This document shows, piece by piece, positions 1 through 64,000 of a stretch of 64,000 nt of DNA (within the stretch, counting starts at the first letter, position 1; each line of letters begins with the position of its first letter). Origin of the DNA: Microvirga terrae (GTDB lineage: Bacteria; Pseudomonadota; Alphaproteobacteria; Rhizobiales; Beijerinckiaceae); assembly GCF_013307435.2 (NCBI RefSeq), contig NZ_CP102847.1:174489-238488 (forward strand). Reading direction: 5' to 3'. The notes under the pieces are model-generated. The model was not told the origin of the DNA. It was given only the letters and a program-made list of their open reading frames with translations, and did no database searches. The position numbers were made by a program, and so were the translations under genes.

Positions 1-378
1 GCGCGTGCGCACTCCGCCGCCATCAGCTGTTTTTTTATAGGTGAAGCCACGCCGGCACAGGAAGCGCGAGAGCATCGCGGGAGCCGCCACCACCCCGTGC
101 TCGTCCAGCAGCCTTGCGGCGAGCTCGGGCATGGTGATGGCCGGCTCGGCCTCGACGGTCTGGATCAGAAAGCTCTCATAGGCCACCAGCTTGCCGCCTC
201 CCGGCGGGCGGCCCTGACGGGCTGGCGCGAGTGAGCCGGAGTGCCGCTTGCGCTGCATCAGCCTGATGGCGCAGCTGTCACTGACCCCAAAGTGGCGGGC
301 CGCCGCCCGGCAGGAATGGCCCGCCTCGACAAAGGCCGCCACCCTCACGCGCAGATCCAAGGAGAAGCTCTGGGTCAT
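1..378 (-). mobile_element. IS630-family transposase, N-terminal part, cut by window edge
   Basis: The reverse strand from the ATG at 378 encodes an N-terminal helix-turn-helix/winged-helix region of IS630 type: it starts MTQSFSLDLRVRV, continues with a C-R-A-A-A-R-H-F-G-V-S helix-turn-helix segment, an R-Q-G-R-P-P-G-G-G linker and then G-F-T-Y-K-K. At the run of seven A (15-21 on the + strand as T) the zero frame gives a non-family sequence, while a one-base shift gives K-K-Q-L-M-A-A-E, which matches the family. This is either a slippage site or a broken copy. The rest lies outside the window, and I could not fix the terminal inverted repeat between 379 and about 480. The assignment rests on motif recognition only. 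Confidence 0.75.
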
Positions 379-526
379 GATCCACCTCCTGTCCTCAGAA
401 GGGAATCACACTTCAGCCCAGACCGAAACCTCTTGAATCTGCCTTCCAGTCCGATGCTCTAACGCGTCCGTCAACGGCTTGCCGCCTTCGCGGGCGATCG
501 GTGCCCGATCAAAGGACTGGACGACT

Positions 527-2182
527 TCAATCGTTGGAGCCTCCACTCAGAGCCTGGTCACGCAGCTCCTCGACAAGGACCCGTATGTTTTCCGAGTAAT
601 CCACCGGCACGGCGACAACGTGAATGCCTCCGCCAGCAAAGGCGGCCTCCAGCGTCGACACGAGATCATCGGGGCTCTCTACCCGGCTGCCCTTGGCGCC
701 ATAGGCCTTGGCGTAGGTCACGAAGTCGGGATTGCCGAAGGTCAGGCCAAAGTCGGAATACCCGTCCACGGCCTGCTTCCAGCGGATCATTCCATAGGCG
801 TTGTCCTGCAGGATCAGCACCACCAGGTTGAGCCCGAGACGCACCGCCGTTTCCAGCTCCTGCGAGTTCATCAAGAACCCGCCGTCGCCACAGATCGCGA
901 GGACGCGGCGGTCGGGGTAGAGCAGGGCTGCCATCATGGCAGAGGGCAGGCCCGCGCCCATGGTGGCGAGCGCGTTGTCGAGCAGAAGGGTATTGGCGAC
1001 CCGGGTGCGATAGTTGCGGGCGAACCAGATCTTGTACATGCCGTTGTCGAGGCACACGATGCCGTCCTCCGGCATCACTTGGCGCACGTCATGCACGATG
1101 CGTTGTGGGGTCAGGGGATAGCGGCTCTCCTCCGCCCGATCGGCGATCCTGGCCAGGATCTCCTCACGCAGGCCAAGCAGCGCGCCCGCATTGGGCAGCT
1201 TGCCTTCAAGGCGGTCGGCCAGCAGCCTGAGGCTCGGACCGACATCACCCACCACCTCGGCATGCGGGAAAAAGACCTCCTCGACCGTTGCCGGCAAATA
1301 GCCCACATGCAGAACGGTCGGCCCCTTCGGTCCCATCAGGAATGGCGGCTTTTCGACCGTGTCGTGACCGATCGCGACGATCAGATCGGCGCGGTCGATC
1401 GCCCGGTGGACATAGTCGCGTTCCGACAGGGCCGCAGTGCCCAGGTACAGACCGGACCCGCCGGACACGGATCCCTTGCCCATTTGCGTGTTGAAGAACG
1501 GGATCTGCAGGCGCCGCACGAAGTCCGACAGCGCCTCCGCCAGGCGCGGGCGGCTCGCGGCCGCGCCGAGCATGACCAGCGGCCGCTCGGCCTTGAGGAT
1601 CAGTTCGGCGGCCCGATCCAGGGCCTCCGCCGGAGCAACAGGCGGATCGATCGGGTGAGGGGGCACCAGTAGCGCAGTCGCCACAGCGGCTTCGGCAGCA
1701 ATGTCCTCCGGCAGCTCGAGAAGCACCGGCCCTGGCCGCTCCTGCTGGGCCACCCGGAACGCCTCGCGCACAATCGTGGGAATCGAGGCAGAGCTGACGA
1801 TCTGGCGCGCGAATTTGGTCAGCGGCGTCATGGTCGCGACCATGTCCACGATCTGAAAGCGAGCCTGCTTGCGGCTCAGGATGCCCTTCTGACCCGTGAT
1901 CATGACCATCGGCATGGCGCCGAGCAGGGCATAGGCCGCGCCGGTGGTGAGGTTGAGCGCACCCGGACCAAGCGTCGACAGGCAGACGCCCGGTCGGCCG
2001 GTTAGCCGGCCATGCGTCGCCGCCATGAATGCGGCCGCCTGCTCGTGGCGAGTCAGCACCAGTTGGATCGAGGATTGCCGCAGCGCCTCAACCACGTCGA
2101 GGTTCTCTTCTCCGGGCACCCCGAAGATCTGCTGCACACCTTCGTTCTCCAAAGCGGATACAAGCAGTTCCGCGCCGTTCAT
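527..2182 (-). CDS. thiamine-diphosphate enzyme, acetolactate-synthase-like large subunit
   Basis: A 551-residue TPP enzyme of the acetolactate synthase/pyruvate oxidase family. The ATG at 2182 is preferred over an upstream in-frame start because GAGGAG sits just before it. Visible features are F-G-V-P-G-E near residue 20, the catalytic Glu in T-R-H-E-Q-A (about residue 47), a central domain with I-T-G-Q-K-G, and the C-terminal TPP/Mg motif G-D-G-G-F-L followed by Q-D-N-A-Y-G. It would join two pyruvates to acetolactate, or act on a related 2-oxo acid. No small regulatory subunit lies next to it, so a catabolic or stand-alone role is more likely than branched-chain synthesis. It is the last gene of a leftward group, 148 bp after the E1-alpha gene. 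Confidence 0.8.
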   Translation of the reverse strand: MNGAELLVSALENEGVQQIFGVPGEENLDVVEALRQSSIQLVLTRHEQAAAFMAATHGRLTGRPGVCLSTLGPGALNLTTGAAYALLGAMPMVMITGQKGILSRKQARFQIVDMVATMTPLTKFARQIVSSASIPTIVREAFRVAQQERPGPVLLELPEDIAAEAAVATALLVPPHPIDPPVAPAEALDRAAELILKAERPLVMLGAAASRPRLAEALSDFVRRLQIPFFNTQMGKGSVSGGSGLYLGTAALSERDYVHRAIDRADLIVAIGHDTVEKPPFLMGPKGPTVLHVGYLPATVEEVFFPHAEVVGDVGPSLRLLADRLEGKLPNAGALLGLREEILARIADRAEESRYPLTPQRIVHDVRQVMPEDGIVCLDNGMYKIWFARNYRTRVANTLLLDNALATMGAGLPSAMMAALLYPDRRVLAICGDGGFLMNSQELETAVRLGLNLVVLILQDNAYGMIRWKQAVDGYSDFGLTFGNPDFVTYAKAYGAKGSRVESPDDLVSTLEAAFAGGGIHVVAVPVDYSENIRVLVEELRDQALSGGSND

Positions 2183-2330
2183 GGGACACTCCTCAAGCTG
2201 ACACGATGGCGTCAGTGTATCAGACGGCCGACATACCCGCTCAACGCCGCCCCAGCCCCGGTCATCAAAAGGAGACCAATCAGATGCAAATAGAGTCAAT
2301 ATCACACGGCTCAACCCACTCCCAGGATGA

Positions 2331-3320
2331 TCAATTCAGGATATCGGTGTAGAGTTCGGCTGTGTCGGGCTCTGGATCGTTGGTGGCGAACTCGGCCGCC
2401 TCGTTGACGATCTCGCGGATTTGGCTGTCAATGACCTTCACGTCGTCTTCCGACAGCTTCCAGCGTGTTAAAAGGCGCTGGCGGACCTGCTCGATCGGAT
2501 CACGCTGCTCGCGTATCTGATCCACCTCGTCCCTCGTGCGGTACTTCCCCGGATCCGACATTGAGTGGCCACGATAGCGGTAGGACAACATTTCGAGGAT
2601 GTAGGGACCCTGGCCGGAGCGGGCATGCTCAATGGCACGTTGGCCGGCGGCGTAAACAGCCCGGACGTCCATGCCGTCTACCTGCTCGCCGGGGATGCCG
2701 AAGGATACACCACGCTTCGAATAATCGGTCTGCGCCGAGGCACGGCTCATCTCCGTGCCCATGGCGTATCGGTTGTTCTCGATCACGTAGACGACCGGCA
2801 ATTTCCAGACCGCCGCCATGTTGAAGCTCTCGGAGACTTGGCCCTGGTTGGCCGCACCCTCGCCGAAATAAGTCAGGCAGACATTGCCGTTCTCGCGGTA
2901 ATGGTTCGCGAACGCAATGCCGGTGCCGAGCGACACCTGGGAGCCGACGATGCCGTGGCCGCCGTAAAAATGCTTCTCCTTGGAGAACATGTGCATGGAG
3001 CCGCCCTTGCCTTTCGACAGGCCGCCGCGGCGCCCCGTCAGTTCGGCCATGACGCCCTTCGGATCCATGCCGCAGGCCAGCATGTGGCCGTGATCCCGAT
3101 ACCCGGTGATCATCTGGTCGCCCTCTTTCGACGCCATCTGCATGCCGACAACAATGGCTTCCTGGCCGATATAGAGGTGGCAGAAGCCGCGGATCAGGCC
3201 CATGCCGTACATTTGGCCGGTCTTCTCCTCGAAGCGCCGGATCAGCAGCATCTCGCGATAGGCATGCGCCTCCTGATCCTTGGTAAACTTCTGCTGATCC
3301 TTAGTAGCTCTCGGTGCCAT
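2331..3320 (-). CDS. pyruvate/acetoin dehydrogenase E1 component alpha subunit
   Basis: A 329-residue TPP-dependent E1-alpha protein, the usual length. The ATG at 3320 follows GGAGACC at good spacing; an upstream in-frame start is less likely. It shows G-Y-R-D-H-G-H, the K-G-K-G-G-S-M-H-M-F active-site loop (about residue 110), H-G-I-V-G-S-Q and the TPP/Mg motif G-E-G-A-A-N-Q-G followed by E-N-N-R-Y-A-M-G. The family works as alpha2beta2 with an E1-beta protein to decarboxylate pyruvate (or split acetoin) and hand the product to a lipoyl E2. Neither E1-beta nor E2 is in the window, so the partner must be encoded elsewhere. The nuoF-like gene lies 30 bp upstream and is probably cotranscribed. 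Pyruvate versus acetoin cannot be settled from sequence. Confidence 0.85.
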   Translation of the reverse strand: MAPRATKDQQKFTKDQEAHAYREMLLIRRFEEKTGQMYGMGLIRGFCHLYIGQEAIVVGMQMASKEGDQMITGYRDHGHMLACGMDPKGVMAELTGRRGGLSKGKGGSMHMFSKEKHFYGGHGIVGSQVSLGTGIAFANHYRENGNVCLTYFGEGAANQGQVSESFNMAAVWKLPVVYVIENNRYAMGTEMSRASAQTDYSKRGVSFGIPGEQVDGMDVRAVYAAGQRAIEHARSGQGPYILEMLSYRYRGHSMSDPGKYRTRDEVDQIREQRDPIEQVRQRLLTRWKLSEDDVKVIDSQIREIVNEAAEFATNDPEPDTAELYTDILN

Positions 3321-3350
3321 GATGGTCTCCCGGTGTCTGGTGGCAGCCAA

Positions 3351-4646
3351 TCACTCCGCTGCTAAAGCTGGCTGGTGCTCACGCTGATACAACGCAATCC
3401 GCTCAAGCATCATTGGGCGAAAGTGGCGGATGAGCCCTTGCACCGGCCAGGCCGCAGCGTCGCCAAACGCACAAATCGTATGGCCTTCCATCTGTTTGGT
3501 CACTTCCTCCAGCAGATCGATCTCGTGTGGATCGGCTCGGCCCTCCACCATCCGGTACATGACCCTCGTGATCCACCCTGTCCCTTCCCGGCAGGGGGTG
3601 CATTGGCCGCAGCTTTCGTGCTTGAAGAACGCGCTCAATCGGGCGATGGCCGCAATCAGGTCCGTCGACTTATCCATGACAACGACAGCGGCGGTACCCA
3701 AACCGCTCTTGACATCTCGCAGGGCGTCGAAGTCCATCAGCAGCGTATCGCAAATGCTCTTTGGCAACAGCGGCATCGAGCCACCGCCGGGGATAACGGC
3801 AAGCAGGTTATCCCATCCTCCACGGACTCCGCCGGCATAGGTGTCGATCAGCTCGCGTAAGGGAATGCTCATGGCTTCCTCGACGTTGCATGGCCTGTTC
3901 ACATGACCGGAGATCGAGTAGATCTTGGTCCCGACGTTGTTCGGTCGCCCGATGCCAGCGAACCAGGCGGCACCCCGGCGCAGGATGGTCGGTACGACGG
4001 CAATGGTCTCAACGTTGTTCACCGTGGTCGGACAGCCGTACAGACCGATCGCTGCGGGGAACGGTGGCTTCATCCGTGGCATCGCCTTCTTGCCTTCGAG
4101 GCTCTCGAGCAAACCTGTCTCTTCTCCGGCGATGTAGGCGCCGGCACCGCGGTGCAGGTAAAGATCGAAGTCCCACCCGGACCCGCAGGCGTTTCGGCCG
4201 ATCAGGCCGGCCTCGTAAGCCTCGTCAATGGCCTGCTGCAGATGACGGGCCTCATCAACGAACTCGCCTCGAATATAGATGTAACAGGCATGCGCGCCGA
4301 TGGCGAAGGACGCGAGCAGACAGCCTTCCACCAGTTTATGGGGATCGCCGCGCATGATCTCCCGGTCTTTGCAGGTGCCTGGCTCGGACTCGTCGGCGTT
4401 GACGACCAGATAGCTCGGCAGCCGATCGGATGATTTCGGCATGAAGGACCATTTCAGTCCGGTGGCAAAACCTGCGCCTCCGCGCCCGCGGAGCCCAGAC
4501 GCCTTGGTCTCATTGATGATCCAGTCCCTTCCGCGAGCGAGCAGAAGCGACGTGCCATCCCAATCTCCCCGCATCTGCGCACCAGAAAGCCGCCAGTCGT
4601 AGAATCCATAGAGGTTGGTGAAGATGCGGTCCCTGTCGCTAAGCAT
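3351..4646 (-). CDS. nuoF: NADH-quinone oxidoreductase subunit F (NuoF), orphan copy
   Basis: A 431-residue full-length NuoF homologue. The FMN/NADH-binding [13 protein letters not shown] stretch lies near residue 55 and the N3 cluster motif [13 protein letters not shown] near residue 345, with the fourth cysteine in H-T-I-C-A-F-G-D. In complex I this subunit takes hydride from NADH to FMN and passes electrons to the iron-sulfur chain. No other nuo gene is nearby. Its neighbours are a quinone-reductase-like gene 21 bp upstream and E1-alpha 30 bp downstream, so it may serve as a free diaphorase or as a subunit of an NAD-linked complex with products of this operon. That role is inference. Confidence 0.88.
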
Positions 4647-4667
4647 GGCCAGTTCTCCTTGTCTCGT

Positions 4668-5612
4668 TCACCTGGCGTCCACGGCGAGAACAATTTTTCC
4701 TTTCGGGCGAGGCTGAACGTCCTCCAGCATGCGGTGGGCCTCCCGAGCGTCAGCGAGGGAGATGACAGCACCCACCCGGGTCCGCAGTTCGCCGCTGTCG
4801 ATGAGGCTTGCAATCTCCGCCAAGTCGTGGCTTGTCACTCTGACCAGGAAGAAAGTGGCATCGACACCGTAGCTCCTTGCGAGGTCCTGATCCGGCTGAG
4901 CGACGGCCGAGATCAACTTGCCGCCGCGACGCAGGACCTGGAAGGAGCGCTGCTGCGTCTCGCCTCCGACCAGATCGAGCACAGCATCGACATCCCGGAT
5001 CTCCTCTTCGAAGCGCTGGGTCTTGAAGTCCACCACCGTGTCTGCACCGAGCTCGCGCACGAAGGCAATGTCGTCAGTCGCGACGGTCACGATGGTCCGA
5101 ATGCCGGCTCGGCGGGCCATCTGCACTGCGTAGGCCCCCACGTTGCCCGCTGCGCCATGGATAAGCACAGTCTGACCAGCTTTGAGCAGCGCCTGTTCGA
5201 ACAGACCCTGCCAAGCGGTCACGGCAATGACCGGAACGGACGCTGCTTCGACGTGATCGATGGAAACCGGCTTCGGTGCAATCATTGTCGCCGACGCCAA
5301 TGCATACTCGGCATAGGCCCCGATAAAGCGCGGGTTCGTGACACCGTAAACCGGATCTCCAACGCTCAGGCCCAGAACCTGCGGCCCGATCGCCTGGATC
5401 TCGCCAGAGAGGTCTGAACCTAAGGTGAGGGGAAGGGGTTGGGGCAGGGCGCTTTTACCAGCCCTGATCCAACCGTCCCACGGGCCAACCCCGGCAGCGT
5501 GCACTTTGACAAGAACCTCGCCGCGGTCAGGACGGGGAACCGGAACATGCTCGAACTGCATAGCGTCCGGAGAGCCGAACTCGTGCACACGCCAAGCCAT
5601 CATGCGGGACAT
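4668..5612 (-). CDS. MDR-family NAD(P)H:quinone reductase-like oxidoreductase
   Basis: A 314-residue medium-chain dehydrogenase/reductase without the structural-zinc cysteines, as in quinone oxidoreductases. It has the GroES-like start (E-V-L-V-K-V-H-A-A-G-V-G-P-W-D) and the Rossmann motif G-A-A-G-N-V-G-A-Y near residue 155. Such enzymes reduce quinones or activated double bonds with NADPH. It is the first gene of the leftward group to nuoF, pdhA-like and ilvB-like. ATG 5612 has AGGA upstream; ATG 5603 or 5600 are alternatives. The 5' end overlaps the small secreted-peptide ORF at 5600-5782 by 13 bp. Confidence 0.82.
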   Translation of the reverse strand: MSRMMAWRVHEFGSPDAMQFEHVPVPRPDRGEVLVKVHAAGVGPWDGWIRAGKSALPQPLPLTLGSDLSGEIQAIGPQVLGLSVGDPVYGVTNPRFIGAYAEYALASATMIAPKPVSIDHVEAASVPVIAVTAWQGLFEQALLKAGQTVLIHGAAGNVGAYAVQMARRAGIRTIVTVATDDIAFVRELGADTVVDFKTQRFEEEIRDVDAVLDLVGGETQQRSFQVLRRGGKLISAVAQPDQDLARSYGVDATFFLVRVTSHDLAEIASLIDSGELRTRVGAVISLADAREAHRMLEDVQPRPKGKIVLAVDAR

Positions 5613-5782
5613 GATAGCCGATCCTTATTTCTGCTCCGGGTGGCCAGTGTTTCGCCACGATCACCGAACACCGCGAGCAGCTTCACCGTCCCTCCCGGCC
5701 CCTGGGCGGACGCGCTCGTGCTCGCAAGTGCGACTGCAATGCCAGCTGCACCGAAAGCGCGTGAGAAACTGATGATCCTCAT
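5600..5782 (-). CDS. small putative secreted peptide, possibly a truncated gene
   Basis: A 60-codon frame beginning MRIISFSRAFG and running into a convincing Sec signal (A-A-G-I-A-V-A-L-A-S-T-S-A-S-A-Q) with cleavage after A-S-A. The mature part is only about 33 residues and has no recognisable fold. GAGGG precedes the ATG. It overlaps the start of the quinone-reductase-like gene by 13 bp, so it could be a real leader-linked peptide or the remnant of a longer periplasmic protein cut short by rearrangement. I do not recognise the family. Confidence 0.35.
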   Translation of the reverse strand: MRIISFSRAFGAAGIAVALASTSASAQGPGGTVKLLAVFGDRGETLATRSRNKDRLSCPA

Positions 5783-6068
5783 CGTCGTGCCCTCATGCTG
5801 CGATTGGGAGACGGCGATCTTGCGGCCGGCGCGGACTGCAAGACAGGCCCAAGAACCCACAAACTGGCTGTACCATCGACAGGGCAGGGGGCATGCCTCG
5901 ACTCCCTCAGGTGCAACAGTCCCCGGTGCTGGATGTCATTATGATCGGGTTGCCGAGCGATGCCTAAGCCGCGAGTATCTCAATATTGCGGTCGTTCATC
6001 CAATCTTGCGAAAATCCTCCTTGTCGAATGCATTCTGGCGCTCGGATTGACAGAACCGTCGAAGTGAA

Positions 6069-6092
6069 ATGGCCCGGAGGAATCCGGGCCAT
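6069..6092 (-). terminator. hairpin downstream of msrBA
   Basis: A perfect 10-bp inverted repeat, ATGGCCCGGA and TCCGGGCCAT with a GGAA loop, lies 47 bp past the msrA stop. The T-run is weak on the minus strand, so it may act as a terminator or as an RNA-stabilising 3' stem. The rest of the gap 5783-6139 shows no gene I can support. Confidence 0.55.
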
Positions 6093-6139
6093 CTTTGCAA
6101 GGTCACCTTGTTCTGGGTCAGCGGCCGATAGCAGCGGCT

Positions 6140-6655
6140 CTAGGCGGCGTTGCTGCGACGCGGCAGCTTCCAGCCGGGGCGGACAAAGTGGCAGGTGTAG
6201 CCACCCGGATAGCGCTCGAGATAGTCCTGATGCTCGGGCTCGGCTTCCCAGAAGTCCCCGGCCGGCGCAAGTTCCGTGACGACCTTACCCGGCCAGAGGC
6301 CCGAGGCGTCGACATCGGCGATCGTGTCCTCGGCTACCTGTCGCTGCTCGTCCGAGGTGTAGAAAATTGCCGAGCGGTAGCTCAGGCCGAGGTCATTCCC
6401 CTGCCGGTTTTTCGTGCTGGGATCGTGAATCTGGAAGAAGAATTCCAGCAGGTCGCGGAAACTCGTCTTCTCGGGATCGAAGATGATCTCGATCGCCTCC
6501 GCGTGCGTGCCATGGTTGCGGTACGTCGCGTTCGGCACTTCTCCACCAGAATAGCCAACACGAGTGGAGACCACGCCGGGGAGGCGCCGGATGAGATCCT
6601 GCATGCCCCAGAAGCAGCCTCCAGCCAAGACGGCCCGCTCAGTTGCGCCAGTCAT
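6140..6655 (-). CDS. msrA: peptide methionine (S)-S-oxide reductase MsrA
   Basis: A 171-residue MsrA with the active-site motif G-G-C-F-W-G (Cys near residue 14) and conserved G-Y-S-G-G, H-A-E-A-I and F-F-x-I-H-D-P-S-T. It reduces S-epimers of oxidised methionine in proteins, using thioredoxin. Its ATG overlaps the msrB stop as ATGA (6652-6655), so the two genes are translationally coupled. There is no signal peptide, so it should act in the cytoplasm. The resolving cysteine arrangement was not resolved; the C-terminal part is short of cysteines except for the one in G-G-Y-T-C-H-F. Confidence 0.95.
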
Positions 6656-7110
6656 ACTGTTTCTCCTTTCTCTGCAAAGAGCTTGCGAAACTCGCCGTAG
6701 CCCTCACTCTCCAAGTCATCGAAGTGAATGAACCTTAGCGAGGCCGAGTTGATGCAGTAGCGCAATCCGCCAGCGTCAGATGGTCCATCGGGAAACACGT
6801 GTCCCAGATGGCTGTCGCCGTGGGCGGAGCGCACCTCGGTTCGCACCATACCATGGCTTGTATCGCGGATATCGATAACGTTGTTGGCATCGATCGGCTT
6901 GACGAAGCTGGGCCAGCCGCTGCCGCTGTCGTATTTGTCGAACGAGGCGAACAGCGGCTCGCCCGACACGACGTCAACGTAGAGCCCGGGCTCCTTGTTG
7001 TCCCAATACGCGTTGGCGAAGGGCCTCTCGGTCCCGTCCTTCTGTGTCACCCGGTACTGCTCTGGGGTTAGCCGGGACACGGCCTCGGGGTTCTTGTGAT
7101 AGGTTTTCAT
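6652..7110 (-). CDS. msrB: peptide methionine (R)-S-oxide reductase MsrB
   Basis: A 152-residue MsrB. The start at 7110 ([11 protein letters not shown]) is chosen because AGGAGAA precedes it; the open frame extends further without support. It has [17 protein letters not shown] and the catalytic [11 protein letters not shown] near the C-terminus. The paired CxxC zinc sites of some MsrB proteins are absent, so this is the zinc-free type. It repairs the R-epimer, complementing MsrA encoded by the overlapping next gene. Confidence 0.95.
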
Positions 7111-7156
7111 CTGACATTCTCCTTCCGTGATTTGGAAAGGTGATCCAGGAGGCGGC

Positions 7157-7312
7157 TTACGAGGCCGCACTCTGACGCGCGATGCCATCGATATCGTTAC
7201 GGGAGATGCCGATATCGTCGAGCTCCCGATCTGAGAGTTGCATCAGCTCACGGATGACCTGGCGATAATGCAAATAGGCACTGATCTTAGCCATGATGAA
7301 GGCGATAAACAT
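7157..7312 (-). CDS. DUF1127 (YjiS-like) small protein
   Basis: A 51-residue frame on the minus strand (starts [11 protein letters not shown]), with AGGAGT before the ATG. The C-terminal half, from V-I-R-E-L through [13 protein letters not shown] to I-D-G-I-A-R, is the arginine-rich DUF1127 signature. Members are abundant small cytosolic proteins in alphaproteobacteria; some are linked with RNA turnover and with phosphate or carbon metabolism, but the role here is unknown. It lies 46 bp upstream of msrB and may be cotranscribed with it. Confidence 0.85.
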
Positions 7313-7367
7313 GTGAAACTCCTGATGTTGGCCGACTCATACCGTCGGCGTAAGGGTGGCAGGTGCC

Positions 7368-7414
7368 GCCCTCTCCCCGGTGGCCCGCAATCGACGGGCC
7401 TTCGAGGGGAGGGC
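7368..7414 (-). terminator. compound GC-rich hairpin after the DUF417 gene
   Basis: A nested inverted repeat: an inner perfect stem GGCCCG/CGGGCC (7382-7387 and 7395-7400) inside an outer CCCTC-rich/GGGGAGGG stem with a bulge. It lies 33 bp past the DUF417 stop. No T-run follows on the minus strand, so a terminator role is only suggested. Confidence 0.35.
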
Positions 7415-7446
7415 GAAGCCTAGTGGAGGCTCCGCCCCGCCATCGG

Positions 7447-7983
7447 TCAGGCAGCGCGGGCCGCACGCAGGCGCGAAAGCGAGTCAACGGCGATCGCGAG
7501 GGACACAGCGAGCAAGCCTATGTCCTTGAGCAGGAACTGACCGGGTGCGACGGAGATCGCCGGGTAACCAACCTCCGGCAGAAACACGCCCGGCGTGGTT
7601 GCCATAAAGCTGAGGGTGGTCACAAACAGACCTGCCGAGAGCACACCGCCGATGAGGGAATACACGGGTCCAATGAGCCGGGCGGCAATCAGGGCGCCGA
7701 TGCTGAGCTCGAGGACACCGAGGAGGCTCGAGAAGCCTCGCACGCCAAAGATCGGATAGACCCAGCTCAACAGCGAACTGTTGCCAACGAGGCCAGTCAG
7801 GCCTTCCGCCTCGTAGGCAGTGAACTTCATGCCACCGAACCAGGCATAGATCACGACCAGCGAGGCATAGAGGCCCGCTGTTGTGACCGTCCGGCCATGG
7901 CGGTCGACCAGATCAAACAGAAAAGCTGCGGGAGCCTGAGGGCCCGGATACGCCGCGATGTTGGGACTAGAAACACGAGACAT
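7447..7983 (-). CDS. DUF417 (YkgB/RclC-like) inner-membrane protein
   Basis: A 178-residue protein starting MSRVSSPNIAAY at 7983, where AGGAGA sits before the ATG; the longer open frame upstream runs through the operator region and is not used. It has about four hydrophobic segments, with V-I-Y-A-W-F-G-G-M-K-F-T-A-Y-E-A-E-G in the first loop and G-V-L-E-L-S-I-G-A near the middle, typical of DUF417. RclC of E. coli, in this family, belongs to a reactive-chlorine response. Two copies of a TetR-type palindrome lie 51-98 bp upstream, so the regulator encoded at 12369 probably controls it. Confidence 0.82.
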   Translation of the reverse strand: MSRVSSPNIAAYPGPQAPAAFLFDLVDRHGRTVTTAGLYASLVVIYAWFGGMKFTAYEAEGLTGLVGNSSLLSWVYPIFGVRGFSSLLGVLELSIGALIAARLIGPVYSLIGGVLSAGLFVTTLSFMATTPGVFLPEVGYPAISVAPGQFLLKDIGLLAVSLAIAVDSLSRLRAARAA

Positions 7984-8033
7984 TGCTTTCTCCTGGGTTT
8001 CCGCGGCGGCCCTTCGGCCGGTTGCGGGGTAAA

Positions 8034-8081
8034 CGATACTGATCTGTATCGATAACGACTGAGATATACCGATCTGTATCA
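8034..8081. promoter_or_regulatory. two TetR-type operator palindromes upstream of the DUF417 gene
   Basis: Site 1 at 8034-8051 reads CGATAC-TGATCT-GTATCG, and site 2 at 8064-8081 reads ATATAC-CGATCT-GTATCA. Their centres are 30 bp apart, about three helical turns. The same half-sites recur at 8293, 12184, 12214 and 12336, the last just in front of a tetR gene. They are therefore read as operators of that regulator. Confidence 0.7.
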
Positions 8082-8280
8082 CTCGGCAAGCATTGTCCGT
8101 GAAACGAAGGGCTTCTGGCTCACGCGAGGTGCCAAATGGCACACGATCCCCATGTGACCCTGTCTGAGCTGTTACTGGGACTGCATGCCAAAGAGGATCA
8201 AAGGCGCCGTCTTCGTTAGCGTCCTTCAGCGGTCAGAACTGTCGTGGGTGGGTATGATACGCGCATGAAGCGGCTCCGGA

Positions 8281-8318
8281 TGAGGCACTAAATGATACAA
8301 TTCAGTATCGCTCAGTGC
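8281..8318. promoter_or_regulatory. third operator palindrome, set inside a larger inverted repeat
   Basis: At 8293-8310 the sequence TGATAC-AATTCA-GTATCG matches the operator family. It is flanked by AGGCACT and AGTGCCT, which pair perfectly, so the whole 38 bp can fold. It lies between the aldehyde dehydrogenase stop and the DUF417 promoter. No gene is certain in 7984-8391; a 27-codon frame at 8136-8219 is noted among rejected items. Confidence 0.5.
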
Positions 8319-8391
8319 CTCCCTGGCTATGCCGATTGCAACCGGGAAGGGGCGCCGGCGCACCTACAACCGGTCGAGCGTCCTCCGACGG

Positions 8392-10020
8392 TCAGAAGAT
8401 AAAGCGGGTGTTGATGAAGTTGGATGTCTGCTGAGTGACAATGGCCTCAAGCAGGCTCTTGTTCGCTTCCGTTTCCTTGGTGGCGACCATCGAGCGGATC
8501 GAGAACGAGCGGAGGGCGTCGGTCACCGACAGGGTGCCCTCCGCCGAGTCCTTGCGGCCGGTGAAGGGAAACACATCAGGGCCGCGCTGACACTGGCAGT
8601 TGATGTTGACCCGGCACACCTGGTTGACGAGCGGATCGACGAGCTGGCCGATTTGGTCCGGGCTTGAGCCGAAGATGCTCACCTGCTGCCCGTGCTCGGA
8701 CGTGGTCACGTACTCGAGCGCCATTTCGAGATCCTCGAACGGCATCACCGGGACAACAGGCCCGAATTGTTCCTCCCGGTAGAGCCTCATTCCATCCTCG
8801 ACAGGGTAGACAACCGCCGGGTAGAACAGGGTGCCGGCCACACTGCCGCCATCCTGGTTGACGACCCGAGCGCCCTTGGCCTTGGCGTCCTCCACCAGAG
8901 CCGTCATGTGATCGGTCTTGCCAGCTTCAGGAAGCGGGGTGATGTTGACACCCGCCTCCCAAGGCATGCCGACCTTGAGCTTGGCCACCTCCTCGCTGAA
9001 CCGGCGCAGGAACGGTTCCACGATGGACTGATGCACGATCAGCATCTTCAGCGCCGTGCAGCGCTGGCCGTTGAACGTGAGGGACCCGATCAGGCACTCT
9101 CTGACGGCAAGCTCGAGGTCGGCATCCGGCAGGATGATGGCGGCATTCTTGGCGTCGAGCCCGAGAATGGCCCGCAGGCGGTTGGTCTTTGGATGCAGCT
9201 TCTTGAGATGGTCAGCGACCTTGCTCGAGCCGATCAGGGCCAGCACGTTCAATTGGCCAGTGTCGAGCAGACGGGGCACAACTACCGAGCCGCGCCCGTA
9301 GACCATGTTGATCACGCCCCTTGGGAAGGAGTTTAGAAAGGCCTCCAGCAGCGGGTAGAACAACAGGGCGCCGAACCGTGGTGGCTTGAATACCACCGTG
9401 TTGCCCATGACGAGCGCCGGGATCAGGGTCGCGAACGTCTCGTTCAGGGGATAGTTGTACGGCCCCATGCAGAGAACGACTCCGAGCGGGGTGCGCCGGA
9501 TCTGGCCGATGGTGCCTTCGACGATCATGAACCGGGAGTTGCTGTTGTCGAGTTCCTTCAGGGCGGTGAGCGTCGCCCGGATGTAGTCGACGGTGCGCTC
9601 GAATTCCTTCTCGGAATCCGCCTTCGGCTTGCCGATCTCCCACATGATCAGATTCACGACCTCCTGGCGGCAGTCGATCATCCGGCGTGTGAAGTCCTGC
9701 AGGCAGGCTATGCGCTCGGCGACCGTCATGGTGGGCCACCGGCCGCGGCCGCCGTCGTACGCGTCCACGGCGGCCTTGAGCGCCTCTTCCGCCTCTTTCT
9801 CTGCTCCGGAGGGAACGCTCCCGAGTTCGATCTGCTGCAGTCGGCCGTCCGCGGCACGCAGGCAGACCGGCGACCGCACCGTATCGACAGCTCCGTCCCA
9901 GGCCTTCAGTTCGCCATCGACGAGATAGGTCCGTTGGTGAATGGCAGCGGGAGGTCGGTGTTCCGCTGGGATATGGCCGTCCTGGGGGAAGAGCAGCCTC
10001 AAGGCATCGAAGCTGGCCAT
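8392..10020 (-). CDS. aldehyde dehydrogenase family protein, GAPN-like
   Basis: A 542-residue NAD(P)-dependent aldehyde dehydrogenase resembling non-phosphorylating glyceraldehyde-3-phosphate dehydrogenases. GGGAGG precedes ATG 10020. It shows the N-anchoring M-G-P-Y-N-Y-P-L-N-E near residue 185, the cofactor loop I-G-S-S-K-V-A near 270 and the nucleophile in F-N-G-Q-R-C-T-A-L-K near 325. Where most family members have E-L-G-G-K it reads G-L-D-A-K-N, so the usual general-base Glu seems replaced. Whether another acid substitutes is unknown. No close operator was found in its own promoter except a 12-bp palindrome at 10088, so shared control with the DUF417/TetR set is not shown. Confidence 0.82.
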   Translation of the reverse strand: MASFDALRLLFPQDGHIPAEHRPPAAIHQRTYLVDGELKAWDGAVDTVRSPVCLRAADGRLQQIELGSVPSGAEKEAEEALKAAVDAYDGGRGRWPTMTVAERIACLQDFTRRMIDCRQEVVNLIMWEIGKPKADSEKEFERTVDYIRATLTALKELDNSNSRFMIVEGTIGQIRRTPLGVVLCMGPYNYPLNETFATLIPALVMGNTVVFKPPRFGALLFYPLLEAFLNSFPRGVINMVYGRGSVVVPRLLDTGQLNVLALIGSSKVADHLKKLHPKTNRLRAILGLDAKNAAIILPDADLELAVRECLIGSLTFNGQRCTALKMLIVHQSIVEPFLRRFSEEVAKLKVGMPWEAGVNITPLPEAGKTDHMTALVEDAKAKGARVVNQDGGSVAGTLFYPAVVYPVEDGMRLYREEQFGPVVPVMPFEDLEMALEYVTTSEHGQQVSIFGSSPDQIGQLVDPLVNQVCRVNINCQCQRGPDVFPFTGRKDSAEGTLSVTDALRSFSIRSMVATKETEANKSLLEAIVTQQTSNFINTRFIF

Positions 10021-10087
10021 GTCACACCTCCCTTGTGGCCCACCAACCTAGGCGGTCAGCCGGGCAGATCTGTGGCTTGCTCGCCAT

Positions 10088-10099
10088 CGAACCGGTTCG
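10088..10099. promoter_or_regulatory. 12-bp palindrome upstream of the aldehyde dehydrogenase
   Basis: CGAACCGGTTCG is a perfect palindrome 68 bp before the aldehyde dehydrogenase ATG. Its place fits an operator, but no second copy was seen, so the role is a guess. Confidence 0.3.
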
Positions 10100-10261
10100 T
10101 ATCGCTGGGATCCAGTCTCGGATTGCTGGATTTTGCTCGGAATTGCGACAATCGGATCATCTCGACGGGCTTTTTCCAGCATATGGCTGAGATGTTCGAT
10201 AGCCTCCCTGGGTGTACACAGCCGGTGCTCCTGCAGGCTTTGACACCCTCCCCGTGAGCTG

Positions 10262-10290
10262 ACGGCGATCCTTTAGGATCGCCGTTTTTT
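10262..10290 (+). terminator. strong rho-independent terminator with no recognised upstream gene
   Basis: ACGGCGATCC, loop TTTA, GGATCGCCGT and then a run of six T form a perfect 10-bp stem terminator for + strand transcription. The only genes near it run the other way, so it implies a + strand transcript starting somewhere in 10021-10260. No convincing protein frame is there; a small RNA is possible. Confidence 0.8.
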
Positions 10291-10404
10291 CCCCAACAGA
10301 GCCGGTCCCCGATGTGATGAAACGGCCTGGCAGCTTCGCCGTTCTCATCCGAACCATTCTCGGAACAGCCCTGAGCTGTGGCCGGGATTGCGGCAACCGC
10401 TGAT

Positions 10405-10506
10405 TTACAGAAACAAGGGCAGATATAGCGCGCCAATGACGAGTGTCAGCGTGAGCACCGCGGTGACAGAGGCCCAGAAGGAGCATTGCTCGTTGCTTCG
10501 GTCCAT
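10405..10506 (-). CDS. 33-residue single-span membrane peptide
   Basis: A short frame beginning MDRSNEQCSFW, followed by one hydrophobic span (A-V-L-T-L-T-L-V-I-G-A-L-Y-L-P-L-F-L) running to the C-terminus. GAGGA lies 7 bp before the ATG. It sits 41 bp downstream of the 10548 gene on the same strand. The hydrophilic N-terminus with a terminal span fits a small inner-membrane peptide. No family is recognised. Confidence 0.5.
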   Translation of the reverse strand: MDRSNEQCSFWASVTAVLTLTLVIGALYLPLFL

Positions 10507-10547
10507 GACTTCGTCCTCATTGATCCACGCCGGCACGGCCGTTCGAT

Positions 10548-10937
10548 TTAGGTTGCGGGTCCGCGCGGAGACGGGGCATTCCAGTGACCGGCGTCATGCG
10601 TCGCGCTCACGATCATCTCGACTGCCGCTGCCAATTCATCCTCGTCGAAGTCGTGGAACCCCAGGCTGTCGACTGAGCTCTGCGTTGGGGCGTCGATGAC
10701 CTCGATCCAGAATGGCGGCAGGCCCGGGCTGGCCGATGCCGGGTGAAGTTCGGCCAGGTGGACTTCAAGCGAGCCAAGCCGCAGCACCGCAATGGCTCGC
10801 GAACTGTTTCTGTCAACCGCCTGAAACACGAGCCGAACATAGGCTTGGATGATGCGCCGCTCGATTTCGGCAGCACAAAGGTCGCTTAAGAAAGGATAGT
10901 CGGCACACGCTTGTTCTATGATTGCTTTGGTGTACAT
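10548..10937 (-). CDS. conserved hypothetical protein, paralogue of 45316-45663
   Basis: A 129-residue protein starting MYTKAIIEQAC. It shares a run of features with the protein at 45316: E-I-E-R-R-I-I-Q-A-Y-V near residue 25, L-P-P-F-W-I-E-V in the middle, and F-H-D-F-D-E-D-E-L-A-A-A-V-E-M-I-V-S-A near the end, with short variable parts between. No known domain is recognised; it is soluble and acidic. It lies 23 bp past the receiver-like gene, in the same direction, and may be coexpressed. Being present twice in one window, each time near a signalling gene, suggests a small lineage-specific family. Confidence 0.6.
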   Translation of the reverse strand: MYTKAIIEQACADYPFLSDLCAAEIERRIIQAYVRLVFQAVDRNSSRAIAVLRLGSLEVHLAELHPASASPGLPPFWIEVIDAPTQSSVDSLGFHDFDEDELAAAVEMIVSATHDAGHWNAPSPRGPAT

Positions 10938-10960
10938 GATCGATATCTCCAGGTGCCGGG

Positions 10961-11422
10961 TTACGGCTGGCAATTGGCTCCAGGCGAAAGCATCGGGTAC
11001 GCTGCACGACGCCGTGGATCGGAATTCGCGACAGCGGCGGAGCGTGTGGGTTCGGGTGTGTTGGACACGGTTCGGATGGCATCCAGGACGACTGCTAGCG
11101 AGGGCTCCTTCAGAACCACGTGACCCTGCCCGGAGACGCGCTCGACCGACGCGGCAATCACCGCGGCTCGATGCGGAGGCCTGTCAAGGAACTCATCGGC
11201 CAGGATCCATCCGTCCATCAGGTCCTGCAGATCAGCCCGGACGTAGAACCAGTCGATTGGCCGATCCCGGTCACGCAGCATAGAAAAAGCGCTTCGGGCG
11301 GAGGAGACGAGCACCACCTCGAACCCGCTTGACCGCAGGTGCTGCCCGAGACTCTCCCGAAAGGTCGTGTTGGTGTCAGCGATCAGAATGCGTGCGCGGT
11401 TTCCGTGAAGCGACCGTGGCAT
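10961..11422 (-). CDS. atypical receiver-domain protein
   Basis: A 153-residue protein with an N-terminal CheY-like fold: R-I-L-I-A-D-T-N at the start of the domain, E-S-L-G-Q-H-L-R-S-S-G-F-E-V as helix 1 and strand 2, and a late K-E-P in place of the K-P signature. Around the expected phosphorylation site it reads Y-V-R-A-D-L-Q-D-L-M-D-G, which puts Asp one position off the canonical place, and only one of the paired N-terminal acidic residues is kept. It may be a pseudo-receiver that does not take phosphate. About 35 disordered residues follow the domain. No output domain is present. Confidence 0.6.
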   Translation of the reverse strand: MPRSLHGNRARILIADTNTTFRESLGQHLRSSGFEVVLVSSARSAFSMLRDRDRPIDWFYVRADLQDLMDGWILADEFLDRPPHRAAVIAASVERVSGQGHVVLKEPSLAVVLDAIRTVSNTPEPTRSAAVANSDPRRRAAYPMLSPGANCQP

Positions 11423-11435
11423 GAGAGCCTCCCCG

Positions 11436-12134
11436 TTATCGGCTGACAGTCGACGTGACGACGGCTTGATTGCTCAGCCAGACCCACGCGCGGGTCCGGT
11501 CACCTTCGCTCTTGATGTACACGTACCCGGTCTGATGCCACGGCAGGACGGCGTCCCGCTTGTTGTCGAGGATGAAGTCGCCGTGATCGGTCCGGACAGC
11601 CATGACGGCATGGCCTGCACCGAGTTCGTCGAGCACCACAACCATGCGAAGGGCCCGCCGCGGCAAGCCGGCTTCGACCAGCATGCGCCGCTTGAGGATC
11701 TGGTAGTCCTCGCAATCACCATAGCCATCGTCCGGATAGTCCCAGCGGTCGATCACGCCCCAGTGGGTGATGTCTTCCTGCGGCGACACGGCCGCGTTGA
11801 CTTGCTTGTTGATCGCCACGATCAAGGCCCAGGCACGCTCGTCGAGCTTGATTGTGGCAGGCTCGGAGGGGTCGATCGCACATTCGACCGGGCTCCGCTC
11901 GCAAAACTCGCTCCAGGCGTCTGTCGGCTGAGCGCTTGCGCCTGCTGAGGGGATCCAGGCTCCTTCAAACTGACGGGGCTCGCCTGCATTGACGCGCGGG
12001 ATCCCGACAAGGGCAAACAACAGGAGGAGGCCGATCACTATGGATCGAAAGGTCCACACCAAGCCTCCTCGGGCGGTCTTCTTCTCAGCAACATGGTAAC
12101 AGGAGCACTGCCGTTTGATAGTCCAGGGCATCAT
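11436..12134 (-). CDS. BTLCP-type transglutaminase-like cysteine peptidase, copy 1
   Basis: A 232-residue protein (MMPWTIKRQ start at 12134, after GGAGGGG). One N-terminal membrane segment (S-I-V-I-G-L-L-L-L-F-A-L-V-G) is followed by a periplasmic BTLCP domain. The expected triad is visible: Cys in Y-G-D-C-E-D-Y-Q, His in G-A-G-H-A-V-M-A-V and Asp in F-I-L-D-N-K-R. Family members in proteobacteria often process or accompany adhesins and surface proteins, but the target is unknown here. A close paralogue is at 55965-56690. Two TetR-type palindromes 50-98 bp upstream and the divergent tetR gene point to control by that regulator. Confidence 0.82.
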   Translation of the reverse strand: MMPWTIKRQCSCYHVAEKKTARGGLVWTFRSIVIGLLLLFALVGIPRVNAGEPRQFEGAWIPSAGASAQPTDAWSEFCERSPVECAIDPSEPATIKLDERAWALIVAINKQVNAAVSPQEDITHWGVIDRWDYPDDGYGDCEDYQILKRRMLVEAGLPRRALRMVVVLDELGAGHAVMAVRTDHGDFILDNKRDAVLPWHQTGYVYIKSEGDRTRAWVWLSNQAVVTSTVSR

Positions 12135-12183
12135 CGCCCCTCCTGATCTCACTGGATCGGCAGGCCGTCCCACCAATCCCAAA

Positions 12184-12231
12184 CGATACCAATCCGTATC
12201 GGACGCACTGGATTTATACAGATCTGTATCG
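12184..12231. promoter_or_regulatory. two operator palindromes between BTLCP and tetR
   Basis: CGATAC-CAATCC-GTATCG at 12184-12201 and TTATAC-AGATCT-GTATCG at 12214-12231, again with centres 30 bp apart as at 8034-8081. They lie in the BTLCP promoter on the side away from tetR. Confidence 0.72.
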
Positions 12232-12335
12232 TTTTGCAAGGCGGCTCTGGACGCCGCTGTGCGAAGACGCACGTTTGGGGAGCATTTGGAGAGAAAACGC
12301 GTGCTTGCTTTCGAGCACCGTTGGCCCTAATGTAA

Positions 12336-12353
12336 AAATACAGATCTGTATTG
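12336..12353. promoter_or_regulatory. operator palindrome at the tetR promoter
   Basis: AAATAC-AGATCT-GTATTG, with a perfect ATACAGATCTGTAT core, ends 15 bp before the tetR ATG. This position fits autoregulation. Confidence 0.72.
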
Positions 12354-12368
12354 TCGTGGGAGGGTGTA

Positions 12369-12956
12369 ATGCGTCGTTCAGAAATTCGTGATCATCTGCT
12401 CGAGACCGCGTTGCGGCTGTTCAACCAGCATGGCTACCACGCGACAGGTATTGACCTGATCATCGCCGAGGCCGGGGTCGCTAAGACGACGCTCTACCGG
12501 CATTTCGAAACCAAAGAGGATCTCATTCTGGCCGTTCTCGAGCGTAGGGACGAGCAGGAGCGGGACGCCATGCGGGCGTTTGTCGAGCAGCGCGCGAAGG
12601 ATCCGGTCGAGCGCCTGCTGGCAACCTTCGACTTTCTTGAATCCTGGTTTCGGGACGAGCATTTCCGCGGCTGCATCTTCATGAGCGCCGCAGGGGAGCA
12701 TAAGGACACCGTCAACCCTGTGTTCCGGACCGCCGTGCTGCACAAGCGCCTGACGCTGGCATACTTTGAGGAACTCGCCCATGCAGCGCGGTTTGCAGAG
12801 CCGAAGCGGATTGCGGCCGAAACGAACCTGCTACATGAGGGTGCGATTGCCGTTGCACAGATGACCCGCAGTGTCGAGCCCGCCCGGCAGGCCAAGCGGA
12901 TGGCGTCCCAGTTGCTCACAACGGAGGAGCGGACTGCGTTGGCTCCAATATCCTAG
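12369..12956 (+). CDS. TetR/AcrR-family transcriptional regulator
   Basis: A 195-residue TetR regulator; ATG 12369 is chosen because GGAGGG precedes it, over a TTG frame at 12351 that would overlap the operator. The N-terminal helix-turn-helix shows H-A-T-G-I-D-L-I, A-G-V-A-K-T-T-L-Y-R-H-F and T-K-E-D-L, with a conserved C-terminal ligand domain (G-C-I-F-M-S-A-A-G-E). It is divergent from the BTLCP gene. The six palindromes of the same type at its own promoter, at BTLCP and at DUF417 make these its likely targets. The effector is unknown; an aldehyde or reactive electrophile would suit the neighbours. Confidence 0.9.
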   Translation: MRRSEIRDHLLETALRLFNQHGYHATGIDLIIAEAGVAKTTLYRHFETKEDLILAVLERRDEQERDAMRAFVEQRAKDPVERLLATFDFLESWFRDEHFRGCIFMSAAGEHKDTVNPVFRTAVLHKRLTLAYFEELAHAARFAEPKRIAAETNLLHEGAIAVAQMTRSVEPARQAKRMASQLLTTEERTALAPIS

Positions 12957-12990
12957 TCTAGGTCCCGGTATCCGATCCGCCCAAGGACTT

Positions 12991-13722
12991 TCAAGTCACC
13001 TCATAGTCACTGAGATCGATTGACACGAGTGTGCGTGAGTGGTCTGGCTGGCGGTTCGCGAGACGCGGGTGAGCGCGCCTTCGGTTCGGGAACATAAATC
13101 CCCCGAAATCCCTGACATCGTACACGTACTGTGCCGCGAGGAAGCCGCCGGAAACGTCCACTTGGTAATCGTGGCGGCGGAGTAGAAAGTCCGGCCCGAA
13201 ATAGAAGTCCTGTTCACGGCAATGGCTGGCGATCTCGGCGGGAAACGTCGCACGCAGAACCCGCCAAGACTCATCTTTCTCCTGCCAGGGCTCGACTTCC
13301 TCAACCTCAAAGCCGGGCATCGCCAGCAGGAAGGGAGTTGTGAGATACGTCCACAGGGCATAACCGTTGAAGTAGGCCAGGTGTAACGGATCCCACGGGG
13401 TCTCGAGCCCATGACCTGAAAAGGCCGACCTTGGGTCGTTTCTCTCAGCGACAATCGAGTTGTCGCTGGCTTCAATCACGACCCGGTCGGGGGCGAATGT
13501 CATTTGCCAGTCCGGATCGCCAAATGGCGCAAGAGTTGCCCATTCCCGTTGTATTCCAACTTTTGTTCGGCGCCGGATGTCGTCGGTGAAGATCCCCTTT
13601 GTTGCCCAGAAGTCGCCCCCGGTCACAACGGTTGCACTCACCTCGTGAGAGCTGTTCCACCGGTCCACACCGCCATGTGCGGCGAGGACGCGCTCAAGCA
13701 AGTCGTGCATGGCATCCCTCAT
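12991..13722 (-). CDS. conserved hypothetical protein
   Basis: A 243-residue soluble protein without signal peptide. It begins [13 protein letters not shown], then A-H-G-G-V-D-R-W and G-D-F-W-A-T-K-G; the strand-rich middle and the L-R-R-H-D-Y-Q-V-D-V near the end recall LolA-like antiparallel sheets, but I cannot assign it firmly. The start overlaps the stop of the zeta-like gene as ATGA (13719-13722), so the two are translationally coupled. A second start, ATG 13710, is possible. Confidence 0.65.
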   Translation of the reverse strand: MRDAMHDLLERVLAAHGGVDRWNSSHEVSATVVTGGDFWATKGIFTDDIRRRTKVGIQREWATLAPFGDPDWQMTFAPDRVVIEASDNSIVAERNDPRSAFSGHGLETPWDPLHLAYFNGYALWTYLTTPFLLAMPGFEVEEVEPWQEKDESWRVLRATFPAEIASHCREQDFYFGPDFLLRRHDYQVDVSGGFLAAQYVYDVRDFGGFMFPNRRRAHPRLANRQPDHSRTLVSIDLSDYEVT

Positions 13723-14057
13723 GATGTTGATGGATTGGCAGATGGCCTGTCGAACTCATTGTGGGCCTGAACACGCAACTCCTCCAGTTTTGCGCGAAGA
13801 GCCGCCTCACTAACTCTGATGCCGGCGGTCCGCATATCGTGGCGGACTTTCTGGAGAATATCGCGATCACCTGGCTCCTCCAGATCAGCGTCCACCACAC
13901 TCGCTATGTAGTGGAGGAGCTCGCAGTCCAGCTTGCCGAGTTGCTCGCCCGCCCAGAAACTGAAGAGTCGGTTTCGCCGGAGGATGACCTTGTATCGGTG
14001 AACCCTCTCGGGATCGAACGCGAAGATGTCATTGGTTTGGTCATCGATAATCATCAT
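13719..14057 (-). CDS. DUF1476 / ATP synthase zeta-subunit-like protein
   Basis: A 112-residue protein matching the alphaproteobacterial F1-ATPase inhibitor zeta family: [15 protein letters not shown] near residue 28, [15 protein letters not shown] near 60 and a C-terminal helix A-K-L-E-E-L. Length agrees with the family. The zeta subunit binds F1 and blocks ATP hydrolysis. The gene is not near atp genes and its N-terminus departs from the usual inhibitory segment, so it may be a specialised paralogue. Start and stop both overlap neighbouring frames by 4 bp. Confidence 0.75.
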
Positions 14058-14419
14058 GAAGTTCGACCCACTCTCTGAGACACGGCGCGATCTTGCCGCC
14101 GGAGTGGGTCACGAAACAGATCCAAGAATCGTCGAAAGGACTGCACTGTCACTGAGCAAGCATCATGTTGGCTACCTGGCTGTTCCGCCGACAGTCTCGG
14201 TCGGGTGCTGCATATCAAGCGGGACAGGGCCTCTTTCACCGGCGCCTCGCTCCAGCCTTCCTGCAATCTCCGCCACATGCCGCCCTTGGAACCGAGCTCC
14301 GCGACCCGCTTGCTGGCGGCATCTGCGCCAACGACGGAGAGGACGCCCTCCGCGATGGCCTGCGCCATCTGCTCGATGTGACCATAGGACGAGTAGTAGA
14401 CGACCAAGACCCTAGCCAA
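14054..14419 (-). pseudogene. WrbA-like flavodoxin fragment, chimeric C-terminus
   Basis: From a TTG at 14419 the frame reads [16 protein letters not shown], the FMN phosphate loop of NAD(P)H:quinone oxidoreductase WrbA, and stays WrbA-like to K-R-V-A-E-L (about residue 40). The remaining 80 residues do not match the family, and the second half of the flavodoxin fold is missing. It is therefore probably a broken gene, yet its stop overlaps the zeta-like start as ATGA and it begins 10 bp after the reductase stop, so it may still be translated. Confidence 0.6.
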
Positions 14420-14429
14420 GAGAGCCCCC

Positions 14430-15809
14430 CTAGTTAACGGGTTGGAGATCTCCAAGCAGGGTAGGGATCAGCTCGGAGACGGTCGGGTGGACAGGCACGG
14501 CCCATTGCAAGGTCGGGTAGGCGGCTCGGGCATTCATCATATTGAGGATGCCATGGATGACCTCATCGCCGGTCACGCCGAGCACGGCAGCGCCGAGGAT
14601 CTGCTTGCTGTCGGCATCGGCGACGATCTTGATGAAGCCCTTGGTCTCACCGCGTTCAATCGCCCGGCCAACCCGCGTCATCGGGCGCTTGGACACCAGG
14701 ATCTTCCGGCCTGACTTGAGCGCTTCGGTCTCGGTCAGGCCGACACGTCCGAGCGGTGGGTCGATGTAGAGGGCATAGCCGAGAAGTCGCTCGCTGACGC
14801 GGCGCGAGTCACCGTCGAGAAGATTGGCTGCGGCGATTTCATAATCGTTATAGGCGGTGTGGGTAAACGCCCCGCGGCCGTTGCAGTCGCCCAAAGCCCA
14901 GATGCCGGCTACGTTCGTCGCAAGAGTATCGTCTACCGCAATGTAGCCGCGGGCATCGACTGCGACCCCAGCCTGGTCGAGGCCGAGATCGTCCGTGTTG
15001 GGCCGGCGGCCGACCGCCAGCAGCACATGCGATCCGACCACCATCGGTGCTCCAGAGGTGCAATCGACGTCGACCGCCACACCGTCCGCATGCGGCTTGA
15101 ACCCGATGCACATGGCGCTGGGGCGGACTGTGATCCCCTCATCGGTGAGGATCTCACGAACCGCCTCGGATACGTCCTCGTCTTCGCGGGCAATTAGCCG
15201 CGGCGCCATCTCGACCACCGTGACCTCCGCGCCGAAACGGCGATACATCTGGGCGAACTCGAGCCCGATATAGCTGCCGCCGATGACGATCAGGTGCCGC
15301 GGGACCGTGTCGAGCTTGAGGATCGAGGTGTTGGTGAGATAGTCGACCGTGTCGACACCTGGCATGTCGGGCACGTTCGCGCGGCCGCCAACGTTGATGA
15401 AGATGCGGGGCGCGGTCAGCAGGCTCTCGCCCACCTGGACGACATCCGGCCCCTTGAACCGGGCGTGCCCCTTGATGACCGTCAGGCCATCCATGCCGCG
15501 CAGCCACTTTTCGACGTTCGTGCGGGCATTCGTCGAGACGGTATCGGCTCGGGCCTTGACCCGTTGCATGTCGATGCCGATCGGACCCTCGCTGGCAATC
15601 CCATACTCAGCGCCTCGGCGGGCGAGATGGGCCGCGTAGGCGCTGGCGACCAGCGTTTTGGTCGGCATGCAGCCCGTGTTGACGCAGGTGCCGCCGAACA
15701 GATGACGCTCGATGAGGGCGACCTGCATCCCGGCGGCGGTCAGCCGCCCGGCCAGGGACGGGCCCGCCTGTCCGGCCCCGATGACGATGGCGTCGAAGGT
15801 CTGGGTCAT
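14430..15809 (-). CDS. FAD-dependent pyridine nucleotide-disulfide oxidoreductase, mercuric-reductase-like
   Basis: A 459-residue flavoprotein starting [13 protein letters not shown]. The redox-active disulfide [13 protein letters not shown] lies near residue 40, the NAD(P)-binding G-G-S-Y-I-G-L-E-F near 175, the second FAD motif W-A-L-G-D-C near 305, and the C-terminal dimer motif with [10 protein letters not shown] near 445. The C-terminal His-x-x-x-x-Glu pair is that of the lipoamide/mercuric reductase class. No N-terminal metal-binding domain and no mer genes are present, so a general disulfide or quinone reductase is more likely. It leads the leftward set with the WrbA-like, zeta-like and 12991 genes. 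Confidence 0.85.
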
Positions 15810-15887
15810 GGTGCGGGCTCCACGATAAGTGCGGGCCAAGGATCAGGATGATGTTCCAACGAAAGCGTAGACCATTGGGATCGCCGC

Positions 15888-16574
15888 TCACGTCGGCAGC
15901 GGCTGGCCGGTCTGCTCCGCCACCATGTACCCGGCATACCAGTCCGGCCAGCCCTCATCATGCTGGCCGGTCCGCTTCTCGTGCTCGCCGTGCGCGACCG
16001 CTGCGCGCCGGAGCGCGGCCGCGAGGTCTGCTGGCGAGGTGAAGGTGGCGCCGTTCGTGTCCACGCGTCCTGGCAAGCGCTCGACGACCTGTTGCAACAG
16101 CCAACCGTTGCCGTCCGGATCGCTGAACGAGGCATACGTCCGGTAGGTGCGGTTTTCGGGATCTCGGCCACTCACCCGGACCCGCCCGAACAGGTACGGC
16201 TCGTCCGTGCCAGTGTGCTCCTCGCCGGCGTGGAACACCTCGCTGACCTTGGCGCCACGCCGAAGCAGCTCATCCCGGACAGCCTCGATGTCGGAGACGA
16301 TCAGATACAGCCCCTGAGCAGACCCGGGGGCCGCGGCGGTCACGTTCTTGCCGAAGATGACCGAGCACCCGGAGCCAGGCGGCGTGAACTGGATGACGCG
16401 CCAGTCGTCACCGGCGGCGAAGTCAGCGTCGAGCCGCCATCCCAGGCCGTTGTAGAAGCTCCTGGCGCGATCGACGTCCGCAACCGGGATGACGACGACC
16501 TCGAGCTTCATGTCGACTGCCTGCGGTCTCTGGGTCTGGGACGCAGTTTCGCCGATGACCTGCGTATCGTTCAT
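15888..16574 (-). CDS. VOC (glyoxalase/bleomycin resistance) superfamily protein
   Basis: A 228-residue protein with GGAGGAT before ATG 16574. From residue 22 it has a VOC module (K-L-E-V-V-V-I-P-V-A-D-V-D-R-A-R-S-F-Y), a mid strand with S-V-I-F-G-K and a closing S-F-S-D-P-D-G-N-G-W-L-L-Q. This fits about 130 residues, one beta-alpha-beta-beta-beta pair. The remaining C-terminal 90 residues form an extra segment ending in a W-P-D-W-Y-A-G-Y motif not seen in short VOC proteins. The metal-ligand set cannot be fixed. It lies 61 bp downstream of the RND pump gene on the same strand. Confidence 0.75.
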   Translation of the reverse strand: MNDTQVIGETASQTQRPQAVDMKLEVVVIPVADVDRARSFYNGLGWRLDADFAAGDDWRVIQFTPPGSGCSVIFGKNVTAAAPGSAQGLYLIVSDIEAVRDELLRRGAKVSEVFHAGEEHTGTDEPYLFGRVRVSGRDPENRTYRTYASFSDPDGNGWLLQQVVERLPGRVDTNGATFTSPADLAAALRRAAVAHGEHEKRTGQHDEGWPDWYAGYMVAEQTGQPLPT

Positions 16575-16635
16575 GTCATCCTCCTACCGTTTACAGGGCT
16601 TGAGAGTGGCAGGGTCAGGCCGCATTTCTGACCTT

Positions 16636-19600
16636 TCATTCGGCTGGGGTTGAAGCCTGGGTAGGGATGCGGACAGGCTGACGATGGCGCCTCCTGCCCA
16701 TCCGGAGCACCACGAGCCGCGCCGCCACATAGAAGACCGGCGTCAGGAACAGTCCGAACACCGTGACACCGAGCATGCCGGCGAATACGGCCGTGCCGAG
16801 GGCCTGCCGCATTTCGGCTCCGGGTCCGGTCGCGATGGCGAGCGGCAGCACGCCGAGAATAAAGGCGAACGCCGTCATGAGAATGGGGCGCAGGCGCAGT
16901 CGGCAGGCCTCGACAACGGCCTCCACTGGCGTCTTGCCATCAAATTCCGCCTGTCGGGCGAATTCGACAATCAGGATCGCGTTCTTTGCCGCCAGTCCGA
17001 CGAGCACCACGAGACCGATCTGGGTCAGGATATTGTTGTCCTGCCCCCGCAGCATCACGCCGATCAGCGCGGAGAGCACGCTCATCGGCACGATCAGGAT
17101 GATAGCGATCGGCAAAGACCAGCTTTCGTATTGGGCCGCGAGCACGAGAAACACGAAGAGCACGGACAGGGCGAAGATGAACACCGCCGTATTGCCGGTC
17201 TGCCGCTCCTGATACGCCAGCTCCGTCCACTCGAAGCCCATGCCGGGAGAGAGATTCTGCCGGACCAGTGCCTCCATGGCATTGAGCGCGGCGCCTGAGG
17301 ATACGCCCGGAGCCGCATTGCCCTGAAGGGCCACTGAGGTGAACATGTTGTAGCGCTGGACCAGGTCAGGGCCAGACATCTGCTGCATCTCGACGAGGGT
17401 GCCCATAGGCACAAGGGCGCCCGTGGACGAGCGGACCCGCAGCCGGTTGATATCCTCTTGGTCAATGCGGAAGCGCTGATCGGCCTGCGCCCGCACCTGA
17501 TAAACACGGCCGAAGGCATTGAAGTCGTTCACGTAGGCCGTGCCGAGATTGATCCGCAGCGTCTCGAAGATGTTCGGGATCGGCACGTTAAGGATGCTGG
17601 CCTTCTGCCGGTCGATCTCGAGATAGACCTGAGGTGAGTTGGCCGAGAACGTCGTAAAAACGCCAGCGAGATTCGGATTTTGGCGGGCTTGGGTTATCAG
17701 TTGATAGGCCACCGCGAGAATGCCGCGCACGTCGTCGCCGGTCCTGTTCTGCAGCTGCACCTTGAACCCTCCCGAATTGCCGAGGCCGCGGACGGGCGGC
17801 GGCGGGATGGCGATGATGAACGCCTCCTCGATCGGCTGCATGCGGGCGAAGAGATCGCGGATGATCTTGGGTCCGGAATCCCCAGACTTGATGCGCTCCT
17901 CGAACGGCTTGAATCCGGCAAAGATGGCCGCCGCATTGGTTGCATTGGTGAAGGTGGCACCCGAGAAGCCTGGAAGGGCGACCGCATTCCGAACACCCGG
18001 CGTTTCCTGGATAATCTTCGAGGCCCTTTGCACGACCGCGTCGGTCCGGGACAGGGAGGAACCATCGGGCAGCTTCACTACAACGATGGCATAGCCCTGA
18101 TCGAGCGTCGGGATGAAGCCGCGCGGCACGTGATCGGTGATCCAGAGCGTTCCAACCAGGAGCCCACCATAGATCGGCAGCACGATCAGCTTATGCCGCA
18201 CGACGGCGCCAACCGCTCTGGCGTAGCCGTTCGAGGTGGCGTCGAAGCCCCGGTTGAAGCCGTTCGCCAGAGTCCTGCCAAAACGCGACACCGGATTGTG
18301 TGAATGTTCGTGGCTGTGCGGCTGCAACAGTCTTGCAGCAAGGGCTGGCGACAAGGTCAGGGAATTGAAGGCTGAGATCAGCGTCGAAACCGCGATGGTA
18401 AGGGCGAATTGGCGGTAGAACTGGCCCGTGATGCCGGGAATGAAGGCTGTGGGCACGAAGACGGCGGCGAGAACCAGCGCGATGGCCACGACAGCCGTGC
18501 CCACCTCGTCCATGGTGGTGTGGGCTGCGTCACGAGGCGATAATCCGAGGGCAATGTTGCGTTCGACGTTCTCGACCACGACGATGGCATCGTCGACTAC
18601 GATGCCTATGGCCAGAACCATCCCAAAGAGGGTGAGGGTGTTGATCGAGAATCCAAGAGCCGCCATGAAAGCGAACGTGCCGACCAAGGAGATCGGAATG
18701 GCCACAATGGGAATAATGGCAGAGCGCCAGCTCTGCAGAAAAACGATCACGACGAGCACAACGAGAGCCGTGGCCTCGAACAGCGTCTTGTAGACTTCGT
18801 TGACGCTCTCGGCGATGAACTCGGTGGGATTGTAGACGATCTGGTACGCGATTCCCGGTGGGAAGTTGGCTTTGAGCTCCTCCATGCTCCGGATGATCTG
18901 CTCCGAGGTATCAAGGGCGTTGGTGCCGGGCCGCTGGAAGATCGCGAGGGCCACAGCCGGCTTTCCATTCAGGTAGGAATTCGTCACATAATCCTGGGCT
19001 CCCAGTTCGATGCGGGCGATGTCCTGCAGCCGCACAAGGTGCCCCTGGCGAGTGGCTTGGACGATGATCGACCGGAACTGACGCGGATCCTCGAAACGGC
19101 CTTGCGTGGTGACCGTGAGCTGGAAGGCGGCATCCGTGGGCGTCGGCTCCTGTCCCAGGGCTCCGCCGGAGACCTGAACGTTCTGCTCCTGGATGGCGCG
19201 GACCACGTCACCCGAGGTCATGCCGTAGGAGGCGAGTTTCTCCGGATCGAGCCAGATGCGGATGGAGTACTGCCGCTCGCCGAAGATGGTGAGATCGCCA
19301 ACGCCCTGGAGACGCAACAGGATGTCGCGGACGTAGTTGCGGGCATAGTTGGAGATGTAGAGCTGGTCGTAGGACTCGTCAGGCGAGAGCATGTGCACGA
19401 CCATCATCAGATCGGGCGAGCTCTTGAGCGTTGTGACGCCGAGACGCCGCACCTCCTCCGGCAGCCGCGGCGTTGCGATCGCCACCCGATTTTGGACGAG
19501 CACCTGCGCCTTGTCGAGATCGGCGCCCAGTCTGAAGGTGATCGTCAGCGCCATGGCGCCGTCGCTGGTCGAATAAGAGGACATGTACAGCATGTCCTCG

Positions 19601-19821
19601 ACGCCGTTGATCTGCTGCTCCAGAGGGGTGGCAACCGTGGCTGCCACCGTCTGGGCGTCAGCCCCCGGATAGCTGGCCCGGACCACCACAGTAGGCGGCG
19701 CGACCTCCGGATACTGCGCCACCGGCAGCGTGGTGTAAGCGATGCCACCGACGATCAGGAAAAGGGCCGACAGAACGGTCGCAAAGATCGGACGGTCGAC
19801 AAAAAAATGAGCCATCCGCAT
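16636..19821 (-). CDS. RND multidrug efflux transporter, AcrB/MexB-type
   Basis: A 1061-residue HAE1-family pump of normal length. It begins M-A-H-F-F-V-D-R-P-I-F-A, carries two large periplasmic loops and twelve membrane helices, and keeps the proton-relay aspartates in G-I-V-V-D-D-A-I-V-V-V-E-N (about residue 400) and the second-half motif Q-I-G-L-V-V-L-V-G-L-A-A-K-N. It should take hydrophobic drugs from the inner membrane and periplasm to an outer-membrane channel. The adaptor gene just upstream (23 bp) is frameshifted, and no outer-membrane factor gene is next to it, so the pump may be inactive or use another adaptor. Confidence 0.95.
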   Translation of the reverse strand: MRMAHFFVDRPIFATVLSALFLIVGGIAYTTLPVAQYPEVAPPTVVVRASYPGADAQTVAATVATPLEQQINGVEDMLYMSSYSTSDGAMALTITFRLGADLDKAQVLVQNRVAIATPRLPEEVRRLGVTTLKSSPDLMMVVHMLSPDESYDQLYISNYARNYVRDILLRLQGVGDLTIFGERQYSIRIWLDPEKLASYGMTSGDVVRAIQEQNVQVSGGALGQEPTPTDAAFQLTVTTQGRFEDPRQFRSIIVQATRQGHLVRLQDIARIELGAQDYVTNSYLNGKPAVALAIFQRPGTNALDTSEQIIRSMEELKANFPPGIAYQIVYNPTEFIAESVNEVYKTLFEATALVVLVVIVFLQSWRSAIIPIVAIPISLVGTFAFMAALGFSINTLTLFGMVLAIGIVVDDAIVVVENVERNIALGLSPRDAAHTTMDEVGTAVVAIALVLAAVFVPTAFIPGITGQFYRQFALTIAVSTLISAFNSLTLSPALAARLLQPHSHEHSHNPVSRFGRTLANGFNRGFDATSNGYARAVGAVVRHKLIVLPIYGGLLVGTLWITDHVPRGFIPTLDQGYAIVVVKLPDGSSLSRTDAVVQRASKIIQETPGVRNAVALPGFSGATFTNATNAAAIFAGFKPFEERIKSGDSGPKIIRDLFARMQPIEEAFIIAIPPPPVRGLGNSGGFKVQLQNRTGDDVRGILAVAYQLITQARQNPNLAGVFTTFSANSPQVYLEIDRQKASILNVPIPNIFETLRINLGTAYVNDFNAFGRVYQVRAQADQRFRIDQEDINRLRVRSSTGALVPMGTLVEMQQMSGPDLVQRYNMFTSVALQGNAAPGVSSGAALNAMEALVRQNLSPGMGFEWTELAYQERQTGNTAVFIFALSVLFVFLVLAAQYESWSLPIAIILIVPMSVLSALIGVMLRGQDNNILTQIGLVVLVGLAAKNAILIVEFARQAEFDGKTPVEAVVEACRLRLRPILMTAFAFILGVLPLAIATGPGAEMRQALGTAVFAGMLGVTVFGLFLTPVFYVAARLVVLRMGRRRHRQPVRIPTQASTPAE

Positions 19822-19843
19822 GGAAGTGCCCTCATCAGCGAGG

Positions 19844-21030
19844 TCAGGTGCCGTTTCGCTCCCGTGTCAGTGGCAGCGTCGTCATCTGCGGCGTAACGGG
19901 TGCCCCGGGCCGAACCCGGACGAGGCCGTTCACGACCACGGCCTCGTTGCCCGTCAACCCACTGCGAATGACCCTGTAGCCATCGATCCTTGGGCCGATG
20001 CGGACCGGCTTGAGACTGACGATGTTGTTCTCGCCGACGACATAGACGACGCGCCGGTCCTGGTCGCTGCCGATCGCCTCGTCCGGCAGGAGAATGCCTG
20101 TATAGGGATCCGAAGCCCCGATCGTCACGCGGCCGAACAAGCCGGGCGTCAGCACCATATCCTTGTTGTCGAAGACCGCACGCACCCGGATCGTGCCGCT
20201 GGCCTCATCCAGCCGGTTGTCGACGAAATCGATCTGTCCCTTGCGCTGCCCAAGCGCTCGTCCGTCAGCGTGAGCAAAGCCTCATTGGCCGATCCGTTGG
20301 CGGCTGTTCTCGTGCCCCCATTGGGTTGGGGTGCATAGGCCAGGAACGAGCGCTCGTCGACATCGAAGTAGAACTGGATCGGGTGGAGCGAGACGATGTT
20401 CGTCAGGAGCGTCTCGTTGGCGTTGACCAGGTTGCCCTCGGACACGAGCTTGCGGGAGATCCGGCCCGTCAGGGGCGCCTTGATCTCCGTAAACCCGACA
20501 TCGAGCTCGGCCTGGCGCACGGCGGCCTGCGCCCGGTCCATGTCCGCCTTTCCGGTCAGAAAGGCCTGACGGCGCTGGTCGAAGATTTGGTCGGTGATGT
20601 TGCCGGTCATCCGCAGTTGTTCGGCCCGAGCAAGGTCGCTTTGGGCAAACTCCAGCCGGACCTGAGCGGAGGTCAAGGCTGCTTTCGCCTGCTCGAGCGC
20701 ATTCCGGTACGGACGCGGATCGATGGTGAAGAGGAGGGATCCCGCCCTGACGAGGGACCCGTCCTGAAAATGAACCTTGTCGAGATACCCCGAGACCCGG
20801 GCGCGGATGTCGACCTGATCGACTGCCTCAAAGCGCCCGATGAAGTCGGTCCGCTCGACGATGTCCTTGACCACAGGCTTGGCGACGGTCACGGAAGGCG
20901 GCGAAGTAGAACCGTCCTGGGCATGGGCCGAGTTTTCTGGCAGCAGCCACAAACCAAGCATGGAGAGCACAAACCCGAAGCGGATCCCCATCCTCCCGAT
21001 GCCTTCGTCCAATTTGCGCACTTGCGTCAT
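19844..21030 (-). pseudogene. RND periplasmic adaptor (AcrA/MexA-type), single-base frameshift
   Basis: Two overlapping frames together make one membrane-fusion protein. The first (from ATG 21030) has a signal peptide ending S-A-H-A-Q-D, the lipoyl/barrel segment R-A-R-V-S-G-Y-L-D-K-V and a coiled hairpin, and stays family-like to L-T-L-T-D-E-R. The second resumes with V-F-D-N-K-D-M-V-L-T-P-G-L-F-G-R-V and runs to the C-terminus. Reading around 20250-20258 shows that one inserted base restores G-Q-R-K-G-Q-I-D-F-V-D. So there is a one-base deletion, either real or a sequencing error. Confidence 0.85.
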
Positions 21031-21054
21031 TCGCAAAGCTCCCGAGGCTTCAGA

Positions 21055-21600
21055 TCAGGCCGGGACCTCTACACCGGGAATCAAGCATTCATTCGCCTGC
21101 TGGCTGAGAAGGTCGTGCCGTTCGTCCAGGACTGAGAACAAGTCCTTCAGTTGTGACATCGCCGTTTCATGAGCTATCAGGCGCAGATCCAGAAGAGACA
21201 GAGTCGTGTCGTCGTCCAAGGTTGCCGCAAGGGTGCGGGCGCACCGGATCACTTCGGAAACCTTCTGATGATCCAGCGGAAGCTGACGCAACGTCTCACG
21301 TTCCGATGTGCCTTTTGGCTGGGAAGCAACGATACGCGCATGAGCATTCAGAGTGGCATGGTCGATGGCAATATCCGAGCTCAAAGCCCTAACCCGGCGG
21401 GCAAGGGGAGTCATGCCGTCAAGAAGATCCTGCCTTTGCCTCTCTAAAGCTCTGTCGAGAAGGGCCAGCGCAGATCCCTGAAGCGACCACCAAACGGTCT
21501 GCGTCTTCATCGCCAGCCTGTCCGTGTCGGCCAGCAAGCGAAGTAAGGCCTGCGCGATGATGCGGCGGTTGAAGCAATTGATCTGGTAGCCAGGATCCAT
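21055..21600 (-). CDS. divergent Dps/ferritin-like protein
   Basis: About 180 residues from ATG 21600 (a GTG at 21612 is the alternative). The order of features follows Dps: A-L-L-R-L-L-A-D-T-D, then M-K-T-Q-T-V-W-W-S-L-Q-G where Dps has K-T-H-N-x-H-W-x-V-x-G, then a long helix to A-R-R-V-R-A-L, and a C-terminal four-helix-like part. The histidines that make the intersubunit ferroxidase site are replaced by Gln and Trp, so iron oxidation is unlikely. A DNA-binding or structural role is possible. It lies just upstream of the RND adaptor gene, same strand, 24 bp apart. Confidence 0.55.
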   Translation of the reverse strand: MDPGYQINCFNRRIIAQALLRLLADTDRLAMKTQTVWWSLQGSALALLDRALERQRQDLLDGMTPLARRVRALSSDIAIDHATLNAHARIVASQPKGTSERETLRQLPLDHQKVSEVIRCARTLAATLDDDTTLSLLDLRLIAHETAMSQLKDLFSVLDERHDLLSQQANECLIPGVEVPA

Positions 21601-21612
21601 GGTTGGCCGCAC

Positions 21613-22021
21613 CTAGCGAGCGATGAGTCCGAATTCGGACCGTTCTCTACAGTGAGGGCAAGAATACGCTAGCGTGAGGTATTTTACCGATCACGGTGAG
21701 CAGCAACAGATCCAAAGTTGCGCCAACTCGCCTGGAATTGCGCAAATCCGCCTCGCCTCGACCGCGCGATGGTCACCTTTTCTGCGCAACTTCAGCTGGT
21801 CTCGTAGTGCCCATCATGGCGAAAAACGGATACAATCAGTCCGATGACGCGCTATTCGAAGGGGAGCCTGCGTTCCAAGCTTGACCGATGTATGGTGACC
21901 ACTCGGATATCGCGGCCGTCGATCCAAGCTGTCGAAGTAATATTGTTCTGAGGGCTCTAGCCCATTCTCGCTCTGGCCATTCCCGGGTAGCCTGACGGGG
22001 AGGCCTCTTCGGGAGGCCACG
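21613..22021. other. divergent promoter region between Dps-like and araC genes
   Basis: About 400 bp with no supported gene. It holds a 14-bp perfect palindrome GTCCGAATTCGGAC at 21627-21640, 27 bp before the Dps-like start. AraC-type operators could not be recognised. Confidence 0.4.
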
Positions 22022-22915
22022 ATGAACCCAGATGATGCGGTCACCATTCAGTTCCACAAGTCAACGGCGGACGTTCTGAGGTTGAGTTATGGATGGGGCG
22101 TGCTCGATGCCGACCACGTGACCATGGCAAATCCGCAGCCATACGACTTTGCCCTCCAAAGCAGCCGACACTGCATCGCACTCCTGAATTGCTGTCGCAG
22201 TGACGGAGAGACCTACGTCGAGGGCCTCCCACGTTCCACCGTACGGGATAACCGGAATAAACTGATCTTCATCCCAGCGGGGTGTCGGCTGAATGGATGG
22301 GCGCAACCAGGCGCGGGGGCCATGGCGTTCACAGCGGCCTACCTCGACCCACAGCTTTGCTCGGATCTGGAGGAAGGTGAGCGCGAACTTTACCCGATCG
22401 TACGGTTCGAACATCCATTCCTGAGCCAGTTGATGCTACGGCTCGATGATATCCTGGCCCAACCGGAAACCTATTCCCGCATGTATGTAGAATCTTTTGC
22501 AGTCGTTATGCTGTCGGAGATTTCGAGATTCCAGGCGGTTCACCCTTCACAAAGCCGCTGTATCGAAACGTTCAACGGACACAGGGGAGGCTTGGCCAGT
22601 TGGCAGAGCAAGGCTGCGTGCGACTATATCGAGGCGAACCTCCACCAGGATATTTCTCTGACTGATCTCGCGGCCGTCGTCCGGCTCACCCCATATCACT
22701 TCTGCCGGGCATTCAAGCAAACCACCGGCGTCCCGCCGCACCACTACCAAATGACACGCCGTATCAAGCGGGCCATGACGCTTCTGGCCGATGCCTCACT
22801 GTCGATTTCCGATGTGGCAGGTATTGTCGGTTACGGCAGCCCGAGCCGGTTTTCCGCGCTCTTTCGACGGTTCACCGGTCACACGCCCAGAGCGTTCCGG
22901 CGGGAGATGATTTAG
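22022..22915 (+). CDS. AraC-family transcriptional regulator
   Basis: A 297-residue regulator. The N-terminal ~190 residues form a variable sensory part; the C-terminal ~100 hold two helix-turn-helix units: I-S-L-T-D-L-A-A-V-V-R-L-T-P-Y-H-F-C-R-A-F-K, then G-V-P-P-H-H-Y, and I-S-D-V-A-G-I-V-G-Y-G-S-P-S-R-F-S-A-L-F-R-R. It is 30 bp upstream of the flavoprotein gene and in the same direction, so it may regulate the flavoprotein and GH1-like genes behind it, or the divergent Dps-like gene. Confidence 0.92.
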   Translation: MNPDDAVTIQFHKSTADVLRLSYGWGVLDADHVTMANPQPYDFALQSSRHCIALLNCCRSDGETYVEGLPRSTVRDNRNKLIFIPAGCRLNGWAQPGAGAMAFTAAYLDPQLCSDLEEGERELYPIVRFEHPFLSQLMLRLDDILAQPETYSRMYVESFAVVMLSEISRFQAVHPSQSRCIETFNGHRGGLASWQSKAACDYIEANLHQDISLTDLAAVVRLTPYHFCRAFKQTTGVPPHHYQMTRRIKRAMTLLADASLSISDVAGIVGYGSPSRFSALFRRFTGHTPRAFRREMI

Positions 22916-22945
22916 AGGTTTGCTCAAGAGAGGACGAGGCCGCTC

Positions 22946-24637
22946 ATGGCTGCCGCAGGACCGTCAATTATGGAACGACGCCGGGAGCAGGCGTTTCCCG
23001 TCCTTGAGCAGGCCGAAATTGACCGCATGCGCCGGTTTGGCGAGGTCCGCCACTACCAGCCCGGCGAGACGCTGGTCCGGATCGGCGAAGCAGGACGCGG
23101 CCTCGCGGTGATCCTGGCCGGCCGGGTGGAGATCATCCAGCACGCCTCCGGCCAGCGCCTGCTGATTACGAAGCATGAGGCCGGGGAGATCATGGGCGAG
23201 CTCACCCAGCTTTCCGGTCGTCCCTCCCTTGTGGAGGCGATGACGGTTGAGCCGGTGGAGGCCTTGGTCATTCCGCCCGAAAAGCTCAGGGCCGTGTTGA
23301 TTGCCGAAGCGGAACTCGGCGAGCGGATCATGCGGGCGCTGATCCTGCGACGCATGGGGCTGTTGGAGCTGAGCGCCGGGGGACCAGTGATCGTTGGCCC
23401 TGGAACTCACCGCGACGTCCTGCGGCTGGGTGGCTTTCTCTCCCGCAACGGTCACCCCCACCAGAGCCTTGATCCCGAGATCGATCAGGAGGCGAGGGCG
23501 CTCGTCGAGCAGTTCGATGTCGATCCCGGGGAACTGCCGATCGTCCTGTGCCCAAACGGGCGGTTGCTGCGCAATCCGAGCGAGGACGAGTTGGCCCGTT
23601 GTCTCGGCTTGGTGGGTCCGCTCGATCCGGACCGGGTCTATGATGTGGCCGTCGTGGGCGCCGGCCCCGCCGGTCTCGCCACCGCTGTGTATGCGGCCTC
23701 GGAAGGGCTCTCAGTCTTGGTGCTCGACTGCCGGGCCTTCGGCGGCCAGGCTGGTGCCTCCATGCGGATCGAGAACTACCTTGGCTTTCCAACCGGCATC
23801 ACCGGCATGGCCCTCATGGCTCGGGCCTACACCCAGGCCCAGAAGTTTGGGGCCGAGATGGCGATGCCGGACGAGGCTGTTGGCCTTGAGGGCGAGGGCC
23901 CATCAGGAAGTGGTCCCTACGTGGTGACCCTGCTCAACCAGGAGCGGGTGCGTGCCCGTTCGGTGGTGATCGCCACGGGCGCCCGCTACCGGCGGCTCGA
24001 GGTGCCGGACCTGGAACGGTTTGAGGGCTCGTGCGTGCATTATTGGGCCTCACCCCTGGAGAAGAAGCTCTGCACCGGGCAGGAGATTGCCCTCGTCGGC
24101 GGCGGCAATTCGGCAGGTCAGGCCGTGGTCTACCTTGCCAGTCAGGTGGCGAAGGTCTGGCTGCTCGTCCGAGGGCAGGATCTTGGGAAGAGCATGTCGC
24201 GCTATCTCGTCGACCGGATTTCAGGCCTTCCTAACGTGGAAATCATCACCCAAGCCCAGATCACCGGACTCGAGGGACAGCCCGGCCAGCTCGAGGCGGT
24301 TCGCTGGCGCTTGGCAACCGGCGAGGAAATCCGCCGGTCGATGCGGCATCTGTTCCTGTTCATCGGTGCCTCGCCCAACACGCAGTGGCTGGATCCGTCG
24401 CAAGTGGTCCTGGACCCGAAGGGCTTCGTTCTGACCGGAGCCGATGTGGCTCCTGGCCGGAGGCTGTTGGAGACAAGCCTCAACGGCGTCTTCGCCGTTG
24501 GCGATGTCCGATCCGGTTCGGTGAAGCGAGTGGCCGGAGCGGTGGGGGAGGGAGCACAGGTGGTGGCTGCCATTCACGCTTTCCTGACGAAGGATGCCGT
24601 TCCGGGGCGGGCTCGCGGCGACGCTCAGCCCGCCTGA
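22946..24637 (+). CDS. cNMP-binding domain fused to thioredoxin-reductase-like FAD oxidoreductase
   Basis: A 563-residue fusion. Residues ~15-140 form a cyclic-nucleotide-binding (CAP_ED) beta roll with Q-P-G-E-T-L-V-R-I-G and G-E-I-M-G-E-L-T-Q-L-S-G. Residues ~150-220 look like a degenerate glutaredoxin-type module (L-P-I-V-L-C-P-N-G). From ~230 a thioredoxin-reductase fold follows: V-V-G-A-G-P-A-G-L-A, G-G-Q-A-G-A-S, the NADPH motif V-G-G-G-N-S-A-G-Q, and a closing F-A-V-G-D-V-R-S-G. The C-x-x-C redox centre is absent: the stretch after G-G-Q has no cysteine pair. So it probably reduces something other than thioredoxin, perhaps quinones or oxygen. Such fusions occur in rhizobia and relatives. 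Confidence 0.85.
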   Translation: MAAAGPSIMERRREQAFPVLEQAEIDRMRRFGEVRHYQPGETLVRIGEAGRGLAVILAGRVEIIQHASGQRLLITKHEAGEIMGELTQLSGRPSLVEAMTVEPVEALVIPPEKLRAVLIAEAELGERIMRALILRRMGLLELSAGGPVIVGPGTHRDVLRLGGFLSRNGHPHQSLDPEIDQEARALVEQFDVDPGELPIVLCPNGRLLRNPSEDELARCLGLVGPLDPDRVYDVAVVGAGPAGLATAVYAASEGLSVLVLDCRAFGGQAGASMRIENYLGFPTGITGMALMARAYTQAQKFGAEMAMPDEAVGLEGEGPSGSGPYVVTLLNQERVRARSVVIATGARYRRLEVPDLERFEGSCVHYWASPLEKKLCTGQEIALVGGGNSAGQAVVYLASQVAKVWLLVRGQDLGKSMSRYLVDRISGLPNVEIITQAQITGLEGQPGQLEAVRWRLATGEEIRRSMRHLFLFIGASPNTQWLDPSQVVLDPKGFVLTGADVAPGRRLLETSLNGVFAVGDVRSGSVKRVAGAVGEGAQVVAAIHAFLTKDAVPGRARGDAQPA

Positions 24638-24757
24638 CCAAGGTTTTCAACCTAGGAATGGCCCGTTTCGGCCATACAGTGGGCACGTGTGGACGGATGT
24701 TCGTCCTCCACTATAACACCACGATCGGGGTCGCTCCCATCATGAGGGAGGTCCAAC

Positions 24758-26065
24758 ATGACCGCTTCGACGTTTCTGTTCGCCACCGGGATCGAGAACA
24801 GCTATCCCACCATCAATGGCGGGCGAACACGCATCGACGAGATGGAGAAGTGCGGGCACTACACCCTATGGAGGACGGATTTCGACCTGCTCGATGAGAT
24901 CGGCATCCGCTATCTCCGCTACGGTCCGCCTATCCACACGACATGGCTCGGGCAGGGACGCTACGATTGGGACTTTTGTGACCAAACCTTCGGCGAACTC
25001 TACCGCCGCAACGTTGTGCCGATCGTCGACCTCTGCCACTTCGGGGTCCCGGATTGGATCGGCAACTTCCAGAATCCTGACTTTCCGGACCTGTTTGCCG
25101 GGTATGCTCAGGCCTTCGCCGAGCGCTTCCCCTGGGTTCAGTTCTACACGCCGGTGAACGAGATGTTCGTCTGCGCCGCGTTCTCGGCGGCCTATGGCTG
25201 GTGGAACGAGCAGCTGTCGAGTGATCAGGCCTTCGTCACGGCGCTGAAACACATCGTGAAGGCCAATGTCCTGGCCATGGGGACGATCCTCGACGTCCGC
25301 GCCGATGCCATCTTCATCCAGAGCGAGTCCTCGGAACACTTCCACCCGGACTGCCCGAATGCGATCCCACTCGCCGAGTTCTACAACGCCCGCCGCTTTC
25401 TTCCTCTCGACCTCAACTACAGCCGGCGGGTGGACTCGGACATGTTCCTCTATCTCATGGACAACGGGATGAGCCGGGACGAATACGAGTTCTTCATGCG
25501 AGCGAATCTCAAGCGTCACTGCATCATGGGCAACGACTACTATGTGACCAACGAGCACCTCGTCTCGGCCAACGGGCACACCAGCGCCTCCGACGAGGTC
25601 TTCGGCTATGCCGAGATCACCCGGCAGTACCACGACCGCTACATGCTGCCGGTCATGCACACCGAGACGAACGTCAAGGAAGGTCCACGAGGCGACGAGG
25701 CGGTCAAGTGGCTCTGGAAGGAGTGGTCCAATGTCCTACGCGTGCGCAACTCCGGCGTGCCGATGATTGGCTTCACGTGGTACTCGCTCACCGATCAGGT
25801 CGACTGGGATACCGCCCTGCGGGAGGAGAACGGCACCGTCAACCCGCTCGGCCTGTACGATCTCGACCGCAACATCCGGGCGGTCGGGCGCAGCTACCGG
25901 CAACTGATCCACGACTGGTGTCAGGTTCTGCCGGCCCAGAGCATCTGTCTGCAACTGCCGATCACGCAGCCGCGCGACTTCGACAAGCCGTTCGCTCACC
26001 GGGCGCGGAAGTCGATGAAATCGATCTGCGAGAGAACCCCGAGCGAGCCGCTCATGTCGAACTAG
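24758..26065 (+). CDS. family 1-like glycoside hydrolase
   Basis: A 435-residue TIM-barrel protein of GH1 type, slightly shorter than typical beta-glucosidases. GGGAGG precedes ATG 24758. The acid/base motif appears as T-P-V-N-E-M-F (about residue 131) and a likely nucleophile as H-T-E-T-N (about 308), in place of T-E-N-G. Early residues include R-Y-G-P-P-I and late ones G-F-T-W-Y-S-L-T-D-Q-V-D-W-D. No signal peptide is seen, so it should act in the cytoplasm on a small beta-glycoside. The departures from the classical motifs make substrate assignment unsafe. Confidence 0.75.
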   Translation: MTASTFLFATGIENSYPTINGGRTRIDEMEKCGHYTLWRTDFDLLDEIGIRYLRYGPPIHTTWLGQGRYDWDFCDQTFGELYRRNVVPIVDLCHFGVPDWIGNFQNPDFPDLFAGYAQAFAERFPWVQFYTPVNEMFVCAAFSAAYGWWNEQLSSDQAFVTALKHIVKANVLAMGTILDVRADAIFIQSESSEHFHPDCPNAIPLAEFYNARRFLPLDLNYSRRVDSDMFLYLMDNGMSRDEYEFFMRANLKRHCIMGNDYYVTNEHLVSANGHTSASDEVFGYAEITRQYHDRYMLPVMHTETNVKEGPRGDEAVKWLWKEWSNVLRVRNSGVPMIGFTWYSLTDQVDWDTALREENGTVNPLGLYDLDRNIRAVGRSYRQLIHDWCQVLPAQSICLQLPITQPRDFDKPFAHRARKSMKSICERTPSEPLMSN

Positions 26066-26084
26066 GATGTCTGGAGAGGCTCCC

Positions 26085-26321
26085 ATGCGTTGGAAAGCCA
26101 AACACCGGCCGGAGTGTTACCCTGGAGTTGGAACGGAAGCCAAGCCGCAGGAGCGTTTAGTGCGCCTTCTGCTGATAGCCGTGATCGTGATACTTTCGGT
26201 GTTCTCTTTGATTTATGCCTCTCACGCCAGGGTGCATGGCACCCACCCGACTGACCTCGCATCGGCTCAGCAAGCACATGAAAGTGCCACGGCACCAAAT
26301 CGGAGAGGGCGACGTGGTTGA
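26085..26321 (+). CDS. small single-span membrane protein, uncertain
   Basis: A 78-residue frame (starts MRWKAKHRPE) with GGAGAGG before the ATG. After a basic N-terminus comes one hydrophobic span, L-L-L-I-A-V-I-V-I-L-S-V-F-S-L-I-Y, and a polar tail. It lies 19 bp after the GH1-like stop. I know no family for it; codon use is unremarkable. Confidence 0.4.
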   Translation: MRWKAKHRPECYPGVGTEAKPQERLVRLLLIAVIVILSVFSLIYASHARVHGTHPTDLASAQQAHESATAPNRRGRRG

Positions 26322-26363
26322 AGCTTTCGGACCTAGATTGCCCATCCGTTTGGGTTAGATTTT

Positions 26364-26442
26364 TGTATCTGAATGTATCGGCATGGGCGTCTCAAGGCAG
26401 TCGGATACAATCAGGCTCTGTCCCTGAAACATCCAGGACACA
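26364..26442 (+). promoter_or_regulatory. direct-repeat box and 36-bp element upstream of the cupin operon
   Basis: TGTATC at 26364-26369 and again at 26374-26379 form a direct repeat of 10-bp period. At 26406-26442 lies a member of a recurrent element: TACAATCAGG, then 11 bp, AAACATCCAG, and GACACA. Both signals recur at 30815-30923 and 34066-34273, near stress genes and the OmpR-type regulator gene, and so may be its binding sites. Confidence 0.55.
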
Positions 26443-26503
26443 CGAACAGCGCGATGATTTTCCACCAGCAAGAGGCATGCCGCCTCCCCGGAAGGAAGAG
26501 CAA

Positions 26504-26905
26504 ATGAGAGCGCGCAACTACCTAATGTCAGCTGCCCTCGTCGCAGTTGGCCTATTTTCGCTTCAGGCAGCCCAGGCTCAGCAGAACGTCACCCAGCGCA
26601 CCGATCTGGTGCAAAGCGACATCAGCCTGCCCGGTAAGGAAGTCCTTCAGGTACGGGTCGACTTCAATCCTGGCGTCGTTTCGATCAACCACAGGCACCC
26701 GGGCGAAGAAGTCGCCTACGTGCTTGAGGGCACTCTCGAGTATCAGCTCGAGGGCCGGCAGCCTGTCACCCTCACCGTGGGCCAGTCGCTGTTCATCCCG
26801 GCCGGAGTGGCCCATATCGCCAAGAACGTCGGCCCGGGCAAAGCCTCGGAGCTGGCGACTTACATCGTTACGAAGGGTGCCCCTCTCCTTGAGCCGGTGA
26901 AGTGA
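26504..26905 (+). CDS. secreted cupin-domain protein
   Basis: A 133-residue protein with a Sec signal peptide (M-R-A-R-N-Y-L-M-S-A-A-L, cut after A-Q-A). The mature part is one cupin barrel: H-R-H-P-G-E-E-V-A-Y-V-L-E-G, then G-Q-S-L-F-I-P-A-G-V-A-H. The histidines and Glu fit a metal-binding cupin of the periplasm. GGAAG precedes ATG 26504; the longer frame upstream is not used. Its stop overlaps the next start (GTGA), so the hydrolase is coupled to it. Confidence 0.88.
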   Translation: MRARNYLMSAALVAVGLFSLQAAQAQQNVTQRTDLVQSDISLPGKEVLQVRVDFNPGVVSINHRHPGEEVAYVLEGTLEYQLEGRQPVTLTVGQSLFIPAGVAHIAKNVGPGKASELATYIVTKGAPLLEPVK

Positions 26906-28254
26906 GTTCTCCGATGGACCTCGACATAGGGGAGGGCGCATTGGCATCCCATGAAACATCCGACAGTCGGCAGTTCTCGCGCCGTTCCCTGCTTTTGGGC
27001 GGTGCGGCGGTGGGACTGGCATCGGCCACTCTTCCATTGGCGGGCGCTTTGGCCTCAGACGGGGCTAGGAGACCCGCGCCCGACTGGATCCGCCCCTTTC
27101 AGGTGAATATCCCGGAGGCGGCGCTGGTTGATCTGCGCCTGCGGCTTGCCGCGACCCGATGGCCTGACGGCGAGACGGTGACCAACCGCTCGCAGGGCAT
27201 TCAACCCGATAAGTTGAAGCCCCTCGTGGATTATTGGCAGAGCGCCTACGATTGGCGTCAGGCCGAGGCCAAGCTGAATGCCTTGCCGCAGTTCGTGACC
27301 AATATTGATGGTGTGGACATCCACTTCATCCACGTACGCTCGCCTCACGACAATGCCTTGCCGCTGATCATGACCCATGGATGGCCTGGCTCCGTCTTCG
27401 AGTTGCTGAACCTGATCGGCCCGCTCACTGAGCCCACAGCCCATGGCGGCAAAGCCGAAGACGCATTTCATCTTGTGCTCCCGACCATTCCCGGATTCGG
27501 CTTCTCTCAGAAGCCCTCAGCCTCCGGCTGGAACCCGCAGCGTATCGCGGCGGCCTGGGACGTGCTGATGAAACGCCTCGGGTATCCGCGGTATGTTTCC
27601 CAAGGTGGGGACTGGGGGGCCATCATCAGCGACGCCTTGGGCCGTCAGGCACCTAACGGACTGCTGGCGATCCACGTCAACCGGGTAGAACGGGCTACCA
27701 CCTTCCCGCCGGATGCCGCTCAAGCTCTCAGGAGCGGCGGCCCTGGGCCGGACAACCTGTCCGCCGAGGAGAAGGTCATCTTCGAGGAAGCGCGCGATTT
27801 TCTGAACAATGGCTTCGGGTATGCCGCGATCATGGGCACCCGGCCTGAGACGATCGGATACGGGCTTGCGGATTCTCCCGTCGGCCTAGCTGCCTGGCTG
27901 TACGACAAGATCGCCGATTGGGTCTACACGCGGGGCGACCCCGAGGCGGCCCTCAGCAAGGACGCGATCCTCGACAACATCACGCTCTATTGGCTGACGA
28001 ATACCGGTCCATCGAGCGGGCGGATCTACTGGGAAAATGCTGCGCCCGGAGCGAAGCTGACGCCCGTCAAGGTTCCGGTGGCTGTGACAGTGTTTCCAGG
28101 CGAGGTCTACAAGCCGCCGAAGCATTGGCTGTCGCGGGCCTATCCGAACCTCATCTATTACAACCGCGTCGAGAAGGGTGGCCACTTTGCTGCCTGGGAA
28201 GAGCCGAAGCTCTTCAGCGAAGAGTTGCGAGCCGCCTTCAAGACCGTCCGCTGA
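26902..28254 (+). CDS. Tat-exported epoxide-hydrolase-family alpha/beta hydrolase
   Basis: A 450-residue protein from GTG 26902 (ATG 26914 is possible). A twin-arginine signal, F-S-R-R-S-L-L-L-G-G, is followed by an EHN domain (W-I-R-P-F-Q-V-N-I-P-E) and an alpha/beta hydrolase fold. The oxyanion motif is H-G-W-P-G-S-V-F-E-L, the nucleophile Asp is in G-G-D-W-G-A, and the late His is in G-G-H-F-A-A-W-E. This matches microsomal-type epoxide hydrolases, which open epoxides to diols, here probably in the periplasm. It is coupled to the cupin gene. Confidence 0.9.
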   Translation: MSSPMDLDIGEGALASHETSDSRQFSRRSLLLGGAAVGLASATLPLAGALASDGARRPAPDWIRPFQVNIPEAALVDLRLRLAATRWPDGETVTNRSQGIQPDKLKPLVDYWQSAYDWRQAEAKLNALPQFVTNIDGVDIHFIHVRSPHDNALPLIMTHGWPGSVFELLNLIGPLTEPTAHGGKAEDAFHLVLPTIPGFGFSQKPSASGWNPQRIAAAWDVLMKRLGYPRYVSQGGDWGAIISDALGRQAPNGLLAIHVNRVERATTFPPDAAQALRSGGPGPDNLSAEEKVIFEEARDFLNNGFGYAAIMGTRPETIGYGLADSPVGLAAWLYDKIADWVYTRGDPEAALSKDAILDNITLYWLTNTGPSSGRIYWENAAPGAKLTPVKVPVAVTVFPGEVYKPPKHWLSRAYPNLIYYNRVEKGGHFAAWEEPKLFSEELRAAFKTVR

Positions 28255-28262
28255 TGGAGATT

Positions 28263-28289
28263 GCCGAGCCAGCGATCTGCTGGCTCGGC
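28263..28289 (+). terminator. hairpin terminator after the epoxide hydrolase
   Basis: GCCGAGCCAGC, a GATCT loop and GCTGGCTCGGC form an 11-bp perfect stem, followed by a short T-rich stretch about 5 bp later. It begins 9 bp past the stop. Confidence 0.7.
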
Positions 28290-28321
28290 GATCGTTTTAA
28301 CGTCTCACGGAGGCGCACGAG

Positions 28322-28609
28322 GTGGAACATGAACTCGCGGCATCCCGGGCGGATCGGCCCGGCATGGAATTCGAAATGGACAACTCAGTGAATACGCAAG
28401 TGAAACGGAAAATCGCCTTCGCCTTGCTGATGGGCATCGTGACGACGGGTATTATCTCGTTTGCCATCCTGGCCCTCAACGTAGGCTTTTCGGAGACCTT
28501 CGCCCTCACGTGGCTGCGGTCATGGGGCATCGGGTACGTGATCGTGGTCCCCGTTATTCTCGTCGTCGGTCCATGGCTGCAGGCACAGGTCAACCGGATG
28601 ATTCAATGA
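28322..28609 (+). CDS. DUF2798 small inner-membrane protein
   Basis: A 95-codon frame; GTG 28322 follows GGAGG, but ATG 28364 or 28376 would give a shorter protein that still holds the full domain. The core reads K-I-A-F-A-L-L-M-G-I-V-T-T-G and W-L-R-S-W-G-I-G-Y-V-I-V-V-P, with two hydrophobic helices and the family end L-Q-A-Q-V-N. DUF2798 proteins have no assigned role. It precedes a secreted alpha/beta hydrolase by 29 bp and could be cotranscribed. Confidence 0.7.
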   Translation: MEHELAASRADRPGMEFEMDNSVNTQVKRKIAFALLMGIVTTGIISFAILALNVGFSETFALTWLRSWGIGYVIVVPVILVVGPWLQAQVNRMIQ

Positions 28610-28638
28610 AATCCCGAGGTCACTTGGAGGGACATGCT

Positions 28639-29592
28639 ATGCTCAAGCGTTCACTGTTTGTGATTTTTGGTCTGGCTCTTGGTTCCTCGACTGCTTGGGG
28701 CTGCGTCGACACATCTGCTGCGAAGGAACAGGCTATGGACATAGGTTTTGTTGACGTCGGTTCTGACATCACGCTCAGAAGGTTGAAAATGCAGAACTCA
28801 AGTCCCGGGGGAACAGTGCTTCTACTGCATGGTTTCCCGGAGACGCTGTGCGCCTGGACCGAAATATCGAGAGAGCTCTCCTCTGACTATGAAGTCCATG
28901 CCTTTGACTGGCCGGGCTACGGTCTTTCATCACGGCCCGCCGCCGATCAGTTCTCCTACTCGCCGAAGGACTATGCACGGGTCTTGGGCGAATACATCAA
29001 AAAATCCGGCATCGATACATCGAAGCTCACGATCTATGCGACTGACATCGGAGCCCTGCCAGCGCTTCTACTGGCCCTTGAGGATCCGAACGTCGCCAAG
29101 ACCATCATTGTTGGTGACTTCGCACCGTTCAACAGACCTCAATACATGCACGACAGATTGCAAGGCCTGAAGTCGGAGCCTTCGGCAAGTGCGACGCTTG
29201 CCGCCTATAAAACCAGGACCGGCGCGGAAATTCTTGATACCGCGGTAAGGGGAGGGCTGCCCAAAGAAGCGCAGTTTGAGGTTTCCGCTGGGTTCAAAGA
29301 TGACGTGTCCAGCAGTTGGAGCCATGGTGGAATGACACCGCCAGACGCCTTCTACCACTACTACTCCCACTTTACGCGAGATGAGGACTATCTCGAGGCG
29401 AACATTGGCAAGCTCAAGACGCCCGTGAGAGTGGTTTGGGGCGAGAAGGACATCTACATCACTAAGGAGATGGGGATCGAGTTTGCCAAGGCGATCAACG
29501 TGGACATCACTCTTCTGCCTGGTATCGGACACTACCCTCATCTTCAAAGCCCGAAGCAGACCGTTGAGGAGATCCGCGCCTCATTCCGATGA
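28639..29592 (+). CDS. secreted alpha/beta hydrolase, haloalkane-dehalogenase-like
   Basis: A 317-residue protein with an N-terminal export signal (M-L-K-R-S-L-F-V-I-F-G-L-A-L-G) and a Cys right after it in A-W-G-C, which could be a lipoprotein site, although the lipobox is poor. TTGGAGGG precedes the ATG. The fold shows L-L-H-G-F-P-E-T near residue 60, D-W-P-G-Y-G-L-S-S-R-P, the nucleophile in A-T-D-I-G-A-L-P, and the late G-I-G-H-Y-P-H. An Asp nucleophile suggests an epoxide hydrolase or dehalogenase activity. It is 29 bp behind the DUF2798 gene. Confidence 0.82.
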   Translation: MLKRSLFVIFGLALGSSTAWGCVDTSAAKEQAMDIGFVDVGSDITLRRLKMQNSSPGGTVLLLHGFPETLCAWTEISRELSSDYEVHAFDWPGYGLSSRPAADQFSYSPKDYARVLGEYIKKSGIDTSKLTIYATDIGALPALLLALEDPNVAKTIIVGDFAPFNRPQYMHDRLQGLKSEPSASATLAAYKTRTGAEILDTAVRGGLPKEAQFEVSAGFKDDVSSSWSHGGMTPPDAFYHYYSHFTRDEDYLEANIGKLKTPVRVVWGEKDIYITKEMGIEFAKAINVDITLLPGIGHYPHLQSPKQTVEEIRASFR

Positions 29593-29676
29593 CGGGCAGT
29601 ATCCGGAGGAAACGCGAGGCAATGTAAGGTAGCGCGTCATTGCCGCCGCGAACCCCAGCGCTCAGGCTGTCGGAGT

Positions 29677-29707
29677 ACGCCGAGCCACCTCGACAGAGGC
29701 TCGGCGT
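29677..29707. terminator. bidirectional terminator between convergent hydrolase genes
   Basis: ACGCCGAGCC and GGCTCGGCGT pair perfectly over 10 bp around an 11-bp loop, followed by TTTC. It lies between the stop at 29592 and the convergent stop at 29718. Confidence 0.65.
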
Positions 29708-29717
29708 TTCGCATTAA

Positions 29718-30767
29718 CTAAGCTCGATCAGCGTCAACAACAGCCTGAGCAAAGGCCTGCGGGGCCTCCTGAGGCAGATTGTGGCCAATCCCGCCAGTGA
29801 TCAGGCGATGCTCATACTTGCCGGAGAACTTCTTGGCATAGACAGCCGGATCCGGGTGAGGAGCGCCGTTCGCATCGCCTTCCAGGGTGATCGATGGGAT
29901 GCTGATCACGGGAAACTCAGCCAGCCGGCGCTCAAGCTCATCGTACTGGCGTTCGCCTTCAGCCAATCCGAGCCGCCAACGGTAATTGTGAATCGCGATT
30001 GAGACGTGATCCGGGTTGTCGAACGCGGCTGCGCTGCGGTTGAACGTGCCCTCGTCGAAGTTCCACTTCGGCGAGGCGAGTTGCCAGATCAGCTTGGCGA
30101 ACTCACGCCGATACTTCTCATATCCAAGCCGTCCGCGCTCCGTTGCAAAGTAGTACTGATACCACCATTGCAACTCGGCCTGGGGTGGCAAGGGCATTTG
30201 GTTCAGTGTTTGGCTGCCGATGAGATAGCCACTTACGGAGACCATCGCCTTGAACCGCTCCGGCCAGAGCACTGCGAGAATGTTGGCAGTTCGCGCACCC
30301 CAGTCGCAGCCGGCCACGACGGCCTTATCAATCTTCAGCGCGTCCATCAGGGCGATGATATCAACCGCGATCGCCGATTGTTGGCCGTTTCGGGGCGTTT
30401 CGGCCTTCAGAAACTGCGTGCTTCCATATCCGCGCAGGTAAGGCACGATCACCCGGTAGCCCGCCTCGGCGAGCAGCGGTGCCACATCCACATAGGTATA
30501 GATGTCGTAGGGCCAGCCGTGCAACAGGATTACTGGAGTGCCATCTGCAGGCCCCGCTTCCGCGTATCCTACATTCAGGACACCTGCCTGGACCTGCTTG
30601 AGCGAGGGAAAGGATGTATTTGTGCCGGGCTTGACCTGCGGCAGCCTAGGCGGTGTGTGGATCGCCTCCTGGGCCTGTGCGGCACCCACCCCAAGCTGGA
30701 CCGCCGCTGTTGTCAATGCAGCCAAGCCTACGAAGTGTCGCCGTGAGAAGTTGATTTGGTTTGCCAT
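29718..30767 (-). CDS. Tat-exported alpha/beta hydrolase
   Basis: A 349-residue protein from ATG 30767, preceded by GGGGAG; an upstream frame is ignored. The twin-arginine signal F-S-R-R-H-F-V-G-L-A-A-L lies at residues 6-17 and ends A-A-Q-A-Q. The mature part has L-L-H-G-W-P-Y-D near residue 90, the nucleophile Asp in G-C-D-W-G-A-R-T-A, and a late G-I-G-H-N-L-P-Q-E. It resembles epoxide hydrolases and haloalkane dehalogenases. It is divergent from ohr, and the shared promoter region carries the repeated boxes described at 30815. Confidence 0.87.
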   Translation of the reverse strand: MANQINFSRRHFVGLAALTTAAVQLGVGAAQAQEAIHTPPRLPQVKPGTNTSFPSLKQVQAGVLNVGYAEAGPADGTPVILLHGWPYDIYTYVDVAPLLAEAGYRVIVPYLRGYGSTQFLKAETPRNGQQSAIAVDIIALMDALKIDKAVVAGCDWGARTANILAVLWPERFKAMVSVSGYLIGSQTLNQMPLPPQAELQWWYQYYFATERGRLGYEKYRREFAKLIWQLASPKWNFDEGTFNRSAAAFDNPDHVSIAIHNYRWRLGLAEGERQYDELERRLAEFPVISIPSITLEGDANGAPHPDPAVYAKKFSGKYEHRLITGGIGHNLPQEAPQAFAQAVVDADRA

Positions 30768-30814
30768 CGATCTGCTCCCCTGAGATGAACCGGAGCTACA
30801 GAACAAAACAGTGT

Positions 30815-30923
30815 TGTATCCTCATTGTGTTCGCACGGATGCCTTTTGTAAGCTTATGTGTCTGGAGGACTGGACGGAACGTTTTCTTACAATTCGGGCT
30901 GATCTGCAAACATCCCGGATACG
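30815..30923. promoter_or_regulatory. direct-repeat boxes and 36-bp element between Tat hydrolase and ohr
   Basis: TGTATC at 30815 with a degenerate partner TGTGTT 11 bp on, then TGTAAG at 30847 and TGTGTC at 30857 with a 10-bp period. At 30888-30923 lies TACAATTCGG, 10 bp, AAACATCCCG, GATACG: the same length and nearly the same sequence as 34238-34273. This one region can serve the divergent hydrolase and ohr. Confidence 0.5.
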
Positions 30924-30987
30924 TAGATCCTGCATCTATTGGCTCCGCTGACAACACCAACATCAGCGATGCAAAGGAGCCGACACC

Positions 30988-31404
30988 ATGTCGAAGATTG
31001 AAAAGGTTCTCTACACCGGCAAGACTCGCACCACCGGCGGACGCGACGGGACATCCCGCAGCGACGACGGCCGTCTCGATATTCAGCTGTCCCACTTCGT
31101 TGGAAGGGGGAGTGGCACAAATCCCGAGCAGCTCTTCGCAGCCGGCTGGTCGGCCTGCTTCCTTGCCGCGATTGCCAAAGCGGCCTCCAAGAGGAAGGTT
31201 GAGCTTCCGAAAGACCACGCAATCAACGCAGAAGTCGATATCGGACAAACCGGTGATGCTGTCTTCCTCCAGGCTCGCCTCAATGTAAGCCTTCCGGGCA
31301 TCGAACCGGAGACGGCACGAGCCCTCGTCGATGAAGCCCACCAGACGTGCCCCTATTCCAAGGCCACGCGCGGCAACATCGATGTCGAAATCAATTTGAT
31401 CTAA
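30988..31404 (+). CDS. ohr: organic hydroperoxide resistance protein, Ohr/OsmC family
   Basis: A 138-residue protein of Ohr length with GGAG before ATG 30988. The two catalytic cysteines are in A-A-G-W-S-A-C-F-L-A-A (near residue 60) and H-Q-T-C-P-Y-S-K-A-T (near 125), and the N-terminal V-L-Y-T-G-K-T-R-T-T-G-G-R is characteristic of Ohr rather than OsmC. It reduces organic and lipid hydroperoxides with lipoyl-dependent electrons in the cytoplasm. No OhrR gene adjoins it, and control by the nearby two-component pair is suggested by the promoter boxes. Confidence 0.92.
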   Translation: MSKIEKVLYTGKTRTTGGRDGTSRSDDGRLDIQLSHFVGRGSGTNPEQLFAAGWSACFLAAIAKAASKRKVELPKDHAINAEVDIGQTGDAVFLQARLNVSLPGIEPETARALVDEAHQTCPYSKATRGNIDVEINLI

Positions 31405-31470
31405 GCCCAGCCCTGGCGGGGGCCTACAAACGGCCCGTTACCGAACAGCTGACCCTCTGAGGCGTGGAAG

Positions 31471-31494
31471 CCCCGTGGCATCAGAGCCACGGGG
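31471..31494 (+). terminator. hairpin terminator after ohr
   Basis: CCCCGTGGC and GCCACGGGG form a 9-bp perfect stem with an ATCAGA loop, 67 bp past the ohr stop. There is only a short T stretch after it. Confidence 0.6.
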
Positions 31495-31532
31495 TCTGAC
31501 ACTCCGAATTCCAGTCTAGAAAATCTGCCTTC

Positions 31533-31895
31533 GTGTTGGAGATCGTTATGGGTGTTCCCGTTTGGTTACGAGTTGGCGATGGCAGCGGTATGCCCCCATC
31601 CATGCGGCGGGCCCCTGGCTCAGTCTGGCTTATCGCCGACAGCTCCAGTCAGGTGGGACTCGCCGTGGCTAAGGACGTTGTCGAGCGCGGGCATCGAGTG
31701 ATCCTCGCAGCCCGCAACACAGCAGCAGTTCAGGATCTCGTCAGAGGATTTCCGAATACAACCCTTGTGGTTGCTCTGGATGGCGCGACGTCAGACGATG
31801 TTACTCGTATCGTCAGAGAAACCAAGGACCGGTTTGGGCCGATCGAGGTCCTCGTGAATACCCCGGGTGTTGGAAGTCTCCCATTCCTCGGCTGA
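31533..31895 (+). pseudogene. short-chain dehydrogenase fragment
   Basis: A frame of 120 codons in which residues ~30-115 resemble the N-terminal Rossmann half of an SDR: V-W-L-I-A-D-S-S-S-Q-V-G-L-A, R-V-I-L-A-A-R-N, and F-G-P-I-E-V-L-V-N-T-P-G-V-G where N-A-G would be expected. A stop follows at L-P-F-L-G, so the catalytic Tyr-Lys half is missing. The glycine-rich loop is altered too. It is a decayed gene truncated against the convergent histidine kinase. Confidence 0.6.
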
Positions 31896-31934
31896 GTGGC
31901 GAGCGCGCCCTTCCAGGTCAATCGCAGAGGTGGA

Positions 31935-33254
31935 TCAGCCGAGGACAATTTCCGCTGCAACGCCCCCACCGGACCTGTTTTTGAGACTGAGCGAGCCACC
32001 GATAGCCAACGCGAGTTGCTGGGCGATGGCGAGCCCTAGGCCCGTTCCGCCGGTATCTCGGTTTCGGGATTGCTCGAGGCGATAGAATGGCTGAAGAACG
32101 GCTTCGAGTTGCCCCTCCGGAATTCCCGGGCCGCGATCGCAGACGGCGATACAAATCTTTCCATCCGGCGTTCTGACTGTATCGACCTCTGCCTCTCCGG
32201 CGAATTTCAAGGCATTGTCGATCAGATTTGTCAGGATACGCCGAAGGGCGTGAGGGCGTGTTGTGATGACAGCATCAATGGTCCTAGGAACTGTCACAGC
32301 CTTCCCAGTGTCCTGATAATCGAAGACAATGCTCTCGACGAATGAGCCGATGTCAATCCGCGTCGGCTTTTCAACATTGCCGTGGGCCGTTCTGGCGTAG
32401 GCCACTCCCTCGTGCACAAGCCTCTCAATCTCTGAGAGGTCGCTGATCAATTTCTCCTTCTCCGGACCGTCCTCGGCGACCTCGGCACGAAGTTTCATGC
32501 GCGTAATGGGCGTCTGAAGGTCGTGAGAAATCGCGGCCAGGATCTGGACCCGCTCCTCGAGGTAATGCGCGATCCGATCCTGCATGGCGTTGAAGGCAGT
32601 CGCCGCATCGACGACCTCTGCCGGTCCTGTCTCATCAAGCCGAGCCGCATCCTTGCCGGGATTCAAGGTTTCAGCCGCCTTGGCGAGCCGGTGAAGCGGC
32701 CTTATCGCCGAGCGCACGGCAATCCAAGTGCACAACAGGAGAAGGCCGAGCTGTGCAACCAGAACATAGGGAAGCCATGAGGCGAGAGGCATGACCCTTG
32801 GCCGTAGGTCGATCGTCACTTGCGAGCCATCGCTGAGCGTTACATGGGCTTGAACACGTTGCCGTGGGCCAGGAATGGTCTCGACGGTAATCGGCAACCG
32901 ATGTCCCACCGCCGTCTGGATGGTTTCAGCGACCTCTTGGCCAAGCCCGGTCACTTCAGGAACACCGGGGAGACCCGGGCCGAGCTCATATCGATAGTTC
33001 CCCCGCTCCAGCATAGCGACCCATTGCTGGCGTTCGCCCGCCGGCAGGCGGTCGAGAAGGGCCAGAGAGATGCCGACGTCCTTCTCGAGATTGCCGAGCA
33101 TCATCGTCTTGGCTGCCGAGTAGCGTTCAAGGAACAGGACGCCAAACGACAGGGCGTGCGCCACGGCCAGCCCGGCGAAAAGGATGAGAAAGAGCCGCCA
33201 CCGCAAGGTTCGAGGCAGTCGGAAGACGGTGCGATGCCAGCCTTTGATGGTCAT
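31935..33254 (-). CDS. EnvZ-type sensor histidine kinase
   Basis: A 439-residue kinase with two membrane helices (about 20-40 and 165-185) around a periplasmic domain of roughly 120 residues, then a HAMP linker (I-R-P-L-H-R-L), HisKA with I-S-H-D-L-Q-T-P-I-T-R-M-K, and HATPase with N-L-I-D-N-A, D-R-G-P-G-I and T-G-L-G-L-A-I. It senses an envelope signal and phosphorylates the regulator encoded just upstream, whose stop overlaps its start as ATGA (33251-33254). Confidence 0.93.
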   Translation of the reverse strand: MTIKGWHRTVFRLPRTLRWRLFLILFAGLAVAHALSFGVLFLERYSAAKTMMLGNLEKDVGISLALLDRLPAGERQQWVAMLERGNYRYELGPGLPGVPEVTGLGQEVAETIQTAVGHRLPITVETIPGPRQRVQAHVTLSDGSQVTIDLRPRVMPLASWLPYVLVAQLGLLLLCTWIAVRSAIRPLHRLAKAAETLNPGKDAARLDETGPAEVVDAATAFNAMQDRIAHYLEERVQILAAISHDLQTPITRMKLRAEVAEDGPEKEKLISDLSEIERLVHEGVAYARTAHGNVEKPTRIDIGSFVESIVFDYQDTGKAVTVPRTIDAVITTRPHALRRILTNLIDNALKFAGEAEVDTVRTPDGKICIAVCDRGPGIPEGQLEAVLQPFYRLEQSRNRDTGGTGLGLAIAQQLALAIGGSLSLKNRSGGGVAAEIVLG

Positions 33255-34000
33255 TGCCGTGCCGTCGTTATCTCGACCGGCACCGCGAGGACATAACCTT
33301 CGCTGCGGACCGTCTTGATGTAGGCCGGCTCGCGGGCATCCTCGCGGAGGCGTTGCCGAAGTCTGCTGACGAGCAGGTCGATGGAACGGTCGAAGAGTTC
33401 GGCCTCACGTCCCTGCGTCAGGTTGAGCAGTTGATCACGGGAGAGAACCCGTTGCGGATGGTCGAGAAAGACACGGAGCAGGCGGTACTCGGCACCACTG
33501 AGCGCGACAGCCGTTCCCTCCTTGTCGAGGAGATGCCTCATCGTCGTATCGAGTTGCCATTCGCCAAACGTCAACAATTGACCGGCTTCTGTCACCTGCA
33601 GGTTGGGCGGCATCATTCGCGTGCGGCGGAGCACCGCCTTGATCCTGGCAAGCAGTTCTCGAGCAGCGAACGGCTTCACCAGATAATCATCGGCACCCAT
33701 CTCCAAGCCAACGATTTTGTCGGTGTCATCATTTCGTGCCGTCAGCATCAGGACGGGCGTGGATTTGTGCTTTCCGGCCCGGAGCTCTCGGCAGAGCACA
33801 AGTCCGTCGTCGCCGGGCATCATGATGTCGAGGACGATTAGGTCGACCCGGTTAGCCTCGAGAAATGACCGCATTTGCCGCCCATCCGCGGCGGCGGTGG
33901 CGCGCAGGCCGTTCTTCTTCAGGTAGTCGGCAACGAGTTCTCGTATCTCACGGTCATCGTCGACGATCAGGATGTGGTCTGTATGTTCCATGGCGGTCAC
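33251..34000 (-). CDS. OmpR-family response regulator
   Basis: A 249-residue protein (ATG 34000, or 33991) with a canonical receiver: I-L-I-V-D-D-D, phospho-Asp in V-L-D-I-M-M-P, T-A-R-N and V-K-P-F. The C-terminal winged helix has V-A-L-S-G-A-E-Y-R-L-L and R-S-I-D-L-L-V-S-R-L-R-Q-R-L. It is coupled to its kinase. The TGTATC direct repeat 66-81 bp upstream of its start suggests autoregulation, as OmpR-type proteins bind tandem repeats of 10-11 bp. Confidence 0.93.
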   Translation of the reverse strand: MTAMEHTDHILIVDDDREIRELVADYLKKNGLRATAAADGRQMRSFLEANRVDLIVLDIMMPGDDGLVLCRELRAGKHKSTPVLMLTARNDDTDKIVGLEMGADDYLVKPFAARELLARIKAVLRRTRMMPPNLQVTEAGQLLTFGEWQLDTTMRHLLDKEGTAVALSGAEYRLLRVFLDHPQRVLSRDQLLNLTQGREAELFDRSIDLLVSRLRQRLREDAREPAYIKTVRSEGYVLAVPVEITTARQ

Positions 34001-34065
34001 CGCAGAGGCTGCGGGACTACTTTAGCACTGCGTGCGGTTAGAATAGCCCTTTATCCTTCGAGATT

Positions 34066-34273
34066 TGTATCGAGCTGTATCCATCTCAGCCGAAGATACA
34101 AAAGCTGACAAGAATCCTGGCTGCGGGTTAATTCAACGGGCCTGTTACTGCGAGCTTGTGCAACTTAGTAACAAAGTGCTGGTGGGGGTTTCTTCAGAAG
34201 TTCAGCCACAGCAGCGATGGTTGCGACTACATTTCGATACAGTTCGGCCTGTCTCGGACATATCCCGGATACG
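34066..34273. promoter_or_regulatory. direct-repeat box and 36-bp element between the response regulator and dipZ-like genes
   Basis: TGTATC at 34066-34071 and 34076-34081, the same 10-bp repeat as at 26364. On the dipZ side, 34238-34273 carries TACAGTTCGG, 10 bp, ACATATCCCG, GATACG, with its end 78 bp before the dipZ-like start. The rest of the ~350-bp gap 34001-34351 has no supported gene. Confidence 0.55.
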
Positions 34274-34351
34274 TCAAGCTGAACAAATGTGAGCCAGTTT
34301 CAATCGCCGGCCAGTGCTTCAGCACATTGGCCGCGTCTGAGAGGCCCGGCC

Positions 34352-36118
34352 ATGACCCTGTTCGTTGTTTCTTATTTGGCAGGAGTCCTGACAATCGTCA
34401 GCCCCTGTATTCTTCCGATCCTGCCCTTCGTCTTCTCCCGGGCGGGCCAGCCCTTTGCCCGCAGCATCCTTCCGATGATGGTTGGCATGGCGGCGACCTT
34501 TGCGGCGGTCGCGACCCTTGCTGCCGTGGGTGGAAGCTGGGCGGTGCATGCGAACGAGGTCGGACGCTCTGTCGCCATCGCATTGCTGGCCATGTTTGGT
34601 GTGACCCTCATTTCGGCACGCGCTGCCGCCTTCCTGACCCGGCCGGCGGTCGCCCTCGGCAGCCGGCTGTCTGGAGTGGCGCCTTCGGACAAGCCCAGTG
34701 TCGGTGGATCGCTGCTCCTCGGGGCTGCGACGGGCTTCCTCTGGGCGCCCTGCGCTGGCCCGATCCTGGGGTTGGTTCTGACGGGAGCCGCCATCCAGGG
34801 CGCCAATCCGCAGACCTCTCTCCTGTTGGCCGCCTACGCTGCCGGAGCGGCAACATCCATGGCGCTGGCCGTTTTGACGGGCGGACGAGTGTTCGCAGCG
34901 ATGAAGCGCTCGCTGGGTCTCGGCCACCGCATTCGGCAGGGCTTGGGCGCGGCTGTTCTCGCCGGCGTCACAATGATCGTCCTGGGCCTCGATACTGACC
35001 TTCTGACCCGTCTGTCCTATGCGAGCACCGCCAGCATCGAACAATCCTTGCTGGATCGGGTGCATGGCAAGCCTGATGCTGCCTCGACAAGTTCCACAGG
35101 CCGTCGCACGACGTTGGCTACGAACGACGCTGGTCAGGGCTATCGCAGCAACTTGCCGGTCGAGGGCAAATTTCCGTCCCTTGATGGTGCGGTGAAGTGG
35201 CTGAACTCCGAGCCGCTGACGACTGAACAGCTGAGGGGCAAGGTCGTGCTCATCGACTTCTGGACGTATTCCTGCATCAACTGCATTCGCACGATCCCCT
35301 ACGTGCGGGCTTGGGCCGAGAAGTACAAGGATCAGGGTCTCGTTGTGATCGGCGTTCATGCTCCCGAGTTCGCCTTCGAAAAGCGCATTTCCAACGTGGA
35401 ACGTGCCATCCAGAACTTCGCGATCACCTATCCGGTGGCGATCGACAACGACTTCAAGATCTGGCGCGCCTTCCGGAACAGCTATTGGCCGGCTCACTAC
35501 TTCATCGATGCCCAAGGGCGGATCAGGCACCATCACTTTGGTGAAGGCGATTACGAGGAGTCGGAGCGCGTTATCCAGGAACTGCTGGCGGAAGGGGGAA
35601 CCCAGAGGGCAGAGAGCAGCTTCGTCACGCCAGATGCAAAAGGGGCGGAAGCCGCGGCCGATTTTGACCGGGTCCAATCCGGCGAGACGTACCTCGGCTA
35701 CAAACGAGCATCGAACTTCGGCTCGCCCGAACAGGTTAGCGCCGACGAGCCACGGGACTATACCGCCGGTCGGCTGCGGCTCAACGAGTGGAGCCTGGCC
35801 GGGAACTGGACGGTTGAGGCGGAGCAGGCTGTGCTCAACCAGTCCGGAGGAGCGATCTCCTACAGATTCCGAGCCAGGGACCTGCACCTCGTGCTCGGGC
35901 GTAGCCGTGACGGCAAACCGGTGCGGTTCCAGGTAACCATCGATGGCAAAGTGCCTGGAGCAAACCATGGTAGCGATATCGACACCAACGGTAATGGGAC
36001 GGTTGCAGAAACCCGGCTCTACCAGTTGATCCGGCAAGGAGGGGACGTCCGGGAGCGAACCTTCGAAATCCGCTTTCTGGATCCAGGGATCGAAGCCTAC
36101 GCGTTCACATTCGGTTAG
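34352..36118 (+). CDS. DipZ-like thiol-redox protein: CcdA/DsbD membrane domain plus thioredoxin domain
   Basis: A 588-residue protein from ATG 34352 (GAGAGG upstream). Residues ~1-225 are the CcdA/DsbD-type transmembrane domain with its cysteine pair in V-S-P-C-I-L-P and W-A-P-C-A-G-P. After a linker comes a thioredoxin-like domain (~285-420) with W-T-Y-S-C-I-N-C-I-R-T and a cis-Pro near Y-W-P-A-H-Y. The C-terminal ~150 residues form a beta-rich domain known from DipZ proteins. It should carry electrons from cytoplasmic thioredoxin to the periplasm. That suits neighbours that act on peroxides and oxidised substrates. Confidence 0.9.
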   Translation: MTLFVVSYLAGVLTIVSPCILPILPFVFSRAGQPFARSILPMMVGMAATFAAVATLAAVGGSWAVHANEVGRSVAIALLAMFGVTLISARAAAFLTRPAVALGSRLSGVAPSDKPSVGGSLLLGAATGFLWAPCAGPILGLVLTGAAIQGANPQTSLLLAAYAAGAATSMALAVLTGGRVFAAMKRSLGLGHRIRQGLGAAVLAGVTMIVLGLDTDLLTRLSYASTASIEQSLLDRVHGKPDAASTSSTGRRTTLATNDAGQGYRSNLPVEGKFPSLDGAVKWLNSEPLTTEQLRGKVVLIDFWTYSCINCIRTIPYVRAWAEKYKDQGLVVIGVHAPEFAFEKRISNVERAIQNFAITYPVAIDNDFKIWRAFRNSYWPAHYFIDAQGRIRHHHFGEGDYEESERVIQELLAEGGTQRAESSFVTPDAKGAEAAADFDRVQSGETYLGYKRASNFGSPEQVSADEPRDYTAGRLRLNEWSLAGNWTVEAEQAVLNQSGGAISYRFRARDLHLVLGRSRDGKPVRFQVTIDGKVPGANHGSDIDTNGNGTVAETRLYQLIRQGGDVRERTFEIRFLDPGIEAYAFTFG

Positions 36119-36694
36119 GAAGGATTGCATTATCGAACAAAGCTGACATCGTGTGGGAGAGCATAAGGTTCTGTGGGGCAGCCAGTGCGGAGAGCCCTCC
36201 AAAGGCTATGAACAAATCCGATCGGTCGCAGAATAACGTGAACCGAAACTAAAGGCGACACGGTTGCCCCCCAGGTCCTCATGCTCTCCTATCAGTTCGA
36301 GCAGCCGTTCGTGATGGACACCTCCAAGTTCGAGCGCACGTTCGGGGGCTCGGTCACGCCGCTGCGGGAGGGCGTGCGACAAACCATTGCCGCCCTGCAA
36401 TCGACCCGCTGAGAGCGTGCCGCCCGCAACCCCATCATCAGCCCGCTCTAGCGAGGACCGGGAAGGGCGAACCCACGCCCAGTCCTCGCGCCACCGGAAG
36501 TTGGCTTGGTATAGACAACCTGTCGATGCCAAGGGCACCAGCTGGATCCGTCATCGGTCGGGGCACCACAGAAGATTGCCTCGGTTTCGTCCGAGACAAA
36601 ATAGCGGCATTGCTGCGCCCGCAGCTTGCAGGGAAAAGCTGTCTTTGGTTTATAATGCCGGCGCTCGATCAGGAAGGGATCTTGCGCTGGCCAC
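36119..36694. other. gene-poor stretch with gene debris
   Basis: About 575 bp with no intact gene. It includes the epimerase remnant at 36263-36412; the rest shows no frame with family resemblance on either strand. It looks like a scar of deletion or insertion. Confidence 0.5.
36263..36412 (+). pseudogene. C-terminal remnant of an NAD-dependent epimerase/NmrA-like protein
   Basis: The last ~50 codons of a protein: Y-Q-F-E-Q-P-F-V-M-D-T-S-K-F-E-R-T-F-G, then T-P-L-R-E-G-V-R-Q-T-I, ending at TGA 36410-36412. This is the usual end of extended-SDR nucleotide-sugar-like epimerases. No N-terminal part lies upstream, so the gene was truncated. Confidence 0.6.
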
Positions 36695-37054
36695 CTAATC
36701 GCGTGTCCTCAGCTCGGCGATGGCACCAATCAAGCCAAATTGGTACTTCTCGCGCAGGAGCGCCATGACATTGCTGGCGCTCTTCCTACCAACTCTCTTA
36801 ATCAGGAAGTGATTAAGACTACTTTGTCTTGCATGGCATCGATCAAGTGCCTGCTCTGCAAGCTGCTCTGCCGTCTGACTTGTTTGAAGTCTTTCTTTGA
36901 TGAATGACGCGGCGCAGATCTGCCATTGATCGTTCAGCACTCTCGCCTCTTCATACACGGCCAGAGGCTTGAACTCGTCAGCTTCGACGGGGGAACCAGC
37001 CATCAATGAAGCGACCAGACATCCGGTGGCCAAGGCAATGCGCCAGCCATTCAC
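36695..37054 (-). CDS. secreted hypothetical protein
   Basis: A protein of about 119 residues if GTG 37054 is the start; the open frame goes on upstream but overlaps the small peptide gene. It has a signal peptide (W-R-I-A-L-A-T-G-C-L-V-A-S-L-M-A-G, cut near V-E-A-D) and a helical mature part with two cysteines (I-C-A-A-S-F and D-R-C-H-A-R) that could form a disulfide. No family is recognised. It is 38 bp downstream of the 24-residue peptide, same strand. Confidence 0.5.
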   Translation of the reverse strand: MNGWRIALATGCLVASLMAGSPVEADEFKPLAVYEEARVLNDQWQICAASFIKERLQTSQTAEQLAEQALDRCHARQSSLNHFLIKRVGRKSASNVMALLREKYQFGLIGAIAELRTRD

Positions 37055-37092
37055 CCGGGTACGAGCGGATAAACCAATATTCGGATGGTCGG

Positions 37093-37167
37093 CTAGCGGA
37101 AGTACCGCATATAGATGGTGCCGCCTGAGATCGACAGGGCGATAATAAGCGGGAGCCAACGGGACAT
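37093..37167 (-). CDS. 24-residue membrane peptide coupled to tetR
   Basis: The frame begins M-S-R-W-L-P-L-I-I-A-L-S-I-S-G-G and ends in a basic tail R-Y-F-R. Its ATG overlaps the upstream tetR stop as TGATG (37167), an arrangement that couples translation. One hydrophobic stretch of about 13-16 residues could span or lie in the membrane. It is too short for homology arguments. Confidence 0.45.
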   Translation of the reverse strand: MSRWLPLIIALSISGGTIYMRYFR

Positions 37168-37820
37168 CAAACATCCTTCTGCCCACCGGTCAGGGTGCCA
37201 AAGGCACGCAGCACCTGCTCTACCCAGGCGGAGCAATCCGCTTGTGGCTCCTGAGGCTGGTTGGGCACAAGAATACGTCCGATCGCATGCGCCAAACACC
37301 ACCTTGCGAACTGCATTGCTGCGGCATGAGTGTCCTGGATCTGGATGTCGCCGTCAGCCACGTGGGTGTCGAGGTCCTCCGCAATCCGTTTGATCGTCGG
37401 GCCAAGACTTTGCGTGAGGAACTCCTCGCCCAAACGGGGGAAACGGCCGAGAGCCCCGATGACCAGACGCAGGGTCGCCATCGTCGCCGGGGCTTCCATG
37501 ACCACGAGAACTGCAATCCCGATCTGCCTCAGAGCTGAGGCTGGATCCAGATCTTTCGGGTCGGGGGACGGCAGCTCCCGTGTGATGCGCTCTGCTTCCG
37601 AATCGATCAGCGACCTGAATAAGTCATCCTTGCTGTCGAAGTGGTTGTAGAGCGTGCCCTTCGAGACCCCCGCCTGGATGGCGATCTCGTCCATGCTGGC
37701 TCCGGCATAGCCGTTCAGGAGAAAGACCTGTCGCGCGCCGTCGAGGATCTGGCGCTTCTTGAGCATGCTCCGGAGGTCAGGGGCTTGCCTGTCAACCGGG
37801 TGAGGACTGGTTTCGAGCAT
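37167..37820 (-). CDS. TetR/AcrR-family regulator
   Basis: A 217-residue regulator with N-terminal helix-turn-helix: L-L-N-G-Y-A-G-A-S-M-D-E-I, A-G-V-S-K-G-T-L-Y-N-H-F-D-S-K-D-D-L-F. The C-terminal part resembles AcrR-type ligand domains. It lies 171 bp beyond the emrB-like stop on the same strand, so it may be part of the efflux operon and could bind the GGTAA/TTACC palindromes at the emrA promoter. An about 100-residue hydrophobic-start frame between the two genes is not accepted. Confidence 0.9.
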   Translation of the reverse strand: MLETSPHPVDRQAPDLRSMLKKRQILDGARQVFLLNGYAGASMDEIAIQAGVSKGTLYNHFDSKDDLFRSLIDSEAERITRELPSPDPKDLDPASALRQIGIAVLVVMEAPATMATLRLVIGALGRFPRLGEEFLTQSLGPTIKRIAEDLDTHVADGDIQIQDTHAAAMQFARWCLAHAIGRILVPNQPQEPQADCSAWVEQVLRAFGTLTGGQKDV

Positions 37821-37991
37821 GATGCATCCGTGACGCCTGACGTAGTTGTTGGTGGGCCCCGGCGCCGGTGGCCGGGCCCGGCGGGATGCTCATGGAGCCT
37901 GCGTGGAGGGGGCACAGGACCGCGAGCTGAGCTTCCCGCGATTAATCGATCATTGTTGGCATCGGCCTGCGCGGACTCGGCCGACGCCGCC

Positions 37992-39761
37992 TCAGCCAGC
38001 GCGAGCAGCAACAGGAGAAACGGCACCGTGCCCACGATCATGCCGCCCATCATGGTGTCGACGTGGACGCTCACCTGGGGTTGATCGCGCTCCACTGCTG
38101 AGCGGGACTGCCTGAAGCCGAGTCTCGTCTGGCTCCCGCTCCTGCAGCTGAGGGTGCGACCCAACCGTCTCGACTGACCGCCCAGCGCGCGATTTCGCGT
38201 ATCGCGAGAGGCCGATCTTGGTAGCCACCAGCACAGGTGCGGCGACGAGAAAAAGCAGGGCAACGGCATTGAACGCCGTGTCGAAGGCGATCACCGTAGA
38301 CTCACCTGTGACGACGCGGCCAAGAAGGGCCATTGCTGCCCGGCTGGCGGCCGCGGCGTCCATTCCTCTTGCCGCCAGCATGGCAGTCATTGTCGTTAAC
38401 CGGTCGCTAACCGCAGGAACGCCGGCGGTGACATGGGCGCCAAGCACCGCGAGATTAGCGGTGACGTTGTGATCGATCAGGGTCTGGAGCCAGGCGACAC
38501 CCATAAGGCCGCCCAGCTGGCGACTCGTATTAAAGAGGCCGATACCAAACACGAGATTGCGGCTGGTGAGATTGCTGAACGCAATCAGGGTGATCGACAG
38601 AAACAGGAAACCGAGGCCCAGGCCGCGCAACAGGATGGCGGCCATCATGTCGTCCGAGCCGCTTTCTCGGGTCGAGCCGGAGAGCATCCACATCGCCACC
38701 ATGATTAGCAGAATTCCAAACGGCACCGTGGCGAATGGAGGAACACGACGGATCTGGAACAGGAAGGCGGCGAGAAGGAGGGCACCGACGAACAGGGCGC
38801 CACTTGGCAGCAGGAGCTGGCCGGCATCGGTCGGTGTGAACGCCAGGACGGAGACGGCAAATGCCGGGATCAGGAACGCGCTCCCGAACAATGCAGCGCC
38901 CGCGACAAAGCTGACGATAAAGGCGAAGGAGAAATCGTCTGACCGGAACAAGGTAAAATCGAACAGGCCATGGTCTTCGGCCATCAACTGTTGGCCAAGA
39001 AAGGCCAGCAGAGTGGCTGCGCCGATCACTGACAGCCACAGGATGCGTGGCTCCTCGAACCAGTCCCATCGGCTGCCCTGGCTGAGCACGTAGGTAAAGC
39101 AGAAAAGCGCGACGGAGATCAGGGCGAAGCCAATCCAATCAAACGGACGTCGCGCCGTCCCGATGGGGGTTGGACTGTCTGCCATCAGCATGAGGCCGAC
39201 AGCTGCCAGGGCCACCGGAACAACACTGAAGAAGATCCAAGTCCACGAGTGGGTGTCGAGCAACCACCCTTGAAGGGCGGGGGCGATCGTGGCCGGGGCA
39301 ACGACAGCCCCCATTGCAAACAATGCCTGCAGGATCGGCTGGCGGGATCGCGGATACGCCAGAAAGAGGATCGCTTGGCCCCCGACAAGCAGGGTGCCGC
39401 CGGAGAAGCCCTGGATGATGCGGAGCGCAACCAGCAGGTCCAACCGAGCTGTGTTGGCGGCAAGACCGCAGGCCGTGCCCATGATCAGCGTTGCGCCGAT
39501 CACCAGACTGCGCGGATTGATCCGCGTCATCAGAGAGGACGCGGTCAGGAATCCGATCAGCTTGAAGGCGGTGTACCCGACATCGAGCCAGGCAAACTCG
39601 TCCGGCGTGGCATAGATGTCGCCGATAATATCGCCACGCCCGAGCGACAGCACGGTGCTGGCGATCGCCTCAGTCAGGGTGGCCAGTACGATGCCCAGGA
39701 CAAGAAGGGCCCCTGACGCAGGTCTGGCGCGGCCCGGCAGGGCGGCAATGGCCGTGGTCAT
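37992..39761 (-). CDS. EmrB-like MFS drug:proton antiporter
   Basis: A 589-residue 14-helix MFS transporter of the DHA2 type. Helix-rich segments run to about residue 510, with F-A-W-L-D-V-G-Y-T-A-F-K in the first loop and R-I-I-Q-G-F-S-G-G-T-L in helix 4. The last 75 residues are basic and low-complexity, unlike the family, and may be a readthrough into what was an intergenic region. Its start overlaps the emrA stop as ATGA, so it forms a unit with the adaptor to expel drugs across both membranes. Confidence 0.88.
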   Translation of the reverse strand: MTTAIAALPGRARPASGALLVLGIVLATLTEAIASTVLSLGRGDIIGDIYATPDEFAWLDVGYTAFKLIGFLTASSLMTRINPRSLVIGATLIMGTACGLAANTARLDLLVALRIIQGFSGGTLLVGGQAILFLAYPRSRQPILQALFAMGAVVAPATIAPALQGWLLDTHSWTWIFFSVVPVALAAVGLMLMADSPTPIGTARRPFDWIGFALISVALFCFTYVLSQGSRWDWFEEPRILWLSVIGAATLLAFLGQQLMAEDHGLFDFTLFRSDDFSFAFIVSFVAGAALFGSAFLIPAFAVSVLAFTPTDAGQLLLPSGALFVGALLLAAFLFQIRRVPPFATVPFGILLIMVAMWMLSGSTRESGSDDMMAAILLRGLGLGFLFLSITLIAFSNLTSRNLVFGIGLFNTSRQLGGLMGVAWLQTLIDHNVTANLAVLGAHVTAGVPAVSDRLTTMTAMLAARGMDAAAASRAAMALLGRVVTGESTVIAFDTAFNAVALLFLVAAPVLVATKIGLSRYAKSRAGRSVETVGSHPQLQEREPDETRLQAVPLSSGARSTPGERPRRHHDGRHDRGHGAVSPVAARAG

Positions 39762-40792
39762 GAGCCGCTTCCTTGATCGATCTCAACCCGTGCGGACAGG
39801 CCGGGCACGAGGCGGCCGGGCAAGGGATTGTTGGCGAACCGGATCTTGACCGGAACCCGCTGGACGACACGAACGAAGTTCCCGGTCGCATTGTCCGCGG
39901 GGAGCAAGCTGAACGCCGACCCGCTCCCAGGCGCAAAACTGTCCACCACGCCTTGAAGCGTCTCGTTCGGGTAGCCATCGACAGTGATCCGGGCGTGCTG
40001 ACCGGGCCGGATATGTTCGAGCTGGGTTTCCTTGAAGTTTGCCACGATCCAGACATCGGCGACCGGAACGATATCGAGCAGGGCGGCGCCCGGTGCGACA
40101 AGGCGGCCGACCCGGACCTGGCGGTTGCCGATCACGCCGTCGACCGGCGCCCGGACCACGGTGTTGTCGAGATCGATCTGGGCGAGATCGCGGGCGGCCT
40201 GGGCTTGTGCGACTGCGGCCACGGCCGCTACGCGCTGGGTGGCAAGGACGGCGATGCGTCGCTGCTGAGCCTCGACCGTTGCCGCCGCCGCCGATACGCC
40301 CGCTTCGGCCCGCAATCGCGCCGCGTCGCTTTCATCGATCTGGGCCTGGCTGATGGCGTTGCTGCGGATCAGCTGGCGGTGGCGCTCGGAGGCCTTGGTC
40401 GCGCGGTCCAATTCGGCCACGGCCGAATGCTTTTGGGCCTCAGCCTGCCGGATGAGCGCATGCTGAAGCTGGGTCTCAGCATCGACATTGGTCAGGCGAG
40501 CTTGGGCGGCTTCGATATTGGCTTCCGCTTGTGCAAGCCGGGCGCGGTAGTCCTGATCGTCGATCCGGAACAAAACGGCGCCCGCTCGGACACTTTGGTT
40601 ATCCTCAACCGCTACCGCGGTGACGTAGCCGGCAACCTTCGGCGCCAGGGAGGTCACGTCGCCGCGGATGTACGCGTTGTCGGTTGACGTCTCGTCGCTT
40701 GAGCGGGCCCAAGCCCAACCTGCCGCTGAGACAACACCGGCACCAAGGCACAACAGGATCCCGATCCGCTTCTTTTTGCTGAGCTGCGCCAC
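39758..40792 (-). CDS. EmrA/HlyD-type membrane-fusion protein
   Basis: A 344-residue adaptor from GTG 40792, with GGAGGG upstream. One N-terminal membrane helix (I-G-I-L-L-C-L-G-A-G-V-V-S-A-A-G) precedes the barrel/lipoyl part (D-N-A-Y-I-R-G-D-V-T-S-L-A-P-K-V-A-G-Y), a long coiled-coil hairpin, and the returning lipoyl half (V-R-A-P-V-D-G-V-I-G). It bridges the EmrB-like pump to an outer-membrane channel. Two palindromes upstream suggest TetR control. Confidence 0.9.
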   Translation of the reverse strand: MAQLSKKKRIGILLCLGAGVVSAAGWAWARSSDETSTDNAYIRGDVTSLAPKVAGYVTAVAVEDNQSVRAGAVLFRIDDQDYRARLAQAEANIEAAQARLTNVDAETQLQHALIRQAEAQKHSAVAELDRATKASERHRQLIRSNAISQAQIDESDAARLRAEAGVSAAAATVEAQQRRIAVLATQRVAAVAAVAQAQAARDLAQIDLDNTVVRAPVDGVIGNRQVRVGRLVAPGAALLDIVPVADVWIVANFKETQLEHIRPGQHARITVDGYPNETLQGVVDSFAPGSGSAFSLLPADNATGNFVRVVQRVPVKIRFANNPLPGRLVPGLSARVEIDQGSGS

Positions 40793-40802
40793 GGCGCCCT
40801 CC

Positions 40803-40847
40803 GGTAATAAATGTTACCACGGGACATATACGGTAATGTACGTTACC
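40803..40847. promoter_or_regulatory. paired GGTAA-N6-TTACC operators at the emrA promoter
   Basis: Palindromes at 40803-40818 (GGTAATAAATGTTACC) and 40832-40847 (GGTAATGTACGTTACC), 29 bp apart. A matching pair lies at 42936-42979. They fit a TetR-type repressor binding two sites. Confidence 0.75.
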
Positions 40848-40912
40848 GGTCAAGAGGACGCTGCAACACGGTAAAACAACTTGGTGTGGGTTGAGATCAC
40901 GATGCTCATCCG

Positions 40913-41012
40913 CTGTCTCCTGGCAACAAGTCCATGGATCGGAACCTACCGGACTGAGCCCGCCGGTGCGCCAGAGGAATTGACGTCGTTGCAGAGCGAT
41001 TGCTGGCATCGC
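40913..41012 (-). repeat. conserved leader repeat, copy 2
   Basis: Read on the minus strand: GCAATCGCTCTGCAA, then CGTCAATTCCTCTGGCG, then GTCCGGTAGGTTC and GCCAGGAG. It matches copies at 45198, 56694 and 63820. Behind the Shine-Dalgarno-like GGAG an ATG at 40909 opens only a 19-codon frame, which runs into the emrA operators, so the original downstream gene may have been lost. Confidence 0.7.
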
Positions 41013-41145
41013 GGGCCGCCGCCAATCGCTCTGAGAAGCCCTCTGTGGGTTCATGCCTCCAAGCATGCCTGTCCAATGGCGATCCCACTATTGAGCCGGT
41101 GGCGTGGGCGCCCACTCGATAAGTCCATGACGGCTAAACCGAAGT

Positions 41146-42225
41146 TTAGGTTGGACGGGTGAGGCTACCATCATGCCGGTCAATGCTCCCGACCCCGGTG
41201 GCCCGGCTGCGACGTCGACGCGGATGCCCTGCGAAGCGCGTTTCCGCGGGCACGGCACCGTCGAGAAAGACTTTCACCGCGGTGCGAGCACGCAAGTCGA
41301 GTTCGGACAGCGTTGGTCTCTCGCCGAGCTGAAGCACCGCTTCCAGATGAACAGTCCCGTAAAGCATTCCGAGAAACTGGCGGGCGCCGGCTTCGCAATC
41401 CACGAGATCGACTTCACCGGCCTGCTTTGCTCGTGCAAGAATTTTCGTCAGGACCGAGATGGCCGGCTTCGGGCCGTGCCGCGTGTACACCCGTGTGGCC
41501 TCTGGGTAGCGGTCTGCTTCGAGGATGGCCGTGTAACAAACCTCCAGCAAGGATGGTGTCATCATCGTCTCGAGAAGATTGCGGCCAATGATGAAGAGCA
41601 ACTCCCTGAGCGGCAGGGCAAGCTGGTCGGCACCGACGCTCAGGGCATTGGACGAGTATTGGCTGACCACCCTGGCGAACTGGTCGACGAGAAGCTGCTC
41701 GACGTTTTCGTGCCGCGTCGTCTTCTCGCGCAGGAGCTCCCGGTAGAGGCCGTGCGGTGTCCATGTCCAGCTCCGACGGCCGAGGATGAAGGCGGTGAGA
41801 GCGGCGCAATTGGACCACCCGCGAAGCTGGCACGCTTTGCCTGGGATCGCTTCGCGGACGCGAAGAATGTCGCCCGTCCCACCCCACCGGAGAAACTTGA
41901 CGGCATCGGCCGGTGGCAGGATCGTCACCATCATCCGTGTCCACCACGGCTCAGCGAGCAGCCAGCTACCGGTGCTGGTGGGTCGCATGGCAAAGACATG
42001 CTTATGCTTATGATGGACGAACCGATGCCACCACTGGCGTTGAAGGCCGGGGACGAAGCAGATGATCCAGTCGGCGGGATCGACACTCACCAGCGATCCA
42101 TTCACGTCCACGCTGTTCGCCAGGTCAGGCGGGGCATCGCCGACGACCTGCAGCCCGGACGCGGTTTCCCGGGTTCGCTTGAGCCAAGACAGACCCGCCT
42201 GGCCGTTATCGTTAGCTGCGCTCAC
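41146..42225 (-). CDS. fusion of a cysteine-protease-like domain with a TetR C-terminal ligand domain, no helix-turn-helix
   Basis: A 359-residue protein from GTG 42225, whose start overlaps the tetR stop as GTGA. Residues ~1-170 resemble a permuted papain-like domain found in uncharacterised proteobacterial proteins: H-H-K-H-K-H-V-F-A-M-R, W-L-L-A-E-P, G-W-S-N-C-A-A-L-T-A-F-I-L-G, and W-T-P-H-G-L-Y-R-E-L-L. Residues ~180-340 resemble the ligand domain of TetR regulators and align with the protein at 43012 (A-D-R-Y-P-E-A-T-R-V-Y, R-A-K-Q-A-G-E-V, A-R-Q-F-L-G-M-L). The DNA-binding helices are absent. It may be a sensor that pairs with a full TetR protein, or a chance fusion. Confidence 0.65.
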   Translation of the reverse strand: MSAANDNGQAGLSWLKRTRETASGLQVVGDAPPDLANSVDVNGSLVSVDPADWIICFVPGLQRQWWHRFVHHKHKHVFAMRPTSTGSWLLAEPWWTRMMVTILPPADAVKFLRWGGTGDILRVREAIPGKACQLRGWSNCAALTAFILGRRSWTWTPHGLYRELLREKTTRHENVEQLLVDQFARVVSQYSSNALSVGADQLALPLRELLFIIGRNLLETMMTPSLLEVCYTAILEADRYPEATRVYTRHGPKPAISVLTKILARAKQAGEVDLVDCEAGARQFLGMLYGTVHLEAVLQLGERPTLSELDLRARTAVKVFLDGAVPAETRFAGHPRRRRSRATGVGSIDRHDGSLTRPT

Positions 42226-42872
42226 GCGGTGGCCCTCCCCACGTTTGCACACCCCTGGACGAACCGTTCAAGGCTGGCCTTGACGTGGTCGGCGGCTGCT
42301 TCCTCCGGCCGCGTTGCAGGGCTCAACATAAGTGCCTGGTAGAGCGGCTCCCTGAGTATTCCCATCACATGCTCCGCATATAACCGAGAGTCCGGTATCG
42401 ACAGGATCCCTCGTTCACTTGCTTCCTGCAGAAACTTCCGCAGCGTCATCATCACCGTCGCCGGCCCAGCCTCGTACATTCGCCTTTTGAGCGGCGGGTT
42501 GCGGGTACCTTCGGCCATCATCATCCGAACGAACCCGACCAAGGTGGTCGCGTATTCTTTCCAGGCCCCCAGTCCGAAGTCGATCAGCGTATCCCGAACA
42601 TCGGCCAGGGTGCCGGGGCGCATACCGCTCAGCAATGGCTGTGAGAGGACGAGGGTGTTGCGTTCGGCAAGTGCGATGGCGAGGTCATCCATACTTCCGA
42701 ATGTTGCCCGGACGTCGTCTTCCGAATATCCGCTGCGATCCAGAAGACGATCGAGGCTCTCGAATGCGTTGCTCGGATCAGCGAGGGCCTCGCGGGCTGC
42801 CAGCATAATGGCAGTGCGAGCGCCCGGCTCAACATTGTCCGATTGAGCGGGCCTCAGCGTGGGACGTCTCAT
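42222..42872 (-). CDS. TetR-family regulator with degenerate helix-turn-helix
   Basis: A 216-residue protein from ATG 42872. The N-terminal part reads L-D-R-L-L-D-R-S-G-Y-S-E-D-D-V-R-A-T-F-G-S-M-D-D-L, which keeps the F-G-S-x-x-x-L pattern of the helix-turn-helix end but departs in the recognition helix. The C-terminal part is TetR-like with a late E-H-V-M-G-I-L. Upstream codons look like the start of emrA (V-A-Q-L-D-K), showing that the promoter region was copied from emrA. It is coupled to the fusion protein gene behind it. Confidence 0.7.
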   Translation of the reverse strand: MRRPTLRPAQSDNVEPGARTAIMLAAREALADPSNAFESLDRLLDRSGYSEDDVRATFGSMDDLAIALAERNTLVLSQPLLSGMRPGTLADVRDTLIDFGLGAWKEYATTLVGFVRMMMAEGTRNPPLKRRMYEAGPATVMMTLRKFLQEASERGILSIPDSRLYAEHVMGILREPLYQALMLSPATRPEEAAADHVKASLERFVQGCANVGRATA

Positions 42873-42935
42873 GTTCCTGCTCTTTAGTTCGGGGCTGGTG
42901 CAACAAGCCTTGTCGAGCTGCGCCACGACGCCTCT

Positions 42936-42979
42936 GGTAATGATAGTTACCATTGACAGATACGGTAACAGACGTTACC
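42936..42979. promoter_or_regulatory. paired GGTAA-N6-TTACC operators between divergent tetR genes
   Basis: GGTAATGATAGTTACC at 42936-42951 and GGTAACAGACGTTACC at 42964-42979, 28 bp apart. The flanks, including TCAAGAGG on one side and GAGCTGCGCCACG on the other, match the emrA promoter at 40780-40856, so this is a duplicated regulatory segment. Confidence 0.78.
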
Positions 42980-43011
42980 AGTCAAGAGGATGCAAACGGA
43001 CAGGAGGTTGA

Positions 43012-43644
43012 ATGGCTGTGGTTGCGACAACGTCAAGGCTGCCGAACGGACGCCGGGAAGCCCTTCTACAGGCGGCTGCCGAGGTCTTTTTTGAGCAAGG
43101 CTACGCGGCGGCAAGCATCGACGCGATCATCGAACGCGCTGGTGGCTCGAAGCGCAACATCTACAATGAGTTCGGCAACAAGGAAGGCCTGTTCCTGGCC
43201 ATCATCACCGAAAACGCCGACAAGGTGCTGTCGACCTTGGCGATCGAGGAGATCGAGGGGCACGATTTGCGAGAGACGCTGACGGCGTTCGGACAGCGTC
43301 TGATGGGCGGTTATATGTCGCCGACCTTGATCGGCATTTATCGAATGGCCGTCACCGAGGCCAATCGTTTCCCTGAACTGGTGAAGTCGTTCTATGAGCA
43401 GGGACCAGGCCGCGCCACGTCCCAGCTAGCCAGGGTGCTTGAAAGCGCCAAGAAACGCGGGGAAATCCGAGTGGAGGATTGCCCCCGCGTGGCCGGGCAC
43501 TTCGTTGGTATGATCCGCGACAACCTTCATTTGCAGGTCGTTCTCGGGCTACGCCCGCCGCCATCGAACAAAGAAATGCAGGCGGCGGTCGCTTCGGCTG
43601 TCGAGATCTTTTTGAACGGTGTTCGATCTGGCCAGGACAAGTAG
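43012..43644 (+). CDS. TetR-family regulator, likely repressor of the GGTAA/TTACC promoters
   Basis: A 210-residue regulator with AGGAGGTTGA before ATG 43012. The helix-turn-helix is intact: G-Y-A-A-A-S-I-D-A-I-I, A-G-G-S-K-R-N-I-Y-N-E-F-G-N-K-E-G-L-F. The ligand domain resembles the C-terminus of the fusion protein at 41146 (E-A-N-R-F-P-E-L-V-K-S-F-Y, A-K-K-R-G-E-I). It starts 33 bp past the operator pair, so it probably represses itself, the divergent tetR gene and emrAB. Confidence 0.92.
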   Translation: MAVVATTSRLPNGRREALLQAAAEVFFEQGYAAASIDAIIERAGGSKRNIYNEFGNKEGLFLAIITENADKVLSTLAIEEIEGHDLRETLTAFGQRLMGGYMSPTLIGIYRMAVTEANRFPELVKSFYEQGPGRATSQLARVLESAKKRGEIRVEDCPRVAGHFVGMIRDNLHLQVVLGLRPPPSNKEMQAAVASAVEIFLNGVRSGQDK

Positions 43645-43688
43645 GCGGTAGCCGGACGCCCATGTTGTAGCAGCCGACGCCTTGGTGT

Positions 43689-44882
43689 TCACGGGTGGCC
43701 GACCTGATCGGCCACCACGGCGAAGACGTCGTGCTCTCCATTCAACCCTTTGAGCTCGAACCGGCCTATCGTTCGCGTGAACGTGCCAGGCAGGACGGCG
43801 GCGAAAGTCTCGGAGCACACCACCGTCTCGCCGGTCGCCTTGGCGATCCCCTCCAGCCGGCTGACCATGTTCACTGCCGGTCCGACCACGGTAAAGTCTA
43901 GGCGATCGCGGCTGCCGATATTGCCGTACATCACGGATCCTGCGTGCAACGCCGCGACGAAGGGCGGCAGATCCTCGGCCCGGGCCGCCGCGACGACCCG
44001 CGACACGGCCCGCACGGCCGCCGCACAGGCGGAGGGGCAACCGCCCTCGCTGACTCGAAAGATCGACAACACCCCGTCTCCGACAAACTTGAGAACGTCG
44101 CCGCCCTCCGCTCGCACGGCATCGACCACGGCTTCGAAATAGCGTCCCAGCGTGGCCAGCAGGTGCGTCGGGGACGCCGTGAGCGAGAGGGGCGTGAACC
44201 CGCGCATATCCGTGAGCAGGATGGCCGCTTCGGTCTCGACGATGTCACCGCGGCGGATTGCACCCGCTTGCACGCCCGCTGCTGGTCCTTCGCCCAGGAA
44301 GGTGGCCAGCAGGCTTGCCGTCGAACGGCGCATAGCGATGGCTTCCAGCGCCGCCGAGAGGGGAACAGCGAGATCCTTGATGAGAGCGATGTGGTTCTCG
44401 GAAAACCCGCTCGCGTGCCGTGTGGCGAACATCGCCGCTTGGATGATTCCGTTGCCGAAGGTCACCGGCACCCCGAGATAGTCGGTAAAGCCAGCACTCG
44501 CCAACTCCTGGAGAACGGCGTGATCCTCGGGCTCAAGCCGGTCGAGCCGCTGCCGGAACCAGGTTTGGGTCTCCATGACGTGTTGAGACGGGCTACCGAT
44601 ATATGTGGAGGTATCGAGGAAGGCGTGGGGGATGGTGAAGATCTCGGCCGCTGTCTCTGGCGCCCAGACGATGCCCCAGGCCGTCAGAAGCGGGTTGTCG
44701 ACCCGCATGCCGATGCGCAGCCGGTGCAACGGAATGCCCATCGCGGTCAACCGCTGTGCGAACCCGGAGGTCACCGCAACTGCGTCGCCGGACAGGCGCG
44801 CTGGACCGATCAACCATGCCGCGAGTTCTTCTGTCTCGCGTATCCAGGCATCCGAGGCTGCGGCTCTGTGAAGTGGCACCAT
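43689..44882 (-). CDS. class III adenylate/guanylate cyclase with N-terminal GAF-like domain
   Basis: A protein of about 398 residues if ATG 44882 (AGGA upstream) is used; 44927 and 44960 are further starts. The N-terminal ~190 residues form a sensory region of GAF type, seen in related cyclases. The catalytic domain has both metal aspartates (L-L-T-D-M-R-G-F and F-V-G-D-G-V-L), the Lys of L-K-F-V-G, and the transition-state part V-V-G-P-A-V-N-M-V-S-R-L. All needed residues are present, so it should make cAMP or cGMP in the cytoplasm. A cNMP-binding protein is encoded at 22946. Confidence 0.88.
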   Translation of the reverse strand: MVPLHRAAASDAWIRETEELAAWLIGPARLSGDAVAVTSGFAQRLTAMGIPLHRLRIGMRVDNPLLTAWGIVWAPETAAEIFTIPHAFLDTSTYIGSPSQHVMETQTWFRQRLDRLEPEDHAVLQELASAGFTDYLGVPVTFGNGIIQAAMFATRHASGFSENHIALIKDLAVPLSAALEAIAMRRSTASLLATFLGEGPAAGVQAGAIRRGDIVETEAAILLTDMRGFTPLSLTASPTHLLATLGRYFEAVVDAVRAEGGDVLKFVGDGVLSIFRVSEGGCPSACAAAVRAVSRVVAAARAEDLPPFVAALHAGSVMYGNIGSRDRLDFTVVGPAVNMVSRLEGIAKATGETVVCSETFAAVLPGTFTRTIGRFELKGLNGEHDVFAVVADQVGHP

Positions 44883-45197
44883 AGCGGCGATCCTAGATAC
44901 TTGGAGATCTACTCTGGCATAAGACATCTCCCATCCATACCAAACCAAAGTACAGGTCAACCTATCCGCTCAAGCCATCCGGACTAGACTCGCTGCACGA
45001 TATCGGCGCCCAGGCGCCTGCATCACTATCGCACACATACGAGGGGAAGCGGTCCGTCAGCCGCGCCTGAATTGCGTCAAAGCGGCTGGCCGAATGTCGA
45101 TCAGCGTTCTGCCGACATGGAGATTGTTCGAGTGTTTAAGCCGGCGCTGCCTTGTATGGCTTCAGAACTGTCCCGTTTGGCGATCGCCCATCGGAAA
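44883..45197. other. intergenic stretch between cyclase and leader repeat copy 4
   Basis: About 315 bp where I see no gene; a GGCGCC-CA-GGCGCC inverted repeat lies near 45006. Short frames here lack family resemblance. Confidence 0.4.
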
Positions 45198-45290
45198 CAG
45201 CAATTGCTCTGCAAGCCCGTCAATTGCTCTGGCGCAGCGGAGCACCAGGTCCGGTAGTTTTCAGACCGTGAGCTTGGTCACAGGAGCCAG
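45198..45290 (+). repeat. conserved leader repeat, copy 4
   Basis: CAATTGCTCTG at 45201-45211 is repeated exactly at 45221-45231, then GCGCAGCGG, GGTCCGGTAG, GTGAGCT and CACAGGAG. This copy shows the 20-bp-phased direct repeat most clearly. The next gene starts at 45316. Confidence 0.75.
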
Positions 45291-45315
45291 TCATAGCACG
45301 AGCGAGAGATTGATC

Positions 45316-45663
45316 ATGCAATATTTGGAAACAGCAGCCACAGATGTGACTTGGACAAGACCGGATGCCGACGAGATCGAGCAACGGATCATCCGCGCCT
45401 ATGTACAGCTTGCCTGCAGCCCTCGGGAGAGAGGGGAATCCCGCAGTCTGATTGTGGCCCGCCTGAGTTGGCTGGACGTGCGGTTGACCGAAGTTTCATC
45501 CGAGATTCCGGGCATGCCGCCATTCTGGTTGGAGGTGTATTCGAACGCGAGCCAATCCGTCATCGACAGCTATGGATGCTCGGAGTTCGACGAGGATGAT
45601 TTGGCCACGTCAGTGCAGATGATCCTGAGCGCAGACCTGCGAGCGCACGATCTTCGCCATTGA
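45316..45663 (+). CDS. conserved hypothetical protein, paralogue of 10548-10937
   Basis: A 115-residue protein (MQYLETAATDV). It shares E-I-E-Q-R-I-I-R-A-Y-V, M-P-P-F-W-L-E-V and E-F-D-E-D-D-L-A-T-S-V-Q-M-I-L-S-A with the 10548 protein, in the same order and spacing. It is soluble and acidic, with no known domain. A TTG at 45310 is an alternative start. It is preceded by leader repeat copy 4, so it may share a control with the genes behind the other copies. Confidence 0.65.
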   Translation: MQYLETAATDVTWTRPDADEIEQRIIRAYVQLACSPRERGESRSLIVARLSWLDVRLTEVSSEIPGMPPFWLEVYSNASQSVIDSYGCSEFDEDDLATSVQMILSADLRAHDLRH

Positions 45664-45769
45664 TCGCCGGACCGGCCTGAACCGATCGAAGACAGACATC
45701 GCCGCGAACGAGGAGCGGCGGCGATACCGCACGGACGTCCAAACAATTCATCCAACTGGAGTTAATCAC

Positions 45770-46975
45770 ATGCGACTTGTCATCATAGGCGCCGGCTTTG
45801 CCGGCATGTACGCAGCACTGTCCGCTGCCCGCCTTCGCGACCTCGAGGGGAGGTCGTCCGACGATCTCGAGATCGTCCTGGTTGCCCCGGAGCCGACCCT
45901 GGTGGTTCGGCCGCGGCTCTATGAACCGAAACCCGAAACTCTCACGGCCCCTCTCCAAGAGGTTCTCAAGGCGATCGACGTTGTCTACATGCAAGGCAGC
46001 ATCGAGACGGTGGATACCGCATCCCGGGTGGTGGAAGGTGTCACGGCCGATGGGATGCGGGGAAGGCTCTCCTACGATCGCTTGATCGTGGCCACGGGCT
46101 CTCGGCTGTTCCGCCCGGCTATTCCTGGCCTGGCCGAGCACGCCTTCAGCGTTGACCAGCTCGACGACGCGATTGCCCTCGATCGGCACTTGCACAGCCT
46201 GGCTGATCGGCCGGCATCAAACGGGCGCAATACAGTCGTCGTGGCTGGTGGCGGGTTCACCGGCATCGAGGCGGCAACAGAAATGCCCGCCCGGCTTCGT
46301 GCGATCCTCGGCCAGGATGCCAAGCCGCGGGTTGTCATCGTCGAGCGAGGCAATGCAATTGCCCCGGACATGGGCGCGGGTCCCCGCCCGGTCATCGAGG
46401 AGGCCCTGCAGAAGCTCGGGGTCGAGGTCCGGCTCGGTGCCGGTGTCGCAGCCCTGGACCAATCCGGTGTCATGCTCTCTGACGGCGACCGCATCGAAAG
46501 TGCGACCGTGATCTGGGCGGCCGGCATTCGTGCCGCACCGCTGACGGCGCAAATCCCGGCCGAGCGCGACAACTTCGGCCGGCTGATCGTCGATCGCGAT
46601 TTGCGTGTGCCATCGGAGCCAAGCGTCTTTGCCACCGGCGATGCCGCCCAGGCCACCTGCGACGATCTCGGCAACTACGCGCTGATGTCGTGCCAGCATG
46701 CGACGCGGATGGGCGCGTTTGCCGGTCACAATGCCGCGGCTGATCTATTGAGAATTCCGACCAAGCCGTATCACCAGAAAGCTTATGTCACGTGTCTCGA
46801 CCTGGGCGAAGCGGGCGCGATCTTCACGCGAGGCTGGGACCGCAAGGTGGAGATGGTCGGTGCGGAGGCCAAGAAGACCAAGCAGGAGATCAACACCGTG
46901 TGGATCTATCCGCCGCCTGCCGACCGTGCCGCTGCGCTGGCGTCGGCGGATCCGGAGCGTGTCACCGACCTGTAG
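45770..46975 (+). CDS. ndh: type II NADH dehydrogenase-like FAD oxidoreductase
   Basis: A 401-residue flavoprotein with GGAG before ATG 45770. The FAD-binding [10 protein letters not shown] lies at the start, the NADH-binding [10 protein letters not shown] near residue 160, and A-T-G-D-A-A near 285 holds the second FAD contact. It should oxidise NADH and reduce membrane quinones without pumping. It leads an operon with acetoacetate decarboxylase, patatin and 3-hydroxybutyrate dehydrogenase (gaps 77, 33 and 33 bp), so it could re-oxidise NADH from ketone-body use. Confidence 0.85.
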
Positions 46976-47052
46976 GTGCCTCGCACGATAAGGGTCGTGC
47001 TCTGTGTTGGAGCGCGGCTCTCTCCCCAACGATCAATCTGGAGTTCACGACA

Positions 47053-47853
47053 ATGGACCAACGCACTGTGCGCGGGACGGCGTTTGCCATGCCGCTGACG
47101 AGCCCCGCGTTTCCACCCGGCCCCTACCGCTTCGTCAACCGCGAGTACTTCATGATCCAGTACCGGACCGATCCCGAGGCGTTGCGCCGCGTGGTGCCCG
47201 AACCGCTCGAGTTGACCGAGCCGGTAGTGAACTTCGAGTTCATTCGAATGCCGGATTCAACCGGCTTCGGCGACTACACCGAAAGCGGTCAGGTGATCCC
47301 GGTCTCTTATCAGGGCAAAGCCGGCAGCTACACCCACCAGATGTTCCTCAACGATCATCCACCCATTGCAGGTGGCCGCGAGCTCTGGGGCTTTCCCAAG
47401 AAGCTGGCACAGCCGACTCTAGCAGTCGAGACTGATACCTTGGTCGGCACCCTGAACTACGGCTCGGTTCGCATTGCGACCGGCACCATGGGCTACAAGC
47501 ATTGTGCCCTTGACACCGCTGTCGAAGCGAGGAAGCTCGCCGCACCCAATTTCCTGGTCAAGATCATCCCGCACGTCGACGGCACGGAACGCATCTGCGA
47601 GTTGGTACAGTTCCATCTCGAAGACATCACCGTGAAGGGCGCCTGGACCGGGCCGGCGGCCCTCGACCTGTACTCCCATGCGCTGGCGCCTGTCGCCGAG
47701 CTGCCAGTTCTTCAGGTGCTCTCGGCCAAGCACATTGTTGCCGATCTGACCCTTGGGCTTGGCACAGTCGTCCACGACTACTTGGCCCCACGGGCGGCCG
47801 TACAACGACGCGGGTCAGGGTCCGACCTTTTGATCGAAGCAACTGCAGGCTGA
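47053..47853 (+). CDS. adc: acetoacetate decarboxylase
   Basis: A 266-residue protein of Adc length. The Schiff-base lysine lies in [10 protein letters not shown] (near residue 115). Other family features are [12 protein letters not shown] and the late A-K-H-I-V-A-D. It turns acetoacetate into acetone and CO2. Its place between ndh and the patatin and bdhA-like genes repeats a known arrangement in polyhydroxybutyrate-using bacteria. Confidence 0.93.
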
Positions 47854-47886
47854 CCTGGAAACATCCGGAATAACGGAGTTTGGACA

Positions 47887-49062
47887 ATGCTCGATGTGAT
47901 GCGCGACCCCATCAGCCCCGGCCCGCTGCACGCCAGGACGCTACCATATGATGTGGTGGCCTTGGTGCTGCAGGGCGGCGGCGCTCTTGGCGCCTACCAG
48001 GCTGGGGTCTACCAGGGCCTGCACGAGGCCGGCATCCGGCCGAACTGGGTAGCCGGTATTTCGATCGGCGCCCTCAACGCTGCGATCATCGCCGGTTCGC
48101 CCGAAGCCGAGCGGGTGCCTCGTCTGCGCGAATTCTGGGAAACCATCTGTGCCGCCCCGGTGGAATGGCCCGCCGGTGAGGGACTGGGCGACGCCCTTCC
48201 GTTTGCGTTCGACATGCGATCGCTGCACAACGCCTTTGCGGCGACGCGAGCGCTCGTACAGGGCCAGCCCGGCTTCTTCAAGCCGCGTTTCCCGCCACCG
48301 TTCTGGTCGCCGTTCACGGGCGACGCCGCGACGAGTTTCTACGATACCACTCCGCTGCATCAGACGTTGGAGCGGCTCGTCGACTTCGACCTGCTGAACT
48401 CAGGCGAAGTACGCGTCAGTGTCGGGGCGGTCAACGTCCGCACCGGCAACCTCACCTACTTCGACACGGCCGATCACCCGCTGGGACCAAAGCATTTCAT
48501 GGCGTCAGGCGCCTTGCCGCCCGGCTTCCCCGCCGTCGAAATCGATGGCGAGCACTACTGGGATGGCGGGGTGGTCTGGAACACGCCTCTCTCCCGGGTG
48601 CTGAACAGCGAGCCGCGTGACACGCTGACATTCCAGGTCGATCTCTGGTCGGCCAAGGGCCGTGTTCCCAACGACCTGATGGAGGTGTCGAGCCGGCAGA
48701 AGGACATCCAGTATTCGAGCCGGACACGCGCTATCACGGACCAGGTGTTGCGGATGCAGAAGATGCGTCAGGCACTGCAGCGCACGATCGAAAGGTTGCC
48801 GGAGAGCGCCAAGAAGGATCCGGAAATCCGCGCGATCGCGGATTTAGCCCGCCATCGCGCTTACAATATCATTCACCTGATCTATCAGTCCAAGATCTAC
48901 GAGGGTCATTCCAAGGACTACGAGTTTGGGCTGAACGCGATGCGGGCCCATTGGCAGAGCGGCCTGGACGACATCCGCCGCACGCTGACCGATCCACGGC
49001 GCCTCGATCCGCCCGCTCCCGAGATCGGCATCATTACTCACGACGTTCATCGCCGCGATTGA
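47887..49062 (+). CDS. patatin-like phospholipase with DUF3734 C-terminus
   Basis: A 391-residue protein. The oxyanion loop G-G-G-A-L-G-A-Y-Q-A-G, the nucleophile G-I-S-I-G-A-L-N (Ser near residue 60) and the catalytic Asp in W-D-G-G-V-V-W are present. The C-terminal ~130 residues fit DUF3734, found in this patatin subgroup. It may hydrolyse lipids or short polyhydroxybutyrate chains; a link to granules is inferred from the operon. No signal peptide. Confidence 0.9.
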   Translation: MLDVMRDPISPGPLHARTLPYDVVALVLQGGGALGAYQAGVYQGLHEAGIRPNWVAGISIGALNAAIIAGSPEAERVPRLREFWETICAAPVEWPAGEGLGDALPFAFDMRSLHNAFAATRALVQGQPGFFKPRFPPPFWSPFTGDAATSFYDTTPLHQTLERLVDFDLLNSGEVRVSVGAVNVRTGNLTYFDTADHPLGPKHFMASGALPPGFPAVEIDGEHYWDGGVVWNTPLSRVLNSEPRDTLTFQVDLWSAKGRVPNDLMEVSSRQKDIQYSSRTRAITDQVLRMQKMRQALQRTIERLPESAKKDPEIRAIADLARHRAYNIIHLIYQSKIYEGHSKDYEFGLNAMRAHWQSGLDDIRRTLTDPRRLDPPAPEIGIITHDVHRRD

Positions 49063-49095
49063 ACGTACATTCTCAACACATCAAAGGAATTTGCT

Positions 49096-49878
49096 ATGCT
49101 AAAGGGCAAAGTAGCCATTGTCACCGGATCGACCAGCGGCATTGGGCTGGGTATCGCCATCGAACTGGCCCGGCTGGGTGCCGATATCGTATTGAATGGC
49201 CTCGGCGACGCCAAGGACATTGAGGAGACGCGTAGCGGGATCCAACGTGACCACGGCGTGCGCGTTATCTACGACAACGCCGATATGTCAAAGGGCGACT
49301 CGGTGCGTGAATTGATCACCGCGACAGTCGAGACATTCAGGCGCGTTGATATCTTGGTGAACAATGCCGGCATTCAGTTTACTGCGCCGGTGGATGAATT
49401 CCCGGTTGCCAAGTGGGATGCAATTCTGGCGATCAATCTCTCAGCCGCGTTCCACGGGATTGCGGCAGCCGTCCCCCAGATGAAACGGCAGGGCTGGGGG
49501 CGGATCATCAACATTGCCTCCGCCCACGGGCTCGTTGCTTCGCCCCATAAGGTCGCCTACGTCGCGGCCAAGCACGGGGTGGTCGGGCTGACCAAGGTGA
49601 TCGGCCTCGAGACGGCCGGGAGCGGCGTGACCTGCAACGCGGTCTGCCCAGGCTGGGTGCGAACGCCGCTGGTCGAAAAGCAGATCGGCGATATCGCCGC
49701 AGAGAAGCACATCAGCCAGGAAGACGCGACGAAGGAATTGCTAGCCGAAAAGCAGCCGTCATTGCAATTCGTCTCTCCGGCCCAACTCGGCGGCACCGTC
49801 GCCTTCCTGTGCTCGCCCGCAGCAGACCAGATCACAGGCACGGCGATCTCGGTCGATGGCGGCTGGACCGCACGATAG
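49096..49878 (+). CDS. 3-hydroxybutyrate dehydrogenase (SDR)
   Basis: A 260-residue classical SDR: T-G-S-T-S-G-I-G-L-G-I-A near residue 12, N-N-A-G-I-Q near 90, the Tyr-Lys pair in Y-V-A-A-K-H near 155, and C-P-G-W-V-R-T-P-L. It oxidises D-3-hydroxybutyrate to acetoacetate with NAD. Together with Adc this makes a path from 3-hydroxybutyrate to acetone, or the reverse of the first step for storage. Confidence 0.92.
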   Translation: MLKGKVAIVTGSTSGIGLGIAIELARLGADIVLNGLGDAKDIEETRSGIQRDHGVRVIYDNADMSKGDSVRELITATVETFRRVDILVNNAGIQFTAPVDEFPVAKWDAILAINLSAAFHGIAAAVPQMKRQGWGRIINIASAHGLVASPHKVAYVAAKHGVVGLTKVIGLETAGSGVTCNAVCPGWVRTPLVEKQIGDIAAEKHISQEDATKELLAEKQPSLQFVSPAQLGGTVAFLCSPAADQITGTAISVDGGWTAR

Positions 49879-50017
49879 CCTGGAGCGACTGATCAGTTCG
49901 CCCCCCAACCGAATGGGGCTCTCAAAGGCGAGTTCCTCGCGGATGCCAGCTGGGGCAGGCTGGCTGACGCGGGGCTATGCGGCCCGGCGGTTACCTCCCC
50001 TGCGCCTGGGTCCGCAG

Positions 50018-50051
50018 GGACGGCCGACCTTTCCCTCGGGGCCGGCCGTCC
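50018..50051. terminator. GC-rich hairpin between convergent genes
   Basis: GGACGGCCG and CGGCCGTCC form a 9-bp perfect stem with a 16-bp loop, between the bdh-like stop at 49878 and the giant kinase stop at 50073. There is no T-run. Confidence 0.5.
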
Positions 50052-50072
50052 TCAATCCGCGGGTTCGCACCG

Positions 50073-53000
50073 TCAACCCTGCTGCATTTGAGCAGCGTGG
50101 TCGACGGAAGGGACCTCCTCCGATGCAGGGAGGGTAAATTGGAACATGGCTCCCCGAGGCTTGTTCGCGCTCGCCCACATTCGTCCGCCGTGCGCGTCGA
50201 CAATAGATCGGCAGATCGACAGCCCCATGCCCATGCCAGTGGCCTTGGTGGTGTAGAAGGCCTCAAACACGAGATCACTCGTTGCCGTCCCCAAGCCTGG
50301 GCCTGAATCCCGCACAGTGACGAGCACGCCGCCTGACTCGTCTGTCCCGGTGCTGATCAGCACTTCCCGCTCATCGTCTGAGACGCCGCTCAGGGCCTCA
50401 ATGGCGTTGAGGATCAGGTTGAGCATCACTTGTTGCAGTTGCACGCGATCGCCGCGAACCCGCGGCAAACCATCCGCCAGATCGGCCGTGACGCTGACGC
50501 GGTTCTTCATCGCCTCGGCGTGGGTGAGCTCAATCACCTCGCGGATGGGTCCGTTGATCTCCAGCAGATCCTGCTGCGAAGGTGCCTTCTTGATGAGATC
50601 CCGGATCCGGTGGATGACCTCGCCGGCGCGTGTGCTGTTCTTGACGATCTGAGTGAGCAACTGCCGTACCTTCTCCAGATCGGGCGATTGACGTGCGAGC
50701 CAGCGCAAAGCGGCCTGCGCACTGGCGACCGTCGCGGCGATAGGCTGGTTGACCTCGTGGGCGATCGAGCCGGTCAGTTGACCCATGGTGGTGACGCGGT
50801 TCGCATGGGCCAGCTCCATTTGCACCTCACGGTAGCGCCGCTCGCTCTCGCGGGCTGCGGCTTCCGCCCGCTTGCGTTCCGTCAGATCGAGAATGTAGGC
50901 GACCCCCTGGTTGGGCGGGTCTTCGAAGCAGGCTGCGCCGATCAGGATGGGCACCCGGCTGCCGTCCTTGCGGAAGTATTCCTTCTCGCGGGCTCGCATC
51001 ATGCCGGTTTCCTGAAGCTCTTTGGCCTCCTCGAGGATGTGTGCTTGCTGCCATTCCGGAGGCGTCATGTCGAACCATCGCATCCCGGCCTTCAAGTCCT
51101 CGCGATCGTACTGGACCATGCGCAGAAACGCATCGTTGGCGTCGAGCAGACGACCGTCCAGGTCCCAGATGACGATCCCGATCACGTCGGAGTCCACGAG
51201 GCGCCGGATCCTGCCTTCGCGTTCCGCCAGGTCCTTGTACAAGCGGGTGTTCTCAAGCGAGATCGCCGCCTGCGAGGCGAGGAGCTTCAGCACCGCAATC
51301 CGGGCTGGCGCAAAGACGCGGGGCGCCAGATTGTTCTCGAGATACAGCACCCCAATGACCTTGGCCTGGTTGAGCAGCGGCAGGCAGAGAACGGACCGGG
51401 CCTGCCGCTGACGGATGTACTCATCGGTAGCGAATGGGGGCTGGACAGCGGCATCATCGAGAATGACGCTCTCCTGGGTGCGCAGAACATAATGCAGCAC
51501 CGACACCGGCAGCACAGCGGTGGCCACAGGCTCGTTGCACCGGTGCACAATCACCGAGTCACCGCTGGTCGTGGCTTCTGCGGCGACGTGCTGCGCCCCC
51601 CCTTGCGGAAGGATGAGCAAGCCTCGCTCGGCCCCCGCCTGCTCGAGGGCCGTGCGTATGAACGTTTCGAGCAGCTTGTCCAGCACGATCTCGCCCGAGA
51701 TGGCCTGCGAGACCTTGATCACAGTTGCCAGATCAAGGTGATCGACGGATGCGGCGATCGTGCTCGTTGGAGCTGGTGCCCGCTCATCCGTTCGAACTTG
51801 TGGGTATATTATATCGAGTTGCTGGACCTTGCCTTCAGCACCCCAGCGCAGATAACAGTAACGTGCGTGCCGCAGATACCCATGCGCCGTAATCTCGAAG
51901 CCACCTGCGGCGTAGAAGCGTGCTGCAAGCTCACTGGCAAGCGCCTCATTATGAACAAAGCCGTTCGCCTGGGCCGACCGGATGGCCTGTTCGTACAGGT
52001 TCATGGCCTCGAGTGTGCGGCCTTCAATCCGGGCTATCTCCGCGCCGACCAACGCAGCACGGTTATCGAAGTTGTCTGGGCAGTTCTCGGCCCATTCCCG
52101 AAGCTGGCGATGATGGGCGGTCAACGCGTCGACGTGTTGACCGCGTTCGGCGGCGTTTACCGAAACACAGAGACCAGCACGAGCCAGCGCAGCGTAAAAA
52201 TGATACTCCGCCACCTCGAAGCATGACAGCGATGTCCAGAGAAGCCGTTCGGCGTTCGCGGCCGCTGCGAGGGCGGATGCATAGTCGCCCGCGAAGACGC
52301 GGGCCTGCAGCTTGCGGATCCAGTACCAGCAGGTGGCGATCGACCGTCCCGGATCCTCCTCCAGATGCTGCTCGAATTGGCCTTCGTCGAACTCGGCGTC
52401 ATGGAAAGCACCGAAGGTCGGCGTCTGGCCGCGCAGCGTCCGAATGAGCTGGAGCTGGGCGGTGATGATATCAATGATGAGACCGAACTGGATTTGGCCT
52501 GCGAACGCAAGCCCGGTCTCGGCCTCGCGTTGCACCTCGTCGAGCGGGTTCCCGGAGGCGAGCAGGCACGTAAACAGATTATTGCAGCCGTACCCCGCAA
52601 AGCTGAGATCGCCGACTTCATTGGCCGTTGCGAAAGCACGCCGCACCATCGGCAGGCTCGTCCGAACATGGCGCGTCCAGGGGGTCACGTGACTCCCGAA
52701 GAGCAAGTAGACACGGGCCTTGAAGCGGCCAAGCCCGCGCTGCTCGACCAGGTCCACGCCGAGCTGGCCGAAGCGGAACCCGGCCTGATAGTTGCCGAAA
52801 TGCGGCCCGAGAACCATGCCGAGCCAGACATAGGCCGAGCACGATCCGTCGCTGTTGCCATGCTCGAGACTGAGGTTCACCATCCGGCAGATCACAAGAC
52901 AGAGCAGGTTCTGGTCGATGCTCATCGCCGGCGGCAGGATCTCGAACAGGACCTCCATGGTCCCTCGCGCCAATGGATCGGACATCCGCGGCAGATCGAG

Positions 53001-55658
53001 CAGCGCCTCGATCGGCTGGTCGGCGAGTTCGCGCCAGATCCGCTCGTATTCCTGCTGAACCTCCTCCCGTGTCGGGTGGGCCGACCACTGCACGCCGACG
53101 TGCCGGAGATAGCCGAGGCAGACCTCGACGGCGCGGTCGCTCCGGCCGAGGGTCATGAAGAGCTCTGCCCTCAACCGGGTGACGGCAGCCAGATCCGTGA
53201 GGTTGGGGGCTCGACTCGCTAAGGCGGCAAGGCGCTCCTCCGCTTGCGTCAGCGTACCGGTCAAGAACTCGCATTCGGCGCGATGCAGCTCGACCGCGAA
53301 GGTGAGATCGGGGCGGCTCTCCCAGGCGTCTTCTGGCAGCAGCGCCGCACCGGCGGCGAGGTATCTCAGGGCAGAAGCGTAGGCCACAGAGGCCTTGGCG
53401 CGTTTGCCTGCAAGAAGATTGAGCTCGGCCAGGTGTTCGCGCTCATCCTGCGAGACGATCAAGGCCGCTCCGCGGTTGAGCTGATTCACGATGTCGAAGA
53501 TCGCCTCCTCGCGTCTCTCCTCCGGTGTGTGCGCCGCGAGAAGCCTCCCCAGTCGAAGGTGTACAGCCATCTGCTTCCGTTCTGGAATGAGCGCATAGGC
53601 CGCCTCCTGGACGCGATCATGGACGAACCGGTACTGATCTCCCGTGCGCTCGACCAACTCTTGACGGCGGGCTGGCCATAAAACCTTATCGACCTGCTCC
53701 TCCGTCACGCCGAGGACGATCGACAGTGCCGTGATCTCAGCGATGTTGCCGAGGCACGCCATCTGCCGCAGGGCATCCTGCGCCTTGGCCGGCAGGCGGG
53801 TAAGCTTACTGACCATGAGATCGACGACGTTGTCGGTATACCCCTTGGCGTGAATGCGATCGACGTTCCAGGACCACCGCGCGCTGTCGTGATCGAACGT
53901 GAGTAAGGCCTCGTCCACGAGCGTGGACAGGAACTGAATGGCGAAGAACGGGTTGCCGGCGGTCTTGTCGTGGACAAGCTGCGCGAGGGGAGTGACATGC
54001 TCCAGTTCGCAGCGAAGGGCGTCCGCAATCAGCTGCGTCAGATGCTCCCGGGCAAGTGGCGCCAGCGTGATCTCCGTGACCTGTCCGCCGGCCGCCTTGA
54101 TCCCGTCGAGCTTGCGCATGAGCGGATGAACGGAAGTGACTTCATTATCGCGATAGGCGCCGATCAGCAGGAGGTGACGCAGTTCCGAGCGGGTCAGCAG
54201 ATCCTCCAGCAGGTCGAGCGTCGCCGCGTCGAGCCATTGCAGGTCATCGAGGAACAGCGCCAGCGGATGTTCGGAGCGGGCGAATGCGCCAAGGAAGCGC
54301 CGGAACACCAACTGGAAGCGATTGTGCGCCTCCTGTTGCGGCAGCTCAGGGACCGGGGGCTGCTCGCCGATGATGAGCGCCAGCTCCGGGACGAGATTGA
54401 CCATGAGCTGACCGTTCGGGCCGAGCGCCTCCCGCAGGGCGTCGCGCCAGCGAGCCAGGTCCGCCTCGTTCTTGCCGAGAATCTGGCGGACGAGGCTCTG
54501 GATCGCTTGAGCCACCGTGGCATACGGGATGTCGCGCTTGTACTGGTCGAACTTGCCGGCGGCGAACAGGCCACGGGGCGGCACCAGTTCCTTGTGCAGC
54601 TCGTTCACCACCGAGGACTTCCCGATGCCGGAATAGCCCGACACCAGCACCAGCTCCGGCGTGCCGCCGGCCGCCACCCGATCAAAGGCGCCAATGAGCA
54701 TGTCGATCTCGGCCTGGCGCCCGTACAGCCTCTCGGGGATCAGCAGCCGGTCGGGTATGTCCTGTCGGCCCAACGGGAAGTCGTCGATGCGGCCATGGGC
54801 CTGCCATGCGGCCAGGCAGCGTCGCAGATCGGCCTCAACTCCCCCAGCGGTCTGGTACCTCTCCTCGGGCGTCTTAGCGAGCAGTTTCATGATGATCGCC
54901 GAGACCGGGGTTGGGACATGCTCCACTCGGTCCCTCGGCGAGACGGGCTGGCGGGCGATATGGCAGTGCACCCAGGCCATGGGATCGGCGGCGGTGAAGG
55001 GGAGGGCTCCCGTCAGCATCTGATAGAGGGTGACGCCAAGGGCGTAGAGATCGCTGCGGGCATCGATCGAGCGATTCATGCGCCCAGTCTGCTCTGGCGC
55101 CATGTAGGCCAGCGTGCCGGCAATGGTCTCAGGAGCTTCGGGCGCTTGGCGCTCACGCAGCAGGCGTGACGCGATGCCGAACCCGGTCAGCCGCACGTGC
55201 CCGTCCGTGCAGCCCACTACAATGTTGCCTGGTTTGATGTCTTTGTGGATCAGGCCGCGTTGGTGAACCTTGCCCAGAGCCGTAGTGGCACCGATTGCGA
55301 TGGATAGGAAGCGGCCTATCTCCAGAGGTGAGCCGAGCCGCCTGGCAAGCGGCTCACCTCCCGGATCCTCAAACACCAGCGTGGTCCGCCCACCCTCACG
55401 CGTCAGCTCGAACGGTCGCAACGCCCAAGATGCATCCAGCTCATCCTTCAAGCCAAATTCGTAAGCGAGGCGAACGAGGCTGGCGGGGGAGGGATGCTCC
55501 GCGACCGGAACCACCGCCAGCACTGTGGTCCGGCCGCCATCGGCGTAGTTCACTCGTCGGCAGAATGCACGCTCGCTGTCCTCCCACAAAACCTGGAGGC
55601 TGTTGGCTCCCTCACCGCTGGCCTGAAGGGATGGGTCCACCTTGGGCTCCGCTGGCAA
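50073..55658 (-). CDS. trifunctional Ser/Thr kinase-like, AAA-type ATPase, GAF/PAS, histidine kinase
   Basis: An 1861-residue multidomain protein. Order: Ser/Thr kinase-like (~20-290; H-K-D-I-K-P-G-N catalytic loop, but G-F-G in place of D-F-G); STAND/AAA ATPase (~310-500; Walker A G-Y-S-G-I-G-K-S-S, Walker B L-F-L-D-D-L-Q-W); a helical repeat region (~690-1290); GAF (~1320-1470); PAS (~1490-1610); HisKA (I-A-H-E-V-N-Q-P) and HATPase (D-S-G-P-G-L, G-M-G-M-G-L) to 1850. It is cytosolic. The lost DFG Asp suggests that the kinase-like part no longer transfers phosphate. The transmitter module is almost the same as in the kinase at 62031. Confidence 0.9.
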   Translation of the reverse strand: MPAEPKVDPSLQASGEGANSLQVLWEDSERAFCRRVNYADGGRTTVLAVVPVAEHPSPASLVRLAYEFGLKDELDASWALRPFELTREGGRTTLVFEDPGGEPLARRLGSPLEIGRFLSIAIGATTALGKVHQRGLIHKDIKPGNIVVGCTDGHVRLTGFGIASRLLRERQAPEAPETIAGTLAYMAPEQTGRMNRSIDARSDLYALGVTLYQMLTGALPFTAADPMAWVHCHIARQPVSPRDRVEHVPTPVSAIIMKLLAKTPEERYQTAGGVEADLRRCLAAWQAHGRIDDFPLGRQDIPDRLLIPERLYGRQAEIDMLIGAFDRVAAGGTPELVLVSGYSGIGKSSVVNELHKELVPPRGLFAAGKFDQYKRDIPYATVAQAIQSLVRQILGKNEADLARWRDALREALGPNGQLMVNLVPELALIIGEQPPVPELPQQEAHNRFQLVFRRFLGAFARSEHPLALFLDDLQWLDAATLDLLEDLLTRSELRHLLLIGAYRDNEVTSVHPLMRKLDGIKAAGGQVTEITLAPLAREHLTQLIADALRCELEHVTPLAQLVHDKTAGNPFFAIQFLSTLVDEALLTFDHDSARWSWNVDRIHAKGYTDNVVDLMVSKLTRLPAKAQDALRQMACLGNIAEITALSIVLGVTEEQVDKVLWPARRQELVERTGDQYRFVHDRVQEAAYALIPERKQMAVHLRLGRLLAAHTPEERREEAIFDIVNQLNRGAALIVSQDEREHLAELNLLAGKRAKASVAYASALRYLAAGAALLPEDAWESRPDLTFAVELHRAECEFLTGTLTQAEERLAALASRAPNLTDLAAVTRLRAELFMTLGRSDRAVEVCLGYLRHVGVQWSAHPTREEVQQEYERIWRELADQPIEALLDLPRMSDPLARGTMEVLFEILPPAMSIDQNLLCLVICRMVNLSLEHGNSDGSCSAYVWLGMVLGPHFGNYQAGFRFGQLGVDLVEQRGLGRFKARVYLLFGSHVTPWTRHVRTSLPMVRRAFATANEVGDLSFAGYGCNNLFTCLLASGNPLDEVQREAETGLAFAGQIQFGLIIDIITAQLQLIRTLRGQTPTFGAFHDAEFDEGQFEQHLEEDPGRSIATCWYWIRKLQARVFAGDYASALAAAANAERLLWTSLSCFEVAEYHFYAALARAGLCVSVNAAERGQHVDALTAHHRQLREWAENCPDNFDNRAALVGAEIARIEGRTLEAMNLYEQAIRSAQANGFVHNEALASELAARFYAAGGFEITAHGYLRHARYCYLRWGAEGKVQQLDIIYPQVRTDERAPAPTSTIAASVDHLDLATVIKVSQAISGEIVLDKLLETFIRTALEQAGAERGLLILPQGGAQHVAAEATTSGDSVIVHRCNEPVATAVLPVSVLHYVLRTQESVILDDAAVQPPFATDEYIRQRQARSVLCLPLLNQAKVIGVLYLENNLAPRVFAPARIAVLKLLASQAAISLENTRLYKDLAEREGRIRRLVDSDVIGIVIWDLDGRLLDANDAFLRMVQYDREDLKAGMRWFDMTPPEWQQAHILEEAKELQETGMMRAREKEYFRKDGSRVPILIGAACFEDPPNQGVAYILDLTERKRAEAAARESERRYREVQMELAHANRVTTMGQLTGSIAHEVNQPIAATVASAQAALRWLARQSPDLEKVRQLLTQIVKNSTRAGEVIHRIRDLIKKAPSQQDLLEINGPIREVIELTHAEAMKNRVSVTADLADGLPRVRGDRVQLQQVMLNLILNAIEALSGVSDDEREVLISTGTDESGGVLVTVRDSGPGLGTATSDLVFEAFYTTKATGMGMGLSICRSIVDAHGGRMWASANKPRGAMFQFTLPASEEVPSVDHAAQMQQG

Positions 55659-55964
55659 GCTGATTGTTCGCGGTCACTCTCATCACAGAACAGCCATGAT
55701 CAGCTTAAACCCGCTGTTGTGCCATTGCTAGAGCGTGGGTAGTGCCCGCCCAAGCGAGTGACGCATGCCACCGAGGGCCTGAACCAGCGTTCATGGCCTC
55801 GCCCCTTCTTATAGCGTTAGATATGCCTCGCCTCTGCCTCCTTGGCCCATTGGGAGGCGAGGAGCGTCCTGAACCGAGCCATCATGCGAGATGGCATCCC
55901 TCTCCTTACGTAGTTTAGTATCGTTGCAGGTTGCAGTGGATCGTCTGTTGCCTGTGGTATCAAG
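55659..55964. other. gap between BTLCP and the giant kinase
   Basis: About 305 bp downstream of the BTLCP stop and upstream of the giant kinase start. I see no gene, strong hairpin or known operator in it. Confidence 0.35.
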
Positions 55965-56690
55965 TTACCAGTTGATGGCTGATGTGGCCGCGACTTGGTT
56001 GCCGAGCGCAACCCAGGCGAGGCTCTGGTCGCCTTCGCTCTTGATGTAGACATAGCCGGTCCGATGCCACGGCAGGACTGCGTCCCGCTTGTTGTCGAGG
56101 ATGAAGTCACCTTGGTCAGTGCGAGCCACTAGCACGGCATGTCCTTGACCCAACTCGTCTAGCACCACGACCATGCGCAGCGCCCGCCGCGGCAGGCCGG
56201 CCTCGACCAGCAGGCGGCGTTTGAGGATCTGGTAGTCCTCACAATCGCCATAGCCGTCATCCGGGTAGTCCCAGCGGTCGGCTACGCTCCAGTGATCGAT
56301 GTCCTCCCGGGGCTTCACGGTAGAGTTGACGAGGGTGTTGGTTGCCACGATTGCCTTCCACACACGCTTATTGAGCTGGATCGTGGCCGGCTCAGCCGGG
56401 TTGATCGAGCACTCGGCAGGAAGCCGCTTGCAGAATTCACTCCAAGCTTCGGTCGGCTGAGCACTACCATCGGTGGTCGGAATCCAAGCTTCGTCGAGTT
56501 GCCGGATCTCAGCCGCGCTGACACGCGGACCAGAGACGAGCACGAGAAGCAGAAAGACGGTGAACGCGACGGCCCGCACGAGCCAGACAAGGCTCCCCCG
56601 CGGCTTGAAAGGAGGTTCCGGGGTACCGTAATCCCCTTGCTGATCTTCAGACGGATAACACGCGTACGGACGGTTTGTTGTCCAGGGCAT
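55965..56690 (-). CDS. BTLCP-type transglutaminase-like cysteine peptidase, copy 2
   Basis: A 241-residue paralogue of the protein at 11436, with the same plan: N-terminal membrane segment (A-V-A-F-T-V-F-L-L-L-V-L-V), then the catalytic set Y-G-D-C-E-D-Y-Q, G-Q-G-H-A-V-L and F-I-L-D-N-K-R. Conservation is strong through the domain but poor in the first 40 residues. The promoter differs: it has leader repeat copy 1 rather than TetR palindromes. The two copies therefore answer to different signals. AGGAGG precedes the ATG. Confidence 0.85.
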   Translation of the reverse strand: MPWTTNRPYACYPSEDQQGDYGTPEPPFKPRGSLVWLVRAVAFTVFLLLVLVSGPRVSAAEIRQLDEAWIPTTDGSAQPTEAWSEFCKRLPAECSINPAEPATIQLNKRVWKAIVATNTLVNSTVKPREDIDHWSVADRWDYPDDGYGDCEDYQILKRRLLVEAGLPRRALRMVVVLDELGQGHAVLVARTDQGDFILDNKRDAVLPWHRTGYVYIKSEGDQSLAWVALGNQVAATSAINW

Positions 56691-56693
56691 GAT

Positions 56694-56793
56694 AGCCCTC
56701 CTGGCACTTAGCTCATGCCCAAGAAGCTACCGGACCATGTCCGCCGCTGCGCCAGAGCGATTGACGTCCTTGCAGTGCGATTGCTGCCATCGC
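56694..56793 (-). repeat. conserved leader repeat, copy 1
   Basis: On the minus strand: GCAATCGCACTGCAAGG, CGTCAATCGCTCTGGCG, GGTCCGGTAG, CATGAGCT, GTGCCAGGAGG and the BTLCP ATG at 56690. The end of the repeat serves as the ribosome-binding site. The rest of the 56794-57008 gap is AT-rich around 56830-56850 and probably holds the promoter of the PAS kinase. Confidence 0.78.
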
Positions 56794-57008
56794 GTCGCCT
56801 TGCACCTAATCAGCCACAAGCCGCAGCTATTATATAACGGTATAATTATCATGAGGCAGATACGCCTCAGCTTCTCTCATCTTATCGATTACAGGAGGTG
56901 CGGCTGAGCCACGGTAGGGCCGTGAGTTCGTCAAACCAATCTGTGAGAACAAGTGCTATACCAAGCAGTGACCGTCCCTAGGCTTTCTTTGCCCGGCGGG
57001 AGAAGCCA

Positions 57009-60000
57009 ATGACGACAGTATCTTACTCATCCAGTGAAGCTGGCCCCGACATCATGTGCACGCTGCAAATGATCGAAAGCATGCCCGGCCATGCGTGGTC
57101 GGCCGACGCCACTGGGCGGTTCACGTGTTTTAGTCGAAATACTCTGGATTTCCTCGGCCATGCGCCCGACGATCTCAATTCGACCGAGGACGATGAGTTC
57201 GGCTGGCGCCCAGCCGTTCATCCCGAGGATTACGAACGCGTCACCGCCCGGTGGCGGCATTGCCTGGAAACCGGCGATGCTTATGAAACCGAGCATCGCC
57301 TGAGGCGTGCTGATGGCGACTACTGTTGGGTGCGAAGCTCAGGCCTCCCCTCACGCGACAGCCAGGGGCGCATTGTCCAATGGTACGGCACAATCATCGA
57401 GATTGAGGACCAAAAACGGGCCGAGAAGGCGTTGCGCGATCGGGAGCGGGAACTCTCCCAACTCGTGGATATGGTGCCAAGCCACGTTTGGCGCCTGACA
57501 CCCGACGGCGAACCGACCTTCTTCAACAAGCGCATGGTGGATTATCTCGGCCTGGACGTGGCGGATACGGACAAGCCGGGCATGAGCCGGCTGGACGCGG
57601 TTATCGAGACCGTTCATCCGGAGGACGCGGCAAAGTTCAGGGCTACCCTCCACCGTTCTCTTGTTACGGGCGAGAGTTTCGCCTTGCGGTATCGCCTACG
57701 CCGAGCCGACGGCGTCTATCGCTGGATGTCGAGCCGCGCGGAGCCGTTACGAGATCAGGAAGGTTATATTATCGAGTGGTACGGCCTCTGTCATGACATC
57801 GATGATCAGATGCACGCCGACGAAGCGTTGCGGCAAAGCGAGCGGCAGCTCCAGCAGATGATCGACGCCGTGCCGGCTGTCATCTGGTGTACATCTCCGG
57901 AAGGCATCCCGTGTTACCTCAACAAGCGGGCCACCGATGTCACCGGCCTCACTCTGAACGATTTGATCGCGCCCGACGGATCACGGTACCTGACGGTCGT
58001 CCATCCGGACGACCGGGATGCGGTGGAGCAGGCGCTCGGACGCGCGATCGCGACGGGCACGTCCTTCGTGAGGAAGTATCGCCAGCGCCGGTCCGACGGC
58101 CGCCATCGCTGGGTCGAGAGCCGCGCTGAACCGTTGCGTGACGACTCCGGCAAGATCATCCAGTGGTACGGCGTGAGCGTCGACATCGACGACCTCGTGA
58201 CCGCGCAGGAGGCCTTGCGCGACCGGGAGAGGGAATTGTCGCAGCTCGTCGACATGGTCCCGGTCCACATCCGGCGTCTGACGCCCGAAGGCGAGCCGAC
58301 GTTCTTCAACAAGCGGTTGCTGGACTTCTTCGGCCTGCAGAGCCCCGCCGAATTAGACAAGCCGGGTATGAGTCGCCTGGCGGCCGCCATCAAGACCCTT
58401 GTCCATCCCGATGATTCCGATCGTCTGCTGGCGACCGTCCGCCACTCGGTGGCGACCGGCGAGCCCTATACCATGAAATACCGCATGCTTCATGCGGATG
58501 GAGCGTACCGCTGGGTCGATGGGCGCGCGGAACCGGTGCGTAACCAAAGCGGAGCGATTGTACAATGGTACGTGATTTCGCTCGACATCGACGATGAGAT
58601 GCGTGCGCAGGAATCGCTGCGCGAGCGCGAGCGGGAGCTCTCGCAGCTCGTCGACATGGTTCCAAGCCTGCTCTGGCGGTTGTCTCCCGAAGGCGAGCCG
58701 ACCTTCTTCAGCAAGCGCCTGATCGAGTTCACCGGCCTGGATGTAGGCGACTTCGACAAGCCTGGTACGACCCGACTGGCGGCCGCCATCGCGACCCTCT
58801 TCCATCCCGACGACATCGCCAAGCTGGAGCAAGCGCTCACCCGCTCTCTCACCACCGGCGAGAGCTTTTCCCTGACCTATCGCCTGCGTCATGCCGATGG
58901 GGGCTACCACTGGATGTCGGGCCGAGCCGAGCCGCTCCGGGATGAGAGCGGACGCATTGTCCAGTGGTATGGCCTCTCGCACGACATCGACGATCAGGTC
59001 CGCATCGAGGAGGCGCTGCGGGAAAGTGAGCGGCAGCTTCAGCAGCTTATCGACACCGTGCCGGTTCAGATCTGGTGCGTGACGCCCACGGGTGAGCCAG
59101 CATACATCAACAAAACCATGGTGGACTATATCGGCCTGAAGCTGGACGATTTTGACGCTCAGGGTGGGCTGCCCAACGCAATTAAAACTATCGTCCATCC
59201 GGACGACAGAGCCACATTGCAGCAAGCTTTAACGCATTGTTTCAGCACAGGTGAATCATTCGCATTGAAGTTTCGCCACCGCCGATGGGATGGCTCATTC
59301 CGCTGGCAGGAGGGGCATGCGGATCCGCTCCGCGATGAGAACGGTCGCATCATCCGGTGGTATGGTGCGAACGTCGACATCCATGATTTTGTGATCGCCC
59401 AGGAAGCACTCCGCGAAAGGGAACGCTCGCTGTGGCAGCTGGTGGAAACGCTGCCGGCGATGATCGATTGCGCCGCGCCGGACGGCGAGCCGATCTATCG
59501 CAGCCAGCAACTCCGCGAGTTCCTCGGGTATAACCTTGAGGAACTGGACGGAACGGGAAAGTCTCGCTTGGCTGGCACACTTGAGGCCGGCGTTCATCCC
59601 GATGACCTCGCGGGCGTCCTGGAGAACTATGCCCATTCGCTGTCCACCGGCGAGCCGTATCGGCGCAGGCACCGGCTGCGGCGTTTCGATGGCGAGTATC
59701 GCTGGGTCGAGACGCGTGCCGCACCGATGCGAAACGCCGAGGGCGCCATCGTACAGTGGAACGTTATCTGCCTGGATATCGACGGTGAAGTGCGGGTGCA
59801 GGAGGAACTGCGTCTGGCGCGAGAGAGCCTGGCACGGGCGAGCCAGGCAGCCAGTCTTGCTGAGCTGTCGGCTGCCATCGCTCATGAGGTGAACCAACCC
59901 TTGGCGGCGATCGTCACCAACTCCAATGCGTGCCAGCGCTGGCTTTCGGCCACCCCACCAAATCTCGAGCGGGCGCAGAAAACGGTGGATCGCATCATCT

Positions 60001-60533
60001 ATAACGCCAATTCCGCCGCCAACGTCGTGAGCCGTATCCGCGCCCTGTTCAAGCAATCGGTGAAGATGAGGACGAGCACAGAACTCTCAGCCGTCGTGGC
60101 CGAAGTGCGTAATCTCATGGCCGAGGAGGCGGCGCGGCGACGCGTTCGGATGGACGTCGCGGTCGATAGCCACCTTCCGCCTGTCGCTGTGGATCGCGTC
60201 CAGGTTCAGCAGGTTCTCGTCAATCTCATCCGCAACGGCATGGAGGCCATGGACTCTTTTGTGGGCGACAGAGCTATTGGAATACGGGTGCGCCGAGTGG
60301 GGGATGAGGTCCAGACCGAAATTAGCGATCGCGGCCGGGGCATCGAGTTTCCTGAACGGGTGTTCGAGCCGTTCTTCACGACAAAGGAGCACGGCATGGG
60401 CATGGGGCTGGCGATCTGTCGATCGATCGTCGAGGCGCACGGTGGGCGGTTGTGGGCCGGGTCCAACGAGCCGCAGGGGGCAACGTTCACCTTCACGTTG
60501 CCGATTGAAGCGACCACGGCGCCTGATAGATAA
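57009..60533 (+). CDS. cytosolic histidine kinase with seven tandem PAS domains
   Basis: An 1174-residue protein with no membrane span. Seven PAS/PAC units of roughly 130 residues start near residues 20, 155, 285, 415, 545, 675 and 805, each opening with a V-P/L-P box and having a P-x-G-E-P-type strand, and each ending in a W-Y-x-x-x-x-D-I-D-like PAC strand. Units 2, 4 and 5 are close to each other (L-V-D-M-V-P start). The transmitter has I-A-H-E-V-N-Q-P-L-A-A (near 960), N-L-I-R-N-G-M-E-A, D-R-G-R-G-I and G-M-G-M-G-L-A-I. The regulator at 60882 is the likely partner. Confidence 0.92.
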   Translation: MTTVSYSSSEAGPDIMCTLQMIESMPGHAWSADATGRFTCFSRNTLDFLGHAPDDLNSTEDDEFGWRPAVHPEDYERVTARWRHCLETGDAYETEHRLRRADGDYCWVRSSGLPSRDSQGRIVQWYGTIIEIEDQKRAEKALRDRERELSQLVDMVPSHVWRLTPDGEPTFFNKRMVDYLGLDVADTDKPGMSRLDAVIETVHPEDAAKFRATLHRSLVTGESFALRYRLRRADGVYRWMSSRAEPLRDQEGYIIEWYGLCHDIDDQMHADEALRQSERQLQQMIDAVPAVIWCTSPEGIPCYLNKRATDVTGLTLNDLIAPDGSRYLTVVHPDDRDAVEQALGRAIATGTSFVRKYRQRRSDGRHRWVESRAEPLRDDSGKIIQWYGVSVDIDDLVTAQEALRDRERELSQLVDMVPVHIRRLTPEGEPTFFNKRLLDFFGLQSPAELDKPGMSRLAAAIKTLVHPDDSDRLLATVRHSVATGEPYTMKYRMLHADGAYRWVDGRAEPVRNQSGAIVQWYVISLDIDDEMRAQESLRERERELSQLVDMVPSLLWRLSPEGEPTFFSKRLIEFTGLDVGDFDKPGTTRLAAAIATLFHPDDIAKLEQALTRSLTTGESFSLTYRLRHADGGYHWMSGRAEPLRDESGRIVQWYGLSHDIDDQVRIEEALRESERQLQQLIDTVPVQIWCVTPTGEPAYINKTMVDYIGLKLDDFDAQGGLPNAIKTIVHPDDRATLQQALTHCFSTGESFALKFRHRRWDGSFRWQEGHADPLRDENGRIIRWYGANVDIHDFVIAQEALRERERSLWQLVETLPAMIDCAAPDGEPIYRSQQLREFLGYNLEELDGTGKSRLAGTLEAGVHPDDLAGVLENYAHSLSTGEPYRRRHRLRRFDGEYRWVETRAAPMRNAEGAIVQWNVICLDIDGEVRVQEELRLARESLARASQAASLAELSAAIAHEVNQPLAAIVTNSNACQRWLSATPPNLERAQKTVDRIIYNANSAANVVSRIRALFKQSVKMRTSTELSAVVAEVRNLMAEEAARRRVRMDVAVDSHLPPVAVDRVQVQQVLVNLIRNGMEAMDSFVGDRAIGIRVRRVGDEVQTEISDRGRGIEFPERVFEPFFTTKEHGMGMGLAICRSIVEAHGGRLWAGSNEPQGATFTFTLPIEATTAPDR

Positions 60534-60575
60534 AGACTTTATAAAATTTTATTGCGAAGGAGCGGACATTCGCTC

Positions 60576-60677
60576 ATGCCGGACGGGAGAGAGCAGAATA
60601 CAAACAAGGGAAGTCCCGTACTGACAGTGGTTGGCGATCCACAGATGCTGGAATCGTTGGAGAACGTCCCGGAATAG
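60576..60677 (+). pseudogene. remnant of a FixJ-type receiver domain
   Basis: A 33-codon frame reading P-V-L-T-V-V-G-D-P-Q-M-L-E-S-L-E-N-V and then a stop. This resembles the first strand and helix of a response-regulator receiver with the paired acidic residues lost. It sits between the PAS kinase and an intact regulator of the same type, suggesting a decayed duplicate. The rest of 60534-60881 shows nothing more. Confidence 0.4.
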
Positions 60678-60881
60678 CTTTCGGTAAGTGGCCTGATGCG
60701 TTAGAATATAACGGATGCCTGGCCATGACAAAGAAGCATGGCAATGCTGCGAGAGGCCATCATCGCCGGGGCTCAATCTTCTGATATGCAGGCCAAGAGG
60801 GGCTGCTTTCGGTATGGCGTCATGGTGGGACACGATCTTCGGGCCTTTGGTGCCATCCCGGTTAAACTCGGAGGCCTTCCT

Positions 60882-61526
60882 ATGGTCAAGCTCAAGGCCG
60901 AAACAGATCGTCCTCTGGTTCTCATCGTTGACGACGATGAGGAGGTCCGGACGGCACTCCAGGAACTCATGGAGTCCATCGGTCTCGATGCGGGGTGTTT
61001 CGCGTCCCCTCGTGAACTACTGGAATCCGAGCTTCCTGACCGCCCCGGCTGTCTGGTGCTCGACGTCCGCATGCCCGGAGCGAGCGGCCTCGATCTTCAG
61101 ACCCAACTGGCCGCAAAGGGCAACCCGAAGCCGATCATCTTTCTGACCGGTCATGGCGACATCCCGATGTCCGTCCAGGCCATGAAGGCCGGTGCCGTTG
61201 ATTTCCTCACCAAGCCGGTCCGCGACCAGACCCTGCTCGACGCGGTCACCGTGGCCATCGAAAAAGATGTTGCCCAGAGGGCAGAGGCTCATCGCGCCAG
61301 ACAACACCTTGACCGGTTTGCGACCCTGACGCTGCGCGAACGAGAGGTCATGCGCGAAGTCGCCCGGGGCCGGCTCAACAAGCAGATCGCGTTTGACCTT
61401 GGCATCAAAGAGATCACGGTCAAGCTTCACCGCGGCAACGTGATGCGCAAGATGCAGGTCGCCTCCGTGGGCGAACTGATCCGGGTATGGGAGATGTTGC
61501 CGGCTGAGCTTCGCGATAAGCCGTGA
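60882..61526 (+). CDS. FixJ/LuxR-type response regulator
   Basis: A 214-residue regulator; ATG 60882 follows GGAGG and begins just before the domain, so the longer open frame is rejected. Receiver: L-I-V-D-D-D-E-E-V, phospho-Asp in V-L-D-V-R-M-P, T-G-H-G-D and T-K-P-V. Output: a LuxR helix-turn-helix with L-T-L-R-E-R-E-V-M and N-K-Q-I-A-F-D-L-G-I-K-E-I-T-V-K-L-H-R. It is likely phosphorylated by the PAS kinase just upstream and controls transcription. Confidence 0.93.
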   Translation: MVKLKAETDRPLVLIVDDDEEVRTALQELMESIGLDAGCFASPRELLESELPDRPGCLVLDVRMPGASGLDLQTQLAAKGNPKPIIFLTGHGDIPMSVQAMKAGAVDFLTKPVRDQTLLDAVTVAIEKDVAQRAEAHRARQHLDRFATLTLREREVMREVARGRLNKQIAFDLGIKEITVKLHRGNVMRKMQVASVGELIRVWEMLPAELRDKP

Positions 61527-61541
61527 ATCCTAGACCTTGGT

Positions 61542-62027
61542 ATGGTATCCATGGGAGTGCGATCAGCGCAAGCTTCGGAAGACGGCCCAACGGGTCGCAG
61601 CAACAAAGGCACCCGCTTGTCCAAGCCACCTGTCATTGCCATCGTGGATGACGACGAGGCCATCCGCGAGGCTTTCTCCGAGTTGCTCGACGTGATGGGG
61701 TGCTCGTGTCAGGTCTTCGACCGGGCCGAGGCGTTCCTGGCGGCCCATGCACCCGGCCGTTTCGACTGCCTGATCACCGATGTCCGCATGCCCGGTATCA
61801 GCGGCATCGAACTGATCGAGCGGCTCAAGGCCATGGGGTCGACCATGCCGATGATCGTCGTGACCTCCTTTGACGATCCTGTGAGCCGAAGCCGGGCGCT
61901 CGAGGGCGGGGCCCATGCATATCTGACGAAGCCGGTCACCGACGACGTGCTCCTTCAGTATCTCAAGACCGCGTTGCCGGGCAGGGATATCCCGTCTGAC
62001 GAGGACAATGGGTCGGCTGTGGGCTAG
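61542..62027 (+). CDS. single-domain response regulator
   Basis: A 161-residue protein (ATG 61542 by default; the receiver begins near residue 30, so a later start is possible). Receiver: I-A-I-V-D-D-D-E-A-I, phospho-Asp in I-T-D-V-R-M-P, T-S-F-D and T-K-P-V. No output domain; about 15 polar residues follow. It lies 15 bp after the FixJ-type gene, and convergent to the ParD-kinase gene with a 3-bp gap. It may pass phosphate between the two kinases or act as a competitor. Confidence 0.88.
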   Translation: MVSMGVRSAQASEDGPTGRSNKGTRLSKPPVIAIVDDDEAIREAFSELLDVMGCSCQVFDRAEAFLAAHAPGRFDCLITDVRMPGISGIELIERLKAMGSTMPMIVVTSFDDPVSRSRALEGGAHAYLTKPVTDDVLLQYLKTALPGRDIPSDEDNGSAVG

Positions 62028-62030
62028 GCG

Positions 62031-63722
62031 TTACGATGCGCCATTCGAGGGGATCGGCAACGTGAACTGAAACACGGCTCCGCACGGTTCGTTCGCGCTC
62101 GCCCACATGCGTCCGCCGTGCCCTTCGATGATTGAACGGCTGATCGCCAGCCCCATGCCCATGCCGGCTGCCTTGGTCGTGTAGAAGGCCTCGAACACGC
62201 GCTCACTTGTGGCCACTTGCAAACCCGGACCTGAGTCCCGCACGGTGACGAGCACGCCGCCTGACTTGTCGGTTCCGGTGCTGATCAGCACTTCCCGCTC
62301 ACCGTCGGAGACGCCGCTCAGTGCGTCGACGGCGTTGACAATCAGATTGAGCATGACCTGTTGCAATTGCACGCGATCACCGCGAACGAGCGGCAAGCCA
62401 TCGGCCAACTCGGTCTTGAGGCTGACGCGGTTCTTCATCGCCTCCGCGCGGGTGAGCTCAATCACCTCGCGGATAGGTCCGCTGATCTCCAGCAGATCCT
62501 GACGCGGCGGCGCCTTCTGGATCAGATCGCGGATCCGGTGGATGATCTCGCTCGCCCGGGTGCTGTTCTTGACGATCTGGGTGAGCAACTGCCGCACCTT
62601 GTCCAGATCGGGCGATTGACGCGCGAGCCAGCGCAGAGCCGCCTGGGCACTGGCGACCGTGGCCGCGATGGGCTGGTTGACCTCGTGGGCGATCGAGCCG
62701 GTCAGCTGGGCCATGGTGGCAACGCGGTTGGCGTGCGCCAGCTCCATCTGCCCCTCGCGGTAGCGCCGCTCGCTCTCGCGGGCCTCCGCTTCCGCCTGCT
62801 TACGAAGGGTAATATCCCGCAAATAGGCCGTAAACCGCGGCCCCTTCCCGCTACTGATCGGACTGATGGCCAACTCGACGGGGAACCGGGAACCGTCAGC
62901 CCGCAAGGCCTCCAGCTCAATGCGCCGGTTCAGCACAGGACCTTCACCCGTGGCAAGATAATGAGCCATGCCGCGGCGGTGCCTGTCCCGGTATTCCGGC
63001 GGGATGATGAGGCCGGCCAAATCCTGGCCCAAGACCGCCTCCCGCGTAAACCCGAAGGTCTGCTCCGCAGCGGAGTTCCATTCGATGATGTGGCTCTCTC
63101 CATCGGTGGAGATAATGCAGTCGAGGGCCGCCTCGAGGATGGAGCCCTTGAGGGCCTCACTCTCACGCAAATCCTCCTGGGCGTTCTTGTAGTCGGTCAT
63201 GTCGATAGAAACAGCCAGGAGGCTGTCCAACGTGCCGGAGCGATCGCGAACAGGGCTGACGGCATTCCGCACCCAGACCACTGATCCATCTGGGCGCAGA
63301 TAGCGCTTCTCGATCTCGAAGGCCTCACCTAATTTCAAGGCGCGACGGAACAGAGTTACATTGTGGGCGAGGTCGTCCGGGTGGGTGCAATCCTGCATGC
63401 TGAGCTGGAGAAGCTCATCGCGGCGGCGGCCCAGGATGGCGCAAAATTGGTCGTTCACGCGCACAAAGCGCCCGGTCGGGTCACATTGGGCCATCCCTGC
63501 CGCCGCCTGGGCGAAAAGGGCTTCCACCTGCTCCCTGCTTCGGGCCAAGGCCCCATCGGCTGGGCCATACAGGTCAGGCATCGCCCGTCCCTCGTAGAAG
63601 CTCTGCAGAGCTGCGTCGATGATATCGCTGGCACTCTGGTAGTGGCCGGAGGACACATCCTCGCCGATAAGGTGCACGAGTTCAGCGGTGAGGGAGACGT
63701 TCAGGGTGGATCTGGGCGCCAT
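62031..63722 (-). CDS. PAS histidine kinase with an N-terminal ParD/RHH-like segment
   Basis: A 563-residue protein from ATG 63722 (63752 is also possible; neither has a strong Shine-Dalgarno). Residues 1-45 look like a ParD-type antitoxin N-terminus: S-T-L-N-V-S-L-T-A-E-L and S-G-H-Y-Q-S-A-S-D-I-I-D-A-A-L. Then PAS 1 (~65-190), PAS 2 (~200-320), and a transmitter with I-A-H-E-V-N-Q-P, N-L-I-V-N-A-V-D-A and G-M-G-M-G-L-A-I. There is no membrane span. The transmitter is nearly the same as in the giant kinase. Confidence 0.85.
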   Translation of the reverse strand: MAPRSTLNVSLTAELVHLIGEDVSSGHYQSASDIIDAALQSFYEGRAMPDLYGPADGALARSREQVEALFAQAAAGMAQCDPTGRFVRVNDQFCAILGRRRDELLQLSMQDCTHPDDLAHNVTLFRRALKLGEAFEIEKRYLRPDGSVVWVRNAVSPVRDRSGTLDSLLAVSIDMTDYKNAQEDLRESEALKGSILEAALDCIISTDGESHIIEWNSAAEQTFGFTREAVLGQDLAGLIIPPEYRDRHRRGMAHYLATGEGPVLNRRIELEALRADGSRFPVELAISPISSGKGPRFTAYLRDITLRKQAEAEARESERRYREGQMELAHANRVATMAQLTGSIAHEVNQPIAATVASAQAALRWLARQSPDLDKVRQLLTQIVKNSTRASEIIHRIRDLIQKAPPRQDLLEISGPIREVIELTRAEAMKNRVSLKTELADGLPLVRGDRVQLQQVMLNLIVNAVDALSGVSDGEREVLISTGTDKSGGVLVTVRDSGPGLQVATSERVFEAFYTTKAAGMGMGLAISRSIIEGHGGRMWASANEPCGAVFQFTLPIPSNGAS

Positions 63723-63819
63723 AGACCGATCCAGTGCATGAATGAAATCCATTATAAGACTGTTGCAAGGGATGTCACTGCCGAAGTCTCGGAGACGATC
63801 TGAGCGTGAATAGGCCCGC

Positions 63820-63919
63820 GACGGCAGCAATCGCGCTGCAAGGACGTCAATTCCTCTGGCGCAGCAGTGGCGCCGGCCCGGTAGGTTCGATCCCATGAGC
63901 TTTGTGCCGGGAGGCCGTG
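63820..63919 (+). repeat. conserved leader repeat, copy 3
   Basis: GCAATCGCGCTGCAAGG, CGTCAATTCCTCTGGCG, GGCCCGGTAGGTTC, CATGAGCT and GTGCCGGGAGG, ending just before ATG 63920. It is divergent from the ParD-kinase gene. Confidence 0.78.
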
Positions 63920-64000
63920 ATGAAGGCAACGGAGCAGGAAAGCATCCTCAGCGTCAATACCAGCCCGCTGGGTCAGGAGAGGAGAGAGCTCACCATGGAT
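63920..64000 (+). CDS. start of an unidentified gene, cut by window edge
   Basis: An open frame of 27 codons (MKATEQESILSV) from ATG 63920 with GGGAGG upstream; a second in-frame ATG at 63995 also has a purine-rich GAGAGGAGAGAG before it. Too short to identify. Its place behind leader repeat copy 3 is the main support. Confidence 0.45.
   Translation, partial: MKATEQESILSVNTSPLGQERRELTMD

Follow-up and report, generated by a model that had tools for sequence, protein, structure and literature searches.

MarA, SoxS and Rob act at single marboxes, which are bound by a monomer. Another concept is that of putative mobile promoters, in which a promoter sequence is found in front of non-homologous genes. 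XylS binds as a dimer to two homologous 15-bp direct repeats, each made up of boxes A and B, and the process involves DNA bending and contact with the polymerase, as stated in excerpts of one source (PMC5481539). An overlap between the binding sites of XylS and the polymerase is indicated by the title of a work cited in the same source (PMC5481539).

The locus studied here lies in a stretch of 64,000 nucleotides of Microvirga terrae DNA, referred to in full as the window, which forms part of contig C3 (238,488 bases). With good confidence we regard each copy of a repeated element in it as a promoter under the control of one AraC/XylS-family regulator, with promoter and leader probably having been copied on C3. 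This assignment rests on the repeats, their fixed spacing, their position ahead of start codons, and the linkage and co-occurrence with the regulator gene, all of which were observed.

The sequence-only reading had placed four copies of about 100 bp in the window with a repeat period of 20 bp, and both statements were confirmed. The double-repeat pattern yielded four matches in the window, compared to none in 100 dinucleotide shuffles, and the repeat period is exactly 20 bp in 4/4 copies. The alignment of these copies has a mean column identity of 80% over 124 columns. A profile search of the whole genome (6.13 Mb, 4 contigs) raised the number of copies from four to six, the additional ones being located at C3:3877 and C3:36945. 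All six sites (E ≤ 4e-16) are found on C3, while the next candidate has an E value of 0.12. When counted from the start of the first repeat (position 0), the mean identity of the six copies goes up at about -10 and down at about +90. The features are located as follows, with positions of the window unless C3 is given.

39758 to 40792, minus strand: gene of an EmrA-type adaptor (emrA), downstream of copy c1 and of what appear to be its own promoter and operators (promoter judged by eye).
40907 to 41012, minus strand: copy c1, promoter element and leader, upstream of emrA; repeat 1 at 41002-40992, repeat 2 at 40982-40972, GGCGCA at 40972-40967, putative -10 box TAGGTT at 40948-40943, Shine-Dalgarno-like GGAG at 40920-40917, probable relic 19-codon frame from 40909.
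45054 to 45224, plus strand: remnant of the N-terminal portion of an AraC-family regulator gene, abutting and slightly overlapping c2.
45193 to 45290, plus strand: copy c2; repeat 1 at 45201-45211, repeat 2 at 45221-45231, GGCGCA at 45231-45236, putative -10 box TAGTTT at 45255-45260; followed by a frame of 115 amino acids (45316-45663) and the FAD oxidoreductase gene.
45770 to 46975, plus strand: FAD/NAD(P) oxidoreductase gene (PF07992), downstream of c2.
55965 to 56690, minus strand: BTLCP peptidase gene (PF06035), behind c3.
56690 to 56793, minus strand: copy c3; repeat 1 at 56783-56773, repeat 2 at 56763-56753, putative -10 box TAGCTT at 56729-56724; BTLCP start codon at 56690.
63820 to 63919, plus strand: copy c4; repeat 1 at 63828-63838, repeat 2 at 63848-63858, putative -10 box TAGGTT at 63882-63887; start codon at 63920.
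63920 to 64000, plus strand: first 27 codons of a chimeric-looking frame, which continues at C3 base 1.
C3:3877 (outside the window): copy ahead of a carboxymuconolactone decarboxylase-family gene, which is followed by an NAD(P)-binding gene.
C3:36945 (outside the window): copy ahead of a gene whose receiver-domain match is weak and falls short of the Pfam cut-off.

Reading frames had been proposed earlier behind all four window copies, including one cut by the window end and one of 19 codons. The former runs on in frame from C3 base 1 to its end (C3:1-1254), giving a product of 445 residues with a patatin domain, and the latter is probably a relic and not a gene. Since the 445-residue frame crosses the contig ends, which is a strong sign of circularity, C3 is probably circular. 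The oxidoreductase behind c2 is related to a family found near the element in other genera. Three large sensor kinases are encoded around the copies (50073-55658, minus strand; 57009-60533, plus strand; 62031-63929, minus strand), one of which has an N-terminal protein kinase and an AAA domain.

The core of the element consists of two CAATYSCNCTG-like repeats 20 bp apart, a GGNGCA box and a TA located 54 bp from the start of the first repeat, and it recurs across Hyphomicrobiales. Column counts were taken from 26 sites that were found with a model and not with the pattern; 24 of them differ from the exact pattern, the model itself having come from pattern-selected copies. In these sites, conservation is highest at GCAAT, followed by CAATCGCTCTGG, GNGCA and TA, while the stretches between the boxes and the spacer between the -35 and -10 regions are more variable. 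The invariance of the boxes in 28 pattern-found loci, like that of the invariant columns of the model set, was partly forced by the search pattern. The TA occurs at a fixed place of the model in 24/24 sites that reach this position. Both repeats are kept in the 26 sites, with a spacing of 20 bp in 25 of them (the exception, L090, is one base shorter when aligned to the model), and the spacing is also 20 bp in 28/28 matches of a scan of GTDB species contigs, although the pattern allowed 18-22 bp. No TTGAC-like -35 box was seen by eye in the element sites. Four of the six C3 copies deviate at column 33, which is otherwise invariant across the other 19 copies of the model set, and one of these four deviates at column 19 as well. 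Such a conservation profile would be expected of a promoter in which protein binds to two repeats and a -10 box follows. The earlier proposal that the direct repeat would suit a dimeric regulator on one face of the DNA was supported. Three sites are present near one AraC gene at locus L088 (311-347, 1501-1568 and 1651-1692), and in two of these the match does not extend to the -10 half, as would be seen if some copies consisted of the operator alone.

The 28 loci of the GTDB scan belong to Bradyrhizobium, Rhizobium, Sinorhizobium/Ensifer, Rhodopseudomonas, Hyphomicrobium and one further Rhizobiales bacterium. Across 36 genomes of the same genus and 24 other genomes of the order, the exact pattern matched in the strain's own genome alone; a profile search later added one element of the same genus, in Microvirga lotononidis HAMBI 3237 (G017). 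The promoter half is common to the Microvirga copies and the five copies from other genera that were compared, while the leader half is restricted to the Microvirga copies among them.

Position relative to genes was assessed by looking, at a distance of 60-150 bp from where the site begins, for a Shine-Dalgarno sequence and the start of a frame of at least 40 codons (or of a frame leaving the stretch). Such a start was found at 41 of 66 sites, whereas of 5000 positions drawn at random from these loci 412 (8.2%) had one, and in 37 of the 41 cases it lies 97-106 bp from the site start. The other 25 sites, c1 and c2 included, lack it. The lack of any bias towards start codons, which the sequence-only reading had named as the mark of a plain dispersed repeat, was hence not observed, and the view of a promoter and leader element ahead of unrelated genes gained support. 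Recurrent neighbours are an AraC-type regulator (mostly upstream and in the same direction), an alpha/beta hydrolase, an FAD oxidoreductase, an MBL-fold-like protein and an NAD(P)-binding family. The AraC assignment was made by Pfam and the others via orthologues on C3, except for the MBL-fold family, which was taken by eye. C3 has orthologues of the other neighbour families, including the FAD oxidoreductase behind c2. One step of the site analysis covered 57 sources, with duplicates and later loci left out. At three loci (L024, position 7319; L034, 7103; L043, 856), a second site lies on the other strand at a distance of several kb and may drive another operon.

At 41 of the 66 sites, the strand of the site carries an AraC gene or a remnant of it whose end lies no more than 300 bp upstream. 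It is found within 1.6 kb at four more and elsewhere in the locus at another four; 17 sites have no AraC match in the stretch examined, many of these stretches being short. The genome of M. terrae contains one close copy of this regulator (C3:33988-34929, outside the window) with 73% identity, the next by score having 34%. It carries the domains HTH_18/HTH_AraC (PF12833, PF00165), and the best solved relatives of its DNA-binding domain are Rob and SoxS. The gene lies 2 kb from the nearest C3 copy and 34-57 kb from the window copies when counted round the circle. Tandem pairs of AraC genes of the same family precede one element at L108/L121 and L110/L122 (G148, G363). The largest set among the genomes listed was found in G551, with 12 sites and five AraC matches.

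Element (E ≤ 1e-6) and regulator (E ≤ 1e-50) also co-occur. In a sample of 347 genomes of the order, 14 had both, none had the element only, one had the regulator only (with 48% identity) and 332 had neither. For 175 genomes of the genus of G071 the corresponding numbers were 112, 3, 1 and 59 (Fisher p 9e-42, a value that ignores relatedness). Three of the 115 element-positive genomes of that genus lack an AraC match at the cut-off, and their sites are weak (E 1e-6 to 7e-9); in the single regulator-only genome the match begins at a contig end. Both samples are subsets, and stricter filters can miss weak sites. An AraC regulator with at least 61% identity is present in 13/13 other genomes searched that have element and AraC gene. 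In the own genus (48 genomes), the strain's own genome has both and M. lotononidis has a single copy without the regulator. Of the 23 columns that are invariant in the model set, 3 are altered in this orphan copy, which suggests that it may be decaying without its regulator. It is one case, and no constraint is visible on the pair formed with c2: 63 of 72 columns are identical, which is about the same as in the flanks (86-87%). The co-occurrence could also come from a cluster inherited as a block.

Other explanations have to be weighed against this evidence. The FixJ-type regulator encoded at 60882 had been put forward as one candidate for binding the element, which would make the AraC gene a passenger of the cluster. 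Its gene is near c4, relatives with E ≤ 1e-40 occur in 17 of 19 genomes searched and in 13 of 15 element bearers, and M. lotononidis, with its c2-like copy and no close AraC protein, has a FixJ-type relative at 71%. However, of the 13 other genomes that have both the element and the AraC gene, just 3 contain relatives with at least 64% identity, element-less genomes of the same genus have close ones (86-90% in G020, 75% in G027), and G347 and G353 carry the element without any relative at E ≤ 1e-40. It is the AraC gene, and not the FixJ-type gene, that is often adjacent to the element and co-occurs with it. The earlier candidate was thus not supported, as its distribution does not track the element. 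A FixJ-type regulon was rejected because relatives with at least 64% identity are missing from most of the other genomes with element and AraC gene, even though M. lotononidis points the other way, and binding by this or another regulator is judged improbable. The AraC-family protein could also bind the element as a repressor or in both roles. As the second repeat adjoins or overlaps the putative -35 region, a protein bound to it could stand in the way of the polymerase; on the other hand, the absence of a TTGAC-like -35 box, as judged by eye, suits an activator-dependent promoter, and the arrangement resembles that of XylS and Pm as far as described in excerpts of PMC5481539. We regard repression as unlikely, albeit less so than control by a different regulator.

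If the element were simply a dispersed repeat or a small mobile element with no part in regulation, this would account for six copies on one contig, for the presence of c1 in the window and its absence in two relatives, and for the apparent part of another gene carried by c4. This reading is very improbable given that boxes and spacing are kept across genera while the spacers vary, and given the start-codon bias and the frequent position behind AraC genes. Terminal inverted repeats were not detected in the four window copies: inverted pairs in c1, c2 and c3 are not at both element ends, and c4 has none. A MITE or insertion sequence was rejected on the lack of transposon-like ends in these copies. 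The lowest probability is assigned to an RNA leader, such as a riboswitch, a thermometer or a protein-bound mRNA element, that would sequester the Shine-Dalgarno sequence. Conservation among the C3 copies does extend through the leader to the Shine-Dalgarno sequence; against this, the leader half is absent from the five copies of other genera that were compared. Rfam gave no match in or near the copies, and its two matches in other parts of the window were at chance level. Folding of the four window copies was no better than that of shuffles (z 1.47, 0.03, -0.32 and -0.26), and none of five predicted pairs changed on both sides in 26 sequences. Based on Rfam, folding and covariation, an RNA element was rejected.

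With an AraC-controlled promoter as the preferred reading, the arrangement of the copies provides indications of how they arose on C3. In a gapless comparison over 30 bases of the leader, the C3 copies are 53-83% identical to each other, compared to 3-43% for the five copies from other genera. M. lotononidis has a c2-like copy in the same place, which shares the leader (60-80%), so that the composite of promoter and leader predates the split from that species. The AraC remnant at c2 has 47% identity over 57 amino acids (E 3e-5), with a best match of 50% over 52 amino acids (E 2e-7), and the M. lotononidis copy likewise keeps a remnant of the AraC N-terminus. Among the C3 copies, the remnant is found beside c2 alone: upstream of the remaining five (c1, c3, c4, C3:3877 and C3:36945), tblastn found no match with an E value lower than 0.1. 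An SDWRR-like stretch seen by eye upstream of c1 was too short to count as a remnant. Partial AraC copies are also present beside L016, L019 and L042.

At the emrA site, Microvirga sp. VF16 and M. lotononidis have, as seen by eye, a TTGAC(C/T) promoter with operators and no element. The distance between the matching blocks is 231 bp in the window, with c1 inside, versus 47 bp in VF16. We infer that c1 was gained here and not lost in two relatives. Because c1 is absent from the emrA site of both, the 19-codon frame is most likely a leftover of a copied leader. In the c4 frame, about 21 codons show a resemblance to C3:37048, a response-regulator-like gene (48 of 63 bases, followed by 3 of 18), and the first codons look as if they had been borrowed and fused in frame to a patatin-like gene. 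On C3, paralogues without the element exist for the BTLCP gene, at 11442-12131 of the window (minus strand), and for the gene at C3:37048. This first BTLCP copy is followed, at about 11066-11398 (minus strand), by a relative of the gene downstream of C3:36945, and the element is absent there. Taken together, the c2 remnant, the comparison of the emrA site, the c4 fusion and the element-less paralogues favour the view that a promoter cassette was copied, by a mechanism not seen here. There is about an even chance that the regulon grew by pasting of promoters. In such a course of events, units of AraC gene, promoter and target would have multiplied and several AraC copies died; the orphaned promoters would answer in trans to the surviving AraC protein and would have been recopied, with their leader and even first codons, ahead of unrelated genes (emrA, the peptidase gene and the patatin gene fused in frame).

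For the mode of action, binding, activation in preference to repression, the start site and the signal are what we infer from the sequence. Two regulator molecules, each with two helix-turn-helix motifs, would bind the two direct repeats 20 bp apart, the GCAAT and CTG boxes within each repeat being about one helical turn apart. The second repeat would run into the -35 region (GGNGCA), and the bound regulator may recruit RNA polymerase to a poor promoter, whose -10 box would begin with TA. The signal is perhaps a toxic or oxidising compound, which is a guess from the target genes. On C3, promoter and leader would have been copied to further genes, once together with first codons of a previous target.

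For an AraC-family protein that occurs in many Hyphomicrobiales of root nodules and soil, the results provide a regulator, an operator and a regulon of six promoters that can be put to the test. The sequence also lets one read the likely steps by which a regulon expanded, namely loss of the regulator, copying of the promoter and capture of a new gene in frame, and this would illustrate how new genes can come under one control in a bacterium.

Among the matches listed in the literature search, no description of the element or its regulator was found at the level of titles and abstracts. The best reading is that of an AraC/XylS-type promoter family, which is of a known kind, with this particular family not found described in the literature searched; of greater interest is that it has probably spread on one plasmid. 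Like the XylS/Pm system of the TOL plasmid, as far as covered by the excerpts of PMC5481539, it combines an AraC-family regulator with two direct repeats of two boxes each upstream of the -10 box. It differs in the boxes, which are GCAAT and CTG here and TGCA and GGTA, 6 bp apart, in XylS/Pm (compared by eye with the same excerpts), and in the presence of several copies on one contig. With MarA, SoxS and Rob it shares a DNA-binding domain nearest to Rob and SoxS and the scheme of one regulator for several scattered promoters, but unlike their sites the element keeps both repeats in the 26 model-found sites. Like putative mobile promoters, it precedes non-homologous genes; unlike these, it has a likely regulator, an AraC gene remnant at c2 and no transposon-like ends in the four window copies.
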